Positions 1 to 64,000 of a DNA stretch of 64,000 nucleotides are shown one piece after another. This DNA comes from Robiginitalea marina (GTDB lineage: Bacteria; Bacteroidota; Bacteroidia; Flavobacteriales; Flavobacteriaceae), in assembly GCF_024006985.1 (NCBI RefSeq), contig NZ_JAMXIB010000001.1, forward strand, positions 62,001 to 126,000. Reading direction: 5' to 3'. The notes under the pieces were generated by a model. That model made no database searches. It saw nothing but the letters and a program-made list of their open reading frames with translations, and was not told the origin of the DNA. Position numbers and translations under genes: made by a program. Every line of letters begins with the position of its first letter. Position 1 is the stretch's first letter.

Positions 1-210
1 GGCTTCGGATAAGAAATCGATCAGCAGGGCAGTGGCGTCCGCTGCCTGCAGCCGGATGCGCATGTTGCAGTCGTAGTGGGTTACCCCTGTGCAAGAGCCC
101 GGCAACAGCACTTCGTTCATTTCCCGAAGGGCAGCGCGAAAAAGTTCCTGCAGGCTGTATCCTTCAGCCCAAATGGCAACATCGGTGGTATGTGCAAGCC
201 TTGCGGTCAT
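1..210 (-). CDS. archease-like protein (partial, 3' end outside window)
   Basis: Reading the minus strand from the ATG at 210 gives 70 residues beginning MTARLAHTTDVAIWAEG, with EGYSLQELFRAALREMNEVL and, near the window edge, RIRLQAADATALLIDFLSEA. This is the N-terminal part of the archease fold: the HTTDVAI..AEG..L.ELF opening and the later LL.DFL.E motif are characteristic. Archease is a small cytoplasmic metal-binding protein that activates the RNA ligase RtcB, so an rtcB gene may lie just beyond the left edge; that is inference. The gene is divergent from acs, and a Crp/Fnr-like box at 265-276 sits 60 bp upstream of its start. The C-terminal half is not visible. Confidence 0.8.
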   Translation of the reverse strand, partial: MTARLAHTTDVAIWAEGYSLQELFRAALREMNEVLLPGSCTGVTHYDCNMRIRLQAADATALLIDFLSEA

Positions 211-264
211 GGTGGTGCGTCTTGTAAATTGTATAAATTTCAGAAGAAGTCGGCACAAATGCAC

Positions 265-276
265 TGACCTGCGTCA
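265..276. promoter_or_regulatory. Crp/Fnr-like box, archease/acs intergenic region
   Basis: TGACCTGCGTCA (perfect palindrome CTGAC-N4-GTCAG at 264-277) lies between divergent archease and acs. Its centre (270.5) is 33 bp from a weak minus-strand -7-like element GAAATTTA (234-241) serving archease, and 55 bp (33 plus about two helical turns) from the acs -7 element at 322-329. The same TGA-N6-TCA core recurs at four other places in the window. Confidence 0.5.
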
Positions 277-321
277 GCGGGATCCCGGAAAAGGGGGTGC
301 CCGGGGTTCTTTTTCTTTTCC

Positions 322-329
322 TATATTTA
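322..329 (+). promoter_or_regulatory. putative -7 element of acs
   Basis: TATATTTA followed by G matches the Bacteroidota -7 consensus TAnnTTTG with one change and lies about 53 bp before the acs ATG. The same TATATTTAG string precedes two other genes here (25275, 28915). Confidence 0.45.
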
Positions 330-381
330 GTTCCCCGAGCAGCCGGGCAGGGTCCTGGCAAAAGAAATTGACGGAAACCCT

Positions 382-2289
382 ATGAGCAATTACCACATCA
401 AGCACCTGGAGGAATACTTCCAGGTTTACCGCAAATCGGTCCGCGACCCCGAGGCGTTTTGGGAAGAAATCGCGGAAGAGCATTTCAGCTGGAGGAAGAA
501 ATGGGACCGCGTCCTTCGGTGGGATTTCAGCAAACCCGAAGTGGCCTGGTTTGAAGGGGCCCGGCTGAACATCACCGAGAACTGCCTGGACCGTCACCTG
601 GCGACACAGGGGGAAAAGACCGCCATTTTGTTCGAACCCAACGACCCAGGGGAACAGGCGCAACATATCACCTACCGGCAGCTCCATGAGCGGGTGTGCC
701 GCATGGCCAATGTCTTGAAGGAGCAGGGTATTTCCAAAGGAGACCGGGTGTGCATCTATTTGCCCATGATCCCTGAGCTGGCCGTGGCAGTGCTGGCCTG
801 TGCACGCCTGGGGGCCATTCACTCGGTGGTCTTTGCCGGGTTCTCTTCCAACGCCCTGGCCACGCGGATCAACGATTGCCAGTGTAAAATGGTTATTACC
901 TCCGATGGCTCAATCCGCGGGTCAAAAACCCTCGACCTGAAGGCGATTGTAGATGCAGCCCTGGAAAGTTGCCCCGGGGTCGAAAGGGTGCTTCTGGTAA
1001 AACGCACAGGGGGGGAGGTTACCCTGGTCCCCGGAAGGGATACCTGGCTGCAACCCCTGCTGGACGGGGCTTCCCCGGCCTGCGAAGCGGAGGTCATGGA
1101 CGCGGAAGACCCCCTCTTTATCCTGTATACCTCGGGCTCCACCGGCAAACCCAAGGGGATGGTCCATACCTGTGGCGGCTATATGGTATACACCGCCTAT
1201 ACGTTTAAAAATATCTTCCAGTATCGCGATGGGGATGTCTATTGGTGCACGGCCGACATCGGCTGGATTACCGGCCACTCCTACATCGTCTATGGCCCCC
1301 TGGCCAACGGGGCCACCACCGTCCTTTTCGAAGGGGTGCCCACCTACCCGGACCACGGGCGGTTTTGGAAGGTGGTGGAAAAGCACCGGGTCACCCAGTT
1401 CTATACGGCCCCAACGGCCATCCGGGCCCTGGCCCGTGAAAGCCTCGAATATGTGGAGCAGTACGACCTTTCTTCCCTGAAGGTCCTCGGGTCGGTGGGG
1501 GAGCCCATCAACGAGGAGGCCTGGCACTGGTACAACAACAACGTGGGCAAGGGGAAGAGCCCCATCGTGGATACCTGGTGGCAGACGGAAACCGGGGGGA
1601 TCATGATCAGCCCCATCCCGTTTGTGACCCCAACCACGCCTACCTACGCCACCCTGCCCTTTATCGGGGTGCAGCCTGCCCTGATGGACGATGAGGGCAA
1701 TGAAATAAAGGGCAATCAGGTTTCCGGGCGGCTATGCATCAAATTCCCCTGGCCTTCCATGGCCCGTACCATCTGGGGCGACCACCAGCGGTACCACGAC
1801 ACGTATTTTTCCACCTTCAAAAACAATTATTTCACCGGTGACGGCGCCCTGCGGGATGCCGTGGGATACTACCGGATTACCGGGCGGGTAGATGACGTCA
1901 TCATCGTTTCGGGCCATAACCTGGGCACGGCACCCATAGAGGATTCCATCAACGAACACCCGGCCGTGGCCGAGTCGGCCATTGTTGGCTTCCCCCACGA
2001 GATCAAGGGAAACGCGTTGTACGGTTTTGTGATTTTGAAGGAAACCGGGGAGGGGAGGGACCGCGAAAACCTGCGCCGCGAGATCAACCAGCAGATCACC
2101 GAACAGATCGGCCCTATTGCCAAACTCGATAAAATCCAGTTCGTGCCGGGCCTGCCAAAAACCCGGAGCGGGAAAATCATGCGCCGGATCCTGCGCAAAA
2201 TCGCCTGCAGGGATACCGCCGACCTGGGCGACATCAGCACCCTGCTCAACCCGGAGGTCGTGCAGGAGATCATGGACGAAAGCCTTTAG
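382..2289 (+). CDS. acs: acetyl-CoA synthetase (AMP-forming)
   Basis: Acetyl-CoA synthetase activates acetate with ATP to acetyl-AMP and then acetyl-CoA in the cytoplasm. The 635-residue protein has the family's usual length and order: ACAS N-terminal domain with the NVAWFEGARLN-like region (AWFEGARLNITENCLD), AMP-binding loop YTSGSTGKPKG near residue 250, the DIGWITGHSYIVYGPL and WWQTETGG signatures, FTGDGA, GRVDDVI hinge, and the C-terminal KTRSGKIMRRILR segment carrying the acetylatable Lys. It stands alone between divergent archease and a convergent small gene. The protein is closer to acetyl- than to propionyl-CoA synthetase by overall pattern, but substrate was not tested. Confidence 0.95.
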   Translation: MSNYHIKHLEEYFQVYRKSVRDPEAFWEEIAEEHFSWRKKWDRVLRWDFSKPEVAWFEGARLNITENCLDRHLATQGEKTAILFEPNDPGEQAQHITYRQLHERVCRMANVLKEQGISKGDRVCIYLPMIPELAVAVLACARLGAIHSVVFAGFSSNALATRINDCQCKMVITSDGSIRGSKTLDLKAIVDAALESCPGVERVLLVKRTGGEVTLVPGRDTWLQPLLDGASPACEAEVMDAEDPLFILYTSGSTGKPKGMVHTCGGYMVYTAYTFKNIFQYRDGDVYWCTADIGWITGHSYIVYGPLANGATTVLFEGVPTYPDHGRFWKVVEKHRVTQFYTAPTAIRALARESLEYVEQYDLSSLKVLGSVGEPINEEAWHWYNNNVGKGKSPIVDTWWQTETGGIMISPIPFVTPTTPTYATLPFIGVQPALMDDEGNEIKGNQVSGRLCIKFPWPSMARTIWGDHQRYHDTYFSTFKNNYFTGDGALRDAVGYYRITGRVDDVIIVSGHNLGTAPIEDSINEHPAVAESAIVGFPHEIKGNALYGFVILKETGEGRDRENLRREINQQITEQIGPIAKLDKIQFVPGLPKTRSGKIMRRILRKIACRDTADLGDISTLLNPEVVQEIMDESL

Positions 2290-2307
2290 GTTTAAGGGGT
2301 TTCAGGC

Positions 2308-2709
2308 TCAGGGGTCAATATTCCAGCGCCGGTAAACGGACCGCAGGAATTCCCCATAGATTTCCTCGTGCATGGTATATTGCTCAGGGGTCAGGATTTT
2401 CCGGATTTCCGATTCCTGTTTGGTAAGGTATTCCTTTAATTTGCCTTTGAACTGTTCGGGGGTCCATTCCTGGTCCCTGTCGTCAAGACGGGCCATTTTT
2501 ACCGCATAGTATGTCAGGATACTCTGGTACCGCGCCTCGGTTTCCTCGGAAAGCCCCATTTTTTGAAGGCCTTCATGATACCAAAGCTGCAGGTTGTCTT
2601 TTTCCTCCTGGGTAAAGATTTGGACTTTGACCTCGTTTTCCGGTTCCTGCTGCGCGCTTAAGGGGGCAAAGCCAATTAAGAATAACGCGGCCGATATTAG
2701 GTGTTTCAT
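2308..2709 (-). CDS. small secreted helical protein, unknown function
   Basis: The start at 2709 gives 133 residues opening with a clear signal peptide, MKHLISAALFLIGFAPLSAQ; a longer reading from 2733 would put eight residues ahead of this signal and is less likely. The mature part is charged and probably all-helical, with segments such as YHEGLQKMGLSEETEARYQS, LTKQESEIRKILTPEQ and an aromatic, basic C-terminus (SVYRRWNIDP). The KILTPEQ segment recalls the LTxxQ motif of Spy/CpxP-like periplasmic proteins, but the resemblance is thin. It ends 18 bp from the acs stop (convergent). I do not recognise a specific family. Confidence 0.7.
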   Translation of the reverse strand: MKHLISAALFLIGFAPLSAQQEPENEVKVQIFTQEEKDNLQLWYHEGLQKMGLSEETEARYQSILTYYAVKMARLDDRDQEWTPEQFKGKLKEYLTKQESEIRKILTPEQYTMHEEIYGEFLRSVYRRWNIDP

Positions 2710-2831
2710 GGAATACATGTTTATATCCTGCACTAACGCATACCGATCCCTCTTGGTATGCCCGCGCTTCGAAATTTAAAGTCCCCTGGCGTTTGCCTGA
2801 AGAATTTTAGGCCTGATTTTTAGGTTAATCG

Positions 2832-2839
2832 TATATTTG
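2832..2839 (+). promoter_or_regulatory. -7 element upstream of the tRNA-Arg array
   Basis: TATATTTG is an exact TAnnTTTG match 69 bp before the first tRNA-like copy. The leader that follows contains two GGGCCC hexamers with CTGGT/ACCAG between them (about 2870-2895) and may fold. Confidence 0.5.
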
Positions 2840-2907
2840 CCCCGCCTTTGCACGCACTGGGCCCTTAGGCTGGTGAGTTCCCGACCAGGGGCCCTGGCAC
2901 AACATAA

Positions 2908-2966
2908 GGTCGCGTAGCTCAGCTGGATAGCGCATCCCGCCTTTGGCGGGACGGTCCCGGGTTCGA
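2908..2966 (+). pseudogene. truncated tRNA-Arg-like copy 1
   Basis: This copy keeps the exact 5' acceptor strand, D arm and variable-region sequence of the intact tRNA-Arg at 3063, but the D stem has GCGC instead of GAGC (one mismatch) and the anticodon arm is replaced by TCCCGCC-TTT-GGCGGGA, a 7-bp stem with a 3-nt loop. After the T-loop GGTTCGAGT the sequence runs into AT-rich DNA, so the 3' T-stem strand and the 3' acceptor strand are missing. It cannot fold as a complete tRNA. Confidence 0.75.
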
Positions 2967-2984
2967 GTTAAACATTTAAATATT

Positions 2985-3044
2985 GGTCGCGTAGCTCAGC
3001 TGGATAGCGCATCCCGCCTTTGGCGGGACGGTCCCAGGTTCGGG
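2985..3044 (+). pseudogene. truncated tRNA-Arg-like copy 2
   Basis: This is a second tandem copy 77 bp after the first. It has the same altered D stem and the same TCCCGCC-TTT-GGCGGGA arm, but its T region reads CCCAGGTTCGGGT, again without the matching 3' strands. The linkers after copies 1 and 2 are related AT-rich strings (AACATTTAAATATT and AGCATTTAAAATGTT). Period to the intact gene is 78 bp. Confidence 0.75.
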
Positions 3045-3062
3045 TGAAGCATTTAAAATGTT

Positions 3063-3136
3063 GGTCGCGTAGCTCAGCTGGATAGAGCATCTGCCTTCTA
3101 AGCAGACGGTCCCAGGTTCGAATCCTGGCGCGATCA
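3063..3136 (+). tRNA. tRNA-Arg (anticodon UCU)
   Basis: A complete cloverleaf is visible: acceptor GGTCGCG/CGCGATC with one G-U pair, D stem GCTC/GAGC, anticodon stem TCTGC/GCAGA with loop CTTCTAA (anticodon TCT at 3097-3099, T33 present), T stem CCAGG/CCTGG with loop TTCGAAT, and discriminator A. The CCA end is not encoded. It decodes AGA/AGG arginine codons. It is the only intact member of a three-copy tandem array. Confidence 0.97.
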
Positions 3137-3149
3137 CTTAAAGCGCATA

Positions 3150-3178
3150 GCCCCGCAACCAGTGTTGCGGGGCTTTTT
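3150..3178 (+). terminator. rho-independent terminator of tRNA-Arg
   Basis: GCCCCGCAA, a six-base loop and TTGCGGGGC form a 9-bp stem followed by TTTTT, 14 bp after the tRNA. Confidence 0.9.
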
Positions 3179-3582
3179 GCTTTCCAAAGAACCGCGAGCT
3201 TGCTCGCAAGGTTCGAAGGGAAGCAAAAAGCCGCAAGGCCCCAGGGCCTTGCGGGCTATGCATTTTCAGGCGGGATTGCCTTCAGGATCACCGAAGGTAA
3301 TCCTGGTTTAAGCTTGCTTTTGCGAGGGTTTGAAGAAGCAAAAAGCCGCAAGGCCCCAGGGCCTTGCGGGCTATGCATTTTCAGGCGGGATTGCTTTCAG
3401 GATCACCGAAGGTAATCCTGGTTGAAGCTCGCTTGAGCGGATCGCGGGAAAGCAAAAAGCTGCAAGGCCAAAGGTGTTTTGGGGAGATAAGACCCGCGGT
3501 TCCAGGACCATTTATGATTTTGGTCATAGGACTTTCTGGAAGAATTCGGGAACTTGCATGTCAATTCTTGATCTTTCCTGGC
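3179..3582. repeat. intergenic region with 115-bp tandem repeats
   Basis: This 404-bp gene-free stretch contains 2.2 direct copies of an approximately 115-bp unit starting at 3221, 3336 and 3450 (partial). Nearly the first 90 bases of units 1 and 2 agree. Each unit begins with GCAAAAAGCC and carries the hairpin GCAAGGCCC/GGGCCTTGC followed by GGCTATGC: this is the tRNA terminator layout (GCATAGCC...GGCTTTTTGC) in reverse orientation. A second hairpin, CAGGATcACC-GAA-GGTaATCCTG, follows in each unit. A GCGAGC-TT-GCTCGC hairpin lies near 3194. The hydrogenase promoter region is at the right end. Confidence 0.7.
3515..3526. promoter_or_regulatory. Crp/Fnr-like box upstream of hoxF
   Basis: TATGA-TTTTGG-TCATA (3513-3528) is an inverted repeat with the TGA-N6-TCA core. 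Its centre lies about 62 bp before the hoxF ATG, as at the other sites of this window. At the expected -7 position there is only a weak match (CTTG at 3553-3556), which would fit an activator-dependent promoter. Confidence 0.5.
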
Positions 3583-5349
3583 ATGATCAGTCCCTCCACT
3601 ACTTTTTTCCGACATGAACCCCGGCGAAACCAGCTGGTGAATGAATTATGGAAAGCGCAGCAGCGCGACGGCCACATTACCGAACAGACCATGGAAGCAT
3701 TGTCCAGGGACCTGGACATCTCCCTGATCGAAATACAGGGTGTGGTTTCGTTCTACCATTTCTTCCATACCCGTCCCACGGCCAGGCACGTCATCTACCT
3801 TAACAACAGCATTATTTCCAAAATCAAGGGATACGAAAGGATCCGGGAGGCCCTGGAGCGGGAAACCGGCTCACGGTTCAACACCAAGGATCGCACCGAT
3901 ACATTTGCCCTGTTCGAGACTCCCTGCATTGGCCTTAGCGACCAGGAACCCGCTGCCCTCATCGACTTCCACCCTTTCACCAACCTGAATGTGATGAAAG
4001 TGCGCGAAATAATCGCTGCCCTGAAGGACGGGAAGGAAGCCGCAGATATCTGTGACCAGCCCGCTGACCACATCCGGTACCTGCCCCCGAACAACCATAC
4101 CATTTTCTTCAGGCCCTATACGGCCGGGGAAGGCCTCGGCAGGGCCATGGTCCTCAGTCCCGGGGAAGTGATAAAGATTGTAAAGACCTCGGAACTCTCG
4201 GGCAGGGGTGGGGCGTTTTACCCGACCTGGATCAAGTGGGACGGCTGCAGGAAACAAAAAGCCACCCCCAAGTATGTGGTCTGCAATGCGGACGAGGGGG
4301 AACCCGGGACCTTCAAAGACCGGGTATTGCTGGACAGGGAACCGGGCTCCGTGCTGGAGGGCATGATCATTGCCGGCTATGCCATTGGCGCGAAATACGG
4401 CATCATCTACTTGCGGGCGGAATACCGGTGGTTGCTCAGGAAACTGGAGGCCACCATCCAGCAATTTTACGACCAGGGCCTGTTGGGACGCGCCATCCGG
4501 GGAAACCCTGACTTCGATTTTGACATCCGCATACAGCTTGGGGCCGGCTCCTATGTTTGTGGCGAGGAAACCGCGCTCCTGGAATCCATGGAAGGCAAAA
4601 GGGGCGAACCCCGCACCAAGTGGTACTTTCCCGTGGAACGGGGTTACCTGCAAAAGCCGACCATCATCAACAATGTGGAGACCTTTGCGGCCGTGGCCCG
4701 GATGATGGAAATGGGGATCAACAACTATTTGAACCGGGGTATCCCGGGCTCTCCGGGTACCAAACTCATCAGTCTTTCCGGGGATGTGCGGAAACCGGGC
4801 ATCTACGAGATCGAGTGGGGGATGACCATCGCCGAGCTCCTCGGACACGCCGGGGCGGAGGACCCGGCTTACATTCAGCTGAGCGGACCCTCCGGGGAGT
4901 GTGTCAGCATGAACCAGAAACACCGCAGGATCTCCATGCGCGACCTCCTGTCCACCCAGGATATCCGATGTGGAGGGTCCTTTATGGTGCTGAACCGGCA
5001 CCGCGACATTATGACGATTCTTTTGAATTTCTCCGAGTTTTTCCTGAAGGAGTCCTGCGGGATATGTACCCCGTGCCGTGCCGGGAATTACATCATCCAC
5101 AAAAAGCTGCAAAAGATGGCTAATGGCCTGGCCACCCAGGCGGATGTAGAGGAAATGCGCCAGTGGTGCCACATCATGAAGGAAACCAGCCGTTGCGGAC
5201 TGGGCAAAACGGCCTATAACACCCCCCTTATGGCCATAAATGAATTTTCGGACTATTTCAGCGAAAAACTGGAAGGTGCGGGAAATGGCATGAACCTGAA
5301 ATTTAACATGGACGAAGCGATCAGTGACTATGAAAAATACAAGGTCTGA
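3583..5349 (+). CDS. hoxF: NAD-reducing [NiFe] hydrogenase, HoxF diaphorase subunit
   Basis: HoxF carries FMN and exchanges electrons with NAD(H) in the soluble bidirectional hydrogenase. The ATG at 3583 gives 588 residues, near the length of Cupriavidus HoxF; an in-frame extension upstream would translate the repeats and is rejected. Residues 1-165 are a NuoE-like domain, and 166-588 are NuoF-like. Visible motifs are GRGGAFYPT (207-215, FMN/NADH loop, usually GRGGAGFPT), CNADEGEPGTFKDR, GAGSYVCGEETALL (320-333) and the [4Fe-4S] ligands C492, C495, C498 in SCGICTPCRAG plus C538. Of the four NuoE [2Fe-2S] cysteines only C115 remains, so that domain probably holds no cluster. The gene overlaps hoxUY by 20 bp. 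Confidence 0.93.
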   Translation: MISPSTTFFRHEPRRNQLVNELWKAQQRDGHITEQTMEALSRDLDISLIEIQGVVSFYHFFHTRPTARHVIYLNNSIISKIKGYERIREALERETGSRFNTKDRTDTFALFETPCIGLSDQEPAALIDFHPFTNLNVMKVREIIAALKDGKEAADICDQPADHIRYLPPNNHTIFFRPYTAGEGLGRAMVLSPGEVIKIVKTSELSGRGGAFYPTWIKWDGCRKQKATPKYVVCNADEGEPGTFKDRVLLDREPGSVLEGMIIAGYAIGAKYGIIYLRAEYRWLLRKLEATIQQFYDQGLLGRAIRGNPDFDFDIRIQLGAGSYVCGEETALLESMEGKRGEPRTKWYFPVERGYLQKPTIINNVETFAAVARMMEMGINNYLNRGIPGSPGTKLISLSGDVRKPGIYEIEWGMTIAELLGHAGAEDPAYIQLSGPSGECVSMNQKHRRISMRDLLSTQDIRCGGSFMVLNRHRDIMTILLNFSEFFLKESCGICTPCRAGNYIIHKKLQKMANGLATQADVEEMRQWCHIMKETSRCGLGKTAYNTPLMAINEFSDYFSEKLEGAGNGMNLKFNMDEAISDYEKYKV

Positions 5350-6616
5350 AAAGCGGGTTACGATCACCATAGACGGGAAGCCCTATCAGGCGGCGGAAGG
5401 CCGGAACCTGGTAGACGCGGCCAAGGAGGCGGGGGTATTTATCCCTTCCCTATGCTACTTCAAACACTTGGACCCCCCCCTGGGTACCTGCAGGGCCTGT
5501 ACCTGCAAGGTAAACGGCCGCAACGTACCGGCCTGTATGCAGCGGGTGGAGGAAGGCATGGCCGTGGAGGTGAACACCCCGGAACTTATCGATATCCGTA
5601 AGGCCCTGGTGGAAATGATGTTTGCGGAGGGTAACCACTTCTGCCCCTCCTGTGTGAAAAGCGGGAATTGCGACCTGCAGCACATGGGGTATGAACTCGG
5701 GATCACCCATATGCGGTTCCCCCACCTGTTCAGGGACCGGCACACCGACTACCAGTCCCGCCGCATGGTACTTGAGAACAACCGTTGCATCAAGTGTCGC
5801 AGGTGCGTGGAGGAGGTCTTCACGGACCAGGGCAAAAGGGTGTTCATGTACCAGAACCGGGGGATAGAAACCCTGGTGGGGATCGACCACGAGCAGGAAG
5901 CCCTGCTGACGGAAGCCCAGGCCGAGGCGGCCATGAACCTGTGCCCTACCGGGGCCATTGTGGTCAGGGGAAAACGCGTGGCGAAGCCTTTTGGCCTCAG
6001 GAGCTTTGACCAGCAGTCCGAACAGGAGGACTACGGCATCCGCTGGTCTGCAAACGGCGACCGCAGTCCCCGCGAGAAAAAGATGGTAGCTACGGTTTCC
6101 CTGGCCGGCTGTTTTGGCTGCCACATGTCCCTGTTGGATATCGATGAGGAAATCCTGGACCTGGTTGACCTGGTCGAATTCCACAAATCCCCCCTGACCG
6201 ACATCAAGCGGTTCACCCAGCGGTGCGACCTTGGCATTGTGGAAGGGGGATGCTGCAATACCGAGAACATCGAAACCCTAAGGGAGTTTAGGGAGAATTG
6301 CGACATCCTGGTTGCCGTTGGGGAATGCGCCATCTGGGGCGGGCTGCCCGCCATGCGGAATACAATCCCCCTGGGGGAATGCCTGGAGGAGGCATTCATC
6401 AATGCCCAGACCAACGATGAGGGGGAGGGACGGGTGCCTTATCACGAGGACCTGCCCAAACTATTGAACCGCGTTTATGCCTGCAACGAGATCGTCAAGA
6501 TCGATTACCTCATCCCCGGCTGCCCGCCCTCGGCGAGCCACCTTTGGAAGGTGATCCGCAATATCCTCTGGGGAGAGGAGTTTTCGGTCCTTTACCACGA
6601 GTTCAAATATGATTAG
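5330..6616 (+). CDS. hoxUY: fused HoxU-HoxY (diaphorase Fe-S subunit joined to hydrogenase small subunit)
   Basis: A single 428-residue frame encodes two normally separate proteins. Residues 1-215 are HoxU-like, with a plant-type [2Fe-2S] set (C42, C54, C57, C69), the EGNHFCPSC...C motif (H103, C105, C108, C114) and a further [4Fe-4S] set (C153, C156, C159, C205). A linker of about 35 residues leads to HoxY (about 250-428), the hydrogenase small subunit, with proximal-cluster ligands C261 and C264 in GCFGCHMS, C332 in GECAIWGG and C398 in PGCPP. The ATG at 5330 is preferred over GTG 5324. There is no stop or start between the two halves, so one chain would carry electrons from the NiFe site to HoxF. 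Confidence 0.93.
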   Translation: MKNTRSEKRVTITIDGKPYQAAEGRNLVDAAKEAGVFIPSLCYFKHLDPPLGTCRACTCKVNGRNVPACMQRVEEGMAVEVNTPELIDIRKALVEMMFAEGNHFCPSCVKSGNCDLQHMGYELGITHMRFPHLFRDRHTDYQSRRMVLENNRCIKCRRCVEEVFTDQGKRVFMYQNRGIETLVGIDHEQEALLTEAQAEAAMNLCPTGAIVVRGKRVAKPFGLRSFDQQSEQEDYGIRWSANGDRSPREKKMVATVSLAGCFGCHMSLLDIDEEILDLVDLVEFHKSPLTDIKRFTQRCDLGIVEGGCCNTENIETLREFRENCDILVAVGECAIWGGLPAMRNTIPLGECLEEAFINAQTNDEGEGRVPYHEDLPKLLNRVYACNEIVKIDYLIPGCPPSASHLWKVIRNILWGEEFSVLYHEFKYD

Positions 6617-6626
6617 AACCTGAACC

Positions 6627-8078
6627 ATGAGCAAAAAAATCATTATAGACCCGGTTACCCGTGTGGAAGGACACGGCCGGGTTACCATACACCTGGACGA
6701 TGCCGGCAAGGTGGAAAAGACCTACTTTCACATCGTTGAATTCAGGGGCTTCGAACGTTTTATCCAGGGACACCCCTACTGGGAAGTGCCCGTACTGGTT
6801 CAGCGGCTTTGCGGCATCTGCCCGGTGAGCCACCACCTGGCGGCATCCAAGGCCATCGACCAGCTTGCGGGCATAGACCCGGAAGCGTTGCCGGGGCCGG
6901 CCAATGCCCTGAGGAGGCTGCTGCACTATGCACAGATCTTCCAGTCCCATGCGCTGCATTTCTTTTACCTGGCCTCCCCCGACCTGCTCTATGGGGTGGA
7001 TGCCCCCGAATTGAAGCGCAACGTCATGGCCGTGGCCATGGACAACAAGGAACTGGCGCGAAAAGGGATCCTGATGCGAAAATTCGGGCAGGAATTGATA
7101 CAGGCCATAGCGGGTAAGAAGATACACGGCCTCACCTGCCTGCCCGGGGGGGTACACAAAGCCCTCACCCTGGAGGAAATAACCTATTTCCTGGATGGAA
7201 AATCCATCCCGGACGTGGACACCATGATCGCCTGGTCCCTGGAGATCCTCGATTTCATCAAAGAGTATCACGCCAAGCACCAGTCGTTTATGGACCACTT
7301 CGCCAGCCTGCCTTCCGGACACCTGGGCATGGTTTCCGAAAAAGGGGACCTGGAATTGTACCACGGGGTGATGCGGGCGATTGACGCCGAGGGAAGGGTC
7401 ACCCTGAAGGACGTATCCACAGACTCCTACCAGGACTATTTTTCGGAGCACGTGGAACGCTGGTCCTATATGAAGTTCCCATACCTGAAACACCTGGGGC
7501 TTGAGAAGGGATGGAACCGTGTGGGGCCACTGGCGCGGATCAATATCTGCGACCGGATCCCCACCCCTCTGGCAGAGCGCGAACGACACTTGTTTTTCGC
7601 CCTTAGCGGAGTATCGGTAAACAACCATACCATGTATACCCACTGGGCACGCCTGATTGAGCTGCTTCACTGTGCCGAGCTCATCAAGGACCTCCTGCAC
7701 AACCCGGAAATCCTCGGCACCAACCTGGTCCGGGAAGGGACCCCCAGGAAGGAGGGTATCGGCATCCTGGAAGCGCCCAGGGGCACCCTGATCCACCATT
7801 ACGAAGTGGACGACAACGGCATGATCACACGTTGCAACCTGATTGTTTCCACCACCCACAACAACGAGGCTATGAACCGTACCGTGAACCGGGTGGCCGG
7901 GGAGGTAATCTCCGAGCAGGGCACCATCACGGAAGGTATGCTAAACCAGGTGGAGGTAGCTATCAGGGCCTATGACCCCTGCCTGAGCTGTGCCACCCAG
8001 GCCCTTGGCAAAATGCCGCTTCAGGTAGAGTTGTACGGGCCGGGAAATGAATTGCTGAAAACGGTATCCTCCTCATGA
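6627..8078 (+). CDS. hoxH: [NiFe] hydrogenase large subunit HoxH
   Basis: HoxH holds the NiFe(CN)2CO centre that splits or forms H2. The 483-residue protein has the N-terminal RVEGHG region and the L1 motif RLCGICPVSHH (C62, C65, H69). The C-terminal L2 motif reads YDPCLSCATQALG (C452, C455), followed by a tail that HoxW would remove. Families of this type normally have His in the position of Q458 (DPCxxCxxH), and cleavage normally follows that residue, so Gln is unusual. Its start is 10 bp after hoxUY, and its last four bases overlap the hoxW start (ATGA). No hyp maturation genes are in the window. Confidence 0.94.
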   Translation: MSKKIIIDPVTRVEGHGRVTIHLDDAGKVEKTYFHIVEFRGFERFIQGHPYWEVPVLVQRLCGICPVSHHLAASKAIDQLAGIDPEALPGPANALRRLLHYAQIFQSHALHFFYLASPDLLYGVDAPELKRNVMAVAMDNKELARKGILMRKFGQELIQAIAGKKIHGLTCLPGGVHKALTLEEITYFLDGKSIPDVDTMIAWSLEILDFIKEYHAKHQSFMDHFASLPSGHLGMVSEKGDLELYHGVMRAIDAEGRVTLKDVSTDSYQDYFSEHVERWSYMKFPYLKHLGLEKGWNRVGPLARINICDRIPTPLAERERHLFFALSGVSVNNHTMYTHWARLIELLHCAELIKDLLHNPEILGTNLVREGTPRKEGIGILEAPRGTLIHHYEVDDNGMITRCNLIVSTTHNNEAMNRTVNRVAGEVISEQGTITEGMLNQVEVAIRAYDPCLSCATQALGKMPLQVELYGPGNELLKTVSSS

Positions 8079-8509
8079 AGTCTATTCTCCTGGTCGGGAT
8101 AGGGAATACGGGCCGTGGCGATGACGGTCTCGGCTGGGCCTTTGCAGACCGGCTCCTGGAAGACGAACGCTTTGAGGTTGTACGGCGCTACCAGCTTCAG
8201 GTAGAGGATGCTGAACTGATTTCCCGGTATAAACAGGTGTGGTTTGTCGACGCCTCCCACAAGGCAGTCAGGAATGGTTTTTCAAGTGAACGGCTACGGG
8301 GACAGGGGCAATTCTCCTTTACCACCCATTCCCTGCACCCGGAGGCAGTGCTGCAGTTGTGCCACCAATTGTACGGGCAAAGGCCGCAAACCCAACTGCT
8401 TGGCATCAGCGGGGAGGACTTTGAGCTGGGTCACGGGCTTTCAGAAGCCGCCCGGGAACGACTGGAAAAAGCGCATGCCCATTTTATGGAAGAGGTCGGG
8501 TCAGATTAA
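8075..8509 (+). CDS. hoxW: hydrogenase maturation endopeptidase (HoxW/HycI family)
   Basis: This 144-residue protease is expected to trim the C-terminus of HoxH after nickel insertion. The N-terminal GIGNTGRGDDGLGW matches the family GxGNxxRxDDG motif that supplies a nickel-binding acid. VEDAELI (second acid position), VWFVDAS and a HSLHPEAV segment also fit. The start overlaps the hoxH stop, so translational coupling is likely, and it closes the hox operon. It converges with a minus-strand gene 25 bp away. Confidence 0.9.
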   Translation: MKSILLVGIGNTGRGDDGLGWAFADRLLEDERFEVVRRYQLQVEDAELISRYKQVWFVDASHKAVRNGFSSERLRGQGQFSFTTHSLHPEAVLQLCHQLYGQRPQTQLLGISGEDFELGHGLSEAARERLEKAHAHFMEEVGSD

Positions 8510-8533
8510 ACATTTCCCTGGCTGCTTATGGGT

Positions 8534-10414
8534 CTAATTCTTATTGACGCGGTAGGTAATCCTGCGATTTGAGATAACCCCGTTAACGCGAAGGGTTAAT
8601 ATGGCCGTATCTGAAGTGGTTAACCCGCAGGCGTATCCCGTATTCGATATGACCACCCGATATTGATTGTTGTTATCACTGGCTGTTGGATGGGTTATCA
8701 CCAGGGTATTGGAATTTGTACCGGAATAGATGCCTGAATCCGTGAGGTCTGTCCAGTTCCCGCTATCGAATACCTGCCATTGGTACTGATCGCCAACGGA
8801 AGCCACGGAAAGGCTGGCGACACAGCCGGGACACGTAGTCGCATTCCCGGGCTGAACGCTTATGCCGGGCGCGGCTCCTGATTCCCGAAAATCGAACACG
8901 GTATTGGCATCATTGTCGTTGGGCAGGGTATACCCGTCGGAACCACTGGTTACTAACCCATTGGGATCAATAATTACCGGTAAAGGGCCCAAGTACCCGT
9001 CATCGTTGTCATCGGTGAAACCGGCTTCTGTAACATCGTTACACCCATCACCATCGGCGTCGGGTTCGTACGGATCGGTTGTCCCGTCGGAGTCCGAGTC
9101 TAAAACAGCATAGAGCAGATTTGCATATGGGGTGTCATTATCCTCAATGATGTCGAATAGGCCGTTGCTTCCGGAACCGGTGGGGGCCCCATCTATCCTT
9201 CCATCGGCATTGCTATCGGAAACCCCGCTTTCATTCAACACCGCCGACTCCACAATATCGTAGATTCCATCATTGTCCGAATCCAGGTCCAATTCATTCC
9301 TGATGCCATCCCCATCGGTGTCACACAGGGAACTGGCGAATAAATTTCCCGTAAACCCCTCGGGTCCCGGTCCCGCCTGATTGATGATGGTGAACGTATT
9401 CGAATTGCCCGGAATCCAGGTTACGGTGTTAAAAGCGGTTGCAGCCTGGGCCTGCATCGGCTCCAGCGAAGTGGAACCTGTGGTCCTGGTCCCGTATAAA
9501 CCGACCGCCCCGGTTTCATTGATAATCAGGCGAAGCCTTGGCAACCCATTGGAATTGGCCACCCATGGGGAGCTGATAAAACTGTTGTCAGACTGGAACA
9601 CAAAATATTCCTCACCCACTTCCAGGGCGCCACTTTCAAACTCCAAAATGGAAGGATGAACGGGAACGCCATTGACCTCCAATTGAAATGAGTTGTCCAT
9701 GGACGAGAAGTCCAGCCGTAAATACCCGGTATCCGTATGGTTTACCACCACGGACCGTTCCCCTACATTGGCCGAAACCAAAAAGGCGGCATTTGCCGTG
9801 GTGCAGTATTCTTCTTCATCGGTAATCCCGTCATTGTCGTCATCCAGGTCCGCCGCATCGCCAATACCATCCCCATCGGAATCCAACAGGGGTATGGAGG
9901 TAGCGCTAATCAGCACATTGTCGATAAACGCCCGGTCGTTATTGCCCGACCAGTTCCCGCCACCTTTTTGGAATCTTATGGTGGTCGCGGCGGATAGGTA
10001 GGCAGAGATATCCTGACTAAAGGAACCACTTTGATTTCCATCGAAGGTATCCAAAGTCGTATAGGAAACGCCGTCAGCGGACACCTCGATGACCAGGGTT
10101 TCACCAGGTTCCAGGCTCGAGGTACGCCAATCAAAGGTAAGGGTTGCGGCCGTGTATGCACTTAAATCGGCAGAGCGTTCGATGTTCTCTGCCCATAGGT
10201 ATTGGAACCTCAATTCATTTCCTGTAATTCGTATATACCCGCTTGATGGCGAATTGTCGTCATTGGATTCCACCCAGGCCGTGGACCAGTTTTGGGTGCC
10301 GTCATTGTTGGAATAGGATACGGTTCCAAAGGTGTCCTGGAAGGTCTCCTGAGCCCTGGAAGGGTTTAAAAAAAGGATTAAGAAAACAAATACTAAAACG
10401 TTGAAAAACTTCAT
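8534..10414 (-). CDS. large secreted protein with thrombospondin-3-like calcium repeats
   Basis: The 626-residue protein opens with a signal peptide (MKFFNVLVFVFLILFLNPSRAQ). A jelly-roll-like region of about 150 residues (LTFDWRTSSLEPGETLVIEV, AFIDNVLIS) is followed by Asp-rich thrombospondin type 3-like stretches (DSDGDGIGDAADLDDDNDGI; DTDGDGIRNELDLDSDNDGI; DADGDGCNDVTEAGF), which bind calcium in known proteins. Near the C-terminus is an Ig-like segment with QYQWQV. The end, VISNRRITYRVNKN, resembles a conserved C-terminus seen in flavobacterial surface proteins. It is probably an exported adhesin or cell-surface component; no catalytic motif was seen. Confidence 0.75.
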   Translation of the reverse strand: MKFFNVLVFVFLILFLNPSRAQETFQDTFGTVSYSNNDGTQNWSTAWVESNDDNSPSSGYIRITGNELRFQYLWAENIERSADLSAYTAATLTFDWRTSSLEPGETLVIEVSADGVSYTTLDTFDGNQSGSFSQDISAYLSAATTIRFQKGGGNWSGNNDRAFIDNVLISATSIPLLDSDGDGIGDAADLDDDNDGITDEEEYCTTANAAFLVSANVGERSVVVNHTDTGYLRLDFSSMDNSFQLEVNGVPVHPSILEFESGALEVGEEYFVFQSDNSFISSPWVANSNGLPRLRLIINETGAVGLYGTRTTGSTSLEPMQAQAATAFNTVTWIPGNSNTFTIINQAGPGPEGFTGNLFASSLCDTDGDGIRNELDLDSDNDGIYDIVESAVLNESGVSDSNADGRIDGAPTGSGSNGLFDIIEDNDTPYANLLYAVLDSDSDGTTDPYEPDADGDGCNDVTEAGFTDDNDDGYLGPLPVIIDPNGLVTSGSDGYTLPNDNDANTVFDFRESGAAPGISVQPGNATTCPGCVASLSVASVGDQYQWQVFDSGNWTDLTDSGIYSGTNSNTLVITHPTASDNNNQYRVVISNTGYACGLTTSDTAILTLRVNGVISNRRITYRVNKN

Positions 10415-10933
10415 TAGTTGTAGGCAAACACAGGTGCGGGTAAAAATAGAATTGTATGTAAAGTATTACAATAATTTGTTGTGAATGGCTGGAAAGTGTT
10501 GGTTTGCCAGACTTGCGGATCAAATAAACAGGCTTTTTCGGCCGGAATCCCCTGAAATAAGGAATGCAGGCATATACAGGGAAGCTGACCAGGCCCTTTT
10601 GTCCGAGATCGGGGCGGAAGGCCGACGGATGAGTTGAAGGATTCCCCACTGGCCGTGCTCCCGCATCCTTTATTTTACTATCTTCCCATGGCACAAGGGG
10701 CTGCGTGGGGTTCAGGCTGAACCGTCCCGGGGTCCCTTCCGGTTGACAGGGCAATATTCGCGGCGATTTGGTCCGTCAACAAATTTTCAAAACACCCGCA
10801 TGCGGGGCGTTCAGGGAGGTAAACAGGTATTCCGAAAGGAAGCTATGGCATTGCACCTTTCCTGCTTAAGCCCTAATGTTGTACCGTAAATGAAGCCAAC
10901 CCGCGCAAGCGACCAAACCGACCAAAAACTATT
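10415..10933. other. gene-free intergenic region between divergent genes
   Basis: These 519 bp separate two divergent genes. The first 100 bp are AT-rich and probably hold the promoter of the minus-strand surface protein. I see a 12-bp palindrome CCCGCATGCGGG (10795-10806), GTTGAC/GTCAAC half-sites near 10742 and 10774, and a TAATGTTG (-7-like) about 10872-10879 before the plus-strand gene. No supported coding frame, RNA gene or terminator was found. Confidence 0.45.
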
Positions 10934-12178
10934 ATGAAAACCCCTGTTGTGTTAAGGGCGAGCCTTTTTACCGGCCTCGCCGCCCTGATTTTAAGTGTGA
11001 ATTACGGGTGCGACCCGCCCCGGGTTGCGTCCGTTAAGGATGCTGAAGTTCCCGTCCTGAAGCCCTGGGACTATTCGATCGATTCCCTGTATGCCCTGCG
11101 TTACCCTGACCGGTATGCGTGGGACCTGTTCCGTGCGGTGAACTGGCCTGCGGACACCGTTCGGCTCGCTGCTGACACCACAAAACACCTGGGCGATCCG
11201 GGCCTGGTCGTGTGGCAGACCTGGAAAACGGCGCCACAGATCTACCTTCCCGACGGCAGCAAGCCCGGGGCCTGGAATGAACAAAACTTTGAGGCCCGCA
11301 CGTTGGAGGATTTTTCCCCCTTTTCCATCAAGGAAAAACTGCCCGACATTACCCAGGACCCAACCTACGGCCTCGAAGAAGTGGCCATGAACAAACCGGC
11401 GTTTGAATATGTGGTGGCAAAGGAACTCTACAACCTCAATGGCCAGCTGGAATTGTACAATTCGGATGAGGCCATGGCATTCCCAAGGGAAGCCCTGGAA
11501 ATCAAAGTGAAATGGCGTCGTATTGCCGACCGGAATTACGACAAGGCGCGCTACCACTGGCAGTACATCACCGTAATGGACAGCGGCCGTACCCGAAAGG
11601 AGCTCTATGGGCTGGTGGCCATCCACATCACCAGCCGGGTACTCAAAAAATGGCTCTGGGCCACCTTTGAGCATGTAGACAGCCGGAGCCAGAAACACGA
11701 GGGCGATGATGGCTGGCTGCTGCCTTCCAAAGACCGGTTTGCCTGTTACGACCCCCCTTATGACTGCGAGCGCGCACCCGTAAACATTGGGCTTGAGGGA
11801 ACCAAGTGGGAATATTTCCTGTTGAGGGGAACCCAGACCGACTACCTGGATGAGGACCAGCGGCCTTCCCTCCTGGCTAATTCCAATGTGGAACGGGGCT
11901 TTCAGTTATCCTCTTCCTGCATTACCTGCCATTCCCTGGCCACCATTGGCCCAACGTACACCCAAAACGATACCATCCAAATGCACCGTATCGACTTCCT
12001 TCCCCAGCCCCCCTTTACGGTCGACGGGGTCATGTTCGGCGGTAAGGGCTATGTCGGGACCCCTGACAGCACACTGTTCAGGCTGAAGGATGGTCAGAAA
12101 ATGAAGCAATCCGACTTTGTGTGGTCACTTTCCAGGGCCGCCTGGAACACCTCCGGTTCAACCCCTACAAAAGAATAG
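10934..12178 (+). CDS. periplasmic single-haem c-type protein, unknown function
   Basis: The 414-residue protein has an N-terminal hydrophobic export signal ending near NYGCDPP; the Cys could be lipidated, although the lipobox is poor. There is one haem c motif, CITCH, at about residue 333, in the context SSSCITCHSLATIGPT. The long upstream region contains conserved-looking aromatic patterns (WQTWKTAPQIYLPDGSKPGAW, KVKWRRI, EGTKWEYFLLRGTQTDYLD) and acidic/aromatic segments without a known catalytic motif to me. It looks like a larger cytochrome-c-type redox enzyme or sensor. It starts a likely operon: the next gene begins 3 bp after its stop. Confidence 0.7.
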   Translation: MKTPVVLRASLFTGLAALILSVNYGCDPPRVASVKDAEVPVLKPWDYSIDSLYALRYPDRYAWDLFRAVNWPADTVRLAADTTKHLGDPGLVVWQTWKTAPQIYLPDGSKPGAWNEQNFEARTLEDFSPFSIKEKLPDITQDPTYGLEEVAMNKPAFEYVVAKELYNLNGQLELYNSDEAMAFPREALEIKVKWRRIADRNYDKARYHWQYITVMDSGRTRKELYGLVAIHITSRVLKKWLWATFEHVDSRSQKHEGDDGWLLPSKDRFACYDPPYDCERAPVNIGLEGTKWEYFLLRGTQTDYLDEDQRPSLLANSNVERGFQLSSSCITCHSLATIGPTYTQNDTIQMHRIDFLPQPPFTVDGVMFGGKGYVGTPDSTLFRLKDGQKMKQSDFVWSLSRAAWNTSGSTPTKE

Positions 12179-12181
12179 ACA

Positions 12182-12838
12182 ATGAGCATTACAGGAAAAA
12201 ATGTTACTTATGAGGAACTCGCGCCCCTGCTGAAGACCGGGGACATCGTTCTGTTCCACGGAGACAGCCAGTTCCAGGAGGTTATCGATGCACTTACCGG
12301 CAGCCCCTATAACCATATGGCTATGGTGGTTCTCAGCAAAGACCTGGGTGGGCCTCCATCCATGGCGCCGATCATGCTCTGGGAATCCACGCCCTACGCC
12401 ATTACCGAAGACCAGGAATTACACCGGCCCAAGGCGGGCCCTACCCTGGTGGATCTGGAAACCCGCATCAACCAGGAGGTGGAGCGGGGCATGTTTTTCA
12501 GGTTTGTCTTCAGGCAGTTGTCGCGTCCCTTGCAGGATGTAAATTTCCGACCCCTTAAAGGGGCCATCCAGCACGCCTATCCCGACACCTTCCCGACAGA
12601 CAAATGGTTTTTTATCAAGGGGATCATCGGAAGGATCTTCAACCGGGAAGTCCGGCAACCGACCTTCTTCTGTTCAGAACTGATCGCCTACACCTACCAG
12701 AAGATGGGGTTGCTCTCCACCCAGCATCCGCCCGACTATTACTGGCCCAAGGATTTTTCTATTAAAGGACGCCTGCCCCTGCGCGACAATGAAATGTTGG
12801 GCGAAAATTTACTCCTTGAATTACAGGTGAAAGAATGA
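12182..12838 (+). CDS. YiiX/YebB-like permuted papain-like hydrolase
   Basis: The 218-residue protein fits the circularly permuted NlpC/P60 (peptidase C92, YiiX-like) family: GDIVLFHGDSQFQEVIDALT, then the catalytic-His segment SPYNHMAMVV near residue 42, and the catalytic-Cys segment FFCSELIAYTYQKMGL near residue 162. Family members are predicted amidases or peptidases. There is no obvious signal peptide in this reading, so a cytoplasmic location is suggested. It lies between a haem protein and an adenylate cyclase, with an ATGA overlap to the latter, so the three are likely co-translated. Confidence 0.82.
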   Translation: MSITGKNVTYEELAPLLKTGDIVLFHGDSQFQEVIDALTGSPYNHMAMVVLSKDLGGPPSMAPIMLWESTPYAITEDQELHRPKAGPTLVDLETRINQEVERGMFFRFVFRQLSRPLQDVNFRPLKGAIQHAYPDTFPTDKWFFIKGIIGRIFNREVRQPTFFCSELIAYTYQKMGLLSTQHPPDYYWPKDFSIKGRLPLRDNEMLGENLLLELQVKE

Positions 12839-14988
12839 CCCGGGACCCCCAAATCTCCAACCGCCGCCTGCTGAGGATCTTCATGGTCGCCCTGATCGGC
12901 GTGGCGATTTTTATGGTGTGGAAATCCGTCCACAAATTTCCCGGCGGCCTTTATGCCGTGGCCGGTCAGCTTTCCCTGTCGGGACAGAAGCTTCAAAACG
13001 AAGCCGTGCCCCTGGACGGGGAATGGAAATTTGCCTGGAATGCCCTCCACAGCCCGGAATCCTTTCCCACAGGCCAGGCAGAAGTCATGACGTTGCCCCG
13101 CATCTGGAATGGCTTCACCTATGGGGATGATGAGCTGCCTGCCCACGGGTATGGCACTTACCAGCTGGAGGTCGCCATGCAACCCGGTGGGAAGGATGGC
13201 AGCATGGCCCTTTATATCCCCTTCATCCATTCCTCATACGCCCTCTATCTGCAAGACCAGCTTGTGGCCTCCGATGGCACTGTGGGGCGTTCCCCGGGGG
13301 AATATACCCCCAGTGCGCGCACGCAGATCATCCCCTTCACGCCCCAGGGCGATACGCTCAAGGTCACCCTGCAGGTGGCCAATTTTGCCTATTCGATGGG
13401 GGGGGTCTGGCAAAGCCTTCGTATGGGTACGCGGGAGATGGTGCAGAAGCACTACGACCGGCAACTCGCCTTTGACCTGTTTACCATCGGCGGGTTGTTC
13501 TTGATGAGCATTTACCACATTGCCCTGTTTTTCATGCGCCCGGGAATACGGTCCAACCTGTATTTTGGCCTGCTCTGTTTCTTTTTGTCCGTCAAAAACC
13601 TGTTCACCGGGGTTGTTTTTTTCTATACCCTGTGGCCTGGTGCCTCCTACGAAATCGGGCTGAAACTCATCCACATCTCGATTTTTGCCAGTGTGGCCCT
13701 GCTCTGGCTCTTCCTACGGGAATTGTTCGAAAATGACTTCCCCCGGGTCGTTAGCAAATCCCTCCTGGTCCTTTGCGGGTTGGGGATCGCGGTGACCCTG
13801 GTTTTTCCTTCCCCGGTTTACAGCGCGCTCATGTTTGGCTTTTGGATCGTCAGCGGCGTGGTCATTCTGCTGATCCTGAGAGGGATTTATCGTGCGGTCA
13901 TCAGGAAGAAAGAGGGGGCCCAGCTGATCCTGGCCGGTATTGTGTGCTTTATGCTCACGGTGGGTCATGACCTGGCCATTGATGCCAGGCTTATCCAGAG
14001 CGTCTATCTGGCAGGGGCCGGTTTTTTCCTCTTTATCTTCAGCCAATCCCTGCTTTTGGCCGTGAAATTCACGAATTCCTTCCAGAACGTCGAGAACCTC
14101 ACCGAGGACCTGATCAACACCAATACCTCCTTCAGCCGTTTTGTGCCGGATGAATACCTGTCTTACCTGAACAAGAAATCCATCCTGGATGTGGAACTCG
14201 GCGACAGTGTGCAGCGGGAAATGACGGTGTTTTTCTCCGATATCCGATCCTTTACGTCCCTGTCGGAGTCTATGTCCCCGAAGACCAACTTTGCCTTTAT
14301 CAATGATTACCTGGGTCATGTGGTCGATTTTATCCACTCCAAAGGGGGGTTGGTAAACCAGTACCTGGGGGATGGGGTGCTGGCCCTCTTTACGAAAAAC
14401 CCGGTAAATGCGGTACAGGCGGCGGTCCAGATACAGGTCGGGATGTCGGAGGTCCGCACCCTTGGTGGATTCGAGCTCAAGGCCCCCATCCAAACCGGTA
14501 TCGGGATCCACACCGGCCCTTTAATCCTCGGCATGATGGGCACGGACCGGCGGCTTACGCCCAGTGTCATCTCCGATACCGTAAATACCGCCTCGCGCCT
14601 TGAAGGGTTAACAAAGTTTTTCGGGGCACAGATCATTGTAAGCGAGCCGGCCCTGATGCAAATCACCGACCTGTCGCAATTTGAGTATCGCTTCCTGGGC
14701 AAGGTAACGGTGAAGGGAAAGCAGGATGCCCTGAAAATATATGAAATCATGGACGGCCTGCCCGAAGCGGTCAGGGAGCTGAAGACCTTTACCAAAAGGG
14801 GGTTTGAAGCCGGGCTGGAGTTGTACTTCAAAAAGGACTTTTCAGAAGCCATGGCCCGGTTTAATGAAGTGCTTTCTGTGAACCCCGACGACCTTGCCTC
14901 ACGAATTTATTTCCAGAATTCCCAGCAGTATATGAATGATGGGGTGTATGAGAGTTGGGAAGGCGCGTTGAAGATGGAGCTCAAATAA
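12835..14988 (+). CDS. membrane adenylate cyclase with 7TM-DISM sensor
   Basis: The 717-residue protein has one N-terminal membrane anchor, an extracytoplasmic sensory domain (about 45-210, with LDGEWKFAWN and GYGTYQLEV as in 7TMR-DISM extracellular modules), a block of about seven membrane helices (215-410), and a class III nucleotide cyclase domain (about 460-640). Metal-binding Asp residues are visible in FFSDIRSFTSL and YLGDGVLALF, and the catalytic Asn/Arg in SDTVNTASRLEG. The usual adenine-selecting Lys before GD is Gln (NQYLGD), so ATP specificity is probable but not assured. A short C-terminal tail of about 70 residues has a TPR-like look. Product cAMP could feed Crp-type regulators. 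Confidence 0.85.
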   Translation: MTRDPQISNRRLLRIFMVALIGVAIFMVWKSVHKFPGGLYAVAGQLSLSGQKLQNEAVPLDGEWKFAWNALHSPESFPTGQAEVMTLPRIWNGFTYGDDELPAHGYGTYQLEVAMQPGGKDGSMALYIPFIHSSYALYLQDQLVASDGTVGRSPGEYTPSARTQIIPFTPQGDTLKVTLQVANFAYSMGGVWQSLRMGTREMVQKHYDRQLAFDLFTIGGLFLMSIYHIALFFMRPGIRSNLYFGLLCFFLSVKNLFTGVVFFYTLWPGASYEIGLKLIHISIFASVALLWLFLRELFENDFPRVVSKSLLVLCGLGIAVTLVFPSPVYSALMFGFWIVSGVVILLILRGIYRAVIRKKEGAQLILAGIVCFMLTVGHDLAIDARLIQSVYLAGAGFFLFIFSQSLLLAVKFTNSFQNVENLTEDLINTNTSFSRFVPDEYLSYLNKKSILDVELGDSVQREMTVFFSDIRSFTSLSESMSPKTNFAFINDYLGHVVDFIHSKGGLVNQYLGDGVLALFTKNPVNAVQAAVQIQVGMSEVRTLGGFELKAPIQTGIGIHTGPLILGMMGTDRRLTPSVISDTVNTASRLEGLTKFFGAQIIVSEPALMQITDLSQFEYRFLGKVTVKGKQDALKIYEIMDGLPEAVRELKTFTKRGFEAGLELYFKKDFSEAMARFNEVLSVNPDDLASRIYFQNSQQYMNDGVYESWEGALKMELK

Positions 14989-15079
14989 GGGGCAGGCGGG
15001 GGTTGCGGTCAGACGCTGTTACCGGAAGCGTTTTCAAACCGCTCAATGAAAAGCGAAAAAGTGAATTTGGAGTCAGGTT

Positions 15080-15556
15080 ATGCCAACGGAATATGTAGTC
15101 GAGAAATTCGATAGCGGCATGCACTTCATCCGGGTCGATGAAACGACCGCAGTCGCCCTAACGAAAAATGGGAACAACAGGGCCCTGTGCACCCTGAATG
15201 GCCAGGTTTCATTCCACTGTGCCCTTATGCCCAAAAAAGAAGGCGGATACTTTGTAAACATCGGCACCACCCACTGCAAGAAGTTAAGGATAAAAGAAGG
15301 CTCGAGGGTGTCGGCCGTTTTTTCGGAAGATGTTTCGGAATATCAATTCGAAATGCCCGAGGAACTCAGGGAAGTACTTCGGTCTGACCCTGAAGCCGAC
15401 CAGCGCTTTCATGCGTTGTCGGCAGGGAACCAACGCAGCCTGATGTACCTGGTGGCCCAGGTGAAATCGACTGACAAACGCATTGAACGGGCCCTGAAGG
15501 TTGCGGAAAAGCTGAAAGCCGGCATCACCTCCCCCCGCAAGATCCTGAAGGGATAA
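15080..15556 (+). CDS. YdeI/OmpD-associated DUF1905-type protein
   Basis: The 158-residue protein has an N-terminal beta domain typical of DUF1905 (HCALMPKKEGGYFVNIGTTHCKKL, then KEGSRVSAVFSED) and a C-terminal helical segment like the YdeI/OmpD-associated family: DPEADQRFHALSAGNQRSLMYLV...RIERALKVAEKLKAG. The family is cytoplasmic, widespread in Bacteroidota and of unclear role; some members protect against bacteriocins. It stands alone, 91 bp after the cyclase gene. Confidence 0.75.
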   Translation: MPTEYVVEKFDSGMHFIRVDETTAVALTKNGNNRALCTLNGQVSFHCALMPKKEGGYFVNIGTTHCKKLRIKEGSRVSAVFSEDVSEYQFEMPEELREVLRSDPEADQRFHALSAGNQRSLMYLVAQVKSTDKRIERALKVAEKLKAGITSPRKILKG

Positions 15557-15719
15557 CGTCCCGTGTAGGGATCGGGGTTTGCCATTCGGCGACCACACCG
15601 GTTTTCAGGGAAAACCAGGGGGAGGAATCCTAAAGGCCGTTGAAAAACCCAGGGCTCCCATAGACTCGGCCAGGGCGGTGACCCCAGGTGATATTTCGTT
15701 GACATTTAGTGGTTTATAC

Positions 15720-15731
15720 TGATCAATGTCA
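15720..15731. promoter_or_regulatory. Crp/Fnr-like box upstream of the nitroreductase
   Basis: TGATCAATGTCA, extended on the right by TAGG exactly as at the hoxF box. Its centre is 60 bp before the ATG and exactly 33 bp before the centre of TACTTTTA (15755-15762), a TAnnTTTG-like -7 element. Confidence 0.55.
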
Positions 15732-15754
15732 TAGGTGAATTCCCTCCACAGGAC

Positions 15755-15762
15755 TACTTTTA
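15755..15762 (+). promoter_or_regulatory. -7 element of the Acg-like nitroreductase gene
   Basis: TACTTTTA fits TAnnTTTG with one change and implies a leader of about 16-18 bases before the ATG at 15786. This argues against a GTG start at 15735. Confidence 0.5.
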
Positions 15763-15785
15763 CGGACACCTGTAAACATCTTTCC

Positions 15786-16760
15786 ATGAAACTAGAATGG
15801 AATTGCCAAAAACTGGTCGCCTTCGGGGGCATGGCCCCTTCCGGCCACAATACCCAGCCATGGACGTTTGTGTGCGGGGAAAACAGCCTGCAGATCCACC
15901 CCGATTTCAGCCGTTCCCTGCCGATAGTAGACCCCGATAACCACGCGCTCTATATCAGCCTGGGCTGTGCTGCAGAAAACATAATCCTTGCTGCCAGGGG
16001 GGAAGGACTCCGGCCCGAACTATCCCTTGAAAAGGATTCGGCAGGGGTTGTATTTATCCACATCCGCCTGTCAGAAGCAGACCCGATACGCTACGACCCC
16101 CTGCTGGAATTTGTCGAATCGAGGCAGGTGGCCCGCAATGCATACGAAGACCGGGCTGTCCCCGCCAGGGACCTGAAGGAACTGGTCGACGCCTCCCGAA
16201 TGGATGGTGTGGAAGTCCGCACCCTTACCTCAGCGGAAAAGATAGAGGCCATGGAGCCCCTGATCATTGAAGGGAGTAACTTGCAGTTTGAGAATGAAGA
16301 TTTTGTCGGGGAACTGGTGTCCTGGATCCGGTTTTCCAAAGGGGAGGCCCGTAAAAAGCAGGATGGTATCTGGCATGCCAGTATGGGTATGCCCGCCACG
16401 GGAAGGTGCCTCGGGGAATTGATTATGAAAAAGTTCGTGTCTGCCAAAAGCGAAGCGAAACGCTGGAAAGGGCTCCTGCGCGCCTCGGCGGGGTTGGCGG
16501 TTTTCATCGCCGAAAAGGACGATATCGCCCACTGGGTGAAAGTAGGCAGGGCCTTTCAGCGGTTTGGCCTTACCGCTACGCGACTTGGGATCCAACACGC
16601 CCATGTGAACATGCCCTGCGAGGAACCTGCCGTGCGCAAAAAGCTGGCGGCAGCCCTGGGACTCGACCGGGGACACCCCCTGTTGTTGGTGCGTTTCGGG
16701 TATTCCGAACCTATGCCGTATTCCTTCCGGCGGCCGGCTGCAGAGGTCCTCAGCGAATAA
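15786..16760 (+). CDS. Acg-family nitroreductase-like FMN protein
   Basis: From the ATG at 15786 the protein has 324 residues and matches the Acg/nitroreductase-like family: an N-terminal APSGHNTQPWTF substrate/FMN segment, then SLGCAAENIILAARGEGL, a middle part with RWKGLLRASAGLAVFIAEKD, and RAFQRFGLTATRLGIQHAHVNMPCEE near the C-terminus. Mycobacterial Acg proteins belong to a dormancy regulon; their chemistry is uncertain, with loss of typical NAD(P)H use. A Crp/Fnr-like box with ideal spacing suggests induction by low oxygen or redox stress. The downstream hairpin ends this transcript. Confidence 0.85.
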   Translation: MKLEWNCQKLVAFGGMAPSGHNTQPWTFVCGENSLQIHPDFSRSLPIVDPDNHALYISLGCAAENIILAARGEGLRPELSLEKDSAGVVFIHIRLSEADPIRYDPLLEFVESRQVARNAYEDRAVPARDLKELVDASRMDGVEVRTLTSAEKIEAMEPLIIEGSNLQFENEDFVGELVSWIRFSKGEARKKQDGIWHASMGMPATGRCLGELIMKKFVSAKSEAKRWKGLLRASAGLAVFIAEKDDIAHWVKVGRAFQRFGLTATRLGIQHAHVNMPCEEPAVRKKLAAALGLDRGHPLLLVRFGYSEPMPYSFRRPAAEVLSE

Positions 16761-16777
16761 CTCCGCAGCACACAAAA

Positions 16778-16803
16778 AAAACCCGCCACAGAAGGCGGGT
16801 TTT
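16778..16803. terminator. bidirectional rho-independent terminator
   Basis: AAA-ACCCGCC / GGCGGGT-TTT with a six-base loop sits between two convergent genes. A-run and T-run on the two sides allow use in both directions. Confidence 0.9.
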
Positions 16804-16846
16804 CCTTATTTGGCCCCAAAGCGGGCTATTCGGGCAGTCAATTCAA

Positions 16847-17404
16847 TTACGGCAGGATCACCACATTAAAGGTCTGCGCGATATCCGTTTCGCCCCCGGC
16901 ATCGGCCAGGCTCCCGTCATTCGGCTTCTTCAAATCGTGCCTCAGGGTAATGGCCAGGGTCCCGGTACTGGCATCGTTGGCCGTAAGGGTGAACTCGGTC
17001 CCCAGCGGGTTGTTATTGCCATCGAAGTTGGCATAGGCAATGCTGGCGTTCAGGCCCCCGCCCACCGTAAAGAAGAACTGGTGTTCGTCATCTTCCTCTT
17101 CCACCTCTTCGGTAATGTTTTCCGCCGGGGTTTCCGTTTCGTTCAGCAAAACGATCACGCCGTTATAAGTGGTGTTGGCGGAGAGTTCCCCTGAGACCGT
17201 GACCACCGGGGCATTGGGGCCGTCCCCGTCCAGGTCCCGCGTTTGCAGGGTAATGGCAGTGCCACCGCCCTGGGGGGTGAGGGTAACCGTCATGGTGGTG
17301 ATGACTTCTTCTTCGTTGACCGGGTCCGGATCGTCATCGTCGGAGCAGGAGGCCAGCAGGATTCCGGAGAACGCGAGGAATGCTAAAAATTTACGTGTTT
17401 TCAT
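16847..17404 (-). CDS. lipoprotein accompanying the TonB receptor
   Basis: The 185-residue protein has a lipoprotein signal, MKTRKFLAFLAFSGILLASC, followed by an Asp-rich stretch SDDDDPDP, then a beta-rich region with DLDGDG and a central acidic segment (ITEEVEEEDDEHQFFFTVGGGLNA). The C-terminus has TLRHDLKKPNDG and a GGETDIAQTFNVVI ending. Flavobacteria commonly carry such a lipoprotein directly after a TonB receptor; genome annotations call it a type 1 periplasmic-binding-fold protein. It starts 29 bp downstream of the receptor, so the two are co-transcribed. It is probably a surface partner for substrate capture; the ligand is unknown. Confidence 0.7.
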   Translation of the reverse strand: MKTRKFLAFLAFSGILLASCSDDDDPDPVNEEEVITTMTVTLTPQGGGTAITLQTRDLDGDGPNAPVVTVSGELSANTTYNGVIVLLNETETPAENITEEVEEEDDEHQFFFTVGGGLNASIAYANFDGNNNPLGTEFTLTANDASTGTLAITLRHDLKKPNDGSLADAGGETDIAQTFNVVILP

Positions 17405-17433
17405 AAGGCAAGTGTTAATTAAGGTTTAAAGGA

Positions 17434-19833
17434 TTAATAGTTGAGTTTCAATTGAAGGATAATATTTCGTCCAAGGTCATCGGCAAAATACCGCTGCCGG
17501 TTCAGGTATTCGCGGTAGCGGGTATTGAGCAGGTTTTCCACCGTCAGGACCGAACTCAGGTTCAGCCCTTTGCCCAGCGGGAATTGCATCCCCGCCCTGA
17601 GCCCCAGCAAGTGGTACGCATCCGGGGGGGTGTTGATTTCCAGCACCACTTCTTCCTGTTGGGAAGGGGAGAAGACGCTGATGTTGGGGGGGAACTCGTT
17701 CTGCCGGAACACATAGGTGCTCTCCAGGCCCACTTCCAGGCCCTTCCAGGAAGGATTCCGGTAGATCAGGGTGTTCCGGGTAATGGGCGCCGGCATATTG
17801 ATCAGGGCCACGTCCTGGTCGAGTTCCTTTCCCCTGACCAGGGAAAACCGGTGTTGCGATTCCCAATGGGCCGACCACCGGTAATACCCGGAGGCATCAA
17901 AACCCAGCAGGCGCGCATCGGTTTGGCGGTAGCTCCAGACCGGGAAGGCCCCGCGGATGGTGAACTCCACCCCGGTGGGTTCCAGCAAAATAAAGTCCTG
18001 GATATGGTTCAAATAGGGCTCCAGGGTCAGTCCCCAGCGGTCGCCTTCCCGCTCATAGGCCAGGGAAACCCGGTGGGAGGTCTCGTTCCCGATTCGCAGA
18101 TCGCCGAGTTCAATACGCGCTGCCGAATGGTGCAACCCGTCGCTGAAAAGCTCTGCCGGGTTGGGTGGCCGCTGGGCAAAGGCGTAATTGGCGCGGAGCT
18201 CTGAATGGGCATCCAATTGGCGGCGTGCCCCGGCTGTGGCTGAAAGGTTGTGGAAGTCCAGCACCGGGTTGGTCAGCAGCTGGGTGCCCAGGTCCTCTAC
18301 CACGATGTCGGCAAAATCCTCGTCGTATCCGCGCTCTTCCCACCGCGAGGTGCGATAGAACTTTTGCGCATCGATGCGGTTATAGTCATAGCGCAACCCG
18401 GCTTCCACCAACCAGTCGGGCCCAAACCGGTATTCCCCGGTCAGGAACCCGCCTAGGTCGTATTTCTGGTAATCCGGAATCAGGCGGCGCACCCCGGTAT
18501 CGGGATTGGCAAAGTTGTCCTGGAAGCGGCCGAGCACGCCGGCCATCACCTTCAGGTCGCGGGAGGAATCCCACGTAAAATCGGTCATCAGGGTGTGGGT
18601 GGTCAGCTCCAGGTCTATGGCGGGCTTGTTGCGGTCGGCCCCCACCCGTACGTCGTATTCAAACCTCCGGTTATTCTGGAAGTCATACTGGGCCGTCCAT
18701 TTCCCGAGTCCTTTGATCCTAAGGTAATAGCCTGCCTTGGCCAGGTGGTGGGTAACTTCCTGCCGGGGGACCCCAAGGTCATAGGTAAAGGGTTCCACAA
18801 CGGAGGGTTCCCCGGAATTGATACTCCCGATAAGGTCGTCGATGTTCCCGATGTGGGAAGCCCGCAGTACCGCTATGTCGGCCCGGTAAAAGGAATAGTC
18901 CAGGTCCCAGCCCTGGTTGAGCAACCGTTTCCCGGTGTGGAGCGAAAGGCCTACCTCCTGCATGCCCGTGTTGGACAGGATGTAGTCCGGCGCCTCCCGG
19001 TCGCCCAGCTTTTTATAGGAAGCCTGCCCATTGAGGTACCAGCCGGAGGCAAAGGTCCGGGTTAGTTCGGTACTGGCCGACCCACCGCGTCCGTTGGATA
19101 CATAATTCAGGAGGGTTTTCCCGTACAGGGAATCCTTCACCGCAATCCGTTCACGTTCGATAATCACCAGGCCTCCGATGGCGTCCCCGGCGTATTTCAG
19201 GGCGGCGGCCCCTTTCACCACCGAAACCTGGTCAGCGGAATTGATGTCGATGTTCGGGGCGTGCTCATCCCCCCATTCCATGTCCTGCATGCGCACGCCG
19301 TCATTCAGGATCAGCACCCTGCTGCCGGTAAGCCCGCCTATGGCGGGTTTTACAATATTGCTACCCGTATTCAGGGAAGAAACCCCGCTAAGGGTGCGCA
19401 GGGCGTCGCCCAGGCTGGCCGAACTGTAGTCTTCCAGGGTCCGGGTGGAAAGACGCTGTTCCTGCCCCGTTTTGGACTGGTCTGCAAGGATGTCGCCGAA
19501 TACCTGCACCTCTTCCAGCTCCTCCAGGTGGTGCTCCATTTCAAAATCCTTTCGGGTTTCCCCCTTGATTTCAAGGTTGTATAGCAGGGTGAGGCACTGG
19601 GGGTGGGAAAGCTCTACTTCAAAATCCCCTTCGCAAAGGCCTTCAATGCGGTACCGGCCGTCCAAATCCGTAAGGGCGGCTTTCTGCTGCCCGAGAACCA
19701 GTACCGTGGCCCCGGCCAGGGGGGTCTGGTCGTGGAAATCCAGGACCCTGCCCGAGAGGGTGGCCTGACACTGCTGGGCGATAGCCGGAATTTGGAATAG
19801 TACAAGTAGCACGAGGGCTATGGGAATTCTCAT
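17434..19833 (-). CDS. TonB-dependent outer-membrane receptor
   Basis: From the ATG at 19833 (799 residues) the protein has a signal peptide MRIPIALVLLVLFQIPAIAQ, a CarboxypepD_reg-like N-terminal domain (SGRVLDFHDQTPLAGATVLV), a plug domain with LGDALRTLSGVSSLNTGSN and RVLILNDGVRMQDMEWGDEH, and a 22-strand-type barrel ending in an aromatic-terminated strand (NIILQLKLNY). An in-frame start 48 bp upstream would add charged residues before the signal and is less likely. Its neighbours (a small CxxC protein upstream and a lipoprotein downstream) suggest metal or metal-complex uptake; this is inference. Confidence 0.9.
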   Translation of the reverse strand: MRIPIALVLLVLFQIPAIAQQCQATLSGRVLDFHDQTPLAGATVLVLGQQKAALTDLDGRYRIEGLCEGDFEVELSHPQCLTLLYNLEIKGETRKDFEMEHHLEELEEVQVFGDILADQSKTGQEQRLSTRTLEDYSSASLGDALRTLSGVSSLNTGSNIVKPAIGGLTGSRVLILNDGVRMQDMEWGDEHAPNIDINSADQVSVVKGAAALKYAGDAIGGLVIIERERIAVKDSLYGKTLLNYVSNGRGGSASTELTRTFASGWYLNGQASYKKLGDREAPDYILSNTGMQEVGLSLHTGKRLLNQGWDLDYSFYRADIAVLRASHIGNIDDLIGSINSGEPSVVEPFTYDLGVPRQEVTHHLAKAGYYLRIKGLGKWTAQYDFQNNRRFEYDVRVGADRNKPAIDLELTTHTLMTDFTWDSSRDLKVMAGVLGRFQDNFANPDTGVRRLIPDYQKYDLGGFLTGEYRFGPDWLVEAGLRYDYNRIDAQKFYRTSRWEERGYDEDFADIVVEDLGTQLLTNPVLDFHNLSATAGARRQLDAHSELRANYAFAQRPPNPAELFSDGLHHSAARIELGDLRIGNETSHRVSLAYEREGDRWGLTLEPYLNHIQDFILLEPTGVEFTIRGAFPVWSYRQTDARLLGFDASGYYRWSAHWESQHRFSLVRGKELDQDVALINMPAPITRNTLIYRNPSWKGLEVGLESTYVFRQNEFPPNISVFSPSQQEEVVLEINTPPDAYHLLGLRAGMQFPLGKGLNLSSVLTVENLLNTRYREYLNRQRYFADDLGRNIILQLKLNY

Positions 19834-19896
19834 ATGCGGATTTAAGGGTGGTAATACGCGGGGGCCCCTGGGCGGGGACATAGAACAGGACGGTGG

Positions 19897-20211
19897 TTAA
19901 ACCAGTTCCAAGGCGTAGACAGGGGGTGGGCGGCAAAACAGGGCGCCTTCAAGGTGGACGGGGCAAAGGGCGGGCAGGGGTGCCTCGGCGGGATGCCCGG
20001 GCAGGGGAGCCTCAACCCTTACTTCGATGGCCTGGGCCAGGGGAGGGTGGAAAGGGGTTGATTCCAGGACCAGCGCATATTCGCACCACTCGCAGGCGGG
20101 GCCGTTTTCTTCATCGGCATGCAGGAGTCCATGCGATTCCATGCTTTTGGCCCCGAGAAAGGCCAAAAGGAGGAAGATGGAAGAAAAATAATGGAACCAC
20201 CGGGTACTCAT
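19897..20211 (-). CDS. small exported CxxC protein at the head of the TonB operon
   Basis: This 104-residue protein has one N-terminal hydrophobic helix (FHYFSSIFLLLAFLGA), then ESHGLLHADEENGPACEWCEYALVL with a CxxC pair next to His and acidic residues, and Pro-rich C-terminal segments with two further Cys (LCPVHLEGALFC). Similar small His/Cys proteins often precede TonB receptors in flavobacteria and may bind a transition metal such as zinc or copper; that role is inferred from motif and position. It ends 63 bp before the receptor start. A 9-bp inverted repeat lies 30-58 bp upstream of its ATG. Confidence 0.65.
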   Translation of the reverse strand: MSTRWFHYFSSIFLLLAFLGAKSMESHGLLHADEENGPACEWCEYALVLESTPFHPPLAQAIEVRVEAPLPGHPAEAPLPALCPVHLEGALFCRPPPVYALELV

Positions 20212-20240
20212 AGGGGCGAAATTACAATTTTAGCGTCTGG

Positions 20241-20269
20241 CCAAGTGTTAACGAAATGTGAACACTTGG
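20241..20269. promoter_or_regulatory. 29-bp palindrome, putative operator of the TonB operon
   Basis: CCAAGTGTT-N11-AACACTTGG is a perfect 9-bp inverted repeat between the end of the ArsC-like gene and the start of the TonB unit. No T-run follows on either strand, which argues against a terminator. Possible minus-strand -7 elements (TAAAATTG 20225-20232 or TAATTTCG 20217-20224) lie just downstream. Confidence 0.45.
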
Positions 20270-20273
20270 GATT

Positions 20274-20639
20274 TCAGATTTTAATGATGTCCGTCGGGGT
20301 TTCCACCAAAATAGTCAGGTCTCCCCGTAGCGCAATTGGTTGTTTCATGATCTCGGGGTGTTTTTTGATCATTTTGATCCAGTCTTCCGAGGAAAACTCA
20401 TGGGGCTCGAAGTGATTTTTATAGGTGGGGTGTTCCTGGTTGACCAGGTCCCTCACTTCCAGGCCGAGCCTTCCCGCCAGTTCGCTGATTTGGGTACCCG
20501 TCAGGGGGGTTTTCAGGAGGTCGATTTCCTGTACCGGAAGGCCCTCTGCCCGGGCATAGGCAATAGTTTGTCTGGCCCGGCTGGAATTCGAATTGTAATA
20601 CAGGGTGATCATTCGGTCTGAGGTGGCAATTTCTCCCAT
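20274..20639 (-). CDS. ArsC/Spx-like thioredoxin-fold protein lacking the catalytic cysteine
   Basis: About 121 residues from the ATG at 20639 (20645 is an alternative). The sequence ITLYYNSNSSRARQTIAYARAEGL, LKTPLTGTQISELAGRLGLEVRDLVN, and IMKQPIALRGDLTILVETP follow the ArsC-family layout, including the late xxRPI-like element as KQPIALRG. However, the site that holds the reactive Cys in arsenate reductases and the CxxC of Spx reads NSNSSRAR with no Cys, and the protein contains no cysteine at all. It is therefore not an arsenate reductase of known type; a binding or regulatory role is more plausible. It follows the small gene at 20661-20876 in a probable operon. Confidence 0.75.
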   Translation of the reverse strand: MGEIATSDRMITLYYNSNSSRARQTIAYARAEGLPVQEIDLLKTPLTGTQISELAGRLGLEVRDLVNQEHPTYKNHFEPHEFSSEDWIKMIKKHPEIMKQPIALRGDLTILVETPTDIIKI

Positions 20640-20660
20640 GGTCAATCGATTTTCGGAGGG

Positions 20661-20876
20661 TTAATCCCCTTTTTGATGTGTTTCAAGGTGGTGCCAAAGC
20701 AACTGCTTCAGGGAGGTGAGGTATTCCTGGAGGACACGGGTGTCAATTTGTGGGTGTTCGCTGACCGGGAGGGTAATCGGGTTCTCCCCCAGATACTGGT
20801 AGAGCTCCGGGTAATTGGTCTCGATGTTGCTGGTCAGCAGGGTAATGTCCTCCAGCAGGGTTTTCATATCCTTCAT
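20661..20876 (-). CDS. small conserved protein of the stress cluster
   Basis: The ATG at 20876 gives 71 residues, MKDMKTLLEDITLLTSNIET, with YPELYQYLGENPITLP and a C-terminal LTSLKQLLWHHLETH; a start at 20867 is also possible. It appears as a short helical cytoplasmic protein of the type often found beside universal stress proteins in Bacteroidota; the function is unknown to me. A minus-strand -7-like TACCTTCG (20903-20910) lies exactly 33 bp from the Crp/Fnr-like box centred at 20939.5. The start matches the ~60-bp rule seen at the other boxes. Confidence 0.65.
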   Translation of the reverse strand: MKDMKTLLEDITLLTSNIETNYPELYQYLGENPITLPVSEHPQIDTRVLQEYLTSLKQLLWHHLETHQKGD

Positions 20877-20902
20877 GACAGCTGGTTTTTGGGATCCAAC
20901 AA

Positions 20903-20910
20903 CGAAGGTA
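20903..20910 (-). promoter_or_regulatory. -7 element of the small-protein/ArsC-like operon
   Basis: On the minus strand the sequence reads TACCTTCG (TAnnTTTG with one change), 27 bp before the ATG at 20876. Confidence 0.45.
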
Positions 20911-20933
20911 GCGAGCACATGGCTAAAGGAAAA

Positions 20934-20945
20934 TGACCGGGGTCA
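20934..20945. promoter_or_regulatory. Crp/Fnr-like box 1 of the divergent stress promoters
   Basis: ATGACCGGGGTCA contains TGACC-N2-GGTCA. The centre is 33 bp from the minus-strand -7 element, so this box probably activates the leftward operon. It is 32 bp from box 2. Confidence 0.6.
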
Positions 20946-20965
20946 CTTTGCCGGGACAGCCCCGC

Positions 20966-20977
20966 TGACCCAGGTCA
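20966..20977. promoter_or_regulatory. Crp/Fnr-like box 2, upstream of the UspA gene
   Basis: TGACCCAGGTCA followed by TTTT. The centre is 33 bp from TACCTTTA (21001-21008), so it probably activates the rightward gene. Confidence 0.6.
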
Positions 20978-21000
20978 TTTTATCCCATTGAGCTACCCTT

Positions 21001-21008
21001 TACCTTTA
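21001..21008 (+). promoter_or_regulatory. -7 element of the UspA gene
   Basis: TACCTTTA followed by GG. It gives a leader of about 17-20 bases before the TTG start at 21031. Confidence 0.5.
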
Positions 21009-21030
21009 GGGGGTAAAAAATCCTGAAGCC

Positions 21031-21870
21031 TTGAAGACCATCCTTTACGCCACCGATTACTCGGAGAATTCCGCCCCTGCCCTGCAGTTTGCCTATCGGA
21101 TCAGCAAGGTGCTGAACGCACGCCTGCTGGCCATCCACGTTTTTGACTATCCCACCATCCTTCAGACCGAAGTACAGGAACCTTTTCCCCACCTGGAAGA
21201 AGACGCCTTTAAAGCGCATACCCGGAGGCTGAAGGATTTTTGCAGGTCCCACCTTGGCGAAGGCGCCAAAGTGGAAATCGAAGCCCTCGAACATAAAAAT
21301 GTCAGGGAGGCAATTGCAGGCAAGGCCCTCGAGGAAGGGGCTTCCCTGCTGGTGGTCGGCATGAAGGGCGGCAGTGCCCTGCGGGAACTGTTGATGGGCA
21401 ACACCACCAAAAAGCTTATCGAAGAAGCACCCTGCCCGGTCTTGTCGATCCCTGGGGATGCTTCATTCAATGGCTTGGAGACGATCGTATATGCCACCGA
21501 TTTCGAGGAAGAAGACATAGCCGTGCTCAGGGAACTCGCACCCGTGGCAGCGGCTTTTCAGGCCCGTATCAGGGCTGTCCACATCGCCTCGGACAAGGAA
21601 TATGCCAACCTGCAGCGCAGGGAATGGTTCCAGGAGGCACTCAAAAAGGAGCTTCCTGAAGCCAAAATCACCTTCGAGCAGGAGGTTTCAGAGCACGCTT
21701 TCGAGGCCCTCAGGGTTTACCTGGGCGACCACAACGCTGACCTGGTGGTGATGCTGGAGCGCAAGAGGAAAGGGTTCCTCGAACCAATCTTCCATCGCGA
21801 CAGGGTAAAAAAGATGGAATCCTACGGGAGGATCCCCCTGATGGCCTTCCACGAAAAAAATTTCCAGTAA
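21031..21870 (+). CDS. tandem universal stress protein (UspA)
   Basis: The 279-residue protein starts at TTG 21031 (MKTILYATDYSENSAPALQF). It contains two Usp domains: residues 1-145, with the ATP-loop-like GMKGGSALRELLMGNTTKKLIEEAPCPVL, and 146-279 with ETIVYATDFEEEDIAVL. The first domain has the G-x2-G-x9-G(S/T)-like pattern partially (GMKGG...MGNTTKK); the second ends with a degenerate version (MLERKRKGFLEPIFHRDRVKKM). Such tandem Usps are induced in anaerobic or stationary conditions in many bacteria. Box 2 and a good -7 element lie directly upstream. A membrane protein follows 18 bp later. Confidence 0.9.
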   Translation: MKTILYATDYSENSAPALQFAYRISKVLNARLLAIHVFDYPTILQTEVQEPFPHLEEDAFKAHTRRLKDFCRSHLGEGAKVEIEALEHKNVREAIAGKALEEGASLLVVGMKGGSALRELLMGNTTKKLIEEAPCPVLSIPGDASFNGLETIVYATDFEEEDIAVLRELAPVAAAFQARIRAVHIASDKEYANLQRREWFQEALKKELPEAKITFEQEVSEHAFEALRVYLGDHNADLVVMLERKRKGFLEPIFHRDRVKKMESYGRIPLMAFHEKNFQ

Positions 21871-21888
21871 CCTCCTAAACCCAGACCC

Positions 21889-22182
21889 ATGGCCAGAAGA
21901 ATCTTCAGAATCGTCATGGCGGTGGCCATAGCCATAGCCATTTACCTTTATCTCAGCAGGGAGGCCCATACCGCGGTATTTTCCATAGTTGCCTCCAGCC
22001 TTGCTTTCCTCCTGTTCAGTTTTGGGGTGCACGGGCTCATTGCCCATTCCCTGCATCCAAAATTCAAGGGCAACATCATAGTTTACCCCATGTGGATGTG
22101 GGTCCTATGGGCTATCCTCTTCCTGTTGTTCGTCTTCTTGCTCATCCCACAGTTCTGTCCCGGCTTCGCGGTTATTCCCTGA
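21889..22182 (+). CDS. small membrane protein following UspA
   Basis: The 97-residue protein has three hydrophobic helices: RIVMAVAIAIAIYLYL, FSIVASSLAFLLFSFGVHGLI and MWVLWAILFLLFVFLLIPQF. No catalytic motif is visible. Its 18-bp spacing from uspA suggests co-transcription and so possible inclusion in the Crp/Fnr-like regulon. Function is unknown. Confidence 0.65.
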   Translation: MARRIFRIVMAVAIAIAIYLYLSREAHTAVFSIVASSLAFLLFSFGVHGLIAHSLHPKFKGNIIVYPMWMWVLWAILFLLFVFLLIPQFCPGFAVIP

Positions 22183-22300
22183 CGGCTGGCCTTTGGGCTA
22201 TTGAGCCAGGTGAAAATGGATGCGGGAACAAACGGCGGTTCACATACAATGCGATACCTTTATGGGGCCGGCCGGTTGGCAGGCGCCAATTCAGTAGCCA

Positions 22301-23017
22301 ATGACAATTAGGAATTCCTGTTTTCTCTTCTTCTTTTCCCTCCTGCTAATGCAGGGATGCACCGCCCAGTCGCGCCTGGAGCCGAAACAAGCCAGGGTGT
22401 TGACGGCCGAAACCTTCAATTACTACCTGTACTATCCGCCGGGTTACCGGGATGGGGGTGAAAGCGAGTACCCCCTCCTGTTATTTTTGCATGGGGGAGG
22501 GGATGCAGGGGGCACCCTGGAGATGCTCCGCGAAAGTGGCCCGCCCAGGCTCCTTGCCGAAGGCAATGACTTTCCCTTCCTGATCCTGGCCCCCCAAAAC
22601 CCCTATAAAAAGCAATGGTGGAACACAAGGGCCGTTATGGAACTACTGGAACAGGTCATTGCAGAAAACCGGGTCGACCGCAACCGCCTCTACCTCACCG
22701 GGCTGAGCCGCGGGGGCAGTGCGTGCTGGGAACTGGCCACCCAGTACCCTGGTACTTTTGCCGCCATGGCCGTGGTCTGCGGGATGGCCCCGGCACCCTA
22801 TGCCCACTGGATCGACCGGGAGATGGGCATCAGGGTGTTTCACGGCACTGAAGACGAGGTGATCCCCTTTTCGGAATCGGAGGAAATGGTCGCCAGGCTG
22901 CGCAGCCTGGGCTATGAGGTCACCTTTACGGCCTATGAAGGCGTGGGTCATAATGCCTGGGAGCGGGCCTACCTGGAAGAGGGCCTCTACGACTGGTTTT
23001 TGCAATTTTCCAGGTGA
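22301..23017 (+). CDS. exported alpha/beta-hydrolase (esterase/peptidase-like lipoprotein)
   Basis: The 238-residue protein has a lipoprotein signal (FFFSLLLMQGC) and a hydrolase fold close to predicted esterase/phospholipase-carboxylesterase enzymes: oxyanion segment LLLFLHGGGDAGG, nucleophile motif GLSRGGSACW (Ser), acid in FHGTEDEVIPFSES, and catalytic His in GVGHNAWERAY. It would act at the cell surface or in the periplasm on a small ester or peptide. It is followed 97 bp later by a DUF255 gene; shared transcription is possible but not shown. Confidence 0.85.
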   Translation: MTIRNSCFLFFFSLLLMQGCTAQSRLEPKQARVLTAETFNYYLYYPPGYRDGGESEYPLLLFLHGGGDAGGTLEMLRESGPPRLLAEGNDFPFLILAPQNPYKKQWWNTRAVMELLEQVIAENRVDRNRLYLTGLSRGGSACWELATQYPGTFAAMAVVCGMAPAPYAHWIDREMGIRVFHGTEDEVIPFSESEEMVARLRSLGYEVTFTAYEGVGHNAWERAYLEEGLYDWFLQFSR

Positions 23018-23113
23018 GCGCCCCGGCGTCGTGACCCCCATGCGGAATCCTTTTGCCTTCAAATCCGCGGCGATTCGTACTTTTGGGCAGAACCCCCCAA
23101 AAAGCACCCGGGC

Positions 23114-25210
23114 ATGAAACATCCTGCAATATCCCTGACCCTTATGGGCCTGTTGTGCTGCCTCGGTATTTCGTGCATGGAAGCGCCCGCCACCCGCAAG
23201 AACGTCCTGGGCGAACAGACCAGCCCCTACCTGCTGCAGCATGCGCAGAACCCCGTTCACTGGCAGCCCTGGAGCGATGAGGTTTGGGAAATGGCGAAGG
23301 CGGAAAACAAACTGGTACTAATTAGTATCGGGTATTCCTCCTGCCACTGGTGCCATGTGATGGAGGAAGAAACCTTTGAAGACGATTCCGTGGCGGCCTT
23401 CATGAATGCGAACTTTATCAACGTAAAGGTAGACCGGGAAGAGCGCCCCGATGTAGACCAGGTCTATATGACCGCGGTGCAACTGATGACGGGCTCCGGG
23501 GGCTGGCCGCTGAATGTGCTGGCCCTTCCCGACGGAAAGCCCATCTACGGGGGCACCTACCATACCCGGGAGCAGTGGATGAAGGTGCTTGGGGAGGTAA
23601 ACGGCCTGTACCGGAAAGACCCTGAGAAAGCCGCCGAATACGCCGACCGGGTCTCGCAGGGGGTTGCCAGCGTAAACCTCTTTCCCGGGAATTCAGGGCC
23701 CGACCTGGAGGCTGCTGCCCTGGGGGCAGCTGTGTCCGGCTGGGCCACCCGCTGGGACCCCGAATGGGGCGGCAATGCCGGGGAGCAGAAATTCATGCTG
23801 CCCCCAAACCTGGATTTCCTGATGGAGTATGCCCATGCCACGGGCGACAGCGGGGTAAAGGACCACCTGAAACGCACCCTCGACCGCATGGCGTTGGGCG
23901 GTGTCTTCGACCAGCTGGGCGGGGGCTTCTACCGCTACAGTACCGACCCCAGGTGGCACATCCCGCATTTTGAGAAAATGCTGTACGACAACGCCCAACT
24001 GCTGGGGGTCTATGCCCGGGCATATTCATTTTACGGCGATCCGCACTATCGCGGGGTGGTGGAGCGCACCTTTGCCTTTTTGCAGCGGGACCTCAAGGGG
24101 CCCGGAGGCGGCTACTATGCAGCCCTGGATGCGGACTCCGAGGGGGAGGAGGGTAAGTTTTACCTCTGGGGGGAGGCGGAACTCCGGCAGGTCCTGGGCC
24201 CTGATTATAACCTTTTTGCGGAGTATTACCAGGTTCATCCTGAAAACGCCTGGGAAGGCGGGCAGTATGTGCTGTTTCGCGTGGATTCAGACCCGGAGTT
24301 CCTCCTGCAGCACCCCATGCCCCCTTCAGAACTTGCCGCCCTAAAGGCCGGATGGCACAAAAAATTGATGGAAAGGCGGGCCCTGCGTTCCTTCCCGGGC
24401 GAGGATGACAAGATCCTAACCTCCTGGAACGCCATGCTGGTCGCTTCCCTTGCGGACGCTTATGACGCCCTGGGGGATGCGGTTTACCTTGAAGAAGCCC
24501 GGAGCCTTTTTGACTTCCTGATGGCACATGCCTACCGCGACGGCAAACTGGGGCACAGCTATAAAAAAGGTGCCCCGCAGGCCGAAGGCTTCCTGGAAGA
24601 CTATGCCTTTATGGCACAGGCGGCCTTCCGCCTTTATCAGGTCAGTCTGGACAGGGCCTATCTGGAGCGGGCAGACGAATTTTTGGGGCATATCCAAAGC
24701 CGTTTTCGGGACGAAGCGTCGCCCCTGTTCCGCTACCGGGAGGTTTCCGACCTGATGGCCCCCATCGTCAAGACCGATGACGGGGTAATGCCCTCCCCGA
24801 ATACCGTGGTGGCCGACCTCCTTTTCCAGCTGGGGCATTTTTACTACCGCCCTGCAGACCTCGATCAAAGCCGGGAAATGGCCCGTACCCTTCAGGGCCG
24901 CTTTATGGAACTTCCCGAGAACTATGCGGGTTGGGGCCGGATCCTGCTTCGTCAGCAGGCGCCCTTTTACGAGGTGGCCGTTGCCGGGCCTGACGCGGGT
25001 CGGTTACGCAGCGAAATGGCGCGGCGCTTCCTTCCGAACATCCTGTTGGTGGCAACCGGGGAACCCAGTGCCCTCCCTTTGTTTGAACAGCGCTACGACC
25101 CGGCGCAGACCCGCTTTTATGTCTGCCGCGACCACAGTTGCCGCCTGCCGGTACCCACGGTGGCAGAGGCCCTGGGCCAGATCCAGGGGGAGGCGTCGTG
25201 GTTGCCTTAA
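23114..25210 (+). CDS. DUF255 thioredoxin-like lipoprotein (YyaL/SPATA20 family)
   Basis: The 698-residue protein has a lipoprotein signal ending LCCLGISC. The thioredoxin-like N-terminal domain carries NPVHWQPW and [19 protein letters not shown] with a CxxC pair, then [17 protein letters not shown] and [21 protein letters not shown]. The rest is an alpha/alpha toroid similar to N-acylglucosamine epimerase-type folds ([44 protein letters not shown]). Length and order fit the YyaL/SPATA20 family. Biochemical activity is not established; here it is exported, unlike many relatives. Confidence 0.88.
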
Positions 25211-25274
25211 GGCCCCCGTGCAGAGGGTTCCCGAAAAAATCCGATTTTCCCGGCGCTTTTATCCCGGGGCCTTG

Positions 25275-25282
25275 TATATTTA
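25275..25282 (+). promoter_or_regulatory. -7 element of the GMC dehydrogenase operon
   Basis: TATATTTA followed by G, 22 bp before the ATG at 25304. Confidence 0.5.
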
Positions 25283-25303
25283 GCAATACATTAATCCAAC
25301 CAA

Positions 25304-27022
25304 ATGCAGATCAAAGCACAACCCACGGTATACGATGCCATTATTGTGGGCTCCGGGGCAGGGGGGGGCATGGCTACCAAGGTCCTTGCCGATGCCGGCC
25401 TGAAGGTGGCCGTAGTGGAAGCAGGCCCGTATTTCGACCCGGCCCTGCCCGAATACCAGACCCAGCTGAAATGGCCCTATGAATCCCCGAGGCGGGGCGC
25501 CGGCACCGTGCGGCCCTTTGGCGACTTCGACGCGGCCTGGGGCGGGTGGGAGATCGAAGGGCAGCCCTATACCCACAAGGATGGCACCAAATTCGACTGG
25601 TTCCGCTCTCAGATGCTGGGGGGTCGGACCAACCACTGGGGAAGGATCTCCCTGAGGTTCGGCCCGAGGGACTTCAAGCACAAGGACGTCGACGGCCTGG
25701 GCGACAACTGGCCCATCGGGTATGAAGACGTAAAACCCTACTACGACAAGGTCGATAAACTTATCGGGGTTTTTGGCAGCAGGGAAAATTTGCCCAACGA
25801 ACCCGACGGCTTTTTCCTCCCCCCACCCAAACCCCGTCTGCACGAGCTATACTACATCAAAGGGGCCCGCAAAGCCGGGATTCCGGTGATCCCTTCCCGC
25901 ATGTCGATGCTCACCAAGAAGATCAACAATGAGCGGGGGGTATGCTTTTACTGCGGGCAATGCAACCGGGCCTGCCAGGTGTATGCCGATTTTTCAGCCG
26001 GCACCTGCCTGATCTTCCCCGCCCAAAAAAGCAGGGGGCAGGTAGACCTTTTTGTGAATAGCATGGTGCGGGAGGTTACCACCGACCAGGAAGGCCGGGC
26101 CACGGGGGTGTCTTATATCAACCGGGAAGACCGGAAGGAATACCAGCTCAGGGGCAAAGTGGTTATCCTGGCTGCCTCGGCCTGCAGCACCGCACGCATC
26201 CTGTTGAATTCCAAAAGTCCGCAACACCCCAATGGCCTGGGCAACGGCAGCGACCTGGTCGGGAAGTACCTGCACGATTCCACGGGCAGCAGCCGGGCGG
26301 CCTTTGTCCCGTCCCTGATGAACCGGGAACTGTACAATGAAGACGGGGTGGGAGGCATGCACGTGTATTCCCCCTGGTGGCTCGACAACAAATCCCTGGA
26401 TTTCCCCAGGGGGTACCATATCGAAGTCTGGGGCGGTATGGGCATGCCCAACTACGGCTTTGGTTTCAACCCAAATGAATTCAACAAATTCTTCGGCCTG
26501 AAAACCGGGGGGTACGGGGAACAGTTGCGCAAAGACGTGCGCAAATATTACGGTTCCGTCCTGGGCTTCGGGGGCCGGGGGGAAGCCATTGCCCGAAAGG
26601 ACAATTATTGCGAGATCGACCCCACCACCGTTGACGAATTCGGCATCCCTGTGCTTCGTTTCCACTACAAATGGTCCGACTACGAGCGAAAGCAGGCGCG
26701 GCACATGCAGGAGACCTTCGAGGAGATCATCCACAATATGGGTGGCGAACCCCTGGGGCCTACCCCCACGGCGGAACAGGACTATGGCCTGGAAACCCCG
26801 GGAAGGATCATCCACGAGGTGGGAACCACCCGGATGGGGGACGACCCCAAAACGTCGGTGACCAACCGGTACCAGCAGCTGCACGAAGCAGAGAATGTTT
26901 TTATTACCGATGCGGGGCCTTTTGTTTCCCAGGCCGACAAGAACTGCACCTGGACCATCCTGGCCCTTTCCTGGAGGGCGTCGGAGTATATCGTCGACCA
27001 ACTCAAACAGCAAAACATCTGA
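25304..27022 (+). CDS. GMC-type FAD dehydrogenase, gluconate/sorbosone-dehydrogenase-like large subunit
   Basis: The 572-residue protein begins with an FAD-binding motif IVGSGAGGGMATKVLADAGLKVAVVEAG, followed by WFRSQMLGGRTNHWGRISLR and a Cys cluster CFYCGQCNRAC near 208. The C-terminal part has HEVGTTRMGDDPKTSV and DAGPFVSQADKNCTWTILALSWRASEYIVDQL, the GMC C-terminal signature (with the usual His-Asn region altered to KNCTW). It would oxidise a sugar or sugar acid and pass electrons through a partner. The neighbouring gene encodes the small subunit 3-type protein, 1 bp away. No cytochrome subunit is next to it. The substrate is unknown. Confidence 0.88.
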   Translation: MQIKAQPTVYDAIIVGSGAGGGMATKVLADAGLKVAVVEAGPYFDPALPEYQTQLKWPYESPRRGAGTVRPFGDFDAAWGGWEIEGQPYTHKDGTKFDWFRSQMLGGRTNHWGRISLRFGPRDFKHKDVDGLGDNWPIGYEDVKPYYDKVDKLIGVFGSRENLPNEPDGFFLPPPKPRLHELYYIKGARKAGIPVIPSRMSMLTKKINNERGVCFYCGQCNRACQVYADFSAGTCLIFPAQKSRGQVDLFVNSMVREVTTDQEGRATGVSYINREDRKEYQLRGKVVILAASACSTARILLNSKSPQHPNGLGNGSDLVGKYLHDSTGSSRAAFVPSLMNRELYNEDGVGGMHVYSPWWLDNKSLDFPRGYHIEVWGGMGMPNYGFGFNPNEFNKFFGLKTGGYGEQLRKDVRKYYGSVLGFGGRGEAIARKDNYCEIDPTTVDEFGIPVLRFHYKWSDYERKQARHMQETFEEIIHNMGGEPLGPTPTAEQDYGLETPGRIIHEVGTTRMGDDPKTSVTNRYQQLHEAENVFITDAGPFVSQADKNCTWTILALSWRASEYIVDQLKQQNI

Positions 27023-27023
27023 T

Positions 27024-27737
27024 ATGGACCGCAGAGCAAGTTTAAAATCCATCGTGCTGGGTACCGTAGCCGGGGGCCTGGCCGTACACGGGTGCTCGCC
27101 AAAAGAAGCCGCGGAGGCCCGGGAAGCGCAGATCGCGCCGGGCCTGGGGTATGGCCGTACCCCGGAGGAAATCAAGGCGCAGCTGAAACTGGAGGAAGAG
27201 CCTTTTTTCAACCCACACGAGCGGGAAACCATAGCCGTGCTGGCCAACCTTATCCTCCCCCCGGACGAAAAGCACGGTGGGCCCCTCGATGCCGGGGTCC
27301 CCGATTTCATCGACTTCATGGCCCGGGATTACCCACCCTTCCAGGTGACCCTCAGGGGCGGCCTGATGTGGCTTGACCACAAAAGCAATACGGAATACGG
27401 CCTGGAGTTCAAAACAGCGGAGGAAGCGCAGCAAAAGGAACTCCTGGATGCAATCGCATTCTACGACCCCGAAATCCCCCTGGAAGAGCACCCCTTGGAG
27501 ATCCAGTTTTTCAGCCTGGTGCGCAACCTGACCGTTTGCGGGTATTATACTTCAAAGCCTGGGATAGAGGAACTGGGGTACCAGGGAAACATGCCGAATG
27601 TCTGGGATGGGGTGCCCCAGGAGGTGCTGGACCGGCACGGGCTGGCCTACGAACCGGAGTGGCTGGCCAAATGCGTCGACCAGAGCCGGCGGGGGATACT
27701 GGCCGAATGGGATGAAGAAGGCAACCTGTTGACCTGA
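27024..27737 (+). CDS. Tat-exported gluconate 2-dehydrogenase subunit 3-like protein
   Basis: The ATG at 27024 gives 237 residues. The N-terminus MDRRASLKSIVLGTVAGGLAVHGC holds a twin-arginine motif (RRASLK) and a lipobox-like VHGC, so the protein is likely exported folded and anchored. The body matches gluconate dehydrogenase small subunits: FNPHERETIAVLANLILPPDE, GGPLDAGVPDFIDFMARD and FFSLVRNLTVCGYYTSKPGIEELGYQG. It presumably chaperones or co-exports the FAD subunit encoded just upstream. It ends two bases before a convergent gene. Confidence 0.87.
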   Translation: MDRRASLKSIVLGTVAGGLAVHGCSPKEAAEAREAQIAPGLGYGRTPEEIKAQLKLEEEPFFNPHERETIAVLANLILPPDEKHGGPLDAGVPDFIDFMARDYPPFQVTLRGGLMWLDHKSNTEYGLEFKTAEEAQQKELLDAIAFYDPEIPLEEHPLEIQFFSLVRNLTVCGYYTSKPGIEELGYQGNMPNVWDGVPQEVLDRHGLAYEPEWLAKCVDQSRRGILAEWDEEGNLLT

Positions 27738-27739
27738 AT

Positions 27740-28840
27740 TCAGGGGGTGTCCGGGCGTACCGCCACCCCAACCATCGAGTCTGCCGTCCCGTAATAGAGG
27801 AACCAGTTGCCCTTGTAAACCACCAGGCCTTCGGCAAAGGTCGTCCCCGCCTGGTATTGCCCGGTGCGTTCATGGGGAAGGCTGGGGCAGATGAAGGGCA
27901 CATTCAGCCTGCCAAGGAAGCGTCCGGGCTGTTTGGCATCAAAAAGCACCTGCCCCCCGCAGTAGGTGCCTTGCGGCGTGCTGCTCCCGGCACCTTCCCC
28001 GCTCAGGTTTTTTCCATTGTAGATCAGCAGGATCCCGGCTTCGGTTAGCAGGGCCGGGGGACCTGGTTCCACCAGGTGGCTGTCGAAATCGCCCCGGGTG
28101 GGGGTAAAGGCGTGCAGGAGGTTGCCCTTGGGGTCTACCGCCGGGATCCAGTCCTTCCCGTCCGGGGAGGTGGCGACGTTCACGAACAGCTCACCCCAGT
28201 ACATATGGTACTTCCCATCGATCTTTCGGGCAATCAGCCGGTCCCCAATTCGTTCGGTAACCACGGAGCCCGATTTGCTCCACTGGTCCAGGAAGGCCCC
28301 GCTGTGGGCGGTTTCAAAGACGGGCCCGTGTTTGGTCCAGTGGACCAGGTCGGGGGAGGTGGCGCTGCAAAGGCGGGCGGTTTGCTGGTTCCAGCCCGTA
28401 TAGAGCATCAGGTAGGTGCCGTCTTCCAGTTCCACGACCCGCGGGTCTTCCACCCCCCCGGGGTATTCCCATTGCCGGAAGGCATCCTTATCCGGGTAGA
28501 GGACGGGCTCAGGGTATTTGGTGAAGTTCAGGCCGTCTGTACTCCAGGCCAGCCCGATGCGGGAGGTGCGTTCCCCCAGCCGGGCCTGGGGGTTGTCTTC
28601 GGCCCGGAAGAGGAGGAATAGGGTATCGTTGCGGACCACGGCCGCCGGGTTGAAGACGTCGGCCCGCTGCCAGCGTACCGGTTCATCCCGTACCGGGCAA
28701 TGGAACACATAGGTGGAATCGGCTGTCAGGATGGGGTTCTGGCTGGGTTTTTCAAAGCCCAGCAGCCATGGCTCCTGCCCGTGCAGGGGCACCACTGCCA
28801 CGAAAAAGAAAAGAAAGGGCAATAAGGAAAGGCGTGTCAT
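27740..28840 (-). CDS. secreted GH130/GH43-like five-bladed propeller protein
   Basis: From the ATG at 28840 (366 residues) the protein has a signal peptide (LSLLPFLFFFVAVVPLHGQ). The body has beta-propeller repeats typical of GH130-type mannoside phosphorylases/hydrolases: QNPILTADSTYVFHCPVRD, NPAAVVRNDTLFLLFRAED, GGVEDPRVVELEDGTYLMLYTG, LIYNGKN and FAEGLVVYKGNWFLYYGTADSMVGVAV. The FRAED and GVEDPR motifs are family signatures. A reading that extends 97 codons upstream is low-complexity and rejected. Being exported suggests hydrolysis rather than phosphorolysis; substrate is unknown. Confidence 0.82.
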   Translation of the reverse strand: MTRLSLLPFLFFFVAVVPLHGQEPWLLGFEKPSQNPILTADSTYVFHCPVRDEPVRWQRADVFNPAAVVRNDTLFLLFRAEDNPQARLGERTSRIGLAWSTDGLNFTKYPEPVLYPDKDAFRQWEYPGGVEDPRVVELEDGTYLMLYTGWNQQTARLCSATSPDLVHWTKHGPVFETAHSGAFLDQWSKSGSVVTERIGDRLIARKIDGKYHMYWGELFVNVATSPDGKDWIPAVDPKGNLLHAFTPTRGDFDSHLVEPGPPALLTEAGILLIYNGKNLSGEGAGSSTPQGTYCGGQVLFDAKQPGRFLGRLNVPFICPSLPHERTGQYQAGTTFAEGLVVYKGNWFLYYGTADSMVGVAVRPDTP

Positions 28841-28914
28841 GGGTACCGGGCTCAGGGGTTCCTCCCAAAGATACGCACATTGGCCCTTACGGCCCGAAGG
28901 TCGCCCCAAATCCT

Positions 28915-28922
28915 TATATTTA
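28915..28922 (+). promoter_or_regulatory. -7 element of the VanX-like gene
   Basis: TATATTTA followed by GGG, 31 bp before the ATG at 28953. Confidence 0.45.
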
Positions 28923-28952
28923 GGGCAACGGACCCAACGGAAAAAAGGCGTT

Positions 28953-29675
28953 ATGAGGCATTTGGTTTTGGCTTTGTGTGTGGCCCTCCTGGGGGCCTTC
29001 TCCTGCAGGGAGCAACCCGGGCAGGCCCCCGACCCGGTCCCTGAAGAACCAGCTAAACTTCCGACCCCCCCGGAGGAACCTGTACACGACACCCTGGAAA
29101 CCCTGCCGGCCCTGGAAACCCTGCCCGACACTGCCTTTGTGCGCCTGGCCGATTACAGCAGTGAATTTGCCTACGACCTGCGCTATGCCACTGAAAACAA
29201 TTTCATGAAAGCCCGGGTGTACGAATGCCCGGAGTGCTACACCAGGGTTCGGACTGCAAAGGCCCTGATAGCAGCCAACCGGGAATTCCTGCAACAGGGC
29301 CTGCGCCTGCGTTTTTTTGATTGCTACCGCCCCAATTCGGTGCAGTACCTGATGTGGGAAAAAGTCCCCAACCCCCAGTACGTGGCCAACCCGGTAAAAG
29401 GGTCCATCCACAACCGGGGCGGTGCGGTGGACCTTACGTTGGAAACCCTGGAGGGCGAGCCCCTCGATATGGGGACCGATTTTGATTTCTTTGGGAGGCG
29501 GGCCTACCACGACTTTACCGGGCTTCCGCAAGAGGTCCTGGAAAACCGCACCCTGCTAAGGGAGACCCTGGGGCGCCATGGGTTCCTGCCGGTCCGTACC
29601 GAATGGTGGCACTACAACCTGGGGGTTGCCTCCCGATATCCGGTGGCCGATTTCCGTTGGCCCTGTGCGCCTTAG
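28953..29675 (+). CDS. VanX-type D-alanyl-D-alanine dipeptidase lipoprotein
   Basis: The 240-residue protein has a lipoprotein signal (LVLALCVALLGAFSC), then a Pro/Glu-rich spacer of about 45 residues with two EETLPALETLP-like repeats. The catalytic domain has DLRYATENNFM, FFDCYRPNSVQ, the zinc-site motif SIHNRGGAVDLTL (SxHxxGxAxD) and EWWHYN (ExxH), as expected for the peptidase M15D zinc dipeptidase. It may act in peptidoglycan turnover or salvage of D-Ala-D-Ala outside the cytoplasm. A glycopeptide-resistance role is not indicated: no vanHA partners are present. Confidence 0.88.
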   Translation: MRHLVLALCVALLGAFSCREQPGQAPDPVPEEPAKLPTPPEEPVHDTLETLPALETLPDTAFVRLADYSSEFAYDLRYATENNFMKARVYECPECYTRVRTAKALIAANREFLQQGLRLRFFDCYRPNSVQYLMWEKVPNPQYVANPVKGSIHNRGGAVDLTLETLEGEPLDMGTDFDFFGRRAYHDFTGLPQEVLENRTLLRETLGRHGFLPVRTEWWHYNLGVASRYPVADFRWPCAP

Positions 29676-30865
29676 GGCTGGTCTTGCACCGGTACGGGCA
29701 CCCCATCGAGCACCTGCAGGGACTCGTCCATACAGCGAACAAAGAACAGGTAGGTATCCCCCCCGTCGGCAATGCGGTTCCTCTGGCGGATCCGAGCCAC
29801 CGTTTCCGGGAAGTTCCGGGCGCTTACATTGGCTTTTTTAAAGGGAAGCTTCCCGGGTTTGTACGTCTGAATGCTTCGTATTTCAAAACGCCTTCCGGGG
29901 AAGGGGGCCAGGGCGTCTGAGGTATACAGGTGGGTCTGCGGATGGAGTTTGAGCAGCCCGTAGGCCAGGGCTGCGGTTTTGAACCCACCGGCTTTCAGGA
30001 TGGCCGCATTGGGCTCATAGAGGTATTTCAGGGGCATGGCATACGGTGCGGAAGCAGACGCTTCCCCCGAAGCGGTAAACACCAGGGCGGGTAGGGGGTA
30101 CGCCAGGTCTGTGGCTTTCAGGGTAGCCTCCCCGCCATAGCCTTCCTGCAGCCACCAGAGTAATTCCTTTACTTCATTGTTTATAGCTACTATATGGATT
30201 TCCCGTACGCCTCCCAGCTGCCGGACCCCGGCGGAAAGGTCGAGCATGGGGGATGTTTTCAACAGGAGGTTCCGGCCCGCACGAAAGAGCTGAGGCAGGA
30301 TGTCCGGAAGCGGGGGTTGGCAATCTTCCAGGAGAAAGACCCGACCCCGGTCTTCCCGCCGGCGCGAAGGGTCGAGGTAAATCCAGTCGGCACGACCCTC
30401 CTCAGCCTTGATCCGCCCGAGGGACAACAGCCCGTCCCCCGGGTGGATCCGGATATTTCCAGCCCCCAGCTTTTGGAAATTATGGGTGGCGATTTCCGCC
30501 AGGCTGGCGTTTTGCTCGCAGTAATGCACACGGGTTACCCGTTTGCTGAAAAAGTAGGTGTCTGCCCCGAAACCTCCGGTCAGGTCAACCAGGCTTTCCC
30601 CTTCCACCAGGCTGGCCTTATAACGGGCCGTTTGCTCCGAAGAGGCCTGGGCCAGGTTCAGGGTTGGGGGGTAATAAATCCCCGGGGTACCATGCCAGAG
30701 GGGAAGTTTTTTTGCGGCCTTTTGGTAGCCGCTTAGCTGCTGGGCCAACTCCTGGGGCGTTATCCCCGGAAAAGGGCTTCTTCCCAGGGAAACTGACAAG
30801 GTGTCAGTATTGAAATTATTTTTTATAAATTCCTGTACCCCAGTATTTAGTAATTCTTTATTCAA
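29672..30865 (-). CDS. class I SAM methyltransferase with THUMP-like domain
   Basis: The 397-residue protein contains a Rossmann methyltransferase domain (residues about 75-250) with SAM motif LVDLTGGFGADTYFFS, acidic loop HYCEQN, and a DPSRR segment typical of this Bacteroidota family (annotated THUMP-like or PG_1098-type). The C-terminal third has a ferredoxin-like and THUMP-like layout with EPNAAILKAGGFKTAAL. RNA is the probable substrate, but the target base is unknown. It overlaps the convergent vanX-like gene by 4 bp and follows the AI-2E permease gene by 7 bp, so it is likely the last gene of the tsaD-rsmE operon. Confidence 0.85.
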   Translation of the reverse strand: MNKELLNTGVQEFIKNNFNTDTLSVSLGRSPFPGITPQELAQQLSGYQKAAKKLPLWHGTPGIYYPPTLNLAQASSEQTARYKASLVEGESLVDLTGGFGADTYFFSKRVTRVHYCEQNASLAEIATHNFQKLGAGNIRIHPGDGLLSLGRIKAEEGRADWIYLDPSRRREDRGRVFLLEDCQPPLPDILPQLFRAGRNLLLKTSPMLDLSAGVRQLGGVREIHIVAINNEVKELLWWLQEGYGGEATLKATDLAYPLPALVFTASGEASASAPYAMPLKYLYEPNAAILKAGGFKTAALAYGLLKLHPQTHLYTSDALAPFPGRRFEIRSIQTYKPGKLPFKKANVSARNFPETVARIRQRNRIADGGDTYLFFVRCMDESLQVLDGVPVPVQDQP

Positions 30866-30872
30866 ACCTTTA

Positions 30873-31973
30873 CTATAAATTTTTCGTAAGGTTTTTTACG
30901 ATCTTGTTTTCGGCAAAAAATTCCTTTAAAACCACCTTTAAAGCGGTATATCCCGGGATGGCGACAATCATCCCGAAGACCCCGAACAATAACCCGGCGA
31001 TGATGATCACCAGGAATATTTCCAGGGGGTGCGATTTTACGCTGCTGGAGAAGATCAGGGGCTGGGAGAAAAAATTGTCCACCAGCTGGCCTATGGCAAT
31101 CCCCAAAAGGACCCACCCCACATTGGGCAGGATGACCCCGGTAAAATCTGCGCCCAGGTTGCTGGTCATGGTGAGCAGCACCATAATGGCACCCCCGATT
31201 ACGGGACCGATATACGGGATGATGTTAAAAAGGGCGCACAGGAAGGCAATCACCACGGCATTCTCAATGCCGATCAGCAGCAGGGTGATGGTGTAGATCA
31301 CAAAAAGGACAAAAATCTGGGCCAGCAACCCCACAAAATACCGGGAAAGCAGTCCTTTGATGCTTTCCAGGGAGTTGACAATCCCCGCTTCCCTGTTGTC
31401 CGGGACAAGGGTCAGCAGGATTTTCTCGAACATCTTACTGTCTTTAAGGAAGAAGAATGAAATAAATAGTATAGAGAACAGGCCAATGCCCAGGTTGCTG
31501 AGGGTGCCCACCAGGCTGTTCAGAAAATCCGGGATGAACCCCATCTCCAGACCCTGCAGCAGGTCCTTTCCCCAGTCCTTGCCGACCATGAGGTCTTTTG
31601 CCGGCACGGGGGTCCGGCCCAGGAAACCGTTGATTTCATCGTAAAGGCGCCAAAGGTCTTTTTCAAAAGCCTTGATATCGAGCAGGGAAAGGTTATGGCC
31701 CTGTTCGGCAATCAGGGGGATAAACAGGGAAGCTATCCCGAAAAGGATCCCCAGAAACAGGATCATGACCACCACCACGGCCAGGGTATTGGGGAACCTA
31801 AGCCGCTTCCTCAGGAAAAGGACTACCGGCCTGCCCATAAGGGCAATAACGGCCGCGGCAACCAGGTAGGCGATTACCGAACGGGTCAGGTAAAGGAAAT
31901 ACCCCAGCAGCGCTATGCCGCTGAGCGCGAAAACGGCCCTGAGGATACCGTTGGAAATGGTTTTGGAGTCCAT
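30873..31973 (-). CDS. AI-2E transporter family (UPF0118) permease
   Basis: The 366-residue protein has about eight membrane helices and the family layout: paired N-terminal helices (AVFALSGIALLGYFLYLTRSVIAYLVAAAVIALM), a large hydrophilic insert (about 95-150), and C-terminal helices with NIIPYIGPVIGGA, DNFFSQPLIFSSSVKSHPLEIFLVII and FGMIVAIPGYTALKVVLKEF. Family members export small molecules or act as Na+/H+ antiporters; AI-2 transport should not be assumed. It is 6 bp from the DUF4159 gene on one side and 7 bp from the methyltransferase on the other. Confidence 0.88.
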   Translation of the reverse strand: MDSKTISNGILRAVFALSGIALLGYFLYLTRSVIAYLVAAAVIALMGRPVVLFLRKRLRFPNTLAVVVVMILFLGILFGIASLFIPLIAEQGHNLSLLDIKAFEKDLWRLYDEINGFLGRTPVPAKDLMVGKDWGKDLLQGLEMGFIPDFLNSLVGTLSNLGIGLFSILFISFFFLKDSKMFEKILLTLVPDNREAGIVNSLESIKGLLSRYFVGLLAQIFVLFVIYTITLLLIGIENAVVIAFLCALFNIIPYIGPVIGGAIMVLLTMTSNLGADFTGVILPNVGWVLLGIAIGQLVDNFFSQPLIFSSSVKSHPLEIFLVIIIAGLLFGVFGMIVAIPGYTALKVVLKEFFAENKIVKNLTKNL

Positions 31974-31979
31974 TGGCGT

Positions 31980-32690
31980 TTAGTGGTTAAAGGCGTAATA
32001 CAGGATATTTGCGCCCATTTTAAGGGCTTTTTCCCGGACATCTTCCGGGTCGTTGTGGACAGCGGGGTCTTCCCACCCGTCGCCCAGGTCTGATTCAAAG
32101 GTAAACAGGAGTACCAGCCTGCCTTCGTGGAAATACCCGAAAGCCTGGGGGCGTTTGCCATCGTGCTCATGGATTTTGGGCAGGCCGTCGGGGAAAGAAA
32201 AGGGTTTCGCGAAAATCGGGTGGTCCGCCCCAAGTTCTTCCAGTTCCTTGTCGGGGAAGATTTTGGGCAGTTCCTTTTCGAGGTACGGCGCCATCCCGTA
32301 ATTGTCATCGATATGCAGGAACCCCCCGGCCAGGAGGTAGGTGCGCAGGTTGGCTGCTTCGGACTCCGAAAACACCACGTTTCCATGCCCGGTCATGTGG
32401 ATCCACGGATACTGGAAAAGTTCCGTGCTTCCTGCAACTACAGTTTCCGCCTTGCCTTCGAGTGCAGTCCCGATTTCCGCATTCGCATACCGGATCAGGT
32501 TTGGCAGGGCCGTTGGGTTGGCATACCAGTCGCCGCCCCCACTGTATTTGAGCAGCCCGATTTTCTGCCCCTGCACGGGCAGGGTACAGGCCAGCGCCAG
32601 TAATGCGGCAAAGCCATAGCGCCTGAGTCGGCGATGCCATGGCCGGCCGGGGCGGCTCTCAGGGTGTTGGGGTCTTCCAGGGTTAGCCAC
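31980..32690 (-). CDS. DUF4159-domain protein
   Basis: The 236-residue protein has a basic N-terminus and an export helix (FAALLALACTLPVQGQ), followed by a DUF4159 domain: IGLLKYSGGGDWYANPTALP, then YPWIHMTGHGNVVFSESEAANLRTYLLAGGFLHIDDN, DHPIFAKPF and LLFTFESDLGDGWEDPAVHNDP. This family has a glutamine-amidotransferase-like fold and unknown function, and is typical of Bacteroidota operons with RsmE. It overlaps the rsmE end by 8 bp. Confidence 0.85.
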   Translation of the reverse strand: MANPGRPQHPESRPGRPWHRRLRRYGFAALLALACTLPVQGQKIGLLKYSGGGDWYANPTALPNLIRYANAEIGTALEGKAETVVAGSTELFQYPWIHMTGHGNVVFSESEAANLRTYLLAGGFLHIDDNYGMAPYLEKELPKIFPDKELEELGADHPIFAKPFSFPDGLPKIHEHDGKRPQAFGYFHEGRLVLLFTFESDLGDGWEDPAVHNDPEDVREKALKMGANILYYAFNH

Positions 32691-33390
32691 TATTGATCAG
32701 GTTTACGGTGGAACAGGCCACCAGGGCAGCCGTCTCTGTCCTCAGGCGGCTTTCCCCCAGCGATACCGGGAGGAACCCCCGGGCGTAGGCGGCCTCGATT
32801 TCTTCACGGGTAAAATCCCCTTCCGGCCCGATGAGCACCACCACATCCTTGTCGGGGGCGACCCGCCGTTTCAGGTCCATTTTTTCATCTTCCTCGCAAT
32901 GGGCGATAAAGCGCATGGGCGGGTGTTGCTGCGTGAGGAAGTCAGCAAAGCGGACTTCCGGGTTCAGACGGGGGAGGTAGGTCCGCAGGCTTTGCTTCAT
33001 GGCTTCCTGCACGACCCGCTGCAGCCGCTCCACAGGGGCTTTCCGGCGTTCGGACCGATGGCAGAGGATCGGGGTGATTTCACTGACGCCAATTTCGGTG
33101 GCCTTTTCGAGAAACCATTGAAACCGTTCCAGCCTTTTGGTGGGGGCGACTGCCAGGTGCAAGGAGAAACGGGGTGGGATCTTTTTTTCGGTGCCCACGA
33201 TCCGACCCCTGCAACCCTTCGGGTCAGCTACGGTGATTTCCACAGTAAATAAATATCCTTTTCCGTTGGTAACGTGTAGTATATCCGCTTCTTTCTTACG
33301 CAGAACTTTAACAATGTGCCGGCTTTCCTCCGGGGAAAGCGAGAACTGCGAAACGCTCTGGTCGAGGGTGGGTTGGAAAAAATAATTCAT
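32683..33390 (-). CDS. rsmE: 16S rRNA m3U1498 methyltransferase RsmE
   Basis: The 235-residue protein has the RsmE layout: an N-terminal PUA-like barrel (FSLSPEESRHIVKVLRKKEAD, TNGKGYLFTVEI) and a SPOUT domain with the deep trefoil knot: LERFQWFLEKATEIGVSEITPILCHRSE, LIGPEGDFTREEIEAA and VSLGESRLRTETAALVA. RsmE methylates U1498 of 16S rRNA in the assembled small subunit. A weak -7 element (AACCTTTG minus strand, 33410-33417) could give it its own promoter downstream of tsaD. Confidence 0.95.
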   Translation of the reverse strand: MNYFFQPTLDQSVSQFSLSPEESRHIVKVLRKKEADILHVTNGKGYLFTVEITVADPKGCRGRIVGTEKKIPPRFSLHLAVAPTKRLERFQWFLEKATEIGVSEITPILCHRSERRKAPVERLQRVVQEAMKQSLRTYLPRLNPEVRFADFLTQQHPPMRFIAHCEEDEKMDLKRRVAPDKDVVVLIGPEGDFTREEIEAAYARGFLPVSLGESRLRTETAALVACSTVNLINSG

Positions 33391-33427
33391 CGCTGTATTG
33401 TAGGCGCTTCAAAGGTTTCGTAACGGA

Positions 33428-34456
33428 TTAACTTCCGATCTGATACCGCGCCCTGGCACTGACGCGGTAATCCGTAAAACGTCCGTCAAGATACTTTAAA
33501 TAACCAACAATTCCTATCATGCCCGCGTTATCGGTACAGTACTCAAAGGGGGGCACATAGGTGACCCACCCGAGGTCCTTTTCGGCTGCTGCAAGGGCTT
33601 TCCGGATCCCCGAATTCGCCGCTACGCCCCCGGCAATGGCCACATGGTGGACCCCGGTTTGGGCGACCGCCTTTTTGAGTTTTCGCATCAGGATTTCCAC
33701 GATCGTCGCCTGGATGGAGGCGCAGATATGGTCGCGCTGCTTTTCCACGAATTCCGGGTCATGGGCGCTTTCCCGTTGCAGGAAGTACAGAATACTGGTT
33801 TTCAGCCCGCTGAAACTGAAATCCAGCCCCGGGACTTTGGGGATGGGAAAGGTAAACCGGCCAGGGTCACCCTGCGAGGCGTACCGGTCGATGAGGGGCC
33901 CGCCCGGATAGGGGAGGCCCAGCAGCTTGGCGCTTTTGTCAAAGGCTTCGCCCACGGCATCATCGAGGGTTTCCCCAAGGATTTTCATGTCGAAGTAATC
34001 CTTTACCAACACCAGTTGGGTGTGGCCGCCGCTGATGGTAAGGGCCAGGAAAGGAAAGGGGGGAGGGGTTTTTCCGGGGGCCTCGATAAAGTGCGACAGG
34101 ATGTGCGCTTCCATGTGGTTTACCTCGATCAGCGGGATGCCCAGGCCCAGGGAAAGGGACTTGGCAAATGAAGTTCCCACCAGCAGGGAACCCAGAAGGC
34201 CCGGACCCCTCGTAAAAGCTATGGCGGATAGCTGTTTTTTATCGATATTTGCTTCGGCCAGGGCCCGGTACACCAGGGGGACGATATTTTGCTGGTGTGC
34301 CCTGGAGGCCAGTTCGGGAACCACCCCGCCGTACTCCTCATGAATACGCTGTGTGGCGACTACATTGCTCAGCGTCCTGCGGTGGTGCAAAACGGCCGCC
34401 GAGGTGTCGTCACAGGAAGATTCAATGGCCAGGATGTAAAGGTCTTGGGAAATCAA
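33428..34456 (-). CDS. tsaD: tRNA N6-threonylcarbamoyladenosine transferase TsaD
   Basis: TsaD transfers the threonylcarbamoyl group to A37 of ANN-decoding tRNAs. Motifs: AIESSCDDTSAAVL, RAHQQNIVPLVYRA, the metal-binding HMEAH, TISGGHTQLV, PYPGGPLIDRYA and IAGGVAANSGIRKAL. A start at 34495 would overlap the TACCTTTG -7 element (34483-34490, minus), so the TTG at 34456, giving about 342 residues beginning with ISQDLYILAIES, is preferred. It is divergent from the tamB-like gene with an intergenic region of only about 40-80 bp. Confidence 0.93.
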   Translation of the reverse strand: MISQDLYILAIESSCDDTSAAVLHHRRTLSNVVATQRIHEEYGGVVPELASRAHQQNIVPLVYRALAEANIDKKQLSAIAFTRGPGLLGSLLVGTSFAKSLSLGLGIPLIEVNHMEAHILSHFIEAPGKTPPPFPFLALTISGGHTQLVLVKDYFDMKILGETLDDAVGEAFDKSAKLLGLPYPGGPLIDRYASQGDPGRFTFPIPKVPGLDFSFSGLKTSILYFLQRESAHDPEFVEKQRDHICASIQATIVEILMRKLKKAVAQTGVHHVAIAGGVAANSGIRKALAAAEKDLGWVTYVPPFEYCTDNAGMIGIVGYLKYLDGRFTDYRVSARARYQIGS

Positions 34457-34482
34457 GGGTTTTGGAACAGATTTTGGTTGTA

Positions 34483-34490
34483 CAAAGGTA
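34483..34490 (-). promoter_or_regulatory. -7 element of tsaD
   Basis: Minus-strand TACCTTTG is an exact TAnnTTTG match, placing the start site around 34476, 20 bases before the TTG at 34456. Confidence 0.55.
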
Positions 34491-34536
34491 AACAATACGC
34501 CGTATCAGGAAACTTCGAAAAATAGTCATCCGTCTC

Positions 34537-37500
34537 TTGCTGGTGGTGCTGGTATTCTGCGTACTGGGGACCGTGGTGCTTTCCATTCCCGCGGTACAGA
34601 GCCGACTGGCCCGTATGGCAGTGGAACGCATCAACAGCGACTTTGGCACAAACATACAGATAGACCGCATCCGGGTCTCCCTGATCACCTGGGATACCTC
34701 CGTGCGGGGTATTTACATCGAGGACTACCAGCAGGATACCCTGGCCTACATCCGCCAGCTGAAAACCTCCATCCTCAGCCTTCGCGACCTGGCCGGGGGT
34801 ACCCTGGAATTTGGGGATATCTCGGTAGATGGCCTTTACCTCAACATGAAGACCTACCGTGACGCCCCGGATACGAACCTGGGCATCTTCATCAGCAAGC
34901 TGGATGACGGGCAACCCCGGGCCCCGGGTACCCCCCCGTTTTATTTCCATACCGGGAAGATCAAACTCCGCAACAGCCGGTTTGCCCTGGTAGACGAGAA
35001 CCTTGAAACCCCCCGGGTGCTCGACTTTACAGACCTGCGCATCGATGCCGGCGAGTTTACCATCCTGGGCCCGGAGGTGCGCACCCGGATCGAGGGGTTA
35101 TCCATGCATACCTCCCAGGGCGTGGACGTGCGGCAATTGTCTGCAGGGTTTGCCTATTCCCCCGAGCAGATGACCTTCGATTCCCTGGTGCTTGAAACCC
35201 CGGGGTCCAGCCTTAAGGGGTCGCTCCGGTTCGACTATCGGCGCGAAGACCTCGCCGAGTTTACCGACAGCGTCCGCGTGACGGCGGAGTTTGCGGAGTC
35301 CACCATATCGCTGGATGAGATCAACCCGTTTTACGACGGCTTTGGCACGGGGAAAACCGCCTTGTTTTCCACCGGGGTATCGGGCACGCTCAACCGCCTG
35401 CAGCTTCAAAACCTGCTCCTGGTTACCGATAACACGGGGATCCGGGGGAATTTTGATTTCGAAAACCTCTTCGATTCCACCAGGCCCTTCCGAATGGAGG
35501 CCGGCATCCGTGACATTACCACCAGCTATTACCAGCTCCGCGGCCTGATGCCGCGGTTACTGGGGAATTCCCTCCCGGATTTCGTCCGGCGCCTCGGCCA
35601 GTTTACCCTCAGGGGGCAGGCAACGGTGACCGAAAACTCCATCGATACCCAGATGAACATCCAAAGTGCCATCGGCAGCAGCTATGCAGACCTGCAGCTA
35701 ACCGGGTTCGACGATGTGAATAAAGCTCAGTATACGGGTTTTGTCTCCCTGATAGATTTTGACCTGGGGGGCTTCACGGGGAATTCCTCCCTGGGGAAGG
35801 CCACCCTGGACGTGAATGTGGAGGGGCAGGGGTTTTCCCCCGAAAACCTGAATACCGAAATCATCGGGCAGGTGTATTCTTTCGGCTTTAACGGGTATGA
35901 ATACACCGAGGTTGCGGTTTCCGGCATCCTCAAGGACCAGTTGTTCGACGGGTCCCTGAACAGCAACGACCCCAACTTTATTTTTAATTTCACCGGGCTT
36001 GCCGATTTTGGCAGCCGTCAGAACACCTTTAATTTCGTCGCCTCCGTCGCCTATGCCGACCTGCACCGCCTGAATTTTGTAAACGACAGCATTTCCGTCT
36101 TCAAAGGGGATGTGACCATGGACATCATCGGCAACACCCTTGACGACATCGAAGGGGATATCCGCTTTAGCAAAACCAGTTTCCAGAACGCCAACAACAC
36201 CTATTATTTCGAAGACTTCAAGGTTTCCTCCAGGTTTGAAGCCGATTCCATCCGTACCATCGACATCAATTCCCCCGACATTATTACGGGCTATGTGATG
36301 GGGCGCTTCCGCATAGCGGAACTCGGGAAGCTGCTGAAGAATTCCGTGGGGAGCATTTATACGAACTACCAGCCCGACTCCATTTCCCCCGGCCAGGAAT
36401 TGAGTTTCAACTTCCGGATTTACAACAAGATCGTGGAGGTGTTTTTTCCCGAGGTTTCTTTCGGGCCGAACACCTTTATCCGGGGCGAAATTGTGGCAGA
36501 CGAGGGCGATTTCAAGCTGAATTTCAAATCCCCCGGAATATATGCCTATGGGAATGAGCTCGACACCATCGACGTGCGGGTCGACAACAAAAACCCCCTG
36601 TTTAACACCTATATTTCCGTTAAGGACATCTCCACGGTGTATTACGACCTCAAGGACTTCCAGCTGATTAACACCACCCTGGCCGATACCCTGTTTTTCC
36701 GAACTGAATTCAAGGGCGGCAGCCAGTATAATGACCGCTATAACCTGAACTTCTACCATACCTTCACAGAAGGGAATAAATCGGTTATCGGCCTCAAGCG
36801 GTCCGATGTGAGTTTCAAGGGCAATACCTGGGTGCTCAACCGGGAAGGGAATTCGCGGAACAAGGTGATCCTCAGCCCGGGCCTCGATAGCGTGGTTATC
36901 GAGGAAATCGCCATGAACAATGAAGACCGGGAGGAAATCCTCTTGCGGGGCCAGTTGGCCGATTCCACGTACAAAGACCTGGAGCTGCGCTTTAAGATCG
37001 TGTCTTTGGGGAAGGTGACCCCCGACATCGAAGGGCTTGCCCTGGGTGGGGAAATCAACGGGGTGCTGAACGTGCTGCAGGAAGACAATGTGTACCTGCC
37101 CATCGGGAACCTGGAGATTTCCGATTTTGCGCTCAACCAGCAGGTCCTGGGAGACCTCGACATCGGCATCGTCGGGAACCGCGACCTTTCGGAGTTCTCT
37201 GTAAACACCCAGCTCACCGACCAGGGGCGGGAACGCTTCAGCCTGTTCGGGACCATCCTCAATACGGGCGAGTACCCAACGGCCAACCTCAATGCCAGTT
37301 TCCAGGACTTTGCCCTGGAACCCTTTGGCCCTCTGGCCGAAGGGGTGCTTTCCGAGGTACGGGGGCAGGTCAACGGCTCTGCCCTCATTCAGGGCGACTT
37401 GCGAAACCCGGACCTCAACGGGATGCTTTACCTGAACCGGGCGGGCCTCGGGATCCCCTACCTGAATGTGAATTACGACCTGAACTCCAATGCCGCGGTG

Positions 37501-38973
37501 CGCCTGTTCAACCAGAATATTGAATTCCAGGATTTCCGGCTTACCGATACGGCCGCGGGGACCCAGGCCAACCTGAACGGGACCATCAGCCACCAGTATT
37601 TTGCCGACTGGACCCTGAACCTCGACATCGAAACCCTCCAGGACCGTTTCCTGATCCTCAACACGGAATTTGAGGAAGAAGCCCTCTATTACGGACAGGC
37701 CTTCGTGGTGGGGACAGGGCGTATCTACGGGCCCACCACGGCCCTTAAAATCGAATTCGACGGGGCCTCTGCCCGGGGCACCTCCCTGAAAATCCCCATC
37801 AGCGACGTGGCGAGCCTGGGCGATTATTCCTTTATCAATTTCATGGAGAAAGGGGAGGGCAGTTCGGTGGCAACCGGGCGGACGCTTAAGGAATACGAGG
37901 CCCTGGAATTAAAGTTTGACCTGGTGGTGACCCCGGAGGCCGAGGTGGAGATCGTTGTCGACCAACGCACCGGCAGCTCCCTTAAGGGTACGGGGGAAGG
38001 CATTATCTTCATGGAGATCAACACCGATGGCAAATTCAATATGTGGGGCGACTTTGTGGTGGTCACCGGCCAGTACCGGCTGAAGTACGGGGGCGTCATC
38101 GACAAGACCTTCAAGGTGCGGCCCGGGGGCACCATCAACTGGGACGGGGACCCCCTCCAGGCCCTGCTCAACATGGAAGCCGTTTACGAGCTCAATGCGA
38201 ACCCCGCCCCCCTGCTCGACAACACGGGCTATACGCGGAGGATCCCCACCGAGGTGGTCGTCCGCCTCAGCGAGGAGCTGGAGCAGCCCACCGTCGATTT
38301 CGACATTCAGTTCCCCGGCACCAGTTCTGTAGTGAAATCGGAGCTGGAATACCGGTTGCAGGACCCGACCGTAGAGGAGCGGAATGCCCTTTTCCTGCTG
38401 GCCCAGGGGACCTTTGTAAACGACCGTACAGGACTGAACCAGCAGGCGGTAACGGGGAATATCTACCAGACGGCCTCCAGCCTGTTCAACCAGGTCCTCA
38501 GCACGGGCAGCGATGTCTTTAACCTGGGGGTTTCCTATGAAAGCGGCTATCAGGACCCCAATGCCGATATTGCCACTGAAGACCGGATAGGGGTTACCGT
38601 ATCGACCCGGATCAGCGACCGCATCCTGTTCAACGGCCGATTCGGGGTGCCGGTGGGCGGGGTGGAGGAATCGGCCGTGGCCGGGGATGCCGAGATCCAG
38701 CTGCTGCTTAACGAAGAGGGCACCCTGAGCGCCCGGATCTTCAACCGCCAGAATGAAATCCAGCAGTTCCTGGCAGACCGGCAGGGATACACCCAGGGGT
38801 TCGGGCTGTCCTACGAAGTCGATTTCAACAGCTTCAGGGACCTGTTGCGGCAGCTTTTCACCAACAAGGAGGCTCCCGAACCGAAAGGGGAAAACCAAAG
38901 CGCCGCCCCCCCCCAGGTGATGGGGCAGGACAGCCTGATCCGCTTCTACACCAAAAACCAAAAGCCCTTCTGA
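34537..38973 (+). CDS. tamB: TamB-like translocation/assembly protein
   Basis: The protein of at least 1478 residues is a very long beta-rich envelope protein anchored by one N-terminal helix (LLVVLVFCVLGTVVLSIPAV). It has AsmA-like N-terminal features (ARMAVERINSDFGTNIQIDRI) and the C-terminal TamB domain (DUF490) with GEGIIFMEINTDGKFNMWGDFVVVTGQYRLKYGGV, then RIPTEVVVRLSEELEQPTVDFDIQFPGTSS. TamB-like proteins bridge the inner and outer membrane and have roles in barrel-protein or phospholipid transport. The first canonical start in frame is TTG 34537, which lacks the usual basic stretch; the open frame extends to an ATA at 34495 that would supply it (IRRIRKLRKIVIR). Confidence 0.9.
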   Translation: MLVVLVFCVLGTVVLSIPAVQSRLARMAVERINSDFGTNIQIDRIRVSLITWDTSVRGIYIEDYQQDTLAYIRQLKTSILSLRDLAGGTLEFGDISVDGLYLNMKTYRDAPDTNLGIFISKLDDGQPRAPGTPPFYFHTGKIKLRNSRFALVDENLETPRVLDFTDLRIDAGEFTILGPEVRTRIEGLSMHTSQGVDVRQLSAGFAYSPEQMTFDSLVLETPGSSLKGSLRFDYRREDLAEFTDSVRVTAEFAESTISLDEINPFYDGFGTGKTALFSTGVSGTLNRLQLQNLLLVTDNTGIRGNFDFENLFDSTRPFRMEAGIRDITTSYYQLRGLMPRLLGNSLPDFVRRLGQFTLRGQATVTENSIDTQMNIQSAIGSSYADLQLTGFDDVNKAQYTGFVSLIDFDLGGFTGNSSLGKATLDVNVEGQGFSPENLNTEIIGQVYSFGFNGYEYTEVAVSGILKDQLFDGSLNSNDPNFIFNFTGLADFGSRQNTFNFVASVAYADLHRLNFVNDSISVFKGDVTMDIIGNTLDDIEGDIRFSKTSFQNANNTYYFEDFKVSSRFEADSIRTIDINSPDIITGYVMGRFRIAELGKLLKNSVGSIYTNYQPDSISPGQELSFNFRIYNKIVEVFFPEVSFGPNTFIRGEIVADEGDFKLNFKSPGIYAYGNELDTIDVRVDNKNPLFNTYISVKDISTVYYDLKDFQLINTTLADTLFFRTEFKGGSQYNDRYNLNFYHTFTEGNKSVIGLKRSDVSFKGNTWVLNREGNSRNKVILSPGLDSVVIEEIAMNNEDREEILLRGQLADSTYKDLELRFKIVSLGKVTPDIEGLALGGEINGVLNVLQEDNVYLPIGNLEISDFALNQQVLGDLDIGIVGNRDLSEFSVNTQLTDQGRERFSLFGTILNTGEYPTANLNASFQDFALEPFGPLAEGVLSEVRGQVNGSALIQGDLRNPDLNGMLYLNRAGLGIPYLNVNYDLNSNAAVRLFNQNIEFQDFRLTDTAAGTQANLNGTISHQYFADWTLNLDIETLQDRFLILNTEFEEEALYYGQAFVVGTGRIYGPTTALKIEFDGASARGTSLKIPISDVASLGDYSFINFMEKGEGSSVATGRTLKEYEALELKFDLVVTPEAEVEIVVDQRTGSSLKGTGEGIIFMEINTDGKFNMWGDFVVVTGQYRLKYGGVIDKTFKVRPGGTINWDGDPLQALLNMEAVYELNANPAPLLDNTGYTRRIPTEVVVRLSEELEQPTVDFDIQFPGTSSVVKSELEYRLQDPTVEERNALFLLAQGTFVNDRTGLNQQAVTGNIYQTASSLFNQVLSTGSDVFNLGVSYESGYQDPNADIATEDRIGVTVSTRISDRILFNGRFGVPVGGVEESAVAGDAEIQLLLNEEGTLSARIFNRQNEIQQFLADRQGYTQGFGLSYEVDFNSFRDLLRQLFTNKEAPEPKGENQSAAPPQVMGQDSLIRFYTKNQKPF

Positions 38974-39075
38974 AAGGGTCAACCGGGCTTCGCACCCCGG
39001 GTTCAACGAAAACGATTTCGCAGGGAAATCCCCGGATTTAGGGCAAACTCCATTCCTTTTCTGCGTTTTGTTTGT

Positions 39076-39083
39076 TACTTTTG
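39076..39083 (+). promoter_or_regulatory. -7 element of pfkA
   Basis: TACTTTTG is an exact TAnnTTTG match, 18 bp before the ATG at 39101. Confidence 0.6.
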
Positions 39084-39100
39084 GCTTTCGAACTTTCAGC

Positions 39101-41106
<2,006 letters not shown>

Positions 41107-41130
41107 CAGGGGTGACCCTGAGTAAAAACC

Positions 41131-41174
41131 GAAAGGACCTTTCAGGCACCGGGTGTCGATGGAAAGGTCCTTTC
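41131..41174 (+). terminator. hairpin after gapA, probable (leaky) terminator
   Basis: GAAAGGACCTTTC and GAAAGGTCCTTTC are perfect 13-bp complements separated by 18 bases, followed by TTAATA. The U-tract is weak, so some read-through into the kinase gene is possible. Each arm is itself nearly palindromic. Confidence 0.6.
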
Positions 41175-41191
41175 TTAATACTGGAAGTCAA

Positions 41192-42043
41192 ATGGTATTG
41201 ATCGTAGACAGCGGGGCGACCAAGGCAGACTGGATTGCCCTGGACCCCAAAGGGGAACAGCTCTTCATGACCCAGACCCTGGGCCTGAGCCCCGAAGTGC
41301 TTACCCGTGAGGTCATTGAAGAGCGACTGGCCAACAATTTCGAGCTGGCCCGCAACAGCGCCAAAGTAAAGCGGCTGCATTTCTACGGGGCCGGGTGCGG
41401 TACCGAGCGGATGCGCAAGTTCCTTAAAAATATATTTGCCAGGTTTTTCCCCAATGCCAAGATAGATGTCAGGGAAGATACCTATGCAGCCATTTACTCG
41501 ACAACCCAGGTCGGGAAACAGGGCATCGTCTGCATCCTGGGGACGGGCTCGAACTGCAGTTATTACGACGGCCACCAACTGATCCAGAAAGTGACCTCCC
41601 TGGGCTACATCTTAATGGATGACGGCAGCGGCAATTTCTTCGGCCGCAAGCTGATCCGCGATTATTTCTACCATAAGATCCCCCAGGACCTGTCTATCGA
41701 ATTCGAGAAGGAATACAACCTCGATGCAGACGTGATCAAGGAAAATCTTTACAAGAAGCCCAACCCCAACACCTACCTGGCCACCTTTGCCCGCTTCATT
41801 GTCGAACACAAGGACCACCCGTATTGCAATGGCGTGATCGACAAAGGCTTCCAGCAGTTTGTCAACAACCACATCATGCAATTTGAACTGGCGACCAAGG
41901 TGCCCATCCATTTTGTGGGCAGTATCGCCTGGTACCTCCGGGAGGAGCTCAAGGAAGTCATTGAGCGCAACGATATGGTGCTGGGGGTCATCCGCCAGCG
42001 GCCCATCGAAGGGCTGGTGGAATTCCACAAGCAGACGATTTAG
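41192..42043 (+). CDS. BadF/BadG-type ATPase, N-acetylglucosamine kinase-like
   Basis: The ATG at 41192 gives 283 residues: MVLIVDSGATKADWIALD (ATP-binding phosphate 1), FYGAGCGTERMRKFL, VREDTYAAIYSTT, and GIVCILGTGSNCSYYDG (phosphate 2), followed by SLGYILMDDGSGNFFGRKLIRDY. The layout fits the BadF/BadG/BcrA/BcrD ATPase superfamily; within it the small bacterial proteins with this pattern are called N-acetylglucosamine kinases. It lies downstream of pfkA-gapA, suggesting a role in sugar metabolism. An upstream reading from 41153 would run into the hairpin and is rejected. Confidence 0.85.
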   Translation: MVLIVDSGATKADWIALDPKGEQLFMTQTLGLSPEVLTREVIEERLANNFELARNSAKVKRLHFYGAGCGTERMRKFLKNIFARFFPNAKIDVREDTYAAIYSTTQVGKQGIVCILGTGSNCSYYDGHQLIQKVTSLGYILMDDGSGNFFGRKLIRDYFYHKIPQDLSIEFEKEYNLDADVIKENLYKKPNPNTYLATFARFIVEHKDHPYCNGVIDKGFQQFVNNHIMQFELATKVPIHFVGSIAWYLREELKEVIERNDMVLGVIRQRPIEGLVEFHKQTI

Positions 42044-42135
42044 GAAAAGCTTAAGGCCAGGGGTGTAGTCTCCCGTCTTTGCAGCCTGAAAGCCTGTCCT
42101 GTCCCCGGAAGGGGAAGAACCGCGGCACCTGCCTG

Positions 42136-42519
42136 CTATCCTACCACGGCGATTGCGGAAATCTCCACATTTACATATTTCGGTAGGTTGGCCACCTCCA
42201 CGGTTTCCCGGGCCGGCGCCCACTCGGGGTCAAAATACTGCCCGTACACGGCATTGATGCGGCCAAACTGGCCCATGTCTTTCACAAAAATACTGGTCTT
42301 CACCACGTTGGGGAAGCCTGCGCCTGCTGCTTCCAGCACGGCTTTCAGGTTTTTCAGCACCTGTTCGGTTTCCGCTTCAATGCTGCCCTGCACCAGTTCC
42401 CCGGTGGCGGGGTCCAGGGCGATTTGCCCGGACACATACAGGGTGTTGCCGGCCAGGACGGCCTGGTTGTAGGGCCCGATAGGGGCTGGGGCGTGTTCGG
42501 TTTGGATGATTTTTTTCAT
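42136..42519 (-). CDS. ridA: RidA family enamine/imine deaminase
   Basis: The 127-residue protein has the RidA pattern: APAPIGPYNQAVLAGNTLYVSGQIALDPATGELV, the central NLKAVLEAAGAGFPNVVKTSIFVKDM and the C-terminal PARETVEVANLPKYVNVEISAIAVVG, with the substrate-binding Arg in PARETVEV. RidA hydrolyses reactive 2-aminoacrylate to pyruvate. It ends opposite the kinase gene and lies 13 bp after the lptD-like gene. Confidence 0.96.
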   Translation of the reverse strand: MKKIIQTEHAPAPIGPYNQAVLAGNTLYVSGQIALDPATGELVQGSIEAETEQVLKNLKAVLEAAGAGFPNVVKTSIFVKDMGQFGRINAVYGQYFDPEWAPARETVEVANLPKYVNVEISAIAVVG

Positions 42520-42532
42520 AGGAGGGTTTGTT

Positions 42533-45232
42533 TTAGCGGATTTGGGGGGGCTGGCTCCGGTTTTCCCACTTCAGGTCTTTGAGGATATTTGCCTTGATGC
42601 CGATAAAGAAATACCAGCGTTCGAATTGCCCGAAGGGGGTCCAGTCGAATTTCAGGACAAAACTGTCCAGGTCCCGTTCAAACCGGAACTGCGTGAGGGA
42701 AAAGCCCCTGCGGACGATGTCGTACCCCGAGGAAACCCCCACCCGCCAGCGGGGGGTGAGTTCCACGTTGCCCGAAAACATCAGGGAATTGTTGGTGATC
42801 TCCCCCTGCCCGTTGTTGTTGCTGTAGGTCACTGCGTACTGCAGCCGAAGGTCCCAGGGGATTTTTGTCCCGAATGTGGGGTTTTCCACGTCAGCTGGGT
42901 CCCGCCCTTCAAAAGCGCTGCGGTTGAAATCGTCGGCCCGGCCAAACAGGTCGTCGGTCCGTCCCCCGCTGGAGGCCACGTAATTGCTCCCGCTGTATGG
43001 GTCAGGGTCCACTTCGTCCTCCCCCTTCTCTTTCTGGAAGTCCCGGCTTGATATGGAATAGCCAATGTTGGCGCGGGCATTGGTGACGCGCACCAGCCCG
43101 CCCCCGGCATTGATGTTAAGGGTATTGACGCGCCGTCCGGCATTGTCGAGGGCATAGGGGTCCAGGCTGGCCCCGAAGTTCACCGACATCTTGTTGTTCA
43201 GCAGGTTGGTACCCCCGGTGAGGTTGATCGGGGCGAGCTTCAGGGAGTCGGCCTCAAAATTGTAGCTCGTGTTCAGGTTCAAACTGTTGAGCAGCATGAT
43301 TTTTTTCGGTTTGGTGGCCGTGGAGTCGCGGTCGCGTACCTTGGCCTCCAGGGTGTTGGCCAGGGAGAAGCTCACCGCATTGGATTTCCCCAGGCGCGGG
43401 GTGCCGTACAGGCTGTTCTGGAAACGGGTATAGGTCTCAACCTGCCCGGTAGCCTCATTTAAGACTTCTTCATAGTACTGGTCGAAGGAAGGGGCAAACC
43501 CATAGGTGATGTTCGGCCGCAGGACGTGGCGGATGGCCTGGATCTTTTTGTCTTCCCCGAACGCGAAGGTCCCATAGAGGGTCGTCCCCAGGCCGGCACT
43601 GAAGCCGTACTGGTTGAACCGGTCGAAGCCGGCGATGGTATCGGTCACGATGGCCTCGGTTTCCGGGTCATAGCGCCGCTGTCGGGTTTCCCAGGTCCAG
43701 ACGTCCTCGTAAGTGCCCCCAAGGGTTACGCTGAAGTATTTGGCCACCTTGAAATTCGTGGCGATCGGGATGCGGTGGCGCGCCCCCAGCTGGGCATCGT
43801 CGAACATGGCCCCGGTCAGGAAGTCGTCCGTGGTGGTCCGCACGCTGTACCGCCCGTTTACATCGTACTGGAAGTTGATGTTCTGGAAGGCACCCTTTTT
43901 AATCCCGTCGCGCCGGGCAAAGGGGAAGATCCGCTCCATGCTGGCCTGCAGGGTGGGCAGGGTTACATCCACCACATCGGTATTGGTGTTCTGGTTGTGG
44001 GTGGCAGTAAGGCTTAGGTTCACGGAGGGATAAGCCGGGAATGTCTTGGAATAGGAAACGGATGAAGACAGGTTGTTTACCTGGGTATTCGGCACGTTTT
44101 GCTGCACCAGGGAATTCCGGAAAAACTGGCTGCTCCCAAGGTTTACGGAGGCCGAAAGCCGGGAATTCGGGTTCGATTTGGCATCCTGGTTGTGCGAAAT
44201 CTGGATGTTGTAGATGGTGGTGCGCGTATAGTCGTCAAACCCTTTCTGGCTGGTGATCAGGTTTTCGTACCGCAGGTTGATGTTCCCCCTGAATTTGTAT
44301 CGCTTGGCATACACCGACTGTGCCCTGAGCCCATAACTCCCGTTGGCGTATAAATCCCCCGTCACCGTGAGGTCTGCGTAGTCGCTGAAGGGGAGGTAAT
44401 AGCCCCCGTTTTGCAAAAAATACCCCCGGTTGGGGTCGTTCCCGAAGGTGGGCATCATAATGCCCGCGGTACGCCCGGTGGTCAGCGGAAAGTATGCAAA
44501 CGGCAGGGCAATGGGGGTGGGCACATCCACGATGTAGAGGTTGCTAAACCCCGCGATCACCTTTTTTCCCGGCACAAACTTCGCCTTTCGGATGCGGATG
44601 TAATAATCGGGGTCCAGGGTGTCTTTTGACGTGGTGAGCTTGCCTTCGCCCAGGAAGTAGACCGAGTCATTCTCCTTTTTGGTCCGCTGGGCATACACCT
44701 TCATGGCGTCGCTGCCCAGCTGCCCCAGGCCGGCCTGTTGCTCGGTCCGGGAATTCCAGATGATGGCCTTCTGGGTGTCGAAATTAAAGCGGATGGAATC
44801 GGGGATGACTTCATTGGTGCCCTGCTTGAAAAAGGGCAACTGGGAATAATTCCCCAGCGAATCGCGGATCCGCCCGGCATACACTTCATTGGTCACGTAA
44901 TCGAGGACGATAATGCCGGCTTTCAGTTCCGTGTCCTGGTAATAGATTTCCGCCTCGTCATACAGGTAGATCTTCTGCGCCTTCTGGTCAATCCGCACAT
45001 AATCCTTCGCCTTGTACTTGATCTTGTCGGTGAGCGCCCCCCCGGCAGGGGCTACGGTATCGGTGCGTACCGAATCGGGTTTTCCCGGCAGGTCAGTGAG
45101 CAAGGGGGCTTTCAGCGTATCGCCCACCGCCTTTATGGGCAGGGGGATGGCCAGGTCTTCCTGAGCCGACATCGCCCCAATGCCCAATAGCAACAAGCCC
45201 AGGAAAAGTCCCCGATGTATCTTTGATTGCAA
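42533..45232 (-). CDS. lptD: LptD-like outer-membrane LPS assembly protein
   Basis: The 899-residue protein starts at TTG 45232 (MQSKIHRGLFLGLLLLGIGAMSAQ), with a signal peptide. Residues ~75-200 form an OstA-like jelly roll (KAQKIYLYDEAEIYYQDTELKAGIIVLDY). The rest is the large LptD-type barrel, with features such as PIALPFAYFPLTTGRTAGIMMPTFGND and aromatic-ended strands. It would place LPS in the outer leaflet. A minus-strand TAAGTTTG (45280-45287) is a good -7 element. RidA follows in the same direction. Confidence 0.88.
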   Translation of the reverse strand: MQSKIHRGLFLGLLLLGIGAMSAQEDLAIPLPIKAVGDTLKAPLLTDLPGKPDSVRTDTVAPAGGALTDKIKYKAKDYVRIDQKAQKIYLYDEAEIYYQDTELKAGIIVLDYVTNEVYAGRIRDSLGNYSQLPFFKQGTNEVIPDSIRFNFDTQKAIIWNSRTEQQAGLGQLGSDAMKVYAQRTKKENDSVYFLGEGKLTTSKDTLDPDYYIRIRKAKFVPGKKVIAGFSNLYIVDVPTPIALPFAYFPLTTGRTAGIMMPTFGNDPNRGYFLQNGGYYLPFSDYADLTVTGDLYANGSYGLRAQSVYAKRYKFRGNINLRYENLITSQKGFDDYTRTTIYNIQISHNQDAKSNPNSRLSASVNLGSSQFFRNSLVQQNVPNTQVNNLSSSVSYSKTFPAYPSVNLSLTATHNQNTNTDVVDVTLPTLQASMERIFPFARRDGIKKGAFQNINFQYDVNGRYSVRTTTDDFLTGAMFDDAQLGARHRIPIATNFKVAKYFSVTLGGTYEDVWTWETRQRRYDPETEAIVTDTIAGFDRFNQYGFSAGLGTTLYGTFAFGEDKKIQAIRHVLRPNITYGFAPSFDQYYEEVLNEATGQVETYTRFQNSLYGTPRLGKSNAVSFSLANTLEAKVRDRDSTATKPKKIMLLNSLNLNTSYNFEADSLKLAPINLTGGTNLLNNKMSVNFGASLDPYALDNAGRRVNTLNINAGGGLVRVTNARANIGYSISSRDFQKEKGEDEVDPDPYSGSNYVASSGGRTDDLFGRADDFNRSAFEGRDPADVENPTFGTKIPWDLRLQYAVTYSNNNGQGEITNNSLMFSGNVELTPRWRVGVSSGYDIVRRGFSLTQFRFERDLDSFVLKFDWTPFGQFERWYFFIGIKANILKDLKWENRSQPPQIR

Positions 45233-45279
45233 GGCGATATATTCTATTTTTGTCCGGAGTCCGCTTGGAATTCAGGGAT

Positions 45280-45287
45280 CAAACTTA
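45280..45287 (-). promoter_or_regulatory. -7 element of lptD
   Basis: Minus-strand TAAGTTTG is an exact TAnnTTTG match, giving a leader of about 40 bases before the TTG at 45232. Confidence 0.5.
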
Positions 45288-45310
45288 CATATTTTTCCCA
45301 CGGCGGCGTG

Positions 45311-45318
45311 TACCTTTA
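45311..45318 (+). promoter_or_regulatory. -7 element of the amidase gene
   Basis: TACCTTTA followed by GG, 18 bp before the ATG at 45336, back to back with the lptD promoter. Confidence 0.5.
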
Positions 45319-45335
45319 GGCAAAATTAACCCTGC

Positions 45336-46655
45336 ATGGAACTGGAAAAGCGGAGCGGAATGAATGGATATTTGGCGGGGCTGGCAGCCTGTTTGATGGG
45401 GTTGGCCTGTGTGGAACTACAGGCGCAGGCTGCGCGGGGAGGTATCCCGGATGAAGCCCCATTTACCGTGGTGCTCGACGCAGGCCACGGGGGGCACGAC
45501 CCGGGGAACCTCGGCAACGGGTTCCTGGAAAAGGACATTGCCCTGAAAATCGTATTGCAGGCCGGAAAAATCCTGAAAGGGACCGGGGAGGTCAAAGTGT
45601 TGTATACCCGCGAGGATGATACCTTTGTAGACCTCTTTAAACGGGGCGAAATCGCCAACAAGGCAAAGGCCGACCTCTTTGTTTCGGTCCACTGCGATTC
45701 GCATTCCTCCGATGCTAACGGAGCGGGCACCTTTGTACTCGGCCTACACGCCAACAAGCAGAATTTTGAGGTGGCCAAAAAGGAGAACTCCGTCATCTAC
45801 CTCGAAGACAACTACGAGACCCGGTATGCGGATTACAACATCAATTCCCCGGAATCCGTTATTGGGCTCACCATAATGCAGGAAGAGTTCCTCGACCAAA
45901 GCATCCTGCTCGGGAAACTGGTACAGGACCGGTTTACCGGTCAGTTGAAGCGAAAGGACCGGAAGGTAAAGCAGGCCGGGTTTATCGTACTCCACCAGAC
46001 CTTTATGCCCAGCGTGTTGATCGAAACCGGCTTTTTGACCAACCGGGATGAAGGCCGGTACCTGAATTCAGCCAAAGGCCAACAGGAAATGGGCCAGGCG
46101 ATCGCAGACGCCATCCTCGATTACAAGCGCCAGGTGAGGGGCAACAGCACGCCCCTTACCGCCGGGTTGCCAAAGCAAACCCCGGAAAAACCCGCGGAAA
46201 CGAAGCCGGAACCTAAGGATGAAGGGTTGGTCCCTGAGCAAAAGCAGGCGGCAGCCGAAGCTGAGAAGGCCCCTGAAAAGGAGGTTCCTCAGGGGACAGG
46301 ACAGCCTGCAGGAGGCGCGGGGGAAACCCCGGCCAAACCGGCAGATGCGGCACCAGAAAAGGGGACCCCTGAAGGCGCAGCCGCAAAAGGCGGGGTACGC
46401 TTTAGGGTCCAGCTGATGGCCGTAACCGGGGATGTATCGCTGACCCCGGCCAATTACAAAGGCCTCAGCCCCCTGTCCAAAGAACCCGTGGGCAAGATGC
46501 ACCGGGTGCTGTACGGCGATACCCCCTCCTATGAGGAAGCCCGCCGGTTGCAGGCCGTGGCCCGCCAGAAGGGGTATGCCCAGGCGTATGTGGTGGCCTA
46601 TGTGAACGGGGAACGCGTCCCGGTTGAAAAAGCCCTGCAATCCCTTGCCAACTAA
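45336..46655 (+). CDS. N-acetylmuramoyl-L-alanine amidase with C-terminal SPOR-like domain
   Basis: The 439-residue protein is exported (hydrophobic segment LAGLAACLMGLACVELQAQ). The Amidase_3 domain has zinc ligands in VVLDAGHGGHDPG, a Glu in FLEKDIALKIV, SVHCDSHSS, and the C-terminal SVLIETGFLTNRDEGRYL. A 90-residue Lys/Glu/Pro/Ala-rich linker (about 275-360) separates it from a C-terminal segment of about 80 residues (FRVQLMAVTGDVSL...VLYGDTPSYEEARRLQAVARQKGY) with SPOR-like pattern, which would bind denuded septal peptidoglycan. It is likely a division or cell-wall remodelling enzyme. Confidence 0.9.
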   Translation: MELEKRSGMNGYLAGLAACLMGLACVELQAQAARGGIPDEAPFTVVLDAGHGGHDPGNLGNGFLEKDIALKIVLQAGKILKGTGEVKVLYTREDDTFVDLFKRGEIANKAKADLFVSVHCDSHSSDANGAGTFVLGLHANKQNFEVAKKENSVIYLEDNYETRYADYNINSPESVIGLTIMQEEFLDQSILLGKLVQDRFTGQLKRKDRKVKQAGFIVLHQTFMPSVLIETGFLTNRDEGRYLNSAKGQQEMGQAIADAILDYKRQVRGNSTPLTAGLPKQTPEKPAETKPEPKDEGLVPEQKQAAAEAEKAPEKEVPQGTGQPAGGAGETPAKPADAAPEKGTPEGAAAKGGVRFRVQLMAVTGDVSLTPANYKGLSPLSKEPVGKMHRVLYGDTPSYEEARRLQAVARQKGYAQAYVVAYVNGERVPVEKALQSLAN

Positions 46656-46680
46656 GGGGAGTTCCTTCGGAATTTATTTC

Positions 46681-46688
46681 TAATTTTG
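46681..46688 (+). promoter_or_regulatory. -7 element of the MCE gene
   Basis: TAATTTTG is an exact TAnnTTTG match, 23 bp before the TTG start at 46711. Confidence 0.5.
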
Positions 46689-46710
46689 TTTACAACCCAA
46701 AACGAAGCCT

Positions 46711-47679
46711 TTGAAACTTTCCAGGGAAATCAAAACAGGGATCATCGTCATCGGTGGGATCCTTTTATTTATCTTGGGGTTTTCGTACCTCAAATCGTCC
46801 CCCCTCTTCGACAACAGCAAAACCTTCTACGCGGTGTATACCCACATCGGGGGTTTACAGCCGGGTACCCAGGTCAGCATTAACGGGTTTTCCGTGGGCA
46901 AGGTGCAGGACATCCGCTTCCAGGATGCCACAGGCCGGCTGCTGGTTACTTTCTCCGTAGACAAGGATTTTGAGTTCTCCCGCAACAGCATTGCGGAACT
47001 TTACGATACCGGCATAATCGGGGGTAAGGGGATACAAATCGTACCCGTCCTCGACGGCGCCGAGATGGCCCGCAGCGGCGATACCCTCCCCACACAGATC
47101 CGCCCCGGCCTTACCGAACTGGTGCAGCAGAAACTCTCCCCCCTGCAGCTCAAGGTGGAGGATGCCGTAACTAATGCCGATTCCCTGCTGGCGAATTTCA
47201 ACCAGGTGCTCGACGAGCCGACCAAACGCAACCTGCGGGAAAGCGTAGAGGGCCTGAACCAGCTGATCGCCAGCCTTCAAACGACCTCAGGCCGTTTAGA
47301 CCGCTTCCTGGAGGCCAACCAGTCGCAACTCGACAGCGCCATCGGGAATATTAGCGAAATCACGGCAAATTTTTCGAAAATCTCCGATTCCCTGGCACAG
47401 GCCGGGCTGAGCCAGGCGGTGCGGAATATGGAATCGTCCCTGGCCCGCCTCGATGACCTCCTGGGCCGGATCGCCAACGGGGAAGGCACCATGGGCCGCC
47501 TGATGAAGGATGAGGCCCTGTATGAAAACCTCGCGGAGGCCTCCCGGGAACTCGACCTGCTGCTGCAGGACTTCCGCCTGAATCCGAAGCGGTACGTGAA
47601 TGTGTCCGTTTTCGGGAAGAAACAAAAGGAATATACAGTGCCGGAGGATGACCCGGCCAAAAACAAGGATCCAAACTGA
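46711..47679 (+). CDS. MlaD/MCE-family lipid transport protein
   Basis: The 322-residue protein starts at TTG 46711 (MKLSREIKTGIIVIGGILLFILGFSYL), with one N-terminal membrane anchor. The MCE domain (about 35-115) includes FYAVYTHIGGLQPGTQVSINGFSVGKVQDI and SIAELYDTGIIGGKGIQIV. It is followed by a long coiled-coil or helical region with repeated Leu-rich heptads (ISEITANFSKISDSLAQAGLS). Such proteins form hexameric rings or tubes that carry lipids between membranes. The gene overlaps the following Fe-S gene by one base (TGATG), a sign of translational coupling. Confidence 0.88.
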   Translation: MKLSREIKTGIIVIGGILLFILGFSYLKSSPLFDNSKTFYAVYTHIGGLQPGTQVSINGFSVGKVQDIRFQDATGRLLVTFSVDKDFEFSRNSIAELYDTGIIGGKGIQIVPVLDGAEMARSGDTLPTQIRPGLTELVQQKLSPLQLKVEDAVTNADSLLANFNQVLDEPTKRNLRESVEGLNQLIASLQTTSGRLDRFLEANQSQLDSAIGNISEITANFSKISDSLAQAGLSQAVRNMESSLARLDDLLGRIANGEGTMGRLMKDEALYENLAEASRELDLLLQDFRLNPKRYVNVSVFGKKQKEYTVPEDDPAKNKDPN

Positions 47680-49004
47680 TGGCATACCTCCCCAACCTCC
47701 TTTTTCTGCTGGCCCTGGTGGCCGGGATTGGTTTTTTTGCGCGCAATGTCCGCAGGCTCATCCGAAATATCCGCCTGGGCAGGGAGGAAGCCCTGGAAGG
47801 GCCCCGTTCGCAGCGCTGGAAGAACATGGCCCGCATCGCCCTCGGACAGGGGAAGATGGTGGTGCGCCCCGTATCGGGCTTTATGCACATTATCGTTTAC
47901 GTGGGCTTTGTCATCATCAATATCGAGGTTCTGGAGATCGTTATCGATGGCCTCTTTGGCACCCACCGGGTATTTGCCTTCCTGGGTCGGCCCTATGATT
48001 TCCTGATTGGCGCTTTTGAAATCCTCGCGTTGGGGGTTATCGTGGCGGTGGTGGTGTTCTGGTTGCGACGCAACGTCCTCCGCCTGCAACGGTTCTGGAA
48101 ACCGGAGATGAAAGGGTGGCCCAAAAAGGACGCCGACTGGATCCTGTATATCGAACTTATCCTGATGTCGCTCTTCCTGACCATGAATGCGGCAGACTAT
48201 AGCCTGCAACTCCTGGGGGCGGAGCACTACCCGTTGGCCGGGGCCTTCCCGGTGAGCCAGGTGATTGCCGGCTGGATGCAGGGCCTCTCCGAGGCGAGCC
48301 TTATCGCTGTGGAACGGGTGGCCTGGTGGCTGCATATTTTGGGGATCCTCTTTTTCCTGAACTACCTGTATTACTCCAAGCACCTGCATATTTTGCTGGC
48401 CTTCCCCAATACCTGGTTTGCCAAATTGCGCCCGAAAGGCGACATGGGCAACCTGGAATCGGTAAAGCAGGAGGTGGCCCTGATGATGGACCCCAATGCC
48501 GACCCGTTTGCCGCGGCCCCGGCAGGGGAGGAGGGTCCCCCGGCGAAGTTCGGGGCGTCCGACGTCATGGACCTGAGCCAGGTACAGCTCCTGGCAGCCT
48601 ACACCTGTACCGAGTGCGGGCGCTGCACGAGCGAATGCCCCGCCAACCAGACGGGAAAGAAACTTTCCCCCCGGAAAATCATGATGGACACCCGCGACCG
48701 CCTCGAGGAAGTGGGTCGGCACCTCGATGCCCACAAGGGCACCTGGGAACCGGACGGCAAGCAGCTGCTCGACGACTACATCAGCCGGGAAGAGCTCTGG
48801 GCCTGTACTTCGTGCAATGCCTGCGTGGAGGCCTGCCCGGTGAGCATCGACCCGCTGTCGATTATCATGGAATTGCGCCGGTACCTGGTCATGGAGCAGT
48901 CTGCGGCCCCTTCGGAACTGAATGTGATGATGAGCAATATTGAAAACAACGGCGCCCCCTGGCCTTTTAACCAGATGGACCGCCTTAACTGGAAGGAGGA
49001 ATAG
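47679..49004 (+). CDS. membrane-bound Fe-S protein (HdrC/GlpC-like fused to membrane helices)
   Basis: The 441-residue protein begins with about five to six membrane helices (residues 1-240; FLLALVAGIGFFA, IIVYVGFVIINIEVLEIVIDGLFG, LILMSLFLTMNA), with His residues that could bind haem. The C-terminal part contains two [4Fe-4S] sets: CTECGRCTSECPANQTGK, and CTSCNACVEACPVSIDPLSII. This is a heterodisulphide-reductase/NarI-like electron carrier found in many Bacteroidota; the redox partners are unknown. It is paired with the CCG-domain protein that starts 3 bp after it, as HdrC is with HdrB. Confidence 0.85.
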   Translation: MAYLPNLLFLLALVAGIGFFARNVRRLIRNIRLGREEALEGPRSQRWKNMARIALGQGKMVVRPVSGFMHIIVYVGFVIINIEVLEIVIDGLFGTHRVFAFLGRPYDFLIGAFEILALGVIVAVVVFWLRRNVLRLQRFWKPEMKGWPKKDADWILYIELILMSLFLTMNAADYSLQLLGAEHYPLAGAFPVSQVIAGWMQGLSEASLIAVERVAWWLHILGILFFLNYLYYSKHLHILLAFPNTWFAKLRPKGDMGNLESVKQEVALMMDPNADPFAAAPAGEEGPPAKFGASDVMDLSQVQLLAAYTCTECGRCTSECPANQTGKKLSPRKIMMDTRDRLEEVGRHLDAHKGTWEPDGKQLLDDYISREELWACTSCNACVEACPVSIDPLSIIMELRRYLVMEQSAAPSELNVMMSNIENNGAPWPFNQMDRLNWKEE

Positions 49005-49007
49005 TCA

Positions 49008-49811
49008 ATGGAAGAATCGACCACAGGGCAGGGCCAGGGCGTGCCCACCATGGCCGAAATGGCCGCAGCCGGAAAACAACCCGAAGTGCTCTTCTGGGTG
49101 GGATGTGCCGGGAGCTTCGACGACCGCGCCAAAAAAATCACCAGGGCTTTTGTAAAACTCCTGCAAAAGGCAGGGGTATCCTTTGCCGTCCTCGGCACGG
49201 AGGAAAGCTGCACCGGCGACCCGGCCAAGCGGGCGGGAAACGAATTCCTGTTCCAGATGCAGGCCGCCACGAACATCCAGGTGCTCAACGCCTATGGGGT
49301 GCGCAAAATCGTCGCCACCTGCCCCCACTGCTTTAATACCCTGAAGAATGAATACCCCGGGCTGGGGGGCGACTATGAGGTGGTCCACCATACCCAGCTG
49401 CTGCGCGATTTGATCCGTGAAGGCCGGCTTAGCGTGGAGGGCGGGTCGTTCCGCGGCAAGCGGATCACCTTCCACGACCCCTGTTACCTCGGCCGGGCCA
49501 ATGGGGTTTATGAAGCCCCCCGGGAAATCATCCGCGAGCTCGACGCCGACCTGGTGGAGATGAAGAACTGCCGGCAACGCGGCCTGTGTTGCGGCGCGGG
49601 AGGCGCCCAGATGTTCAAGGAAGCGGAAAAGGGAACCAAAGAAGTCAACATCAAACGGACTGAGGAGGCCCTGGAGACCCAGCCGGAAGTGATTGCCGCG
49701 GCCTGCCCCTTTTGCAATACCATGATGACCGACGGGGTAAAGAACAAAGAAAAAGAACACCACATCCAGGTCCTGGACATCGCTGAACTGCTCCAGGACG
49801 ATCCGGAATAA
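49008..49811 (+). CDS. CCG-domain Fe-S protein (HdrB/LutA/GlpC-like)
   Basis: The 267-residue protein contains two CCG-type domains: ATCPHCFNTLKNEYPGL...VVHHTQLL, and FHDPCYLGRANGVY...CCGAGGAQMFKEAEKG, in an arrangement that in HdrB holds noncubane [4Fe-4S] clusters. An earlier FWVGCAGSFDDRAKKITRAF and EESCTGDPAKRAGNEFLF also match. A soluble domain on the cytoplasmic face is likely, accepting or donating electrons to the membrane partner. The co-occurrence of this pair with MCE and amidase genes is a recurring flavobacterial gene order. Confidence 0.85.
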   Translation: MEESTTGQGQGVPTMAEMAAAGKQPEVLFWVGCAGSFDDRAKKITRAFVKLLQKAGVSFAVLGTEESCTGDPAKRAGNEFLFQMQAATNIQVLNAYGVRKIVATCPHCFNTLKNEYPGLGGDYEVVHHTQLLRDLIREGRLSVEGGSFRGKRITFHDPCYLGRANGVYEAPREIIRELDADLVEMKNCRQRGLCCGAGGAQMFKEAEKGTKEVNIKRTEEALETQPEVIAAACPFCNTMMTDGVKNKEKEHHIQVLDIAELLQDDPE

Positions 49812-49833
49812 TAACTTAAAACCCTAAAGCGGC

Positions 49834-50316
49834 ATGCTCGTCCCCTTTGATACCCTTCCCGAAACTGCAAGAATTTGGATCTACCCGGCCAGCCGCCCGT
49901 TCTCGGAGGCGGAATTGCCCGCGGTCCGGGAGGCCCTGGACGCTTTCCTCACCCAGTGGACCGCCCACGGGGCCGACCTCAGGGCGGGGTACGACATGCC
50001 TTATAACCGGTTTATCGTCATCGGGCTCGACCAGGAGCAGGCCCAGGCCTCAGGGTGCTCTATCGATACTTCAGTCCGGTTTATCCAGCAGTTGGAAGCC
50101 CAATACCAGCTTTCCCTCCTCGACCGGATGAACGTCTCCTTCAAGCAGGGCCCCTACATTACCTACAAGTCCCTGGAGGAATTCCGGAAGATGGCCCGGG
50201 CCCGCTCTGTTTCGGGAAACACCATCGTCTTCAACAACCTGGTGGCCAACAAAAAGGAATACGACGAAAATTGGGAAGTCCCCGCCGCGGAAAGCTGGCA
50301 CAGCCGCTTTTTCTGA
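49834..50316 (+). CDS. conserved cytoplasmic protein, unknown function
   Basis: The 160-residue protein has an aromatic-rich fold: ARIWIYPASRPFSEAE, a DMPYNRFIVIGLDQEQAQASGCSIDTSVRFIQQLE central part and KKEYDENWEVPAAESWHSRFF at the end. Related flavobacterial proteins are sometimes annotated as ABC transporter ATPases, but I see no Walker A, signature or Walker B motif. It follows the CCG protein by 22 bp and is probably in the same transcript. Function is unknown. Confidence 0.75.
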   Translation: MLVPFDTLPETARIWIYPASRPFSEAELPAVREALDAFLTQWTAHGADLRAGYDMPYNRFIVIGLDQEQAQASGCSIDTSVRFIQQLEAQYQLSLLDRMNVSFKQGPYITYKSLEEFRKMARARSVSGNTIVFNNLVANKKEYDENWEVPAAESWHSRFF

Positions 50317-50377
50317 AGCCCGGGACGCGGATTATGCATGCCGGCCGCGATGGCCGGATTGGATGGAAAGGCAGACT

Positions 50378-53296
50378 ATGAAGTGGATTTTTTGCACCTT
50401 CGCAATTTTTTTAAGCCTTGGGACGGGTTTTGCCCAGCGCGATCCCCTGCTGGCCCCCGACAGCACGGCCCAGGCCCAATGGGTGGAAGCCCGTTATGCA
50501 CAACTCAGCCCTGAGGCGCGCATCGGCCAGCTTTTTATGGTCATGGCGGCTTCCCAGCCCGGGCAGGAAGCTGCGGAAACCCAAAAAATCAAAAGGTGGA
50601 TTGAAACCTACGGCATTGGGGGGGTGATCTTTTCCAGGGGCGGGCCCCGCACCCAGGCACGGATGACCAATGCCCTGCAGGAGGCGTCCCCGCTCCCCCT
50701 GCTGGTGGCCATGGATGCCGAATGGGGCCTTGCCATGCGGCTCGATTCCACTTACGCCTTCCCCTGGAATACCACCCTGGGCGCCATTGCCGATACGTCC
50801 CTGGTCCGCCGGGTAGGGCAGCAGGTGGGCACCCATGCGGCTCGCCTCGGGGTGCACCTGAACTTCGCCCCGGTTCTGGACAGCAATACCAACCCGGAGA
50901 ACCCTATTATCGGGAACCGTTCCTTCGGCGAGGACCCCACCTGGGTGGCCCGCCAGGGCACGGCCTTCCTGCAGGGGATGCAGCAGGCCGGGGTGCTGGG
51001 CACGGGTAAACATTTCCCGGGCCATGGGGATACTTCCGTGGACTCCCACAAAGCCCTGCCCCAGCTGTTGTTCGGGCGCGAACGCCTCGACAGCGTGGAG
51101 CTGGCCCCATTCAGGGCCCTGATCGAGAACGGGATGCCCGCCGTAATGGTGGCCCATCTGGACGTCCCGGCCCTGACCAGGGAAGCGGGCCGGCCCAGTT
51201 CCCTCTCGCCCCGGCTCATTGAAGGGGTGCTGCAGGGAGAACTGGGCTTCAGGGGGCTGGTCTGCACCGATGCCCTGAACATGAAAGGGGTTACGGGCTA
51301 CGCCACGGGGCGGAACCCTTCCCTGGAGGCCTTCCTGGCCGGAAACGACCTTTTACTGATGCCGGAAGACCTGGAAAGGGACCACGCCGCATTGCTACAG
51401 GCCTACCGCAACGGGGAGGTCAGCGAGGGGCGCCTGGAACGTTCGGTGAAAAAAATCCTGATGGCCAAATACCGGGCAGGCCTCTATCGCTATGAGCCGG
51501 TACCTTTGGAAGGCCTCGAGCAGGACCTCCATGCCCCAGAAAACGACCTCCTTTACGAAGAGGCCATGGAGGGCGCCCTCACGGTGTTGAAGAACCGGGC
51601 CGAACTGATTGGTATTAAGAACCTCGAAAACAAAAAGATCGCCTACGTGAAATTCGGGGAGGCCGACCACCGGCCCTTCCTAGACCGCCTCCGCCTCTAT
51701 GCCGAGGTTACCGAGGTTACCGCTAAGGATATTGGCACCCTCAACCGCCAGCTAAGGGACTACAACCTGGTGATTATCGGCATGCACCAGGCTAACGACA
51801 GCCCCTGGAAAGCCCATACCTTCAGTGAAAATGAAGTTTTCTGGCTAGAGGAAATTGCCCGCCAGGGCACCTCCAATACCATCCTTACCCTTTTTGCCCG
51901 GCCTTACATCCTTTCTGACATCCTTTCCTATGAGAGTGTGGATGCCGTGGTGATGGCCTATCAGAACAGCCCGATCGCCCAGGAAACGGCCGCCGAGCTG
52001 CTTTTCGGTGCATTCCCTGCCTCGGGAAGGCTGCCGGTATCGGGCCACCCCAGCTTCCCCAGGGGCAGCGGCCTCGATACCCCATCATTGAACCGCCTGG
52101 GGTATTCCTTTCCCGAGCGGGTGGGGATGGACCGTACCCGCCTCGCCATGGTCGATACCCTCGTGCAGCGGGGCCTCGATTCCCTGATGTATCCCGGCGC
52201 CCAGGTACTCATTGCCCGCCACGGGCAGGTGGTGTACCACAAGGCCTTTGGAAAGCCCACCTATGAATCGGAGCGGGGGGTAGCCCTTACCGACCTGTAC
52301 GACCTGGCCTCCCTGACCAAGATCCTGGCCACCCTGCCGCTGCTCATGCAGATGGAGGAGAATGGGCAGATCAGTTTCGACACCACCTTCGGGGAGCTCC
52401 ACCCCGAGTACGCCGACACCGAGCTGCGCGATGTAACCGTGCTGCGGGCACTGAGCCATTATGGCCGCCTGCCGGCCTGGATTGCCTTTTACCTCGACAC
52501 CCTGAACAAGCAGCGCAAGCCTTCCCCCGATTTTTACCGGGCCAATCCGGCCGAGGGGTATTCCATCCGGGTGGCAGACCGCCTCTACCTGTCCGATGCC
52601 TATACCGATTCCATCTACAACCGCATCGGCAGGCAATCCCTGAAATCGAACCGGTACCGGTACAGCGACGTGGCTTATTATGTATTTAAACGATACATTG
52701 AAACACAGTTCGGCCGTTCCCTCGACGCCCTGGCCCGGGAGTATTTCTATGCCCCCCTGGGGGCGACCCGCACCGGGTACAACCCGCTGGACCAGTTTTC
52801 GAGGGAAGAGATTATCCCCACGGAAATCGATAATTACTACCGGTACCAGGTTGTCCAGGGCTATGTGCACGACATGGGGGCCGCCATGCAGGGCGGGGTA
52901 GGGGGGCACGCCGGGTTGTTCAGCAACGCAAACGACGTGGCCAAAATCATGCAGCTTTACCTGCAGGGGGGGTACTACGGGGGGAAGCGGTACCTGCGCT
53001 CCCGCACCGTGGAGAAGTTCAACAAGTGCTATTTCTGCAACGAAAACGTCCGCCGGGGGGTGGGGTTTGACAAGCCCCAGCTCGAAGAGCCCGGGCCTAC
53101 CTGTGGATGCGTCTCGCCCCGGAGTTTCGGGCACAGCGGGTTTACCGGCACCTTTGCCTGGGCCGACCCCGATTCGGGGGTGCTTTACGTCTTCCTTTCT
53201 AACCGCACCTACCCCTCTTCCTCGAACAACCTCCTGGTGCGCAGCAGCCTGCGGTCGCGTATCCAGCAGGCAATTTCTGATTCCCTGGGGCAGTAG
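50378..53296 (+). CDS. secreted GH3 beta-N-acetylglucosaminidase fused to beta-lactamase-type serine hydrolase
   Basis: From the ATG at 50378 (972 residues) the signal peptide reads MKWIFCTFAIFLSLGTGFAQ. Residues ~40-380 are a GH3 domain with KHFPGHGDTSVDSHKALPQL, the nucleophile segment VCTDALNMKGVT and the dyad-like H in GHGDT typical of bacterial NagZ. Residues ~390-590 form the second GH3 region. Residues ~610-970 form a serine-hydrolase (class C/DD-peptidase-like) domain with SxxK in ASLTKILAT, a YSDVAYYVF Tyr motif and GHSGFTGTFAW. Such fusions occur in Bacteroidota; the pairing suggests joint action on peptidoglycan muropeptides. Confidence 0.88.
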   Translation: MKWIFCTFAIFLSLGTGFAQRDPLLAPDSTAQAQWVEARYAQLSPEARIGQLFMVMAASQPGQEAAETQKIKRWIETYGIGGVIFSRGGPRTQARMTNALQEASPLPLLVAMDAEWGLAMRLDSTYAFPWNTTLGAIADTSLVRRVGQQVGTHAARLGVHLNFAPVLDSNTNPENPIIGNRSFGEDPTWVARQGTAFLQGMQQAGVLGTGKHFPGHGDTSVDSHKALPQLLFGRERLDSVELAPFRALIENGMPAVMVAHLDVPALTREAGRPSSLSPRLIEGVLQGELGFRGLVCTDALNMKGVTGYATGRNPSLEAFLAGNDLLLMPEDLERDHAALLQAYRNGEVSEGRLERSVKKILMAKYRAGLYRYEPVPLEGLEQDLHAPENDLLYEEAMEGALTVLKNRAELIGIKNLENKKIAYVKFGEADHRPFLDRLRLYAEVTEVTAKDIGTLNRQLRDYNLVIIGMHQANDSPWKAHTFSENEVFWLEEIARQGTSNTILTLFARPYILSDILSYESVDAVVMAYQNSPIAQETAAELLFGAFPASGRLPVSGHPSFPRGSGLDTPSLNRLGYSFPERVGMDRTRLAMVDTLVQRGLDSLMYPGAQVLIARHGQVVYHKAFGKPTYESERGVALTDLYDLASLTKILATLPLLMQMEENGQISFDTTFGELHPEYADTELRDVTVLRALSHYGRLPAWIAFYLDTLNKQRKPSPDFYRANPAEGYSIRVADRLYLSDAYTDSIYNRIGRQSLKSNRYRYSDVAYYVFKRYIETQFGRSLDALAREYFYAPLGATRTGYNPLDQFSREEIIPTEIDNYYRYQVVQGYVHDMGAAMQGGVGGHAGLFSNANDVAKIMQLYLQGGYYGGKRYLRSRTVEKFNKCYFCNENVRRGVGFDKPQLEEPGPTCGCVSPRSFGHSGFTGTFAWADPDSGVLYVFLSNRTYPSSSNNLLVRSSLRSRIQQAISDSLGQ

Positions 53297-53312
53297 GAAG
53301 GGCTAAAAACCG

Positions 53313-53320
53313 TACCTTTA
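53313..53320 (+). promoter_or_regulatory. -7 element of bshA
   Basis: TACCTTTA followed by G, only 5 bp before the bshA ATG, so this transcript would have almost no leader, if this is the right element. Confidence 0.35.
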
Positions 53321-53324
53321 GCCC

Positions 53325-54470
53325 ATGAAAGTAGCCATTGTTTGTTACCCTACTTTTGGCGGAAGCGGCGTGGTGGCGACCGAACTCGGCATCGCCCTGG
53401 CCCAGCGCGGGCATGAGGTGCATTTTGTGACCTACAAGCAACCCGTGCGCCTGGAGCTGATCAGCAACAACATCCATTTCCATGAGGTCCACGTCCCGGA
53501 ATACCCGCTGTTCCACTACCAGCCCTATGAGCTGGCCCTGTCGAGCAAGCTGGTCGACACCATAAAAATGTACGGCATCGAAGTGTTGCACGTGCACTAC
53601 GCCATCCCCCATGCCTACGCGGGGTATATGACCAAGAAAATCCTGAAGGAAGAGGGGATCTATATCCCCATGATCACCACCCTGCACGGCACCGACATCA
53701 CCCTGGTGGGGAACCATCCCTTTTACAAATCGGCCGTCACGTTCAGCATCAACAAGTCCGATGTGGTCACGGCTGTTTCGGAAAGCCTCAAGCGCGACAC
53801 CCTGGCGTTTTTCGACATCAAAAAGGAAATCACCGTGATCCCCAACTTCGTCGACCGGCGCAAGTACGACCACGGCTCCAAAGACTGCAAGCGGTCGCTG
53901 CTGGCCCGGGAAGACGAGAAGATCATCACACACATCAGCAATTTCCGGAAGGTAAAGCGGATCCCCGACGTCATCGAAATTTTTCACCGCGTCCAGAAAG
54001 AGGTGCCCGCCAAGCTGATTATGGTCGGGGAGGGCCCTGAAAAGGAACACGCCGAATTCACCGTGGAACAGCTGGGGCTTTCCGAGAAGGTCATCTTCCT
54101 GGGCAACAGCAGCGAGATCGACCGCATCCTCTGCTATTCCGACCTGTTTTTGCTCCCCTCCGAGACCGAGAGCTTTGGCCTTTCCGCCCTGGAAGCCATG
54201 ACCAACAAGGTGCCCGTAATTTCCAGCAATACCGGGGGCATCCCGGAGGTCAACATCCATGGGGTTTCCGGCTTTTTGAGCGCGGTGGGCGATGTCGACG
54301 ACATGGTGGCCAATGCCCTGCGCCTGCTCCGCGACGAGGCCCTGCTCGAAAAATTCAAGCAGCAGGCGTTTGAAGTGGCCGGCACGTTCGACATCCACAA
54401 CATCCTGCCCATGTATGAGGAGGTATACCGCGAGGCCTACAAGTGGCGGTATAAGAATGCGTTTGACTAA
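53325..54470 (+). CDS. bshA: bacillithiol biosynthesis glycosyltransferase BshA
   Basis: BshA makes N-acetyl-alpha-D-glucosaminyl L-malate, the first step of bacillithiol synthesis. The 381-residue GT4 protein has the BshA N-terminus YPTFGGSGVVATELGIALAQRGHEVHFVTY, a HVHYAIPHA segment, the acceptor-region TLHGTDITLVGNHPFYKS, and the C-terminal donor region PSETESFGLSALEAMTNKVPVISSNTGGIPEV. The strings are close to the Bacillus and flavobacterial enzymes. Other bsh genes are not in the window. Confidence 0.95.
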   Translation: MKVAIVCYPTFGGSGVVATELGIALAQRGHEVHFVTYKQPVRLELISNNIHFHEVHVPEYPLFHYQPYELALSSKLVDTIKMYGIEVLHVHYAIPHAYAGYMTKKILKEEGIYIPMITTLHGTDITLVGNHPFYKSAVTFSINKSDVVTAVSESLKRDTLAFFDIKKEITVIPNFVDRRKYDHGSKDCKRSLLAREDEKIITHISNFRKVKRIPDVIEIFHRVQKEVPAKLIMVGEGPEKEHAEFTVEQLGLSEKVIFLGNSSEIDRILCYSDLFLLPSETESFGLSALEAMTNKVPVISSNTGGIPEVNIHGVSGFLSAVGDVDDMVANALRLLRDEALLEKFKQQAFEVAGTFDIHNILPMYEEVYREAYKWRYKNAFD

Positions 54471-54707
54471 TGCAGGCGGCCCCCGCTCCGGGAAACTTCC
54501 GCGGAATTACCCCGGTTCCTTAAGCCCTTCCATTTCCGTTTATCCGGTATCCCCGGCGTTTATCGATCCGGGATCCCGCAAGGGTTGATGTCTTTATGCA
54601 CCCGGGAAGCCTCCCGGTGACCCCTGTCGAAAAAAACGGCATTTCAAAGAGTACTTCGGGTTTTTCCTACAGAGGTACGGAACTTTGTAGGACCTAAATC
54701 TTTTGTC

Positions 54708-55886
54708 ATGAATAACCGGATTTTTGCGTTTGTGTTCGTTTTACTGCTCTATATCCCGGGCTCCTATGCCCAGGAGGAACTCCCCGAGCTTACCGCCAAG
54801 GACAGTATTGTTGCCAGTTCCTGGATGGTCGGGGTCGGCATCAATATCATCGACGATTCCGGCGATGCGTTCCAGGATTTTACCACCATAAAGGACCAGT
54901 GGAATATGGTCCCCTTTCCTTCCCGCCTGAGTGTGGGCCGGTATTTCCGGAGCGGGCTCGGCCTGGAACTGATTGGCACCTACAACAATTATAAGGAAGG
55001 CAACATCATCGACAGGCAGGTAAACCCTGAAGACATCACGTACTGGGCCGTGGATTCCCGCCTCAGTTACGATTTGAACAAGCTGGTGGGGGAAACCGGG
55101 TTTTTTGACCCCTATGTGGGGGTGGGCCTCGGGTACGCCGATGCCAACAACAACCCGCGGGGTACCTATAACGGGGTAGTGGGCTTCCGCCTCTGGTTTT
55201 CGGACCATTGGGGCGCAGACCTGAACACTTCCGGTAAATGGTCCTTCGGCAATGAGGCCAGCAACCACATCCAGCATGCCGCCGGGGTGGTCTACCGTTG
55301 GGGCGTGGAAAAGGAACTGAGCCGTAAAGGCCGCGAAAAACTCGCCCTGCGCGAAGCATTGCTGGCGGAGCAGCAACGCGTGAACGATTCCATCCAGCAA
55401 GTCCGGGACGCTGAAGAGCGCGCCCGCCAACTGGCCCTTGAAGAAGAACGCAAAAGGCAGGAGGCCCTGGCCGCTGCGGAAGCCCGTAAGCAACAGGAAG
55501 AAGCTGCGCGGAAACAGGCCCTCAGGGATGAACTGGCCAGCCTGGGAACCGTGGGGTTTGCGTTCAACTCTTCCTATTTGAACGAGCCTTCCAAAGAAAC
55601 CCTGAAGAAAATCGCCGGGTTCATGCAAACCAACGCCAGCCTTAAGGTTGGCCTGTCGGGCCATACCGATTCCCGCGGACCGGAGCAATACAACCTCTGG
55701 CTCTCTGAAAAACGCGCACAACGGGCCCTGGATTACCTCCTTGGCCAGGGCGTGGATGCCGGCCGCATCACCCTATCGCCCATGGGGGAAACCCAGCTGC
55801 TGAACCACTGTGCCGACGGGGTGTCCTGTACGGCTGCGGAGCACGCGGTGAATAGGAGGGTGGACTTAATGATTGAATCGTTTTAG
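54708..55886 (+). CDS. OmpA-family outer-membrane protein
   Basis: The 392-residue protein has a signal peptide (MNNRIFAFVFVLLLYIPGSYA), an N-terminal beta-barrel-like region (~25-200) with MVGVGINIIDDSGD and FDPYVGVGLGYADANNN, a charged Gln/Glu/Arg-rich coiled coil (~205-285, KEELSRKGREKL to KQALRDEL), and a C-terminal OmpA domain with VGLSGHTDSRGPEQYNLWLSEKRAQRALDYL that would bind peptidoglycan. The terminal NRRVDLMIESF is the family end. Confidence 0.92.
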   Translation: MNNRIFAFVFVLLLYIPGSYAQEELPELTAKDSIVASSWMVGVGINIIDDSGDAFQDFTTIKDQWNMVPFPSRLSVGRYFRSGLGLELIGTYNNYKEGNIIDRQVNPEDITYWAVDSRLSYDLNKLVGETGFFDPYVGVGLGYADANNNPRGTYNGVVGFRLWFSDHWGADLNTSGKWSFGNEASNHIQHAAGVVYRWGVEKELSRKGREKLALREALLAEQQRVNDSIQQVRDAEERARQLALEEERKRQEALAAAEARKQQEEAARKQALRDELASLGTVGFAFNSSYLNEPSKETLKKIAGFMQTNASLKVGLSGHTDSRGPEQYNLWLSEKRAQRALDYLLGQGVDAGRITLSPMGETQLLNHCADGVSCTAAEHAVNRRVDLMIESF

Positions 55887-55983
55887 GCCAGAAACTATAG
55901 ATACGGCCTGTCTATCCGAAAATTACAGTGAGTTATTCATGATCTAAGAGGGTACGTTTATTTTAATAATCATTCAAAGGAAA

Positions 55984-56988
55984 CTACAAGCCTGCATCTT
56001 TTTTCCAATCAAAATTTTCAAGTTTCTTCGTTTGTTTTTTAAAGAAGAACTTGTCATATTGGAACCATTTTCCTATAATTCCGCAATCCCTTAGGTATTG
56101 ACTGGCTTGAAGTTTAAGAGCTGTAATATTCATCCAGATCCAGGCTTTCAGATCTTTTTTTCGATAAAACAGGTAGTAGTCCAGTACATATGGATGGTTC
56201 GACCATTTTTCTTTGAAGAAGCTTTCGCCCTTTGAAAGGTCGAAAAATGAAATCTTGTTTAGAATACACCATTCAATTTTTTTCGTCATGGAAATATCAC
56301 CCAAGTTGTATTGCGGGTAAGAGGAATCAAAGGACTGTATGAATCCAAAAACTATATTTTCAATTACATAGTCAAGGCTAATGAAAATGGGTTTTCCTTC
56401 ACTTCGGATGACAAATAGAAATGCCTTTTTTTCATTTATTTTTTGAAGAGTAGTTTTATAAAAGTAAGGCCAATGGATGAGGTTTCTATTATACATTCTG
56501 ATTTCGGAAAACCGTTTTTTGAGCATCTCGTATAAAAAACTAAATAATTCTTTATACGTTCTTTCATCAATAGCCCCAAAGTAAAAATCATAGGTGCTCG
56601 CCTTTGAAGATTCGAGTTTACGAAGTTTTGACTTAAGGTTTCGAACCCCTTTTTGACTCCAATGGTGAGAAAGGAAGGATTGGAAATCTGGAAATCCTGA
56701 CAGGTCAATTCCAAAACCACGGTATTGAGGGATACACTTTAAATTCCAGTTGTCCGTAGCTTTTGAGAGATCAACTTCCAGATATTCGGGTATGTCTCCT
56801 ACCACCCAAAATCTAGTATTTTCTTCTGGGATGATCTGAGTTTTTGCAATGTTTAATACCTTATTTGTCGGACGTATTCTTAATTGATGGGAAAAGAGAA
56901 CTGGGATGCACTGATCTATAAAAAGATCATTGGTAAAACTACTGTAACCAAGACGGGAAAACGGATTTTGAGGACTCGGATCTTTCAA
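55984..56988 (-). CDS. GNAT-like acetyltransferase (CelD/FemAB-type) in polysaccharide locus
   Basis: The 334-residue protein has the pattern of Acetyltransf_6-type (BcsL/CelD) proteins: LKSKLRKLESSKASTYDFYFG, an ERTYKELFSFLYEMLKKRFSE helix, and a late block GKPIFISLDYVIENIVFGFIQSFDSSYPQYNLGDISM followed by KISFFDLSKGESFFKEKW, resembling the peptide/acyl-CoA pocket of this GNAT class. It is AT-rich relative to the genes on its left. It is the last gene of the minus-strand cluster; the acceptor is probably a sugar or aminoacyl group, unproven. Confidence 0.7.
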   Translation of the reverse strand: MKDPSPQNPFSRLGYSSFTNDLFIDQCIPVLFSHQLRIRPTNKVLNIAKTQIIPEENTRFWVVGDIPEYLEVDLSKATDNWNLKCIPQYRGFGIDLSGFPDFQSFLSHHWSQKGVRNLKSKLRKLESSKASTYDFYFGAIDERTYKELFSFLYEMLKKRFSEIRMYNRNLIHWPYFYKTTLQKINEKKAFLFVIRSEGKPIFISLDYVIENIVFGFIQSFDSSYPQYNLGDISMTKKIEWCILNKISFFDLSKGESFFKEKWSNHPYVLDYYLFYRKKDLKAWIWMNITALKLQASQYLRDCGIIGKWFQYDKFFFKKQTKKLENFDWKKDAGL

Positions 56989-57145
56989 TCTTCTAATAAG
57001 CTTTTATCAGTTAGAAATACTTTTAAAAACCCGGAAAGGAATAATTATCTCAAACAATTTTTTAACCGAAAAATCCTGATCCTTGAACCTGAGTGTTAAA
57101 TACTGACTTAATAAAACTATTCAGTTGTTATCTATGAATAAAAAT

Positions 57146-57802
57146 TTAATGTTTTTTGGGAATAGCCAATATTTGCTCCTTAAACCGGTAGAAAACTGTC
57201 GTATCATCATTCACATTTTTATCCACCACCATGCCTGCCTGAATCAAATTGTTATTCCCGATTTCCACACCGGGAATAACGATCGAGCGGATTCCAAAAT
57301 AGTTGTTGTCCCCGACTTTTACGGATCCGGCTATTCCCGCAACTGAAAAGAAGTTATTATCGCCTACCACACAATCATGACTGATAAAACTATAAGAGGT
57401 GAGAAAATTGAAATTCCCGATAACAGCATGTTTTTCAATGACGCAAAAAGGCATAATAATGTTACCCTCTCCAATTTCGAGTTCATCCGGAAGGATTACG
57501 GAGGGATGGATGTAGGACCCAAAACGGGCCTTCTTTTTCCTTAGAGCCTCGATTTCCTTTATCCTGGATTTCATGTCCCCGATAGCCACAAGGACTTCTT
57601 CCCCAGGTTTTGGAATATAATTCGAAATGTCACCAAGAAGAGGGGCTTTGAATTTGTATTTTTTCCAATAAGCCTCTGAGTAATCCAGATATCCCAGGAT
57701 ATTAATTTTGTCATCCTCTGAAACTTTCTTGTTAGAATCCTCAATATAAAAGGTTACCTCTGCCGCAGCACCGCCAGCCCCAACGATAATTACATTTCTC
57801 AT
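57146..57802 (-). CDS. NeuD/PglD-like sugar O/N-acyltransferase
   Basis: The ATG at 57802 gives 218 residues: MRNVIIVGAGGAAAEVTFYIEDS, an N-terminal PglD-type Rossmann motif, then a left-handed beta helix with hexapeptide repeats (IGEGNIIMPFCVIEKHAVIGNFNFL, VGDNNYFGIRSIVIPGVEIGNNNLIQAG) and the conserved His in FISHDCVVGDNNF. In PglD the substrate is a UDP-4-amino sugar and the donor acetyl-CoA. The two neighbouring ACPs suggest an acyl-ACP donor here (inference). A start at 57853 would pass through a palindrome-rich region and is less likely. Confidence 0.85.
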   Translation of the reverse strand: MRNVIIVGAGGAAAEVTFYIEDSNKKVSEDDKINILGYLDYSEAYWKKYKFKAPLLGDISNYIPKPGEEVLVAIGDMKSRIKEIEALRKKKARFGSYIHPSVILPDELEIGEGNIIMPFCVIEKHAVIGNFNFLTSYSFISHDCVVGDNNFFSVAGIAGSVKVGDNNYFGIRSIVIPGVEIGNNNLIQAGMVVDKNVNDDTTVFYRFKEQILAIPKKH

Positions 57803-57855
57803 ATAGGATAAAATCTTATTTAAAGGTATCGAATTAAAAGGTATACCCGTCAATT

Positions 57856-57893
57856 CAATTTTAAAGGAACGCCTTGGCGTTCCTTTAAAATTG
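57856..57893. repeat. 38-nt perfect palindrome (18-bp stem, 2-nt loop)
   Basis: CAATTTTAAAGGAACGCC, TT, GGCGTTCCTTTAAAATTG. It lies between the start of the acyltransferase gene and the end of acp1, within the same orientation. On either strand it could form a very stable hairpin with A/T-rich base, useful as terminator/attenuator or processing site; no run of more than four T follows on the transcribed strand. Confidence 0.85.
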
Positions 57894-57952
57894 ATGTTTT
57901 TGGCGAACGAGAATTTCCATTACCAGGAACACCTTTCGATAATGGCACAGAA

Positions 57953-58174
57953 TTAAGCATTCTGTTTGCTTAAAATCAATTCCAGAAGCCCGTTGATCGT
58001 CTTCGAGTTATTGATCTCTTCTGCCGTTAGGGCCACTTTGTATTCTTGGTCGCAAAAGGCAATAACAGAGAGTACGGTAAGGGAATCCCACGATTCATAG
58101 GCGTTCAATTCATCTTCCAGATTTACCGTTTCAACTTCAAGAATTTCAGCTATCGACTGTTCAAAATTTTCCAT
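57953..58174 (-). CDS. acyl carrier protein 1
   Basis: The 73-residue acidic protein matches ACPs by length and by the phosphopantetheine site: WDSLTVLSVIAF with Ser31 preceded by Asp, a helix II hydrophobic start. It is encoded 3 bp downstream of the KAS III gene, so the pair is co-translated. It is a dedicated carrier rather than the fatty-acid AcpP, judging by its divergent sequence. Confidence 0.87.
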   Translation of the reverse strand: MENFEQSIAEILEVETVNLEDELNAYESWDSLTVLSVIAFCDQEYKVALTAEEINNSKTINGLLELILSKQNA

Positions 58175-58177
58175 ATC

Positions 58178-59245
58178 CTATTTATAATCAATGGTTTCAC
58201 AGAAATCCAGATTTCCCATTTCCATCAACATGGAAGACCAGCTGAGCCCCGCGCCAAATCCGGCCAAACAGATCAGGTGTTTTCCCCGGGTCAATTCTTC
58301 ACTGAGATTATATGTAAGGTTAACGGCGAGGGTTGGACTACAAGAATTCCCGAAGAGCTCCACGATATTATATGGCATTTTATCATAAGGAATTTCCAGT
58401 TTGTCGGCTAATTTTTTCAAAACAAACCGGTTAGGTTGATGGAACATAAAATAATCCACCTCCTCTTTGGAACGTCCCGCAAGCCCCAATACCCGTTCAA
58501 TCATTTCGGGAACTTCATTGAGTACAAAATTGAATACCCCATCCCCTTTCATGACCATATGGTCCAGGGACCTTGTATTTCCATTGGAATCCGTGGTCAG
58601 TTTTGCCGTTTCCGCACTTGAAGGCATCCTTCCTGCCCCTGCGGGAATAATGAGGGCATCAGCCCGCCTGCCATCAAAATCTGCAGTTGAGTAAATGGTC
58701 TTGCCATTGGGATCATTCTCTACAATCGTGATAGCGGCGGCGTCACCAGTAAGGGGTCGGCTACCCCTGTCTGCAGGAGAAGTCTTTAGACTTAATAGTT
58801 CGGCGTTTAATACAACCACCTTTTTGATGTTTTCCTGTTCCAGGAGCATAAAGGCCTGTTGCAGGCCTATAGGATAACCGGCGCATGCCTGTGGAATGTC
58901 AATACAAAACATTTCCTGCGGCAAATCGAGCTTGCCCTGGATAATGTGCGTGGTTGCAGGCATAAAATGGTCCGGGACCTGATTCACCATTACCAGCGCA
59001 TCGATCTCATCCTTTCTCAGATAACCATTATCAAAAAGATAGTTTAGCCCATAAATACAAAGATCGGAGGCCGCTGTTCCCTCCTTTACAACCCTTCTTT
59101 TATCGTATCCCATGACCAGTTTCAGTTTCATGGATTGCGTTTTGGAAAAATTGTAATTATCGATCTCCTCCTCGAAACTAATTTCGTTTTCGGGGAGGAT
59201 GGATAGGATTCCAGTTATCTTTTTCTTCTGAAATTTGAAATTCAT
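58178..59245 (-). CDS. beta-ketoacyl-ACP synthase III-like enzyme
   Basis: The 355-residue protein has the KAS III arrangement: catalytic Cys121 in DIPQACAGYPIGL, His269 in FMFHQPNRFVLKKL and Asn300 in ELFGNSCSPTLAVNL, forming a complete Cys-His-Asn triad. The typical C-terminal glycine-rich GFGAGLSWSS is present. Flanking ACPs and acyl/amino-acid activating enzymes indicate a specialised condensation, for example extending an acyl starter on ACP, rather than housekeeping FabH. The start overlaps the end of acp2 (ATGA). Confidence 0.9.
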   Translation of the reverse strand: MNFKFQKKKITGILSILPENEISFEEEIDNYNFSKTQSMKLKLVMGYDKRRVVKEGTAASDLCIYGLNYLFDNGYLRKDEIDALVMVNQVPDHFMPATTHIIQGKLDLPQEMFCIDIPQACAGYPIGLQQAFMLLEQENIKKVVVLNAELLSLKTSPADRGSRPLTGDAAAITIVENDPNGKTIYSTADFDGRRADALIIPAGAGRMPSSAETAKLTTDSNGNTRSLDHMVMKGDGVFNFVLNEVPEMIERVLGLAGRSKEEVDYFMFHQPNRFVLKKLADKLEIPYDKMPYNIVELFGNSCSPTLAVNLTYNLSEELTRGKHLICLAGFGAGLSWSSMLMEMGNLDFCETIDYK

Positions 59246-59475
59246 CGCTTAGCTCCGTTTTTTAGTAACAAGCGTTCTATGCTATCGAGATTGGCAAAAT
59301 TCTCAGGAATGATATCAGTTCCTTCAATAGAAATCTTGAATTCTTCGTCCAAAGAGGTAACCAGGGATACAATGTCAAAGGAGTCCAGCAGGCCCTCCTC
59401 TATGAAATTCATGGAATTCTCAAAATCACATTCAGGCCTGATTTCAGCCAAAAAACTTAAAATATTCTCTTTCAC
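59242..59475 (-). CDS. acyl carrier protein 2
   Basis: The 77-residue protein starts at GTG 59475 and has the site LLDSFDIVSLVTSLDEEF with Ser32 after Asp, then a helical remainder. It is distinct from acp1. The D-alanyl carrier protein family (DltC) shares the FDSFDIV-like site, which agrees with the neighbouring DltA-like adenylating enzyme. A 61-bp gap separates it from that gene. Confidence 0.85.
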   Translation of the reverse strand: MKENILSFLAEIRPECDFENSMNFIEEGLLDSFDIVSLVTSLDEEFKISIEGTDIIPENFANLDSIERLLLKNGAKR

Positions 59476-59536
59476 GGTATAAAGTTTCTTAAATCTAGTC
59501 TAATTTTTATCAAAAGACATTATTTATAGTTGGTTT

Positions 59537-61057
59537 TCAGTTGTTTCCGTTTATTTTATCGTTCAAATACGAACGGTCTATCTTACCACTTGGGGATTTG
59601 GGCAGGGATTCCATGCGGATGTATCGGGTGGGGATCATTTGTTTGGACAGAACGGTGCTGAGTTTTACCCGAAACTCTTTAATGCTGATCTCTTCATCTG
59701 ATTCATAACATAATACGATCTCCCTCTTGTTTTGGTCAAAGAAAACCCCTGCATTGATGGTATCAAAGGCACTTAGAATGTTGTGTTCAATCTCACCCAA
59801 ATCTATCCGATAGCCATGGAGTTTAATCTGGAAATCTTTCCTCCCCACATACATCATCTGACCATCTTCCCTGGTGTAAACGATATCACCCGTACGGTAA
59901 ATGCGTTCAGGAAAACTAGTGTTTAATGGGTTTTGGACAAAAACGGATTCAGTTTTTTTAAAATCCCTCCAATACCCCAAAGCCAGGGAGGAACCCCTCA
60001 CGCAAAGCTCTCCGCGTTCACCAATTTCACAAAGTTCATTCCGTTCATTCAGTACCAGAATGTCTGTATTACGGCAGGGTTTGCCAATCGGAACAGATTC
60101 TTCCGGATCAAAGGTTTCGTCCACTACATAGCAGGCACAGGTGCCTGTAATTTCAGTTGGGCCATAAAGATTGCCGTAAATCACGTTCTGATCTCTCAAG
60201 CTTTGAATCCAGTATTCCAAGTGTTTTGGGGGCATTACCTCCCCCCCGAACAAAACTTTTTTTATGGTGGGGGTTTTGATGGAATCCAGCAAACGCAGGT
60301 TGGCGATGTTTACAAATACCGAAGGAACCCAGAAAATCAGGTTAATATGATGTTCGTTGATATATTCCAGAAGTTTTGCCGGAAAGATAAAGTGCTGTTC
60401 CGGGATCAGAAACACGGAAGCCCCCGCAAATATCATGAGGTAGATATCCAGGGTAGACATATCAAAAATAAAAGGCGTCTGGTTTCCAACACGTTCCTCT
60501 TCCGTAATGCCAAATGTGTCCACGACCCAATTCATGTAATCAATGATCGACAAATGCGAAATCACCACCCCTTTGGGAACCCCGGTGGAACCGGAAGTAT
60601 GCAGGATGTAGGCGGGGTCGAAATCAATGCACTGCCTGAAGATTTCAGGCGGGGATACCTCAACATATTCCAAGTCGTCAATATTGATAATTTCAAACTC
60701 CGCATTAATCTCTCTTAGGTTAGGAAGGAGACTAGTATTTGTGATGACACAAAGGGGATCAAGGTTCTTCAGAATCGTTTCGATTTTGGCCATCGGTGCC
60801 TTTGCGTCCAGGGGCGCATAGCAATTCCCCGAATACATGGTCCCAAGGAAAATGGAAATGGCTTCATTCGATTTTGGTAAATAAACCGCTACCGGTCGAT
60901 TGATGCGTTTGTAGGTGTTGGCAAGGACCTCCCCAATAAAAACCGATCTGCTTCGAAGCTCTTTGAAACTCCAGGAAGAAGAGCCATCTACAAGGGCGGT
61001 CCTTTCTGGAAACTTCATGGCCGTTTCCTCAAAATATTCGATCAGGTTTATTTTCAT
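59537..61057 (-). CDS. DltA-like amino-acid/acyl adenylating enzyme
   Basis: The 506-residue protein is a stand-alone adenylation domain: A3 motif ILHTSGSTGVPKGVVISHLS, FIFDMSTLDIYL, A5 GNLYGPTEITGTCACY, A7 YRTGDIVY, A8 VGRKDFQIKLHGYRIDLGEIE and A10 PKSPSGKIDRSYL with the catalytic Lys. These resemble DltA and free-standing NRPS A-domains. It would load an amino or hydroxy acid on one of the ACPs as a thioester. The gene starts the AT-rich run after a 154-bp gap from the upstream acyl-CoA ligase. Confidence 0.87.
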   Translation of the reverse strand: MKINLIEYFEETAMKFPERTALVDGSSSWSFKELRSRSVFIGEVLANTYKRINRPVAVYLPKSNEAISIFLGTMYSGNCYAPLDAKAPMAKIETILKNLDPLCVITNTSLLPNLREINAEFEIINIDDLEYVEVSPPEIFRQCIDFDPAYILHTSGSTGVPKGVVISHLSIIDYMNWVVDTFGITEEERVGNQTPFIFDMSTLDIYLMIFAGASVFLIPEQHFIFPAKLLEYINEHHINLIFWVPSVFVNIANLRLLDSIKTPTIKKVLFGGEVMPPKHLEYWIQSLRDQNVIYGNLYGPTEITGTCACYVVDETFDPEESVPIGKPCRNTDILVLNERNELCEIGERGELCVRGSSLALGYWRDFKKTESVFVQNPLNTSFPERIYRTGDIVYTREDGQMMYVGRKDFQIKLHGYRIDLGEIEHNILSAFDTINAGVFFDQNKREIVLCYESDEEISIKEFRVKLSTVLSKQMIPTRYIRMESLPKSPSGKIDRSYLNDKINGNN

Positions 61058-61211
61058 TGCATTCCGGGATAGAAATTTGGTCTTTCAAAACAGGATTTAG
61101 TCCCTTAAGGAGCATATCCAAAAGTGTTATATGAGAAAAAGGTTACGCCATATAAAACGCAGGAATATTAAAAATCTTGTAAGTCTTTAAGGTTATCTAA
61201 ACTTAAAGAAC

Positions 61212-62675
61212 TTAGATTTTCTTTTTACCCGTAAGGCTCACTGTAAGGTTATCCTGGAGAAGGAACTTCTGAGGAATTTTAAACGAAGAGAGTTTGCCAG
61301 AACAGTACTCCAGAATTTTTTCCTTCAGGGCTTCAGGATCCAGATTATTATTAGAAACGATGGTCGCTTCTAGGGCCTCGCCCAGCATCTCGTCCTCGAT
61401 GCCGCGGATGGTGCAGTCGACCACCTCGGGCACGGAGAGGATCACTTCCTCGATTTCTTTAGGGCTGATGCGCTTGCCGCCCACTTTAATGATTTCTTTT
61501 TGACGGCCCACGATATAGAAGAAGCCGTCTTCGTCCCGATAGGCGAGGTCTCCGGTATGCAACCAACCGCTTTTCAGGGTTTTGGAGGTTTCCCCTGCAT
61601 CTTTGTAATAGCCTGCCATGATGTTCCCGCCACGGGCGATGAGTTCCCCTTCCTGTCCGTCGGGGACGGGGTTCCCGGACGGGTCCACCACCCGGAGGTC
61701 TACCCCCGGGATCCCTTTCCCGATGGAGCCGATCTTTTCCGGTAGCCATTGGGGATCCAGGTAGGAGAGGCGGGCCGTGGCCTCTGTTTGCCCATACATG
61801 ACATAGAAGTCGATCTGCGGAAACGCCTCAATGAAATCCCTGATGAATACGCTGTGCAGTTTGCCCCCTGCCTGGGTGACATAGCGAAGGTCAGGGAACA
61901 CCGTTTCCTTAAAGGACTTTGATTTTTTCAAAAGTACCTGAAAATGGCTGGGGACCCCCGCAAAGCCGGTACACCGGTGTTTCTTGAGATCATTGATCAC
62001 CGACCCGAGAAAAATAAACGTATTGTTCAGTACCAGGCTACCCCCAACCCTGAGGTGCGTATGCAGTAGGGAAAGCCCGTAGCAATAGAAAAAGGGCAAG
62101 ACCACACACATCCGGTCGTCCCCTGTGAGCTTCAGATAGGAAACAATGGACGCGGTATTCGCGATCAGGTTTCCGTGGGTCAGCATTACCCCTTTGGGCA
62201 CCCCGGTGGAGCCGGAGGTAAAGATGATCTCGGCCAGGCGATCTTCCGGGAAAGACGAGTCCAACGACCTTTCCGAATCCCCGCGGGCGGCCACGATGCC
62301 GGGGAGATCCGCTTCTGACAGTACCCTGACACCCTCCCCAAAGGCGTACTGGGCCCTTAACCGTTCCTGGCAAAAGACCAGGGGGCTTTCCGTTTGCTCC
62401 AGGATGTACTCCAGGTTCCCCTGTTCAATAGTATAATTCAAGGGAACGCAAGCATTACCTGATTTTAGGATGCCCAGGTAGGACGTAATAAAAAAAACCG
62501 AATTCGGGCTAACGAGCAGGATGTTCCTGCCCTGCCCGAATTCGTCTTGTAGCCAGGAGGCCAGGGAGTTGCTGTCGCGGTAGAGCTCCGCATAGGACAG
62601 AGGCTCCCTACCCCCGACGATGAATTCCTTGTCCAGTCCTTTGGAATGCTCAAAAACGTAATCAAAGAAATTCAT
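61212..62675 (-). CDS. acyl-CoA/ACP ligase-like AMP-forming enzyme
   Basis: The 487-residue protein is an ANL-superfamily ligase with LVSPNSVFFITSYLGILKSG, the P-loop IIFTSGSTGVPKGVMLTHGN, YVMYGQTEATARLSYLDP, LHTGDLAYRDEDGFFYIVGR and the hinge region DEIIKVGGKRISPKEIEEVI. It ends NLTVSLTGKKKI, so the usual C-terminal catalytic Lys region is at the very end. It is GC-richer than the genes to its left, close to the chromosomal average. It probably activates a carboxylic acid for transfer to a CoA or an ACP in this locus. Confidence 0.85.
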   Translation of the reverse strand: MNFFDYVFEHSKGLDKEFIVGGREPLSYAELYRDSNSLASWLQDEFGQGRNILLVSPNSVFFITSYLGILKSGNACVPLNYTIEQGNLEYILEQTESPLVFCQERLRAQYAFGEGVRVLSEADLPGIVAARGDSERSLDSSFPEDRLAEIIFTSGSTGVPKGVMLTHGNLIANTASIVSYLKLTGDDRMCVVLPFFYCYGLSLLHTHLRVGGSLVLNNTFIFLGSVINDLKKHRCTGFAGVPSHFQVLLKKSKSFKETVFPDLRYVTQAGGKLHSVFIRDFIEAFPQIDFYVMYGQTEATARLSYLDPQWLPEKIGSIGKGIPGVDLRVVDPSGNPVPDGQEGELIARGGNIMAGYYKDAGETSKTLKSGWLHTGDLAYRDEDGFFYIVGRQKEIIKVGGKRISPKEIEEVILSVPEVVDCTIRGIEDEMLGEALEATIVSNNNLDPEALKEKILEYCSGKLSSFKIPQKFLLQDNLTVSLTGKKKI

Positions 62676-62684
62676 GGAGTCCGG

Positions 62685-63665
62685 TTAAAAGATCGGACGC
62701 ATCCGCAGGTATTCCGTGGTCTTTTTCTTCCTTTCGAAACTCTTGTAGATGTTTTCGACCTCCTGGGCGGTGCGGCCCATAACTTCCCCAACTTCCCCGG
62801 CATGGTACTGGTTCTCCCATCCGTACCAGATCAGGTCCATCTCGGCGAAGGGCAATTGGTAGAAGAAGTCTTCCTGGGTCTGCTCAGCCGTATAGGTGTC
62901 GGTAGTAGGGGTGCGGTCGATGATTTCCTGGGGCACCCCGAGGTGCCGGGCCAGTTGGTAGACCTGGGTTTTATACAAATGCCCGATGGGCATTACATCG
63001 GCCCCGCCATCGCCATATTTGACAAAAAAGCCCTGTTCCACCTCGTGTTTGTTCGGGGTCCCGATCACGGCGTAGTGGAGGCGTTCCGCATGGTAATAAA
63101 GCATGGACATACGGGTGCGTTGCTTGAAATTCGTTGCGGCAACGATTTGCAGGTATTCTTTGGCCGGCAGGAGTTTGCTGATGACCTCCCCATCCGGTTT
63201 GATCACGGTAATGGAAAAGATTGCGGGAATATTTTTACTGATATCCTGCTTGATCTCGATTTTGCTTTTGTCCACTGCAGGGTCAAAATCAGGAACGACC
63301 CGGGCAATGGCTTCGTCCCGGCGGCGATAGCACCCAAAGCCCTCCAGGGCCCCGGTGATGTTCTCCTCCAGGGTTTCCACCCCGAATTTTGCAGCCAGCT
63401 TCAGGGCCAGGGACTTGCTGTCTCCGCTGGAATCCTGTTCCGGCAGCATGATCCCGGTTACCTTCTCCGGGCCAAAGGCTTTCACACTGAGGGCCAGGCA
63501 AACCGAGGAATCGATCCCTCCGCTAATGCCGACGACCCCGCCGCGACGTTGCAGCGTTTGTCCGACATCCTTCCGAAGCTTTTCTGCGATCCGGTCGCAA
63601 ACCGCTTCGATATTCTCGAGATGCAGGATGTCTTTGGAGAAGGGCTTAACTTGTGTAGTATTCAT
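62685..63665 (-). CDS. NAD+ synthase-like amidotransferase/synthetase
   Basis: The 326-residue protein has the NAD synthase (NadE) ATP-pyrophosphatase motif VVGISGGIDSSVCLALSVKAFG, then FKQRTRMSMLYYHAERLHYAVIGTPNKHE and VEQGFFVKYGDGGADVMPIGHLYKTQVYQLARHLG, matching the NAD synthase domain without the glutaminase domain. In polysaccharide loci such NadE-like proteins often occur next to asparagine synthase-like genes, and here a partial one lies directly upstream. So a sugar- or amide-modifying role is possible; housekeeping NadE cannot be excluded. Gap to the ligase is 9 bp. Confidence 0.82.
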   Translation of the reverse strand: MNTTQVKPFSKDILHLENIEAVCDRIAEKLRKDVGQTLQRRGGVVGISGGIDSSVCLALSVKAFGPEKVTGIMLPEQDSSGDSKSLALKLAAKFGVETLEENITGALEGFGCYRRRDEAIARVVPDFDPAVDKSKIEIKQDISKNIPAIFSITVIKPDGEVISKLLPAKEYLQIVAATNFKQRTRMSMLYYHAERLHYAVIGTPNKHEVEQGFFVKYGDGGADVMPIGHLYKTQVYQLARHLGVPQEIIDRTPTTDTYTAEQTQEDFFYQLPFAEMDLIWYGWENQYHAGEVGEVMGRTAQEVENIYKSFERKKKTTEYLRMRPIF

Positions 63666-63677
63666 GTTTTTAATTGG

Positions 63678-64000
63678 TTACGTTGATATTACCTTATTTT
63701 CGATTACGATTTTGTCGGGGACCAGCCATTCGGCTGCCTCCAGGGGGATGTTTTTCCGGTTCACAAACTGGTCGTGGAGCATTTGCGTCGAAAGGACTGC
63801 CGTCAGGGCCATGTTGTCGACTTCCGAAATGCGCTGGCCGGTCCGCATCTTATCCAGCAATCGGTCTGTGTGTTCCGGGTTGAAAATACCCGCGGAGCGG
63901 ATTCCCTCCGCATTCAGGTATTCCGGATAGGCCAAGTCCTTTTCCGAAACAAAAACCGACCGGATTGGGGCCCGGTAGGCTTGTTTGGGGCGGTTCAGGA
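63678..64000 (-). CDS. asparagine synthase-like protein (C-terminal part only)
   Basis: Only the C-terminal 107 residues lie in the window; the frame is open to the right edge. The sequence begins LNRPKQAYRAPIRSVFVSEKDLAYPEYL, the C-terminal signature of class B asparagine synthetases (RPKQxYRAPI), followed by SAGIFNPEHTDRLLDKMRTG, the same family. It would transfer an amide from glutamine to a carboxylate. It is the first gene in the window of the minus-strand polysaccharide cluster, 12 bp from the NadE-like gene. Confidence 0.88.
   Translation of the reverse strand, partial: LNRPKQAYRAPIRSVFVSEKDLAYPEYLNAEGIRSAGIFNPEHTDRLLDKMRTGQRISEVDNMALTAVLSTQMLHDQFVNRKNIPLEAAEWLVPDKIVIENKVIST

Follow-up and report, generated by a model that had tools for sequence, protein, structure and literature searches.

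Flavobacteria abound in the sea and in soil and are usually treated as aerobes, and the way in which they sense falling oxygen has been little described. A locus of Robiginitalea marina, considered here as a stretch of 64,000 nucleotides (the window), raises the question of whether short palindromic boxes of the form TGA-N6-TCA are the operators of a low-oxygen regulon and, if so, which proteins read them. All five boxes of the original prediction were recovered at their coordinates when checked on the sequence (Table 1), with their centres 59.5 to 63.5 bp from the start codons, that of the small open reading frame (ORF) being judged by eye. The further claim of a constant distance to a TAnnTTTG-like element holds as well, i.e., exactly 23 bases from the box end to the -7-like element at 15755, at 21001, from 20910 down to 20903 on the minus strand and, with a weak element, before archease; at the hoxF-like gene, a good -7 element is absent at this spacing.

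Table 1. Boxes, -7 elements and neighbouring genes in the window.
Feature	Position	Strand	Remarks
Archease, N-terminal part	1..210	-	PF01951; rest of gene, then rtcB (PF01139), beyond window (L023)
Weak -7 element GAAATTTA	234..241	-	23 nt from box 1
Box 1, TGACGCAGGTCA, towards archease	265..276	-	model rank 3 in window; centre 60.5 bp from archease start
Box 2, TGATTTTGGTCA, strong box	3515..3526	+	rank 5; centre 62.5 bp from hydrogenase (hoxF-like) start
Poor -7 element GAACTTGC of box 2	3550	+	model score -4.9
Fused NuoE/HoxE-NuoF/HoxF-like diaphorase subunit	3583..5349	+	
HoxU/HoxY-like fusion, [NiFe] hydrogenase large subunit, maturation protease	5324..8509	+	
Box 3, TGATCAATGTCA, top-scoring site of window	15720..15731	+	rank 1; centre 60.5 bp from Acg-type nitroreductase start
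-7 element TACTTTTA	15755..15762	+	23 nt from box 3
Acg-family FMN-binding oxidoreductase, nitroreductase fold	15786..16760	+	PF00881; NF047509 265.3 bits, cutoff 199
ArsC/Spx-like gene, next after small ORF	20274-20645		
Small ORF, 71 aa by eye	20661..20876	-	
-7 element TACCTTCG	20903..20910	-	23 nt from box 4
Box 4, towards small ORF	20934..20945	-	rank 4; centre 63.5 bp from small ORF start
Box 5, TGACCCAGGTCA	20966..20977	+	rank 2; centre 59.5 bp from usp start
-7 element TACCTTTA	21001..21008	+	23 nt from box 5
Universal stress protein (Usp)	21031..21870	+	PF00582

A site model was trained on 31 matches lying outside the window, which comprise 29 distinct boxes, and run over the 64 kb on both strands. 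The five boxes took the top five places (scores of 31.7, 28.4, 16.3, 15.3, and 13.2), each oriented to the gene originally assigned to it. The top score per Markov shuffle ranged from 4.9 to 19.1 over eight shuffles, so that only two boxes stand above all shuffles and the three weaker ones are not significant by score alone. Since the model was built on the originally proposed TGA...TCA core, only the spacing, the -7 element, and the purine and pyrimidine columns count as independent of that proposal.

At the scale of the 3.25 Mb genome, the pattern TGA-N6-TCA-N23-TANNTTT finds 33 matches against 0 for the reversed pattern and, when the gap is left free (9 to 37), the 35 TGAT-type matches are distributed as 21 at 23, 4 at 24, 2 at 25, and 8 elsewhere. 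The strict pattern amounts to 31 distinct boxes, some within genes (e.g., C11:332361 and C33:295163, both in long ORFs). The columns left free by the pattern are themselves biased, with Y following TGA in 28/31, R preceding TCA in 31/31, A or C as the base just ahead of the box in 28/31 and T as the base just behind it in 23/31. The genome-wide form is thus MTGAY-N4-RTCAT, which replaces the consensus first put forward, TGACCNGGGTCA. The narrow consensus TGACCNNGGTCA, with 13 sites genome-wide and 2 in the reversed control, was dropped as a regulon marker because most of its sites lie inside genes (by eye, four are intergenic, one or two more are at gene edges and the remainder within genes). 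The genes found behind boxes genome-wide encode the cbb3 oxidase, HemN, pyruvate/2-oxoacid:ferredoxin oxidoreductases, an uptake hydrogenase and several Usp, together with off-theme targets, namely a GH3 glycosidase, MlaE, a ROK protein and an outer membrane protein. In Flavobacterium psychrophilum, a published study reports that the cbb3 oxidase and haem-synthesis enzymes are up under oxygen limitation, and maps the -7 element to -12 to -5 (PMC9723704). Combined with the gap of 23, this element would put the box centre at -41.5, the class II Crp/Fnr geometry that had been expected, the placement depending on a -7 position mapped in that species and not in R. marina (PMC9723704).

Genome-wide enrichment, fixed spacing, conservation and target functions together uphold the proposal of a low-oxygen or redox regulon of the Crp/Fnr type. 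Most probably, the boxes serve as operators for an activator of the class II Crp/Fnr type that controls an oxygen-limitation regulon, the likeliest readers being (i) an FNR-like protein from the cbb3 cluster and (ii) a receiver-Crp fusion with input from a PAS histidine kinase. A dimer would bind MTGAY-N4-RTCAT, centred on -41.5, and contact the Bacteroidota RNA polymerase at the TAnnTTTG -7 element, which follows downstream at 23 nt. Its targets in the window would be archease-rtcB, the Acg-type FMN oxidoreductase, usp, the small ORF together with the ArsC/Spx-like gene and, probably, the NAD-linked hydrogenase; elsewhere in the genome, the oxidase, hemN, ferredoxin oxidoreductase, hydrogenase and Usp genes listed above would complete the oxygen-limitation regulon. 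Box, spacing, conservation, gene linkage and cysteine conservation can be read off the sequences as such, and from these we infer DNA binding, activation and oxygen sensing by the two proteins. A box with exact spacing is searchable and gives a directly testable gene list, in which the archease-RtcB RNA repair and Usp families are tied to oxygen limitation.

Conservation differs from one promoter to the next. Before usp, 6/6 genus relatives having a match above 200 bits retain the box at gap 23, and in the three genus members with only weak Usp matches (L140, L144, L148) no box was seen. Before archease, a box at gap 23 occurs in three of the four genus relatives with the gene (L179, L180, L181), with the -7 element at identical spacing reading GAAATTTA, TAAATTTG and TATCTTGC, respectively, and none lies near the archease gene of L182. 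With archease followed by rtcB (PF01139), the place of RNA repair in the regulon, originally offered as a perhaps, becomes firmer. A search of the 39 other relatives found no usable ortholog of the Acg-type gene. No family match was obtained for the first 62-63 residues of the small ORF. Homologs of the hydrogenase subunit in the 39 other genomes reach at most 42% identity and have no near box; 19 of 20 such loci are without a spaced box in the upstream DNA available, and one has a poor box about 1400 bp away. The acs gene, originally linked to the regulon through box 1, lacks the class II geometry: the box is about 112 bp from its start, and a -7 element is absent at a gap of 22-24 (best -21.1, rank 100), so that class II control by this box was rejected. 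The sequence TATATTTA at 322 would place box 1 near -63.5 for acs, a putative class-I-like position.

Over the family, 304 matches were counted against 27 in the control in 27 genomes, that of the window among them, and 27/27 are above control, G029 with only 2 vs 1. With the looser TANNTTT pattern, reversed controls are high in some genomes (G053, 21 vs 9; G088, 31 vs 15) and G218 is hardly enriched (18 vs 15); with TANNTTTG, G218 is enriched (7 vs 1).

Boxes near a Crp/Fnr gene, originally suggested as a check, do occur at the FNR-like gene; of the 166 relatives recovered for it, the best 80 were used. A box is found downstream of the gene in 76/80 loci (one of the 4 missing is explained by the record ending there) and upstream in 67/80, with a spacing towards fnr of 23 in 62/67, and the cbb3 promoter region bears one in 57/76 loci, none being present in 19/76 within the stretch scanned. 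Over the 80 loci, 228 sites are at gap 23, followed by 19 at gap 17; the latter was rejected as a second spacing, the 10/19 inspected being T-rich overlaps beside gap-23 sites or in scattered places. The FNR-like protein combines cNMP-binding-like and Crp-type HTH domains (PF00027, PF13545, PF00325), and its PDB matches are a Crp/Fnr family protein first (1e-25) and FNR type regulator chains second (E 5e-23); its NCBIfam Fnr score is 100.6 bits, below the cutoff of 228. Cys 7, 10, 56, and 109 are present in 81/81 aligned sequences. Of 21 further homologs, 19 have all four; the two that do not are G210 and a distinct paralogue in G088. The cluster ligands of Escherichia coli FNR are Cys 20, 23, 29, and 122, of which three have aligned counterparts (7, 10, 109); the equivalent of Cys 29, the third N-terminal cysteine, is gone and Cys 56 is invariant instead. 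The FNR-like protein probably senses redox state by an Fe-S cluster or by thiols, with Cys 7, 10, 56, and 109 as the residues involved.

Such linkage could be taken to mean that the FNR-like protein is the sole reader of the boxes, the receiver-Crp fusion having its own different site and lying near boxes only through shared low-oxygen islands. Most of the 80 loci indeed have boxes flanking the FNR-like gene, and boxes are present in G142 (10 vs 0) and G218 (as counted with TANNTTTG), two genomes that have the FNR-like gene but show no second Crp-type match at E 1e-8. This reading is nevertheless unlikely, considering that an FNR-like ortholog is missing from four family genomes (G053, G088, G130, and G234), all of which retain box and spacing, and that in three of them the matches partly cluster within 16 kb round the fusion gene (7/14 in G130, 7/21 in G234, and 5/31 in G088); in G053, 1/21 matches directly adjoins it. 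It is further opposed by the position of the fusion gene inside the cbb3 cluster itself in G088 (genes named by eye) and by the helix G-x-A-[TS]-E-x-x-I-R, shared with the FNR-like protein in 7/7 fusions compared. Because both proteins thus look like box readers, the original assumption of one regulator is probably wrong.

The fusion consists of receiver, cNMP and HTH_Crp_2 domains. For the kinase PAS of G088 and of G134, 13/14 PDB sequences per search are FixL or DosP, taking the labels "heme PAS sensor" and yddU as DosP, and the columns of the haem-ligand His and distal Arg align in the kinase PAS of G088, G134, G130, G234, and G053; in G182, the His is present and the Arg absent. The partner kinase of R. 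marina itself (1249 aa from the first listed start, multi-PAS) differs from FixL in that the haem-ligand His is missing from its first PAS, as is the Arg. The box and its spacing suggest an exchangeable sensor input, FNR-like protein or receiver-Crp fusion, with operator and targets staying constant. A wider reading is tentative and falls a little short of even confidence, namely that one family-wide operator may serve two independent sensors, an FNR-like one with C-x2-C-x45-C-x52-C and a FixJ-FixK in a single protein that receives its signal from a FixL-like haem-PAS kinase, the fusion replacing the FNR-like gene in some lineages, even within the cbb3 cluster.

The genome holds further Crp-type genes, L017, L018, and L019, and another such protein, e.g., L018 at C1, might be the reader, with the FNR-like gene and the fusion as mere targets. 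About 54 bp ahead of the first listed start of L018 lies a box, TGATCTGGATCA, whose outer bases are different, and the L018 helix PETVSR also fits E-xxx-R, but this box linkage is a single case, compared with 76/80 loci for fnr, and makes such a reader very improbable. A last alternative, that there is no dedicated regulator and the box reflects an extended promoter or chance composition, for which the window's richness in TGACC/GGTCA-like words could speak (53 vs 23 expected with 2 mismatches, many intragenic), is hardly credible in view of the reversed-pattern control, the sharp gap peak, the palindromic symmetry and the conservation before orthologs.

With two readers of one operator as the preferred reading, the system resembles several known ones. 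With FNR of the E. coli type and with ANR, FnrL and FixK, it has in common the Crp fold, the TGA...TCA half sites, a centre at -41.5 and, going by the regulons as generally known, the cbb3 oxidase, hemN, hydrogenase and Usp as targets. The FNR consensus is TTGAT-N4-ATCAA, with T as outer base where the flavobacterial box has A or C; the Ser of the FNR ExxSR helix is replaced by Ile in the FNR-like protein, and the core promoter is of the Bacteroidota -7 type, unlike that of the FNR system. FixJ is composed of a receiver and a LuxR-type HTH, the latter lacking from the fusion. Several relatives recall the FixL-FixJ-FixK cascade of rhizobia in that they combine a receiver and a Crp-type output, the latter near cbb3 genes, with a kinase whose PAS most resembles those of haem-PAS FixL/DosP; the difference is that receiver and Crp module are fused, i.e., FixJ and FixK condensed. 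Among the literature matches listed, titles and abstract openings contain no account of this regulon, or of FixL with a receiver-Crp protein, in Bacteroidota. As to the DosR regulon of mycobacteria, whose regulator and DNA site are unrelated to the flavobacterial ones, in it, too, Usp genes are controlled by hypoxia together with an oxidoreductase of the Acg family.

In the 3.25-Mb genome holding the window, a TGA-N6-TCA box followed after 23 bases by the -7 element of the flavobacterial core promoter, searched as TANNTTT, occurs 33 times (14 and 19 on the two strands); the reversed pattern occurs 0 times on either strand, and this fixed geometry is decisive against chance. These matches amount to 31 distinct boxes, 2 of them matching in both directions. 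When the gap was left free between 9 and 37 bases and the first half written as TGAT, 21 of 35 matches had a gap of 23, 4 of 24 and 2 of 25, the remaining 8 being scattered over other gaps. At the columns left free by the pattern, the 31 matches outside the window agree on MTGAY-N4-RTCAT. All five boxes of the original prediction were found in place, but its narrow consensus, TGACCNNGGTCA, proved a poor marker, with 13 exact genomic sites against 2 for the reversed control, only 4 of them intergenic and 1-2 more at gene edges.

A score model built from the 31 out-of-window matches was run on both strands of the 64-kb window, with 8 shuffles for comparison. The five boxes took ranks 1-5, each oriented toward the gene originally proposed for it. 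In shuffled DNA the top score per shuffle ranged from 4.9 to 19.1. The two highest-scoring boxes exceed this maximum and are therefore significant alone; the other three are not significant by score alone and rest on position and orientation, plus conservation for the archease box. Regarding promoter position, the -7 element is located at -12 to -5 in F. psychrophilum, according to its start-site study (PMC9723704); with a gap of 23, arithmetic from this relative's map would have the 12-nt box span -47 to -36, centred on -41.5. A -7 element can do without its first T: facing ccoI from the fnr-ccoI box, the gap-23 8-mer reads CAnnTTTG in 59/67 loci. This lends credibility to GAAATTTA, the weak element before archease.

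Boxes and other features of the window and its genome (numeric positions are those of the window; C, contig; L, fetched locus)
Position	Feature	Score
265	Box facing archease	16.3
3515	Box facing hoxF-like hydrogenase gene	13.2
15720	Box facing Acg-type gene	31.7
20934	Box facing small ORF	15.3
20966	Box facing usp	28.4
2908-3135	Three tandem tRNA-like copies, spaced 77-78 nt; first two 95% alike, diverging from third in 3′ part	
3063-3137	Third copy (tRNA-Arg, anticodon TCT), only one called as gene	
3171-3474	Repeated hairpin-forming segments between tRNA and hydrogenase promoter; two 105-nt direct copies 95% alike	
3583-8509	Compact hydrogenase: fused HoxE-HoxF-like and HoxU-HoxY-like subunits, large subunit, maturation protease	
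12835-14988	Nucleotide cyclase domain fused to 7TMR-DISM receptor; genome has several cNMP-domain proteins	
C11, ~179457 (L016)	Gene with cNMP, CBS-like and nucleotidyltransferase-like regions (by eye, except cNMP match), adjoining a box matching both directions	
C47, 30-49 kb (L021)	Low-oxygen island near receiver-Crp gene: ribonucleotide reductase (PF02867), Usp genes, phosphate acetyltransferase (PF01515); deoC-like, nucleoside phosphorylase-like and acetate kinase-like genes (by eye)	
C1, ~76105 (L028)	Box-like palindrome with other outer bases, between GH3 glycosidase gene and Crp-type gene L018	

Elsewhere in the genome, the genes 3′ of boxes comprise five Usp genes, hemN, which passes the cutoff of its NCBIfam equivalog model, a pyruvate:ferredoxin-oxidoreductase-type gene, a second 2-oxoacid:acceptor oxidoreductase, a ferredoxin, an uptake [NiFe] hydrogenase small subunit, a cytochrome c, a DoxX protein and a bacterial release-factor-like protein, and the cbb3 cluster carries a gap-24 box in the ccoI-ccoNO interval. 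Other targets have no obvious thematic fit, namely a GH3 glycosidase, MlaE, a ROK protein, an outer membrane protein and family-less proteins, and some matches are not promoters, standing inside long ORFs (C11:332361, C33:295163). The targets fit the response of F. psychrophilum to oxygen limitation, where cbb3 oxidase and haem-synthesis enzymes go up; there is no mention of fnr or crp in the passage reporting this (PMC9723704). Reading the boxes as a Crp/Fnr-type regulon was right in kind; the consensus was drawn too narrowly, and for acs no support as a class II target was found. The archease gene is followed by rtcB (PF01139, 557.8 bits).

Conservation of box and spacing in relatives was seen for usp and archease. 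The usp box was kept at gap 23 in the best match of 6/6 genus relatives above 200 bits (L125-L130), with a full TANNTTT in 5 and a single mismatch in L129, and no box was found in the three remaining members (L140, L144, L148), which gave weak best matches only; among all 29 other loci from the usp search, 14 had a gap-23 box with at least 4/5 -7 letters ≤125 bp from the match start. Archease was found in 4/9 other genus members, three of which keep the box at gap 23 (L179, L180, L181, with -7 elements GAAATTTA, TAAATTTG and TATCTTGC, respectively), and L182 has none near the gene. Across 39 genomes, no match to the Acg-type gene turned up in other genus members, and the only matches, all weak, came from one order-level genome. 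Of the loci of hydrogenase-subunit homologs, 19/20 lacked a box with the spacing in the stretch of upstream DNA covered. The best of these homologs (G270) is 42% identical, and the hydrogenase was possibly acquired, as nothing above 42% identity to its first subunit turned up in 39 relatives.

The genome yielded six genes with a PF00027 domain, including an FNR-like gene within the cbb3 cluster, adjoining a usp; the Robiginitalea aurantiaca protein is 88% identical. Among the best 80 of 166 related stretches found in named genomes, a gap-23 box with TANNTTT lies 3′ of the FNR-like gene in 76/80 (among the other four, one stretch stops at the gene), a box stands ≤130 nt upstream of it in 67/80, and one occurs in the cbb3 promoter region in 57/76. 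Cys 7, 10, 56 and 109 are invariant in 81/81 sequences and all present in 19/21 further homologs, of which eight belong to the same family and the remainder, 35-42% identical, to other families; the two that deviate are G210 and a separate G088 paralogue. Compared with solved FNR, Cys 7, 10 and 109 align with cluster-ligand cysteines of FNR; the third N-terminal ligand has no counterpart, and Cys 56 is an addition that may serve as the fourth ligand instead. The box system works like an FNR/FixK regulon; the protein itself was not filed as FNR because its ligand set differs and it falls below the family cutoff.

A single regulator, as originally proposed, is probably wrong. A receiver-Crp fusion (C47), partnered by a PAS kinase, shares with the FNR-like protein the helix core G-x-A-[TS]-E-x-x-I-R, found in 7/7 fusions compared, and boxes persist in the 4/27 family genomes that lack an FNR-like ortholog comparable to those of the rest, namely G130 (14 vs. 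3 control), G234 (21 vs. 0) and, with higher controls, G053 (21 vs. 9) and G088 (31 vs. 15). With gene names assigned by eye, other than for the kinases and the G088 fusion, G130 and G234 each have 7 matches within ~16 kb round the kinase/receiver-Crp pair, 3 of 7 before Usp-like genes; G088 has five within ~13 kb, preceding genes that include the kinase, ccoN and a Usp-like gene, which places its pair inside the cbb3 cluster; in G053, 1/21 lies beside the pair. A box also precedes the kinase gene in the window's genome and G182. PDB matches of the G088 and G134 kinase PAS are almost exclusively FixL and DosP, and the alignment pairs the haem-ligand His and the distal Arg; both residues recur in G130, G234 and G053, and G182 has the His only. 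Relatives may thus plausibly have a FixL-like sensor; it is not supported for the window genome's own kinase, whose first PAS has neither residue.

Scanning 247 genomes of the phylum for TGA-N6-TCA-N23-TANNTTTG gave 304 matches in the 27 family members, the window's own genome included, against 27 for the control, which was exceeded in 27/27 (narrowly in G029, 2 vs. 1). Three genomes from a different family in the order gave 30 vs. 2, and 31 other genomes of the class 134 vs. 23, with 27 above control; the other 186 had 0 to 7 matches each. The palindrome at L028 is perhaps a site of the L018 paralogue.
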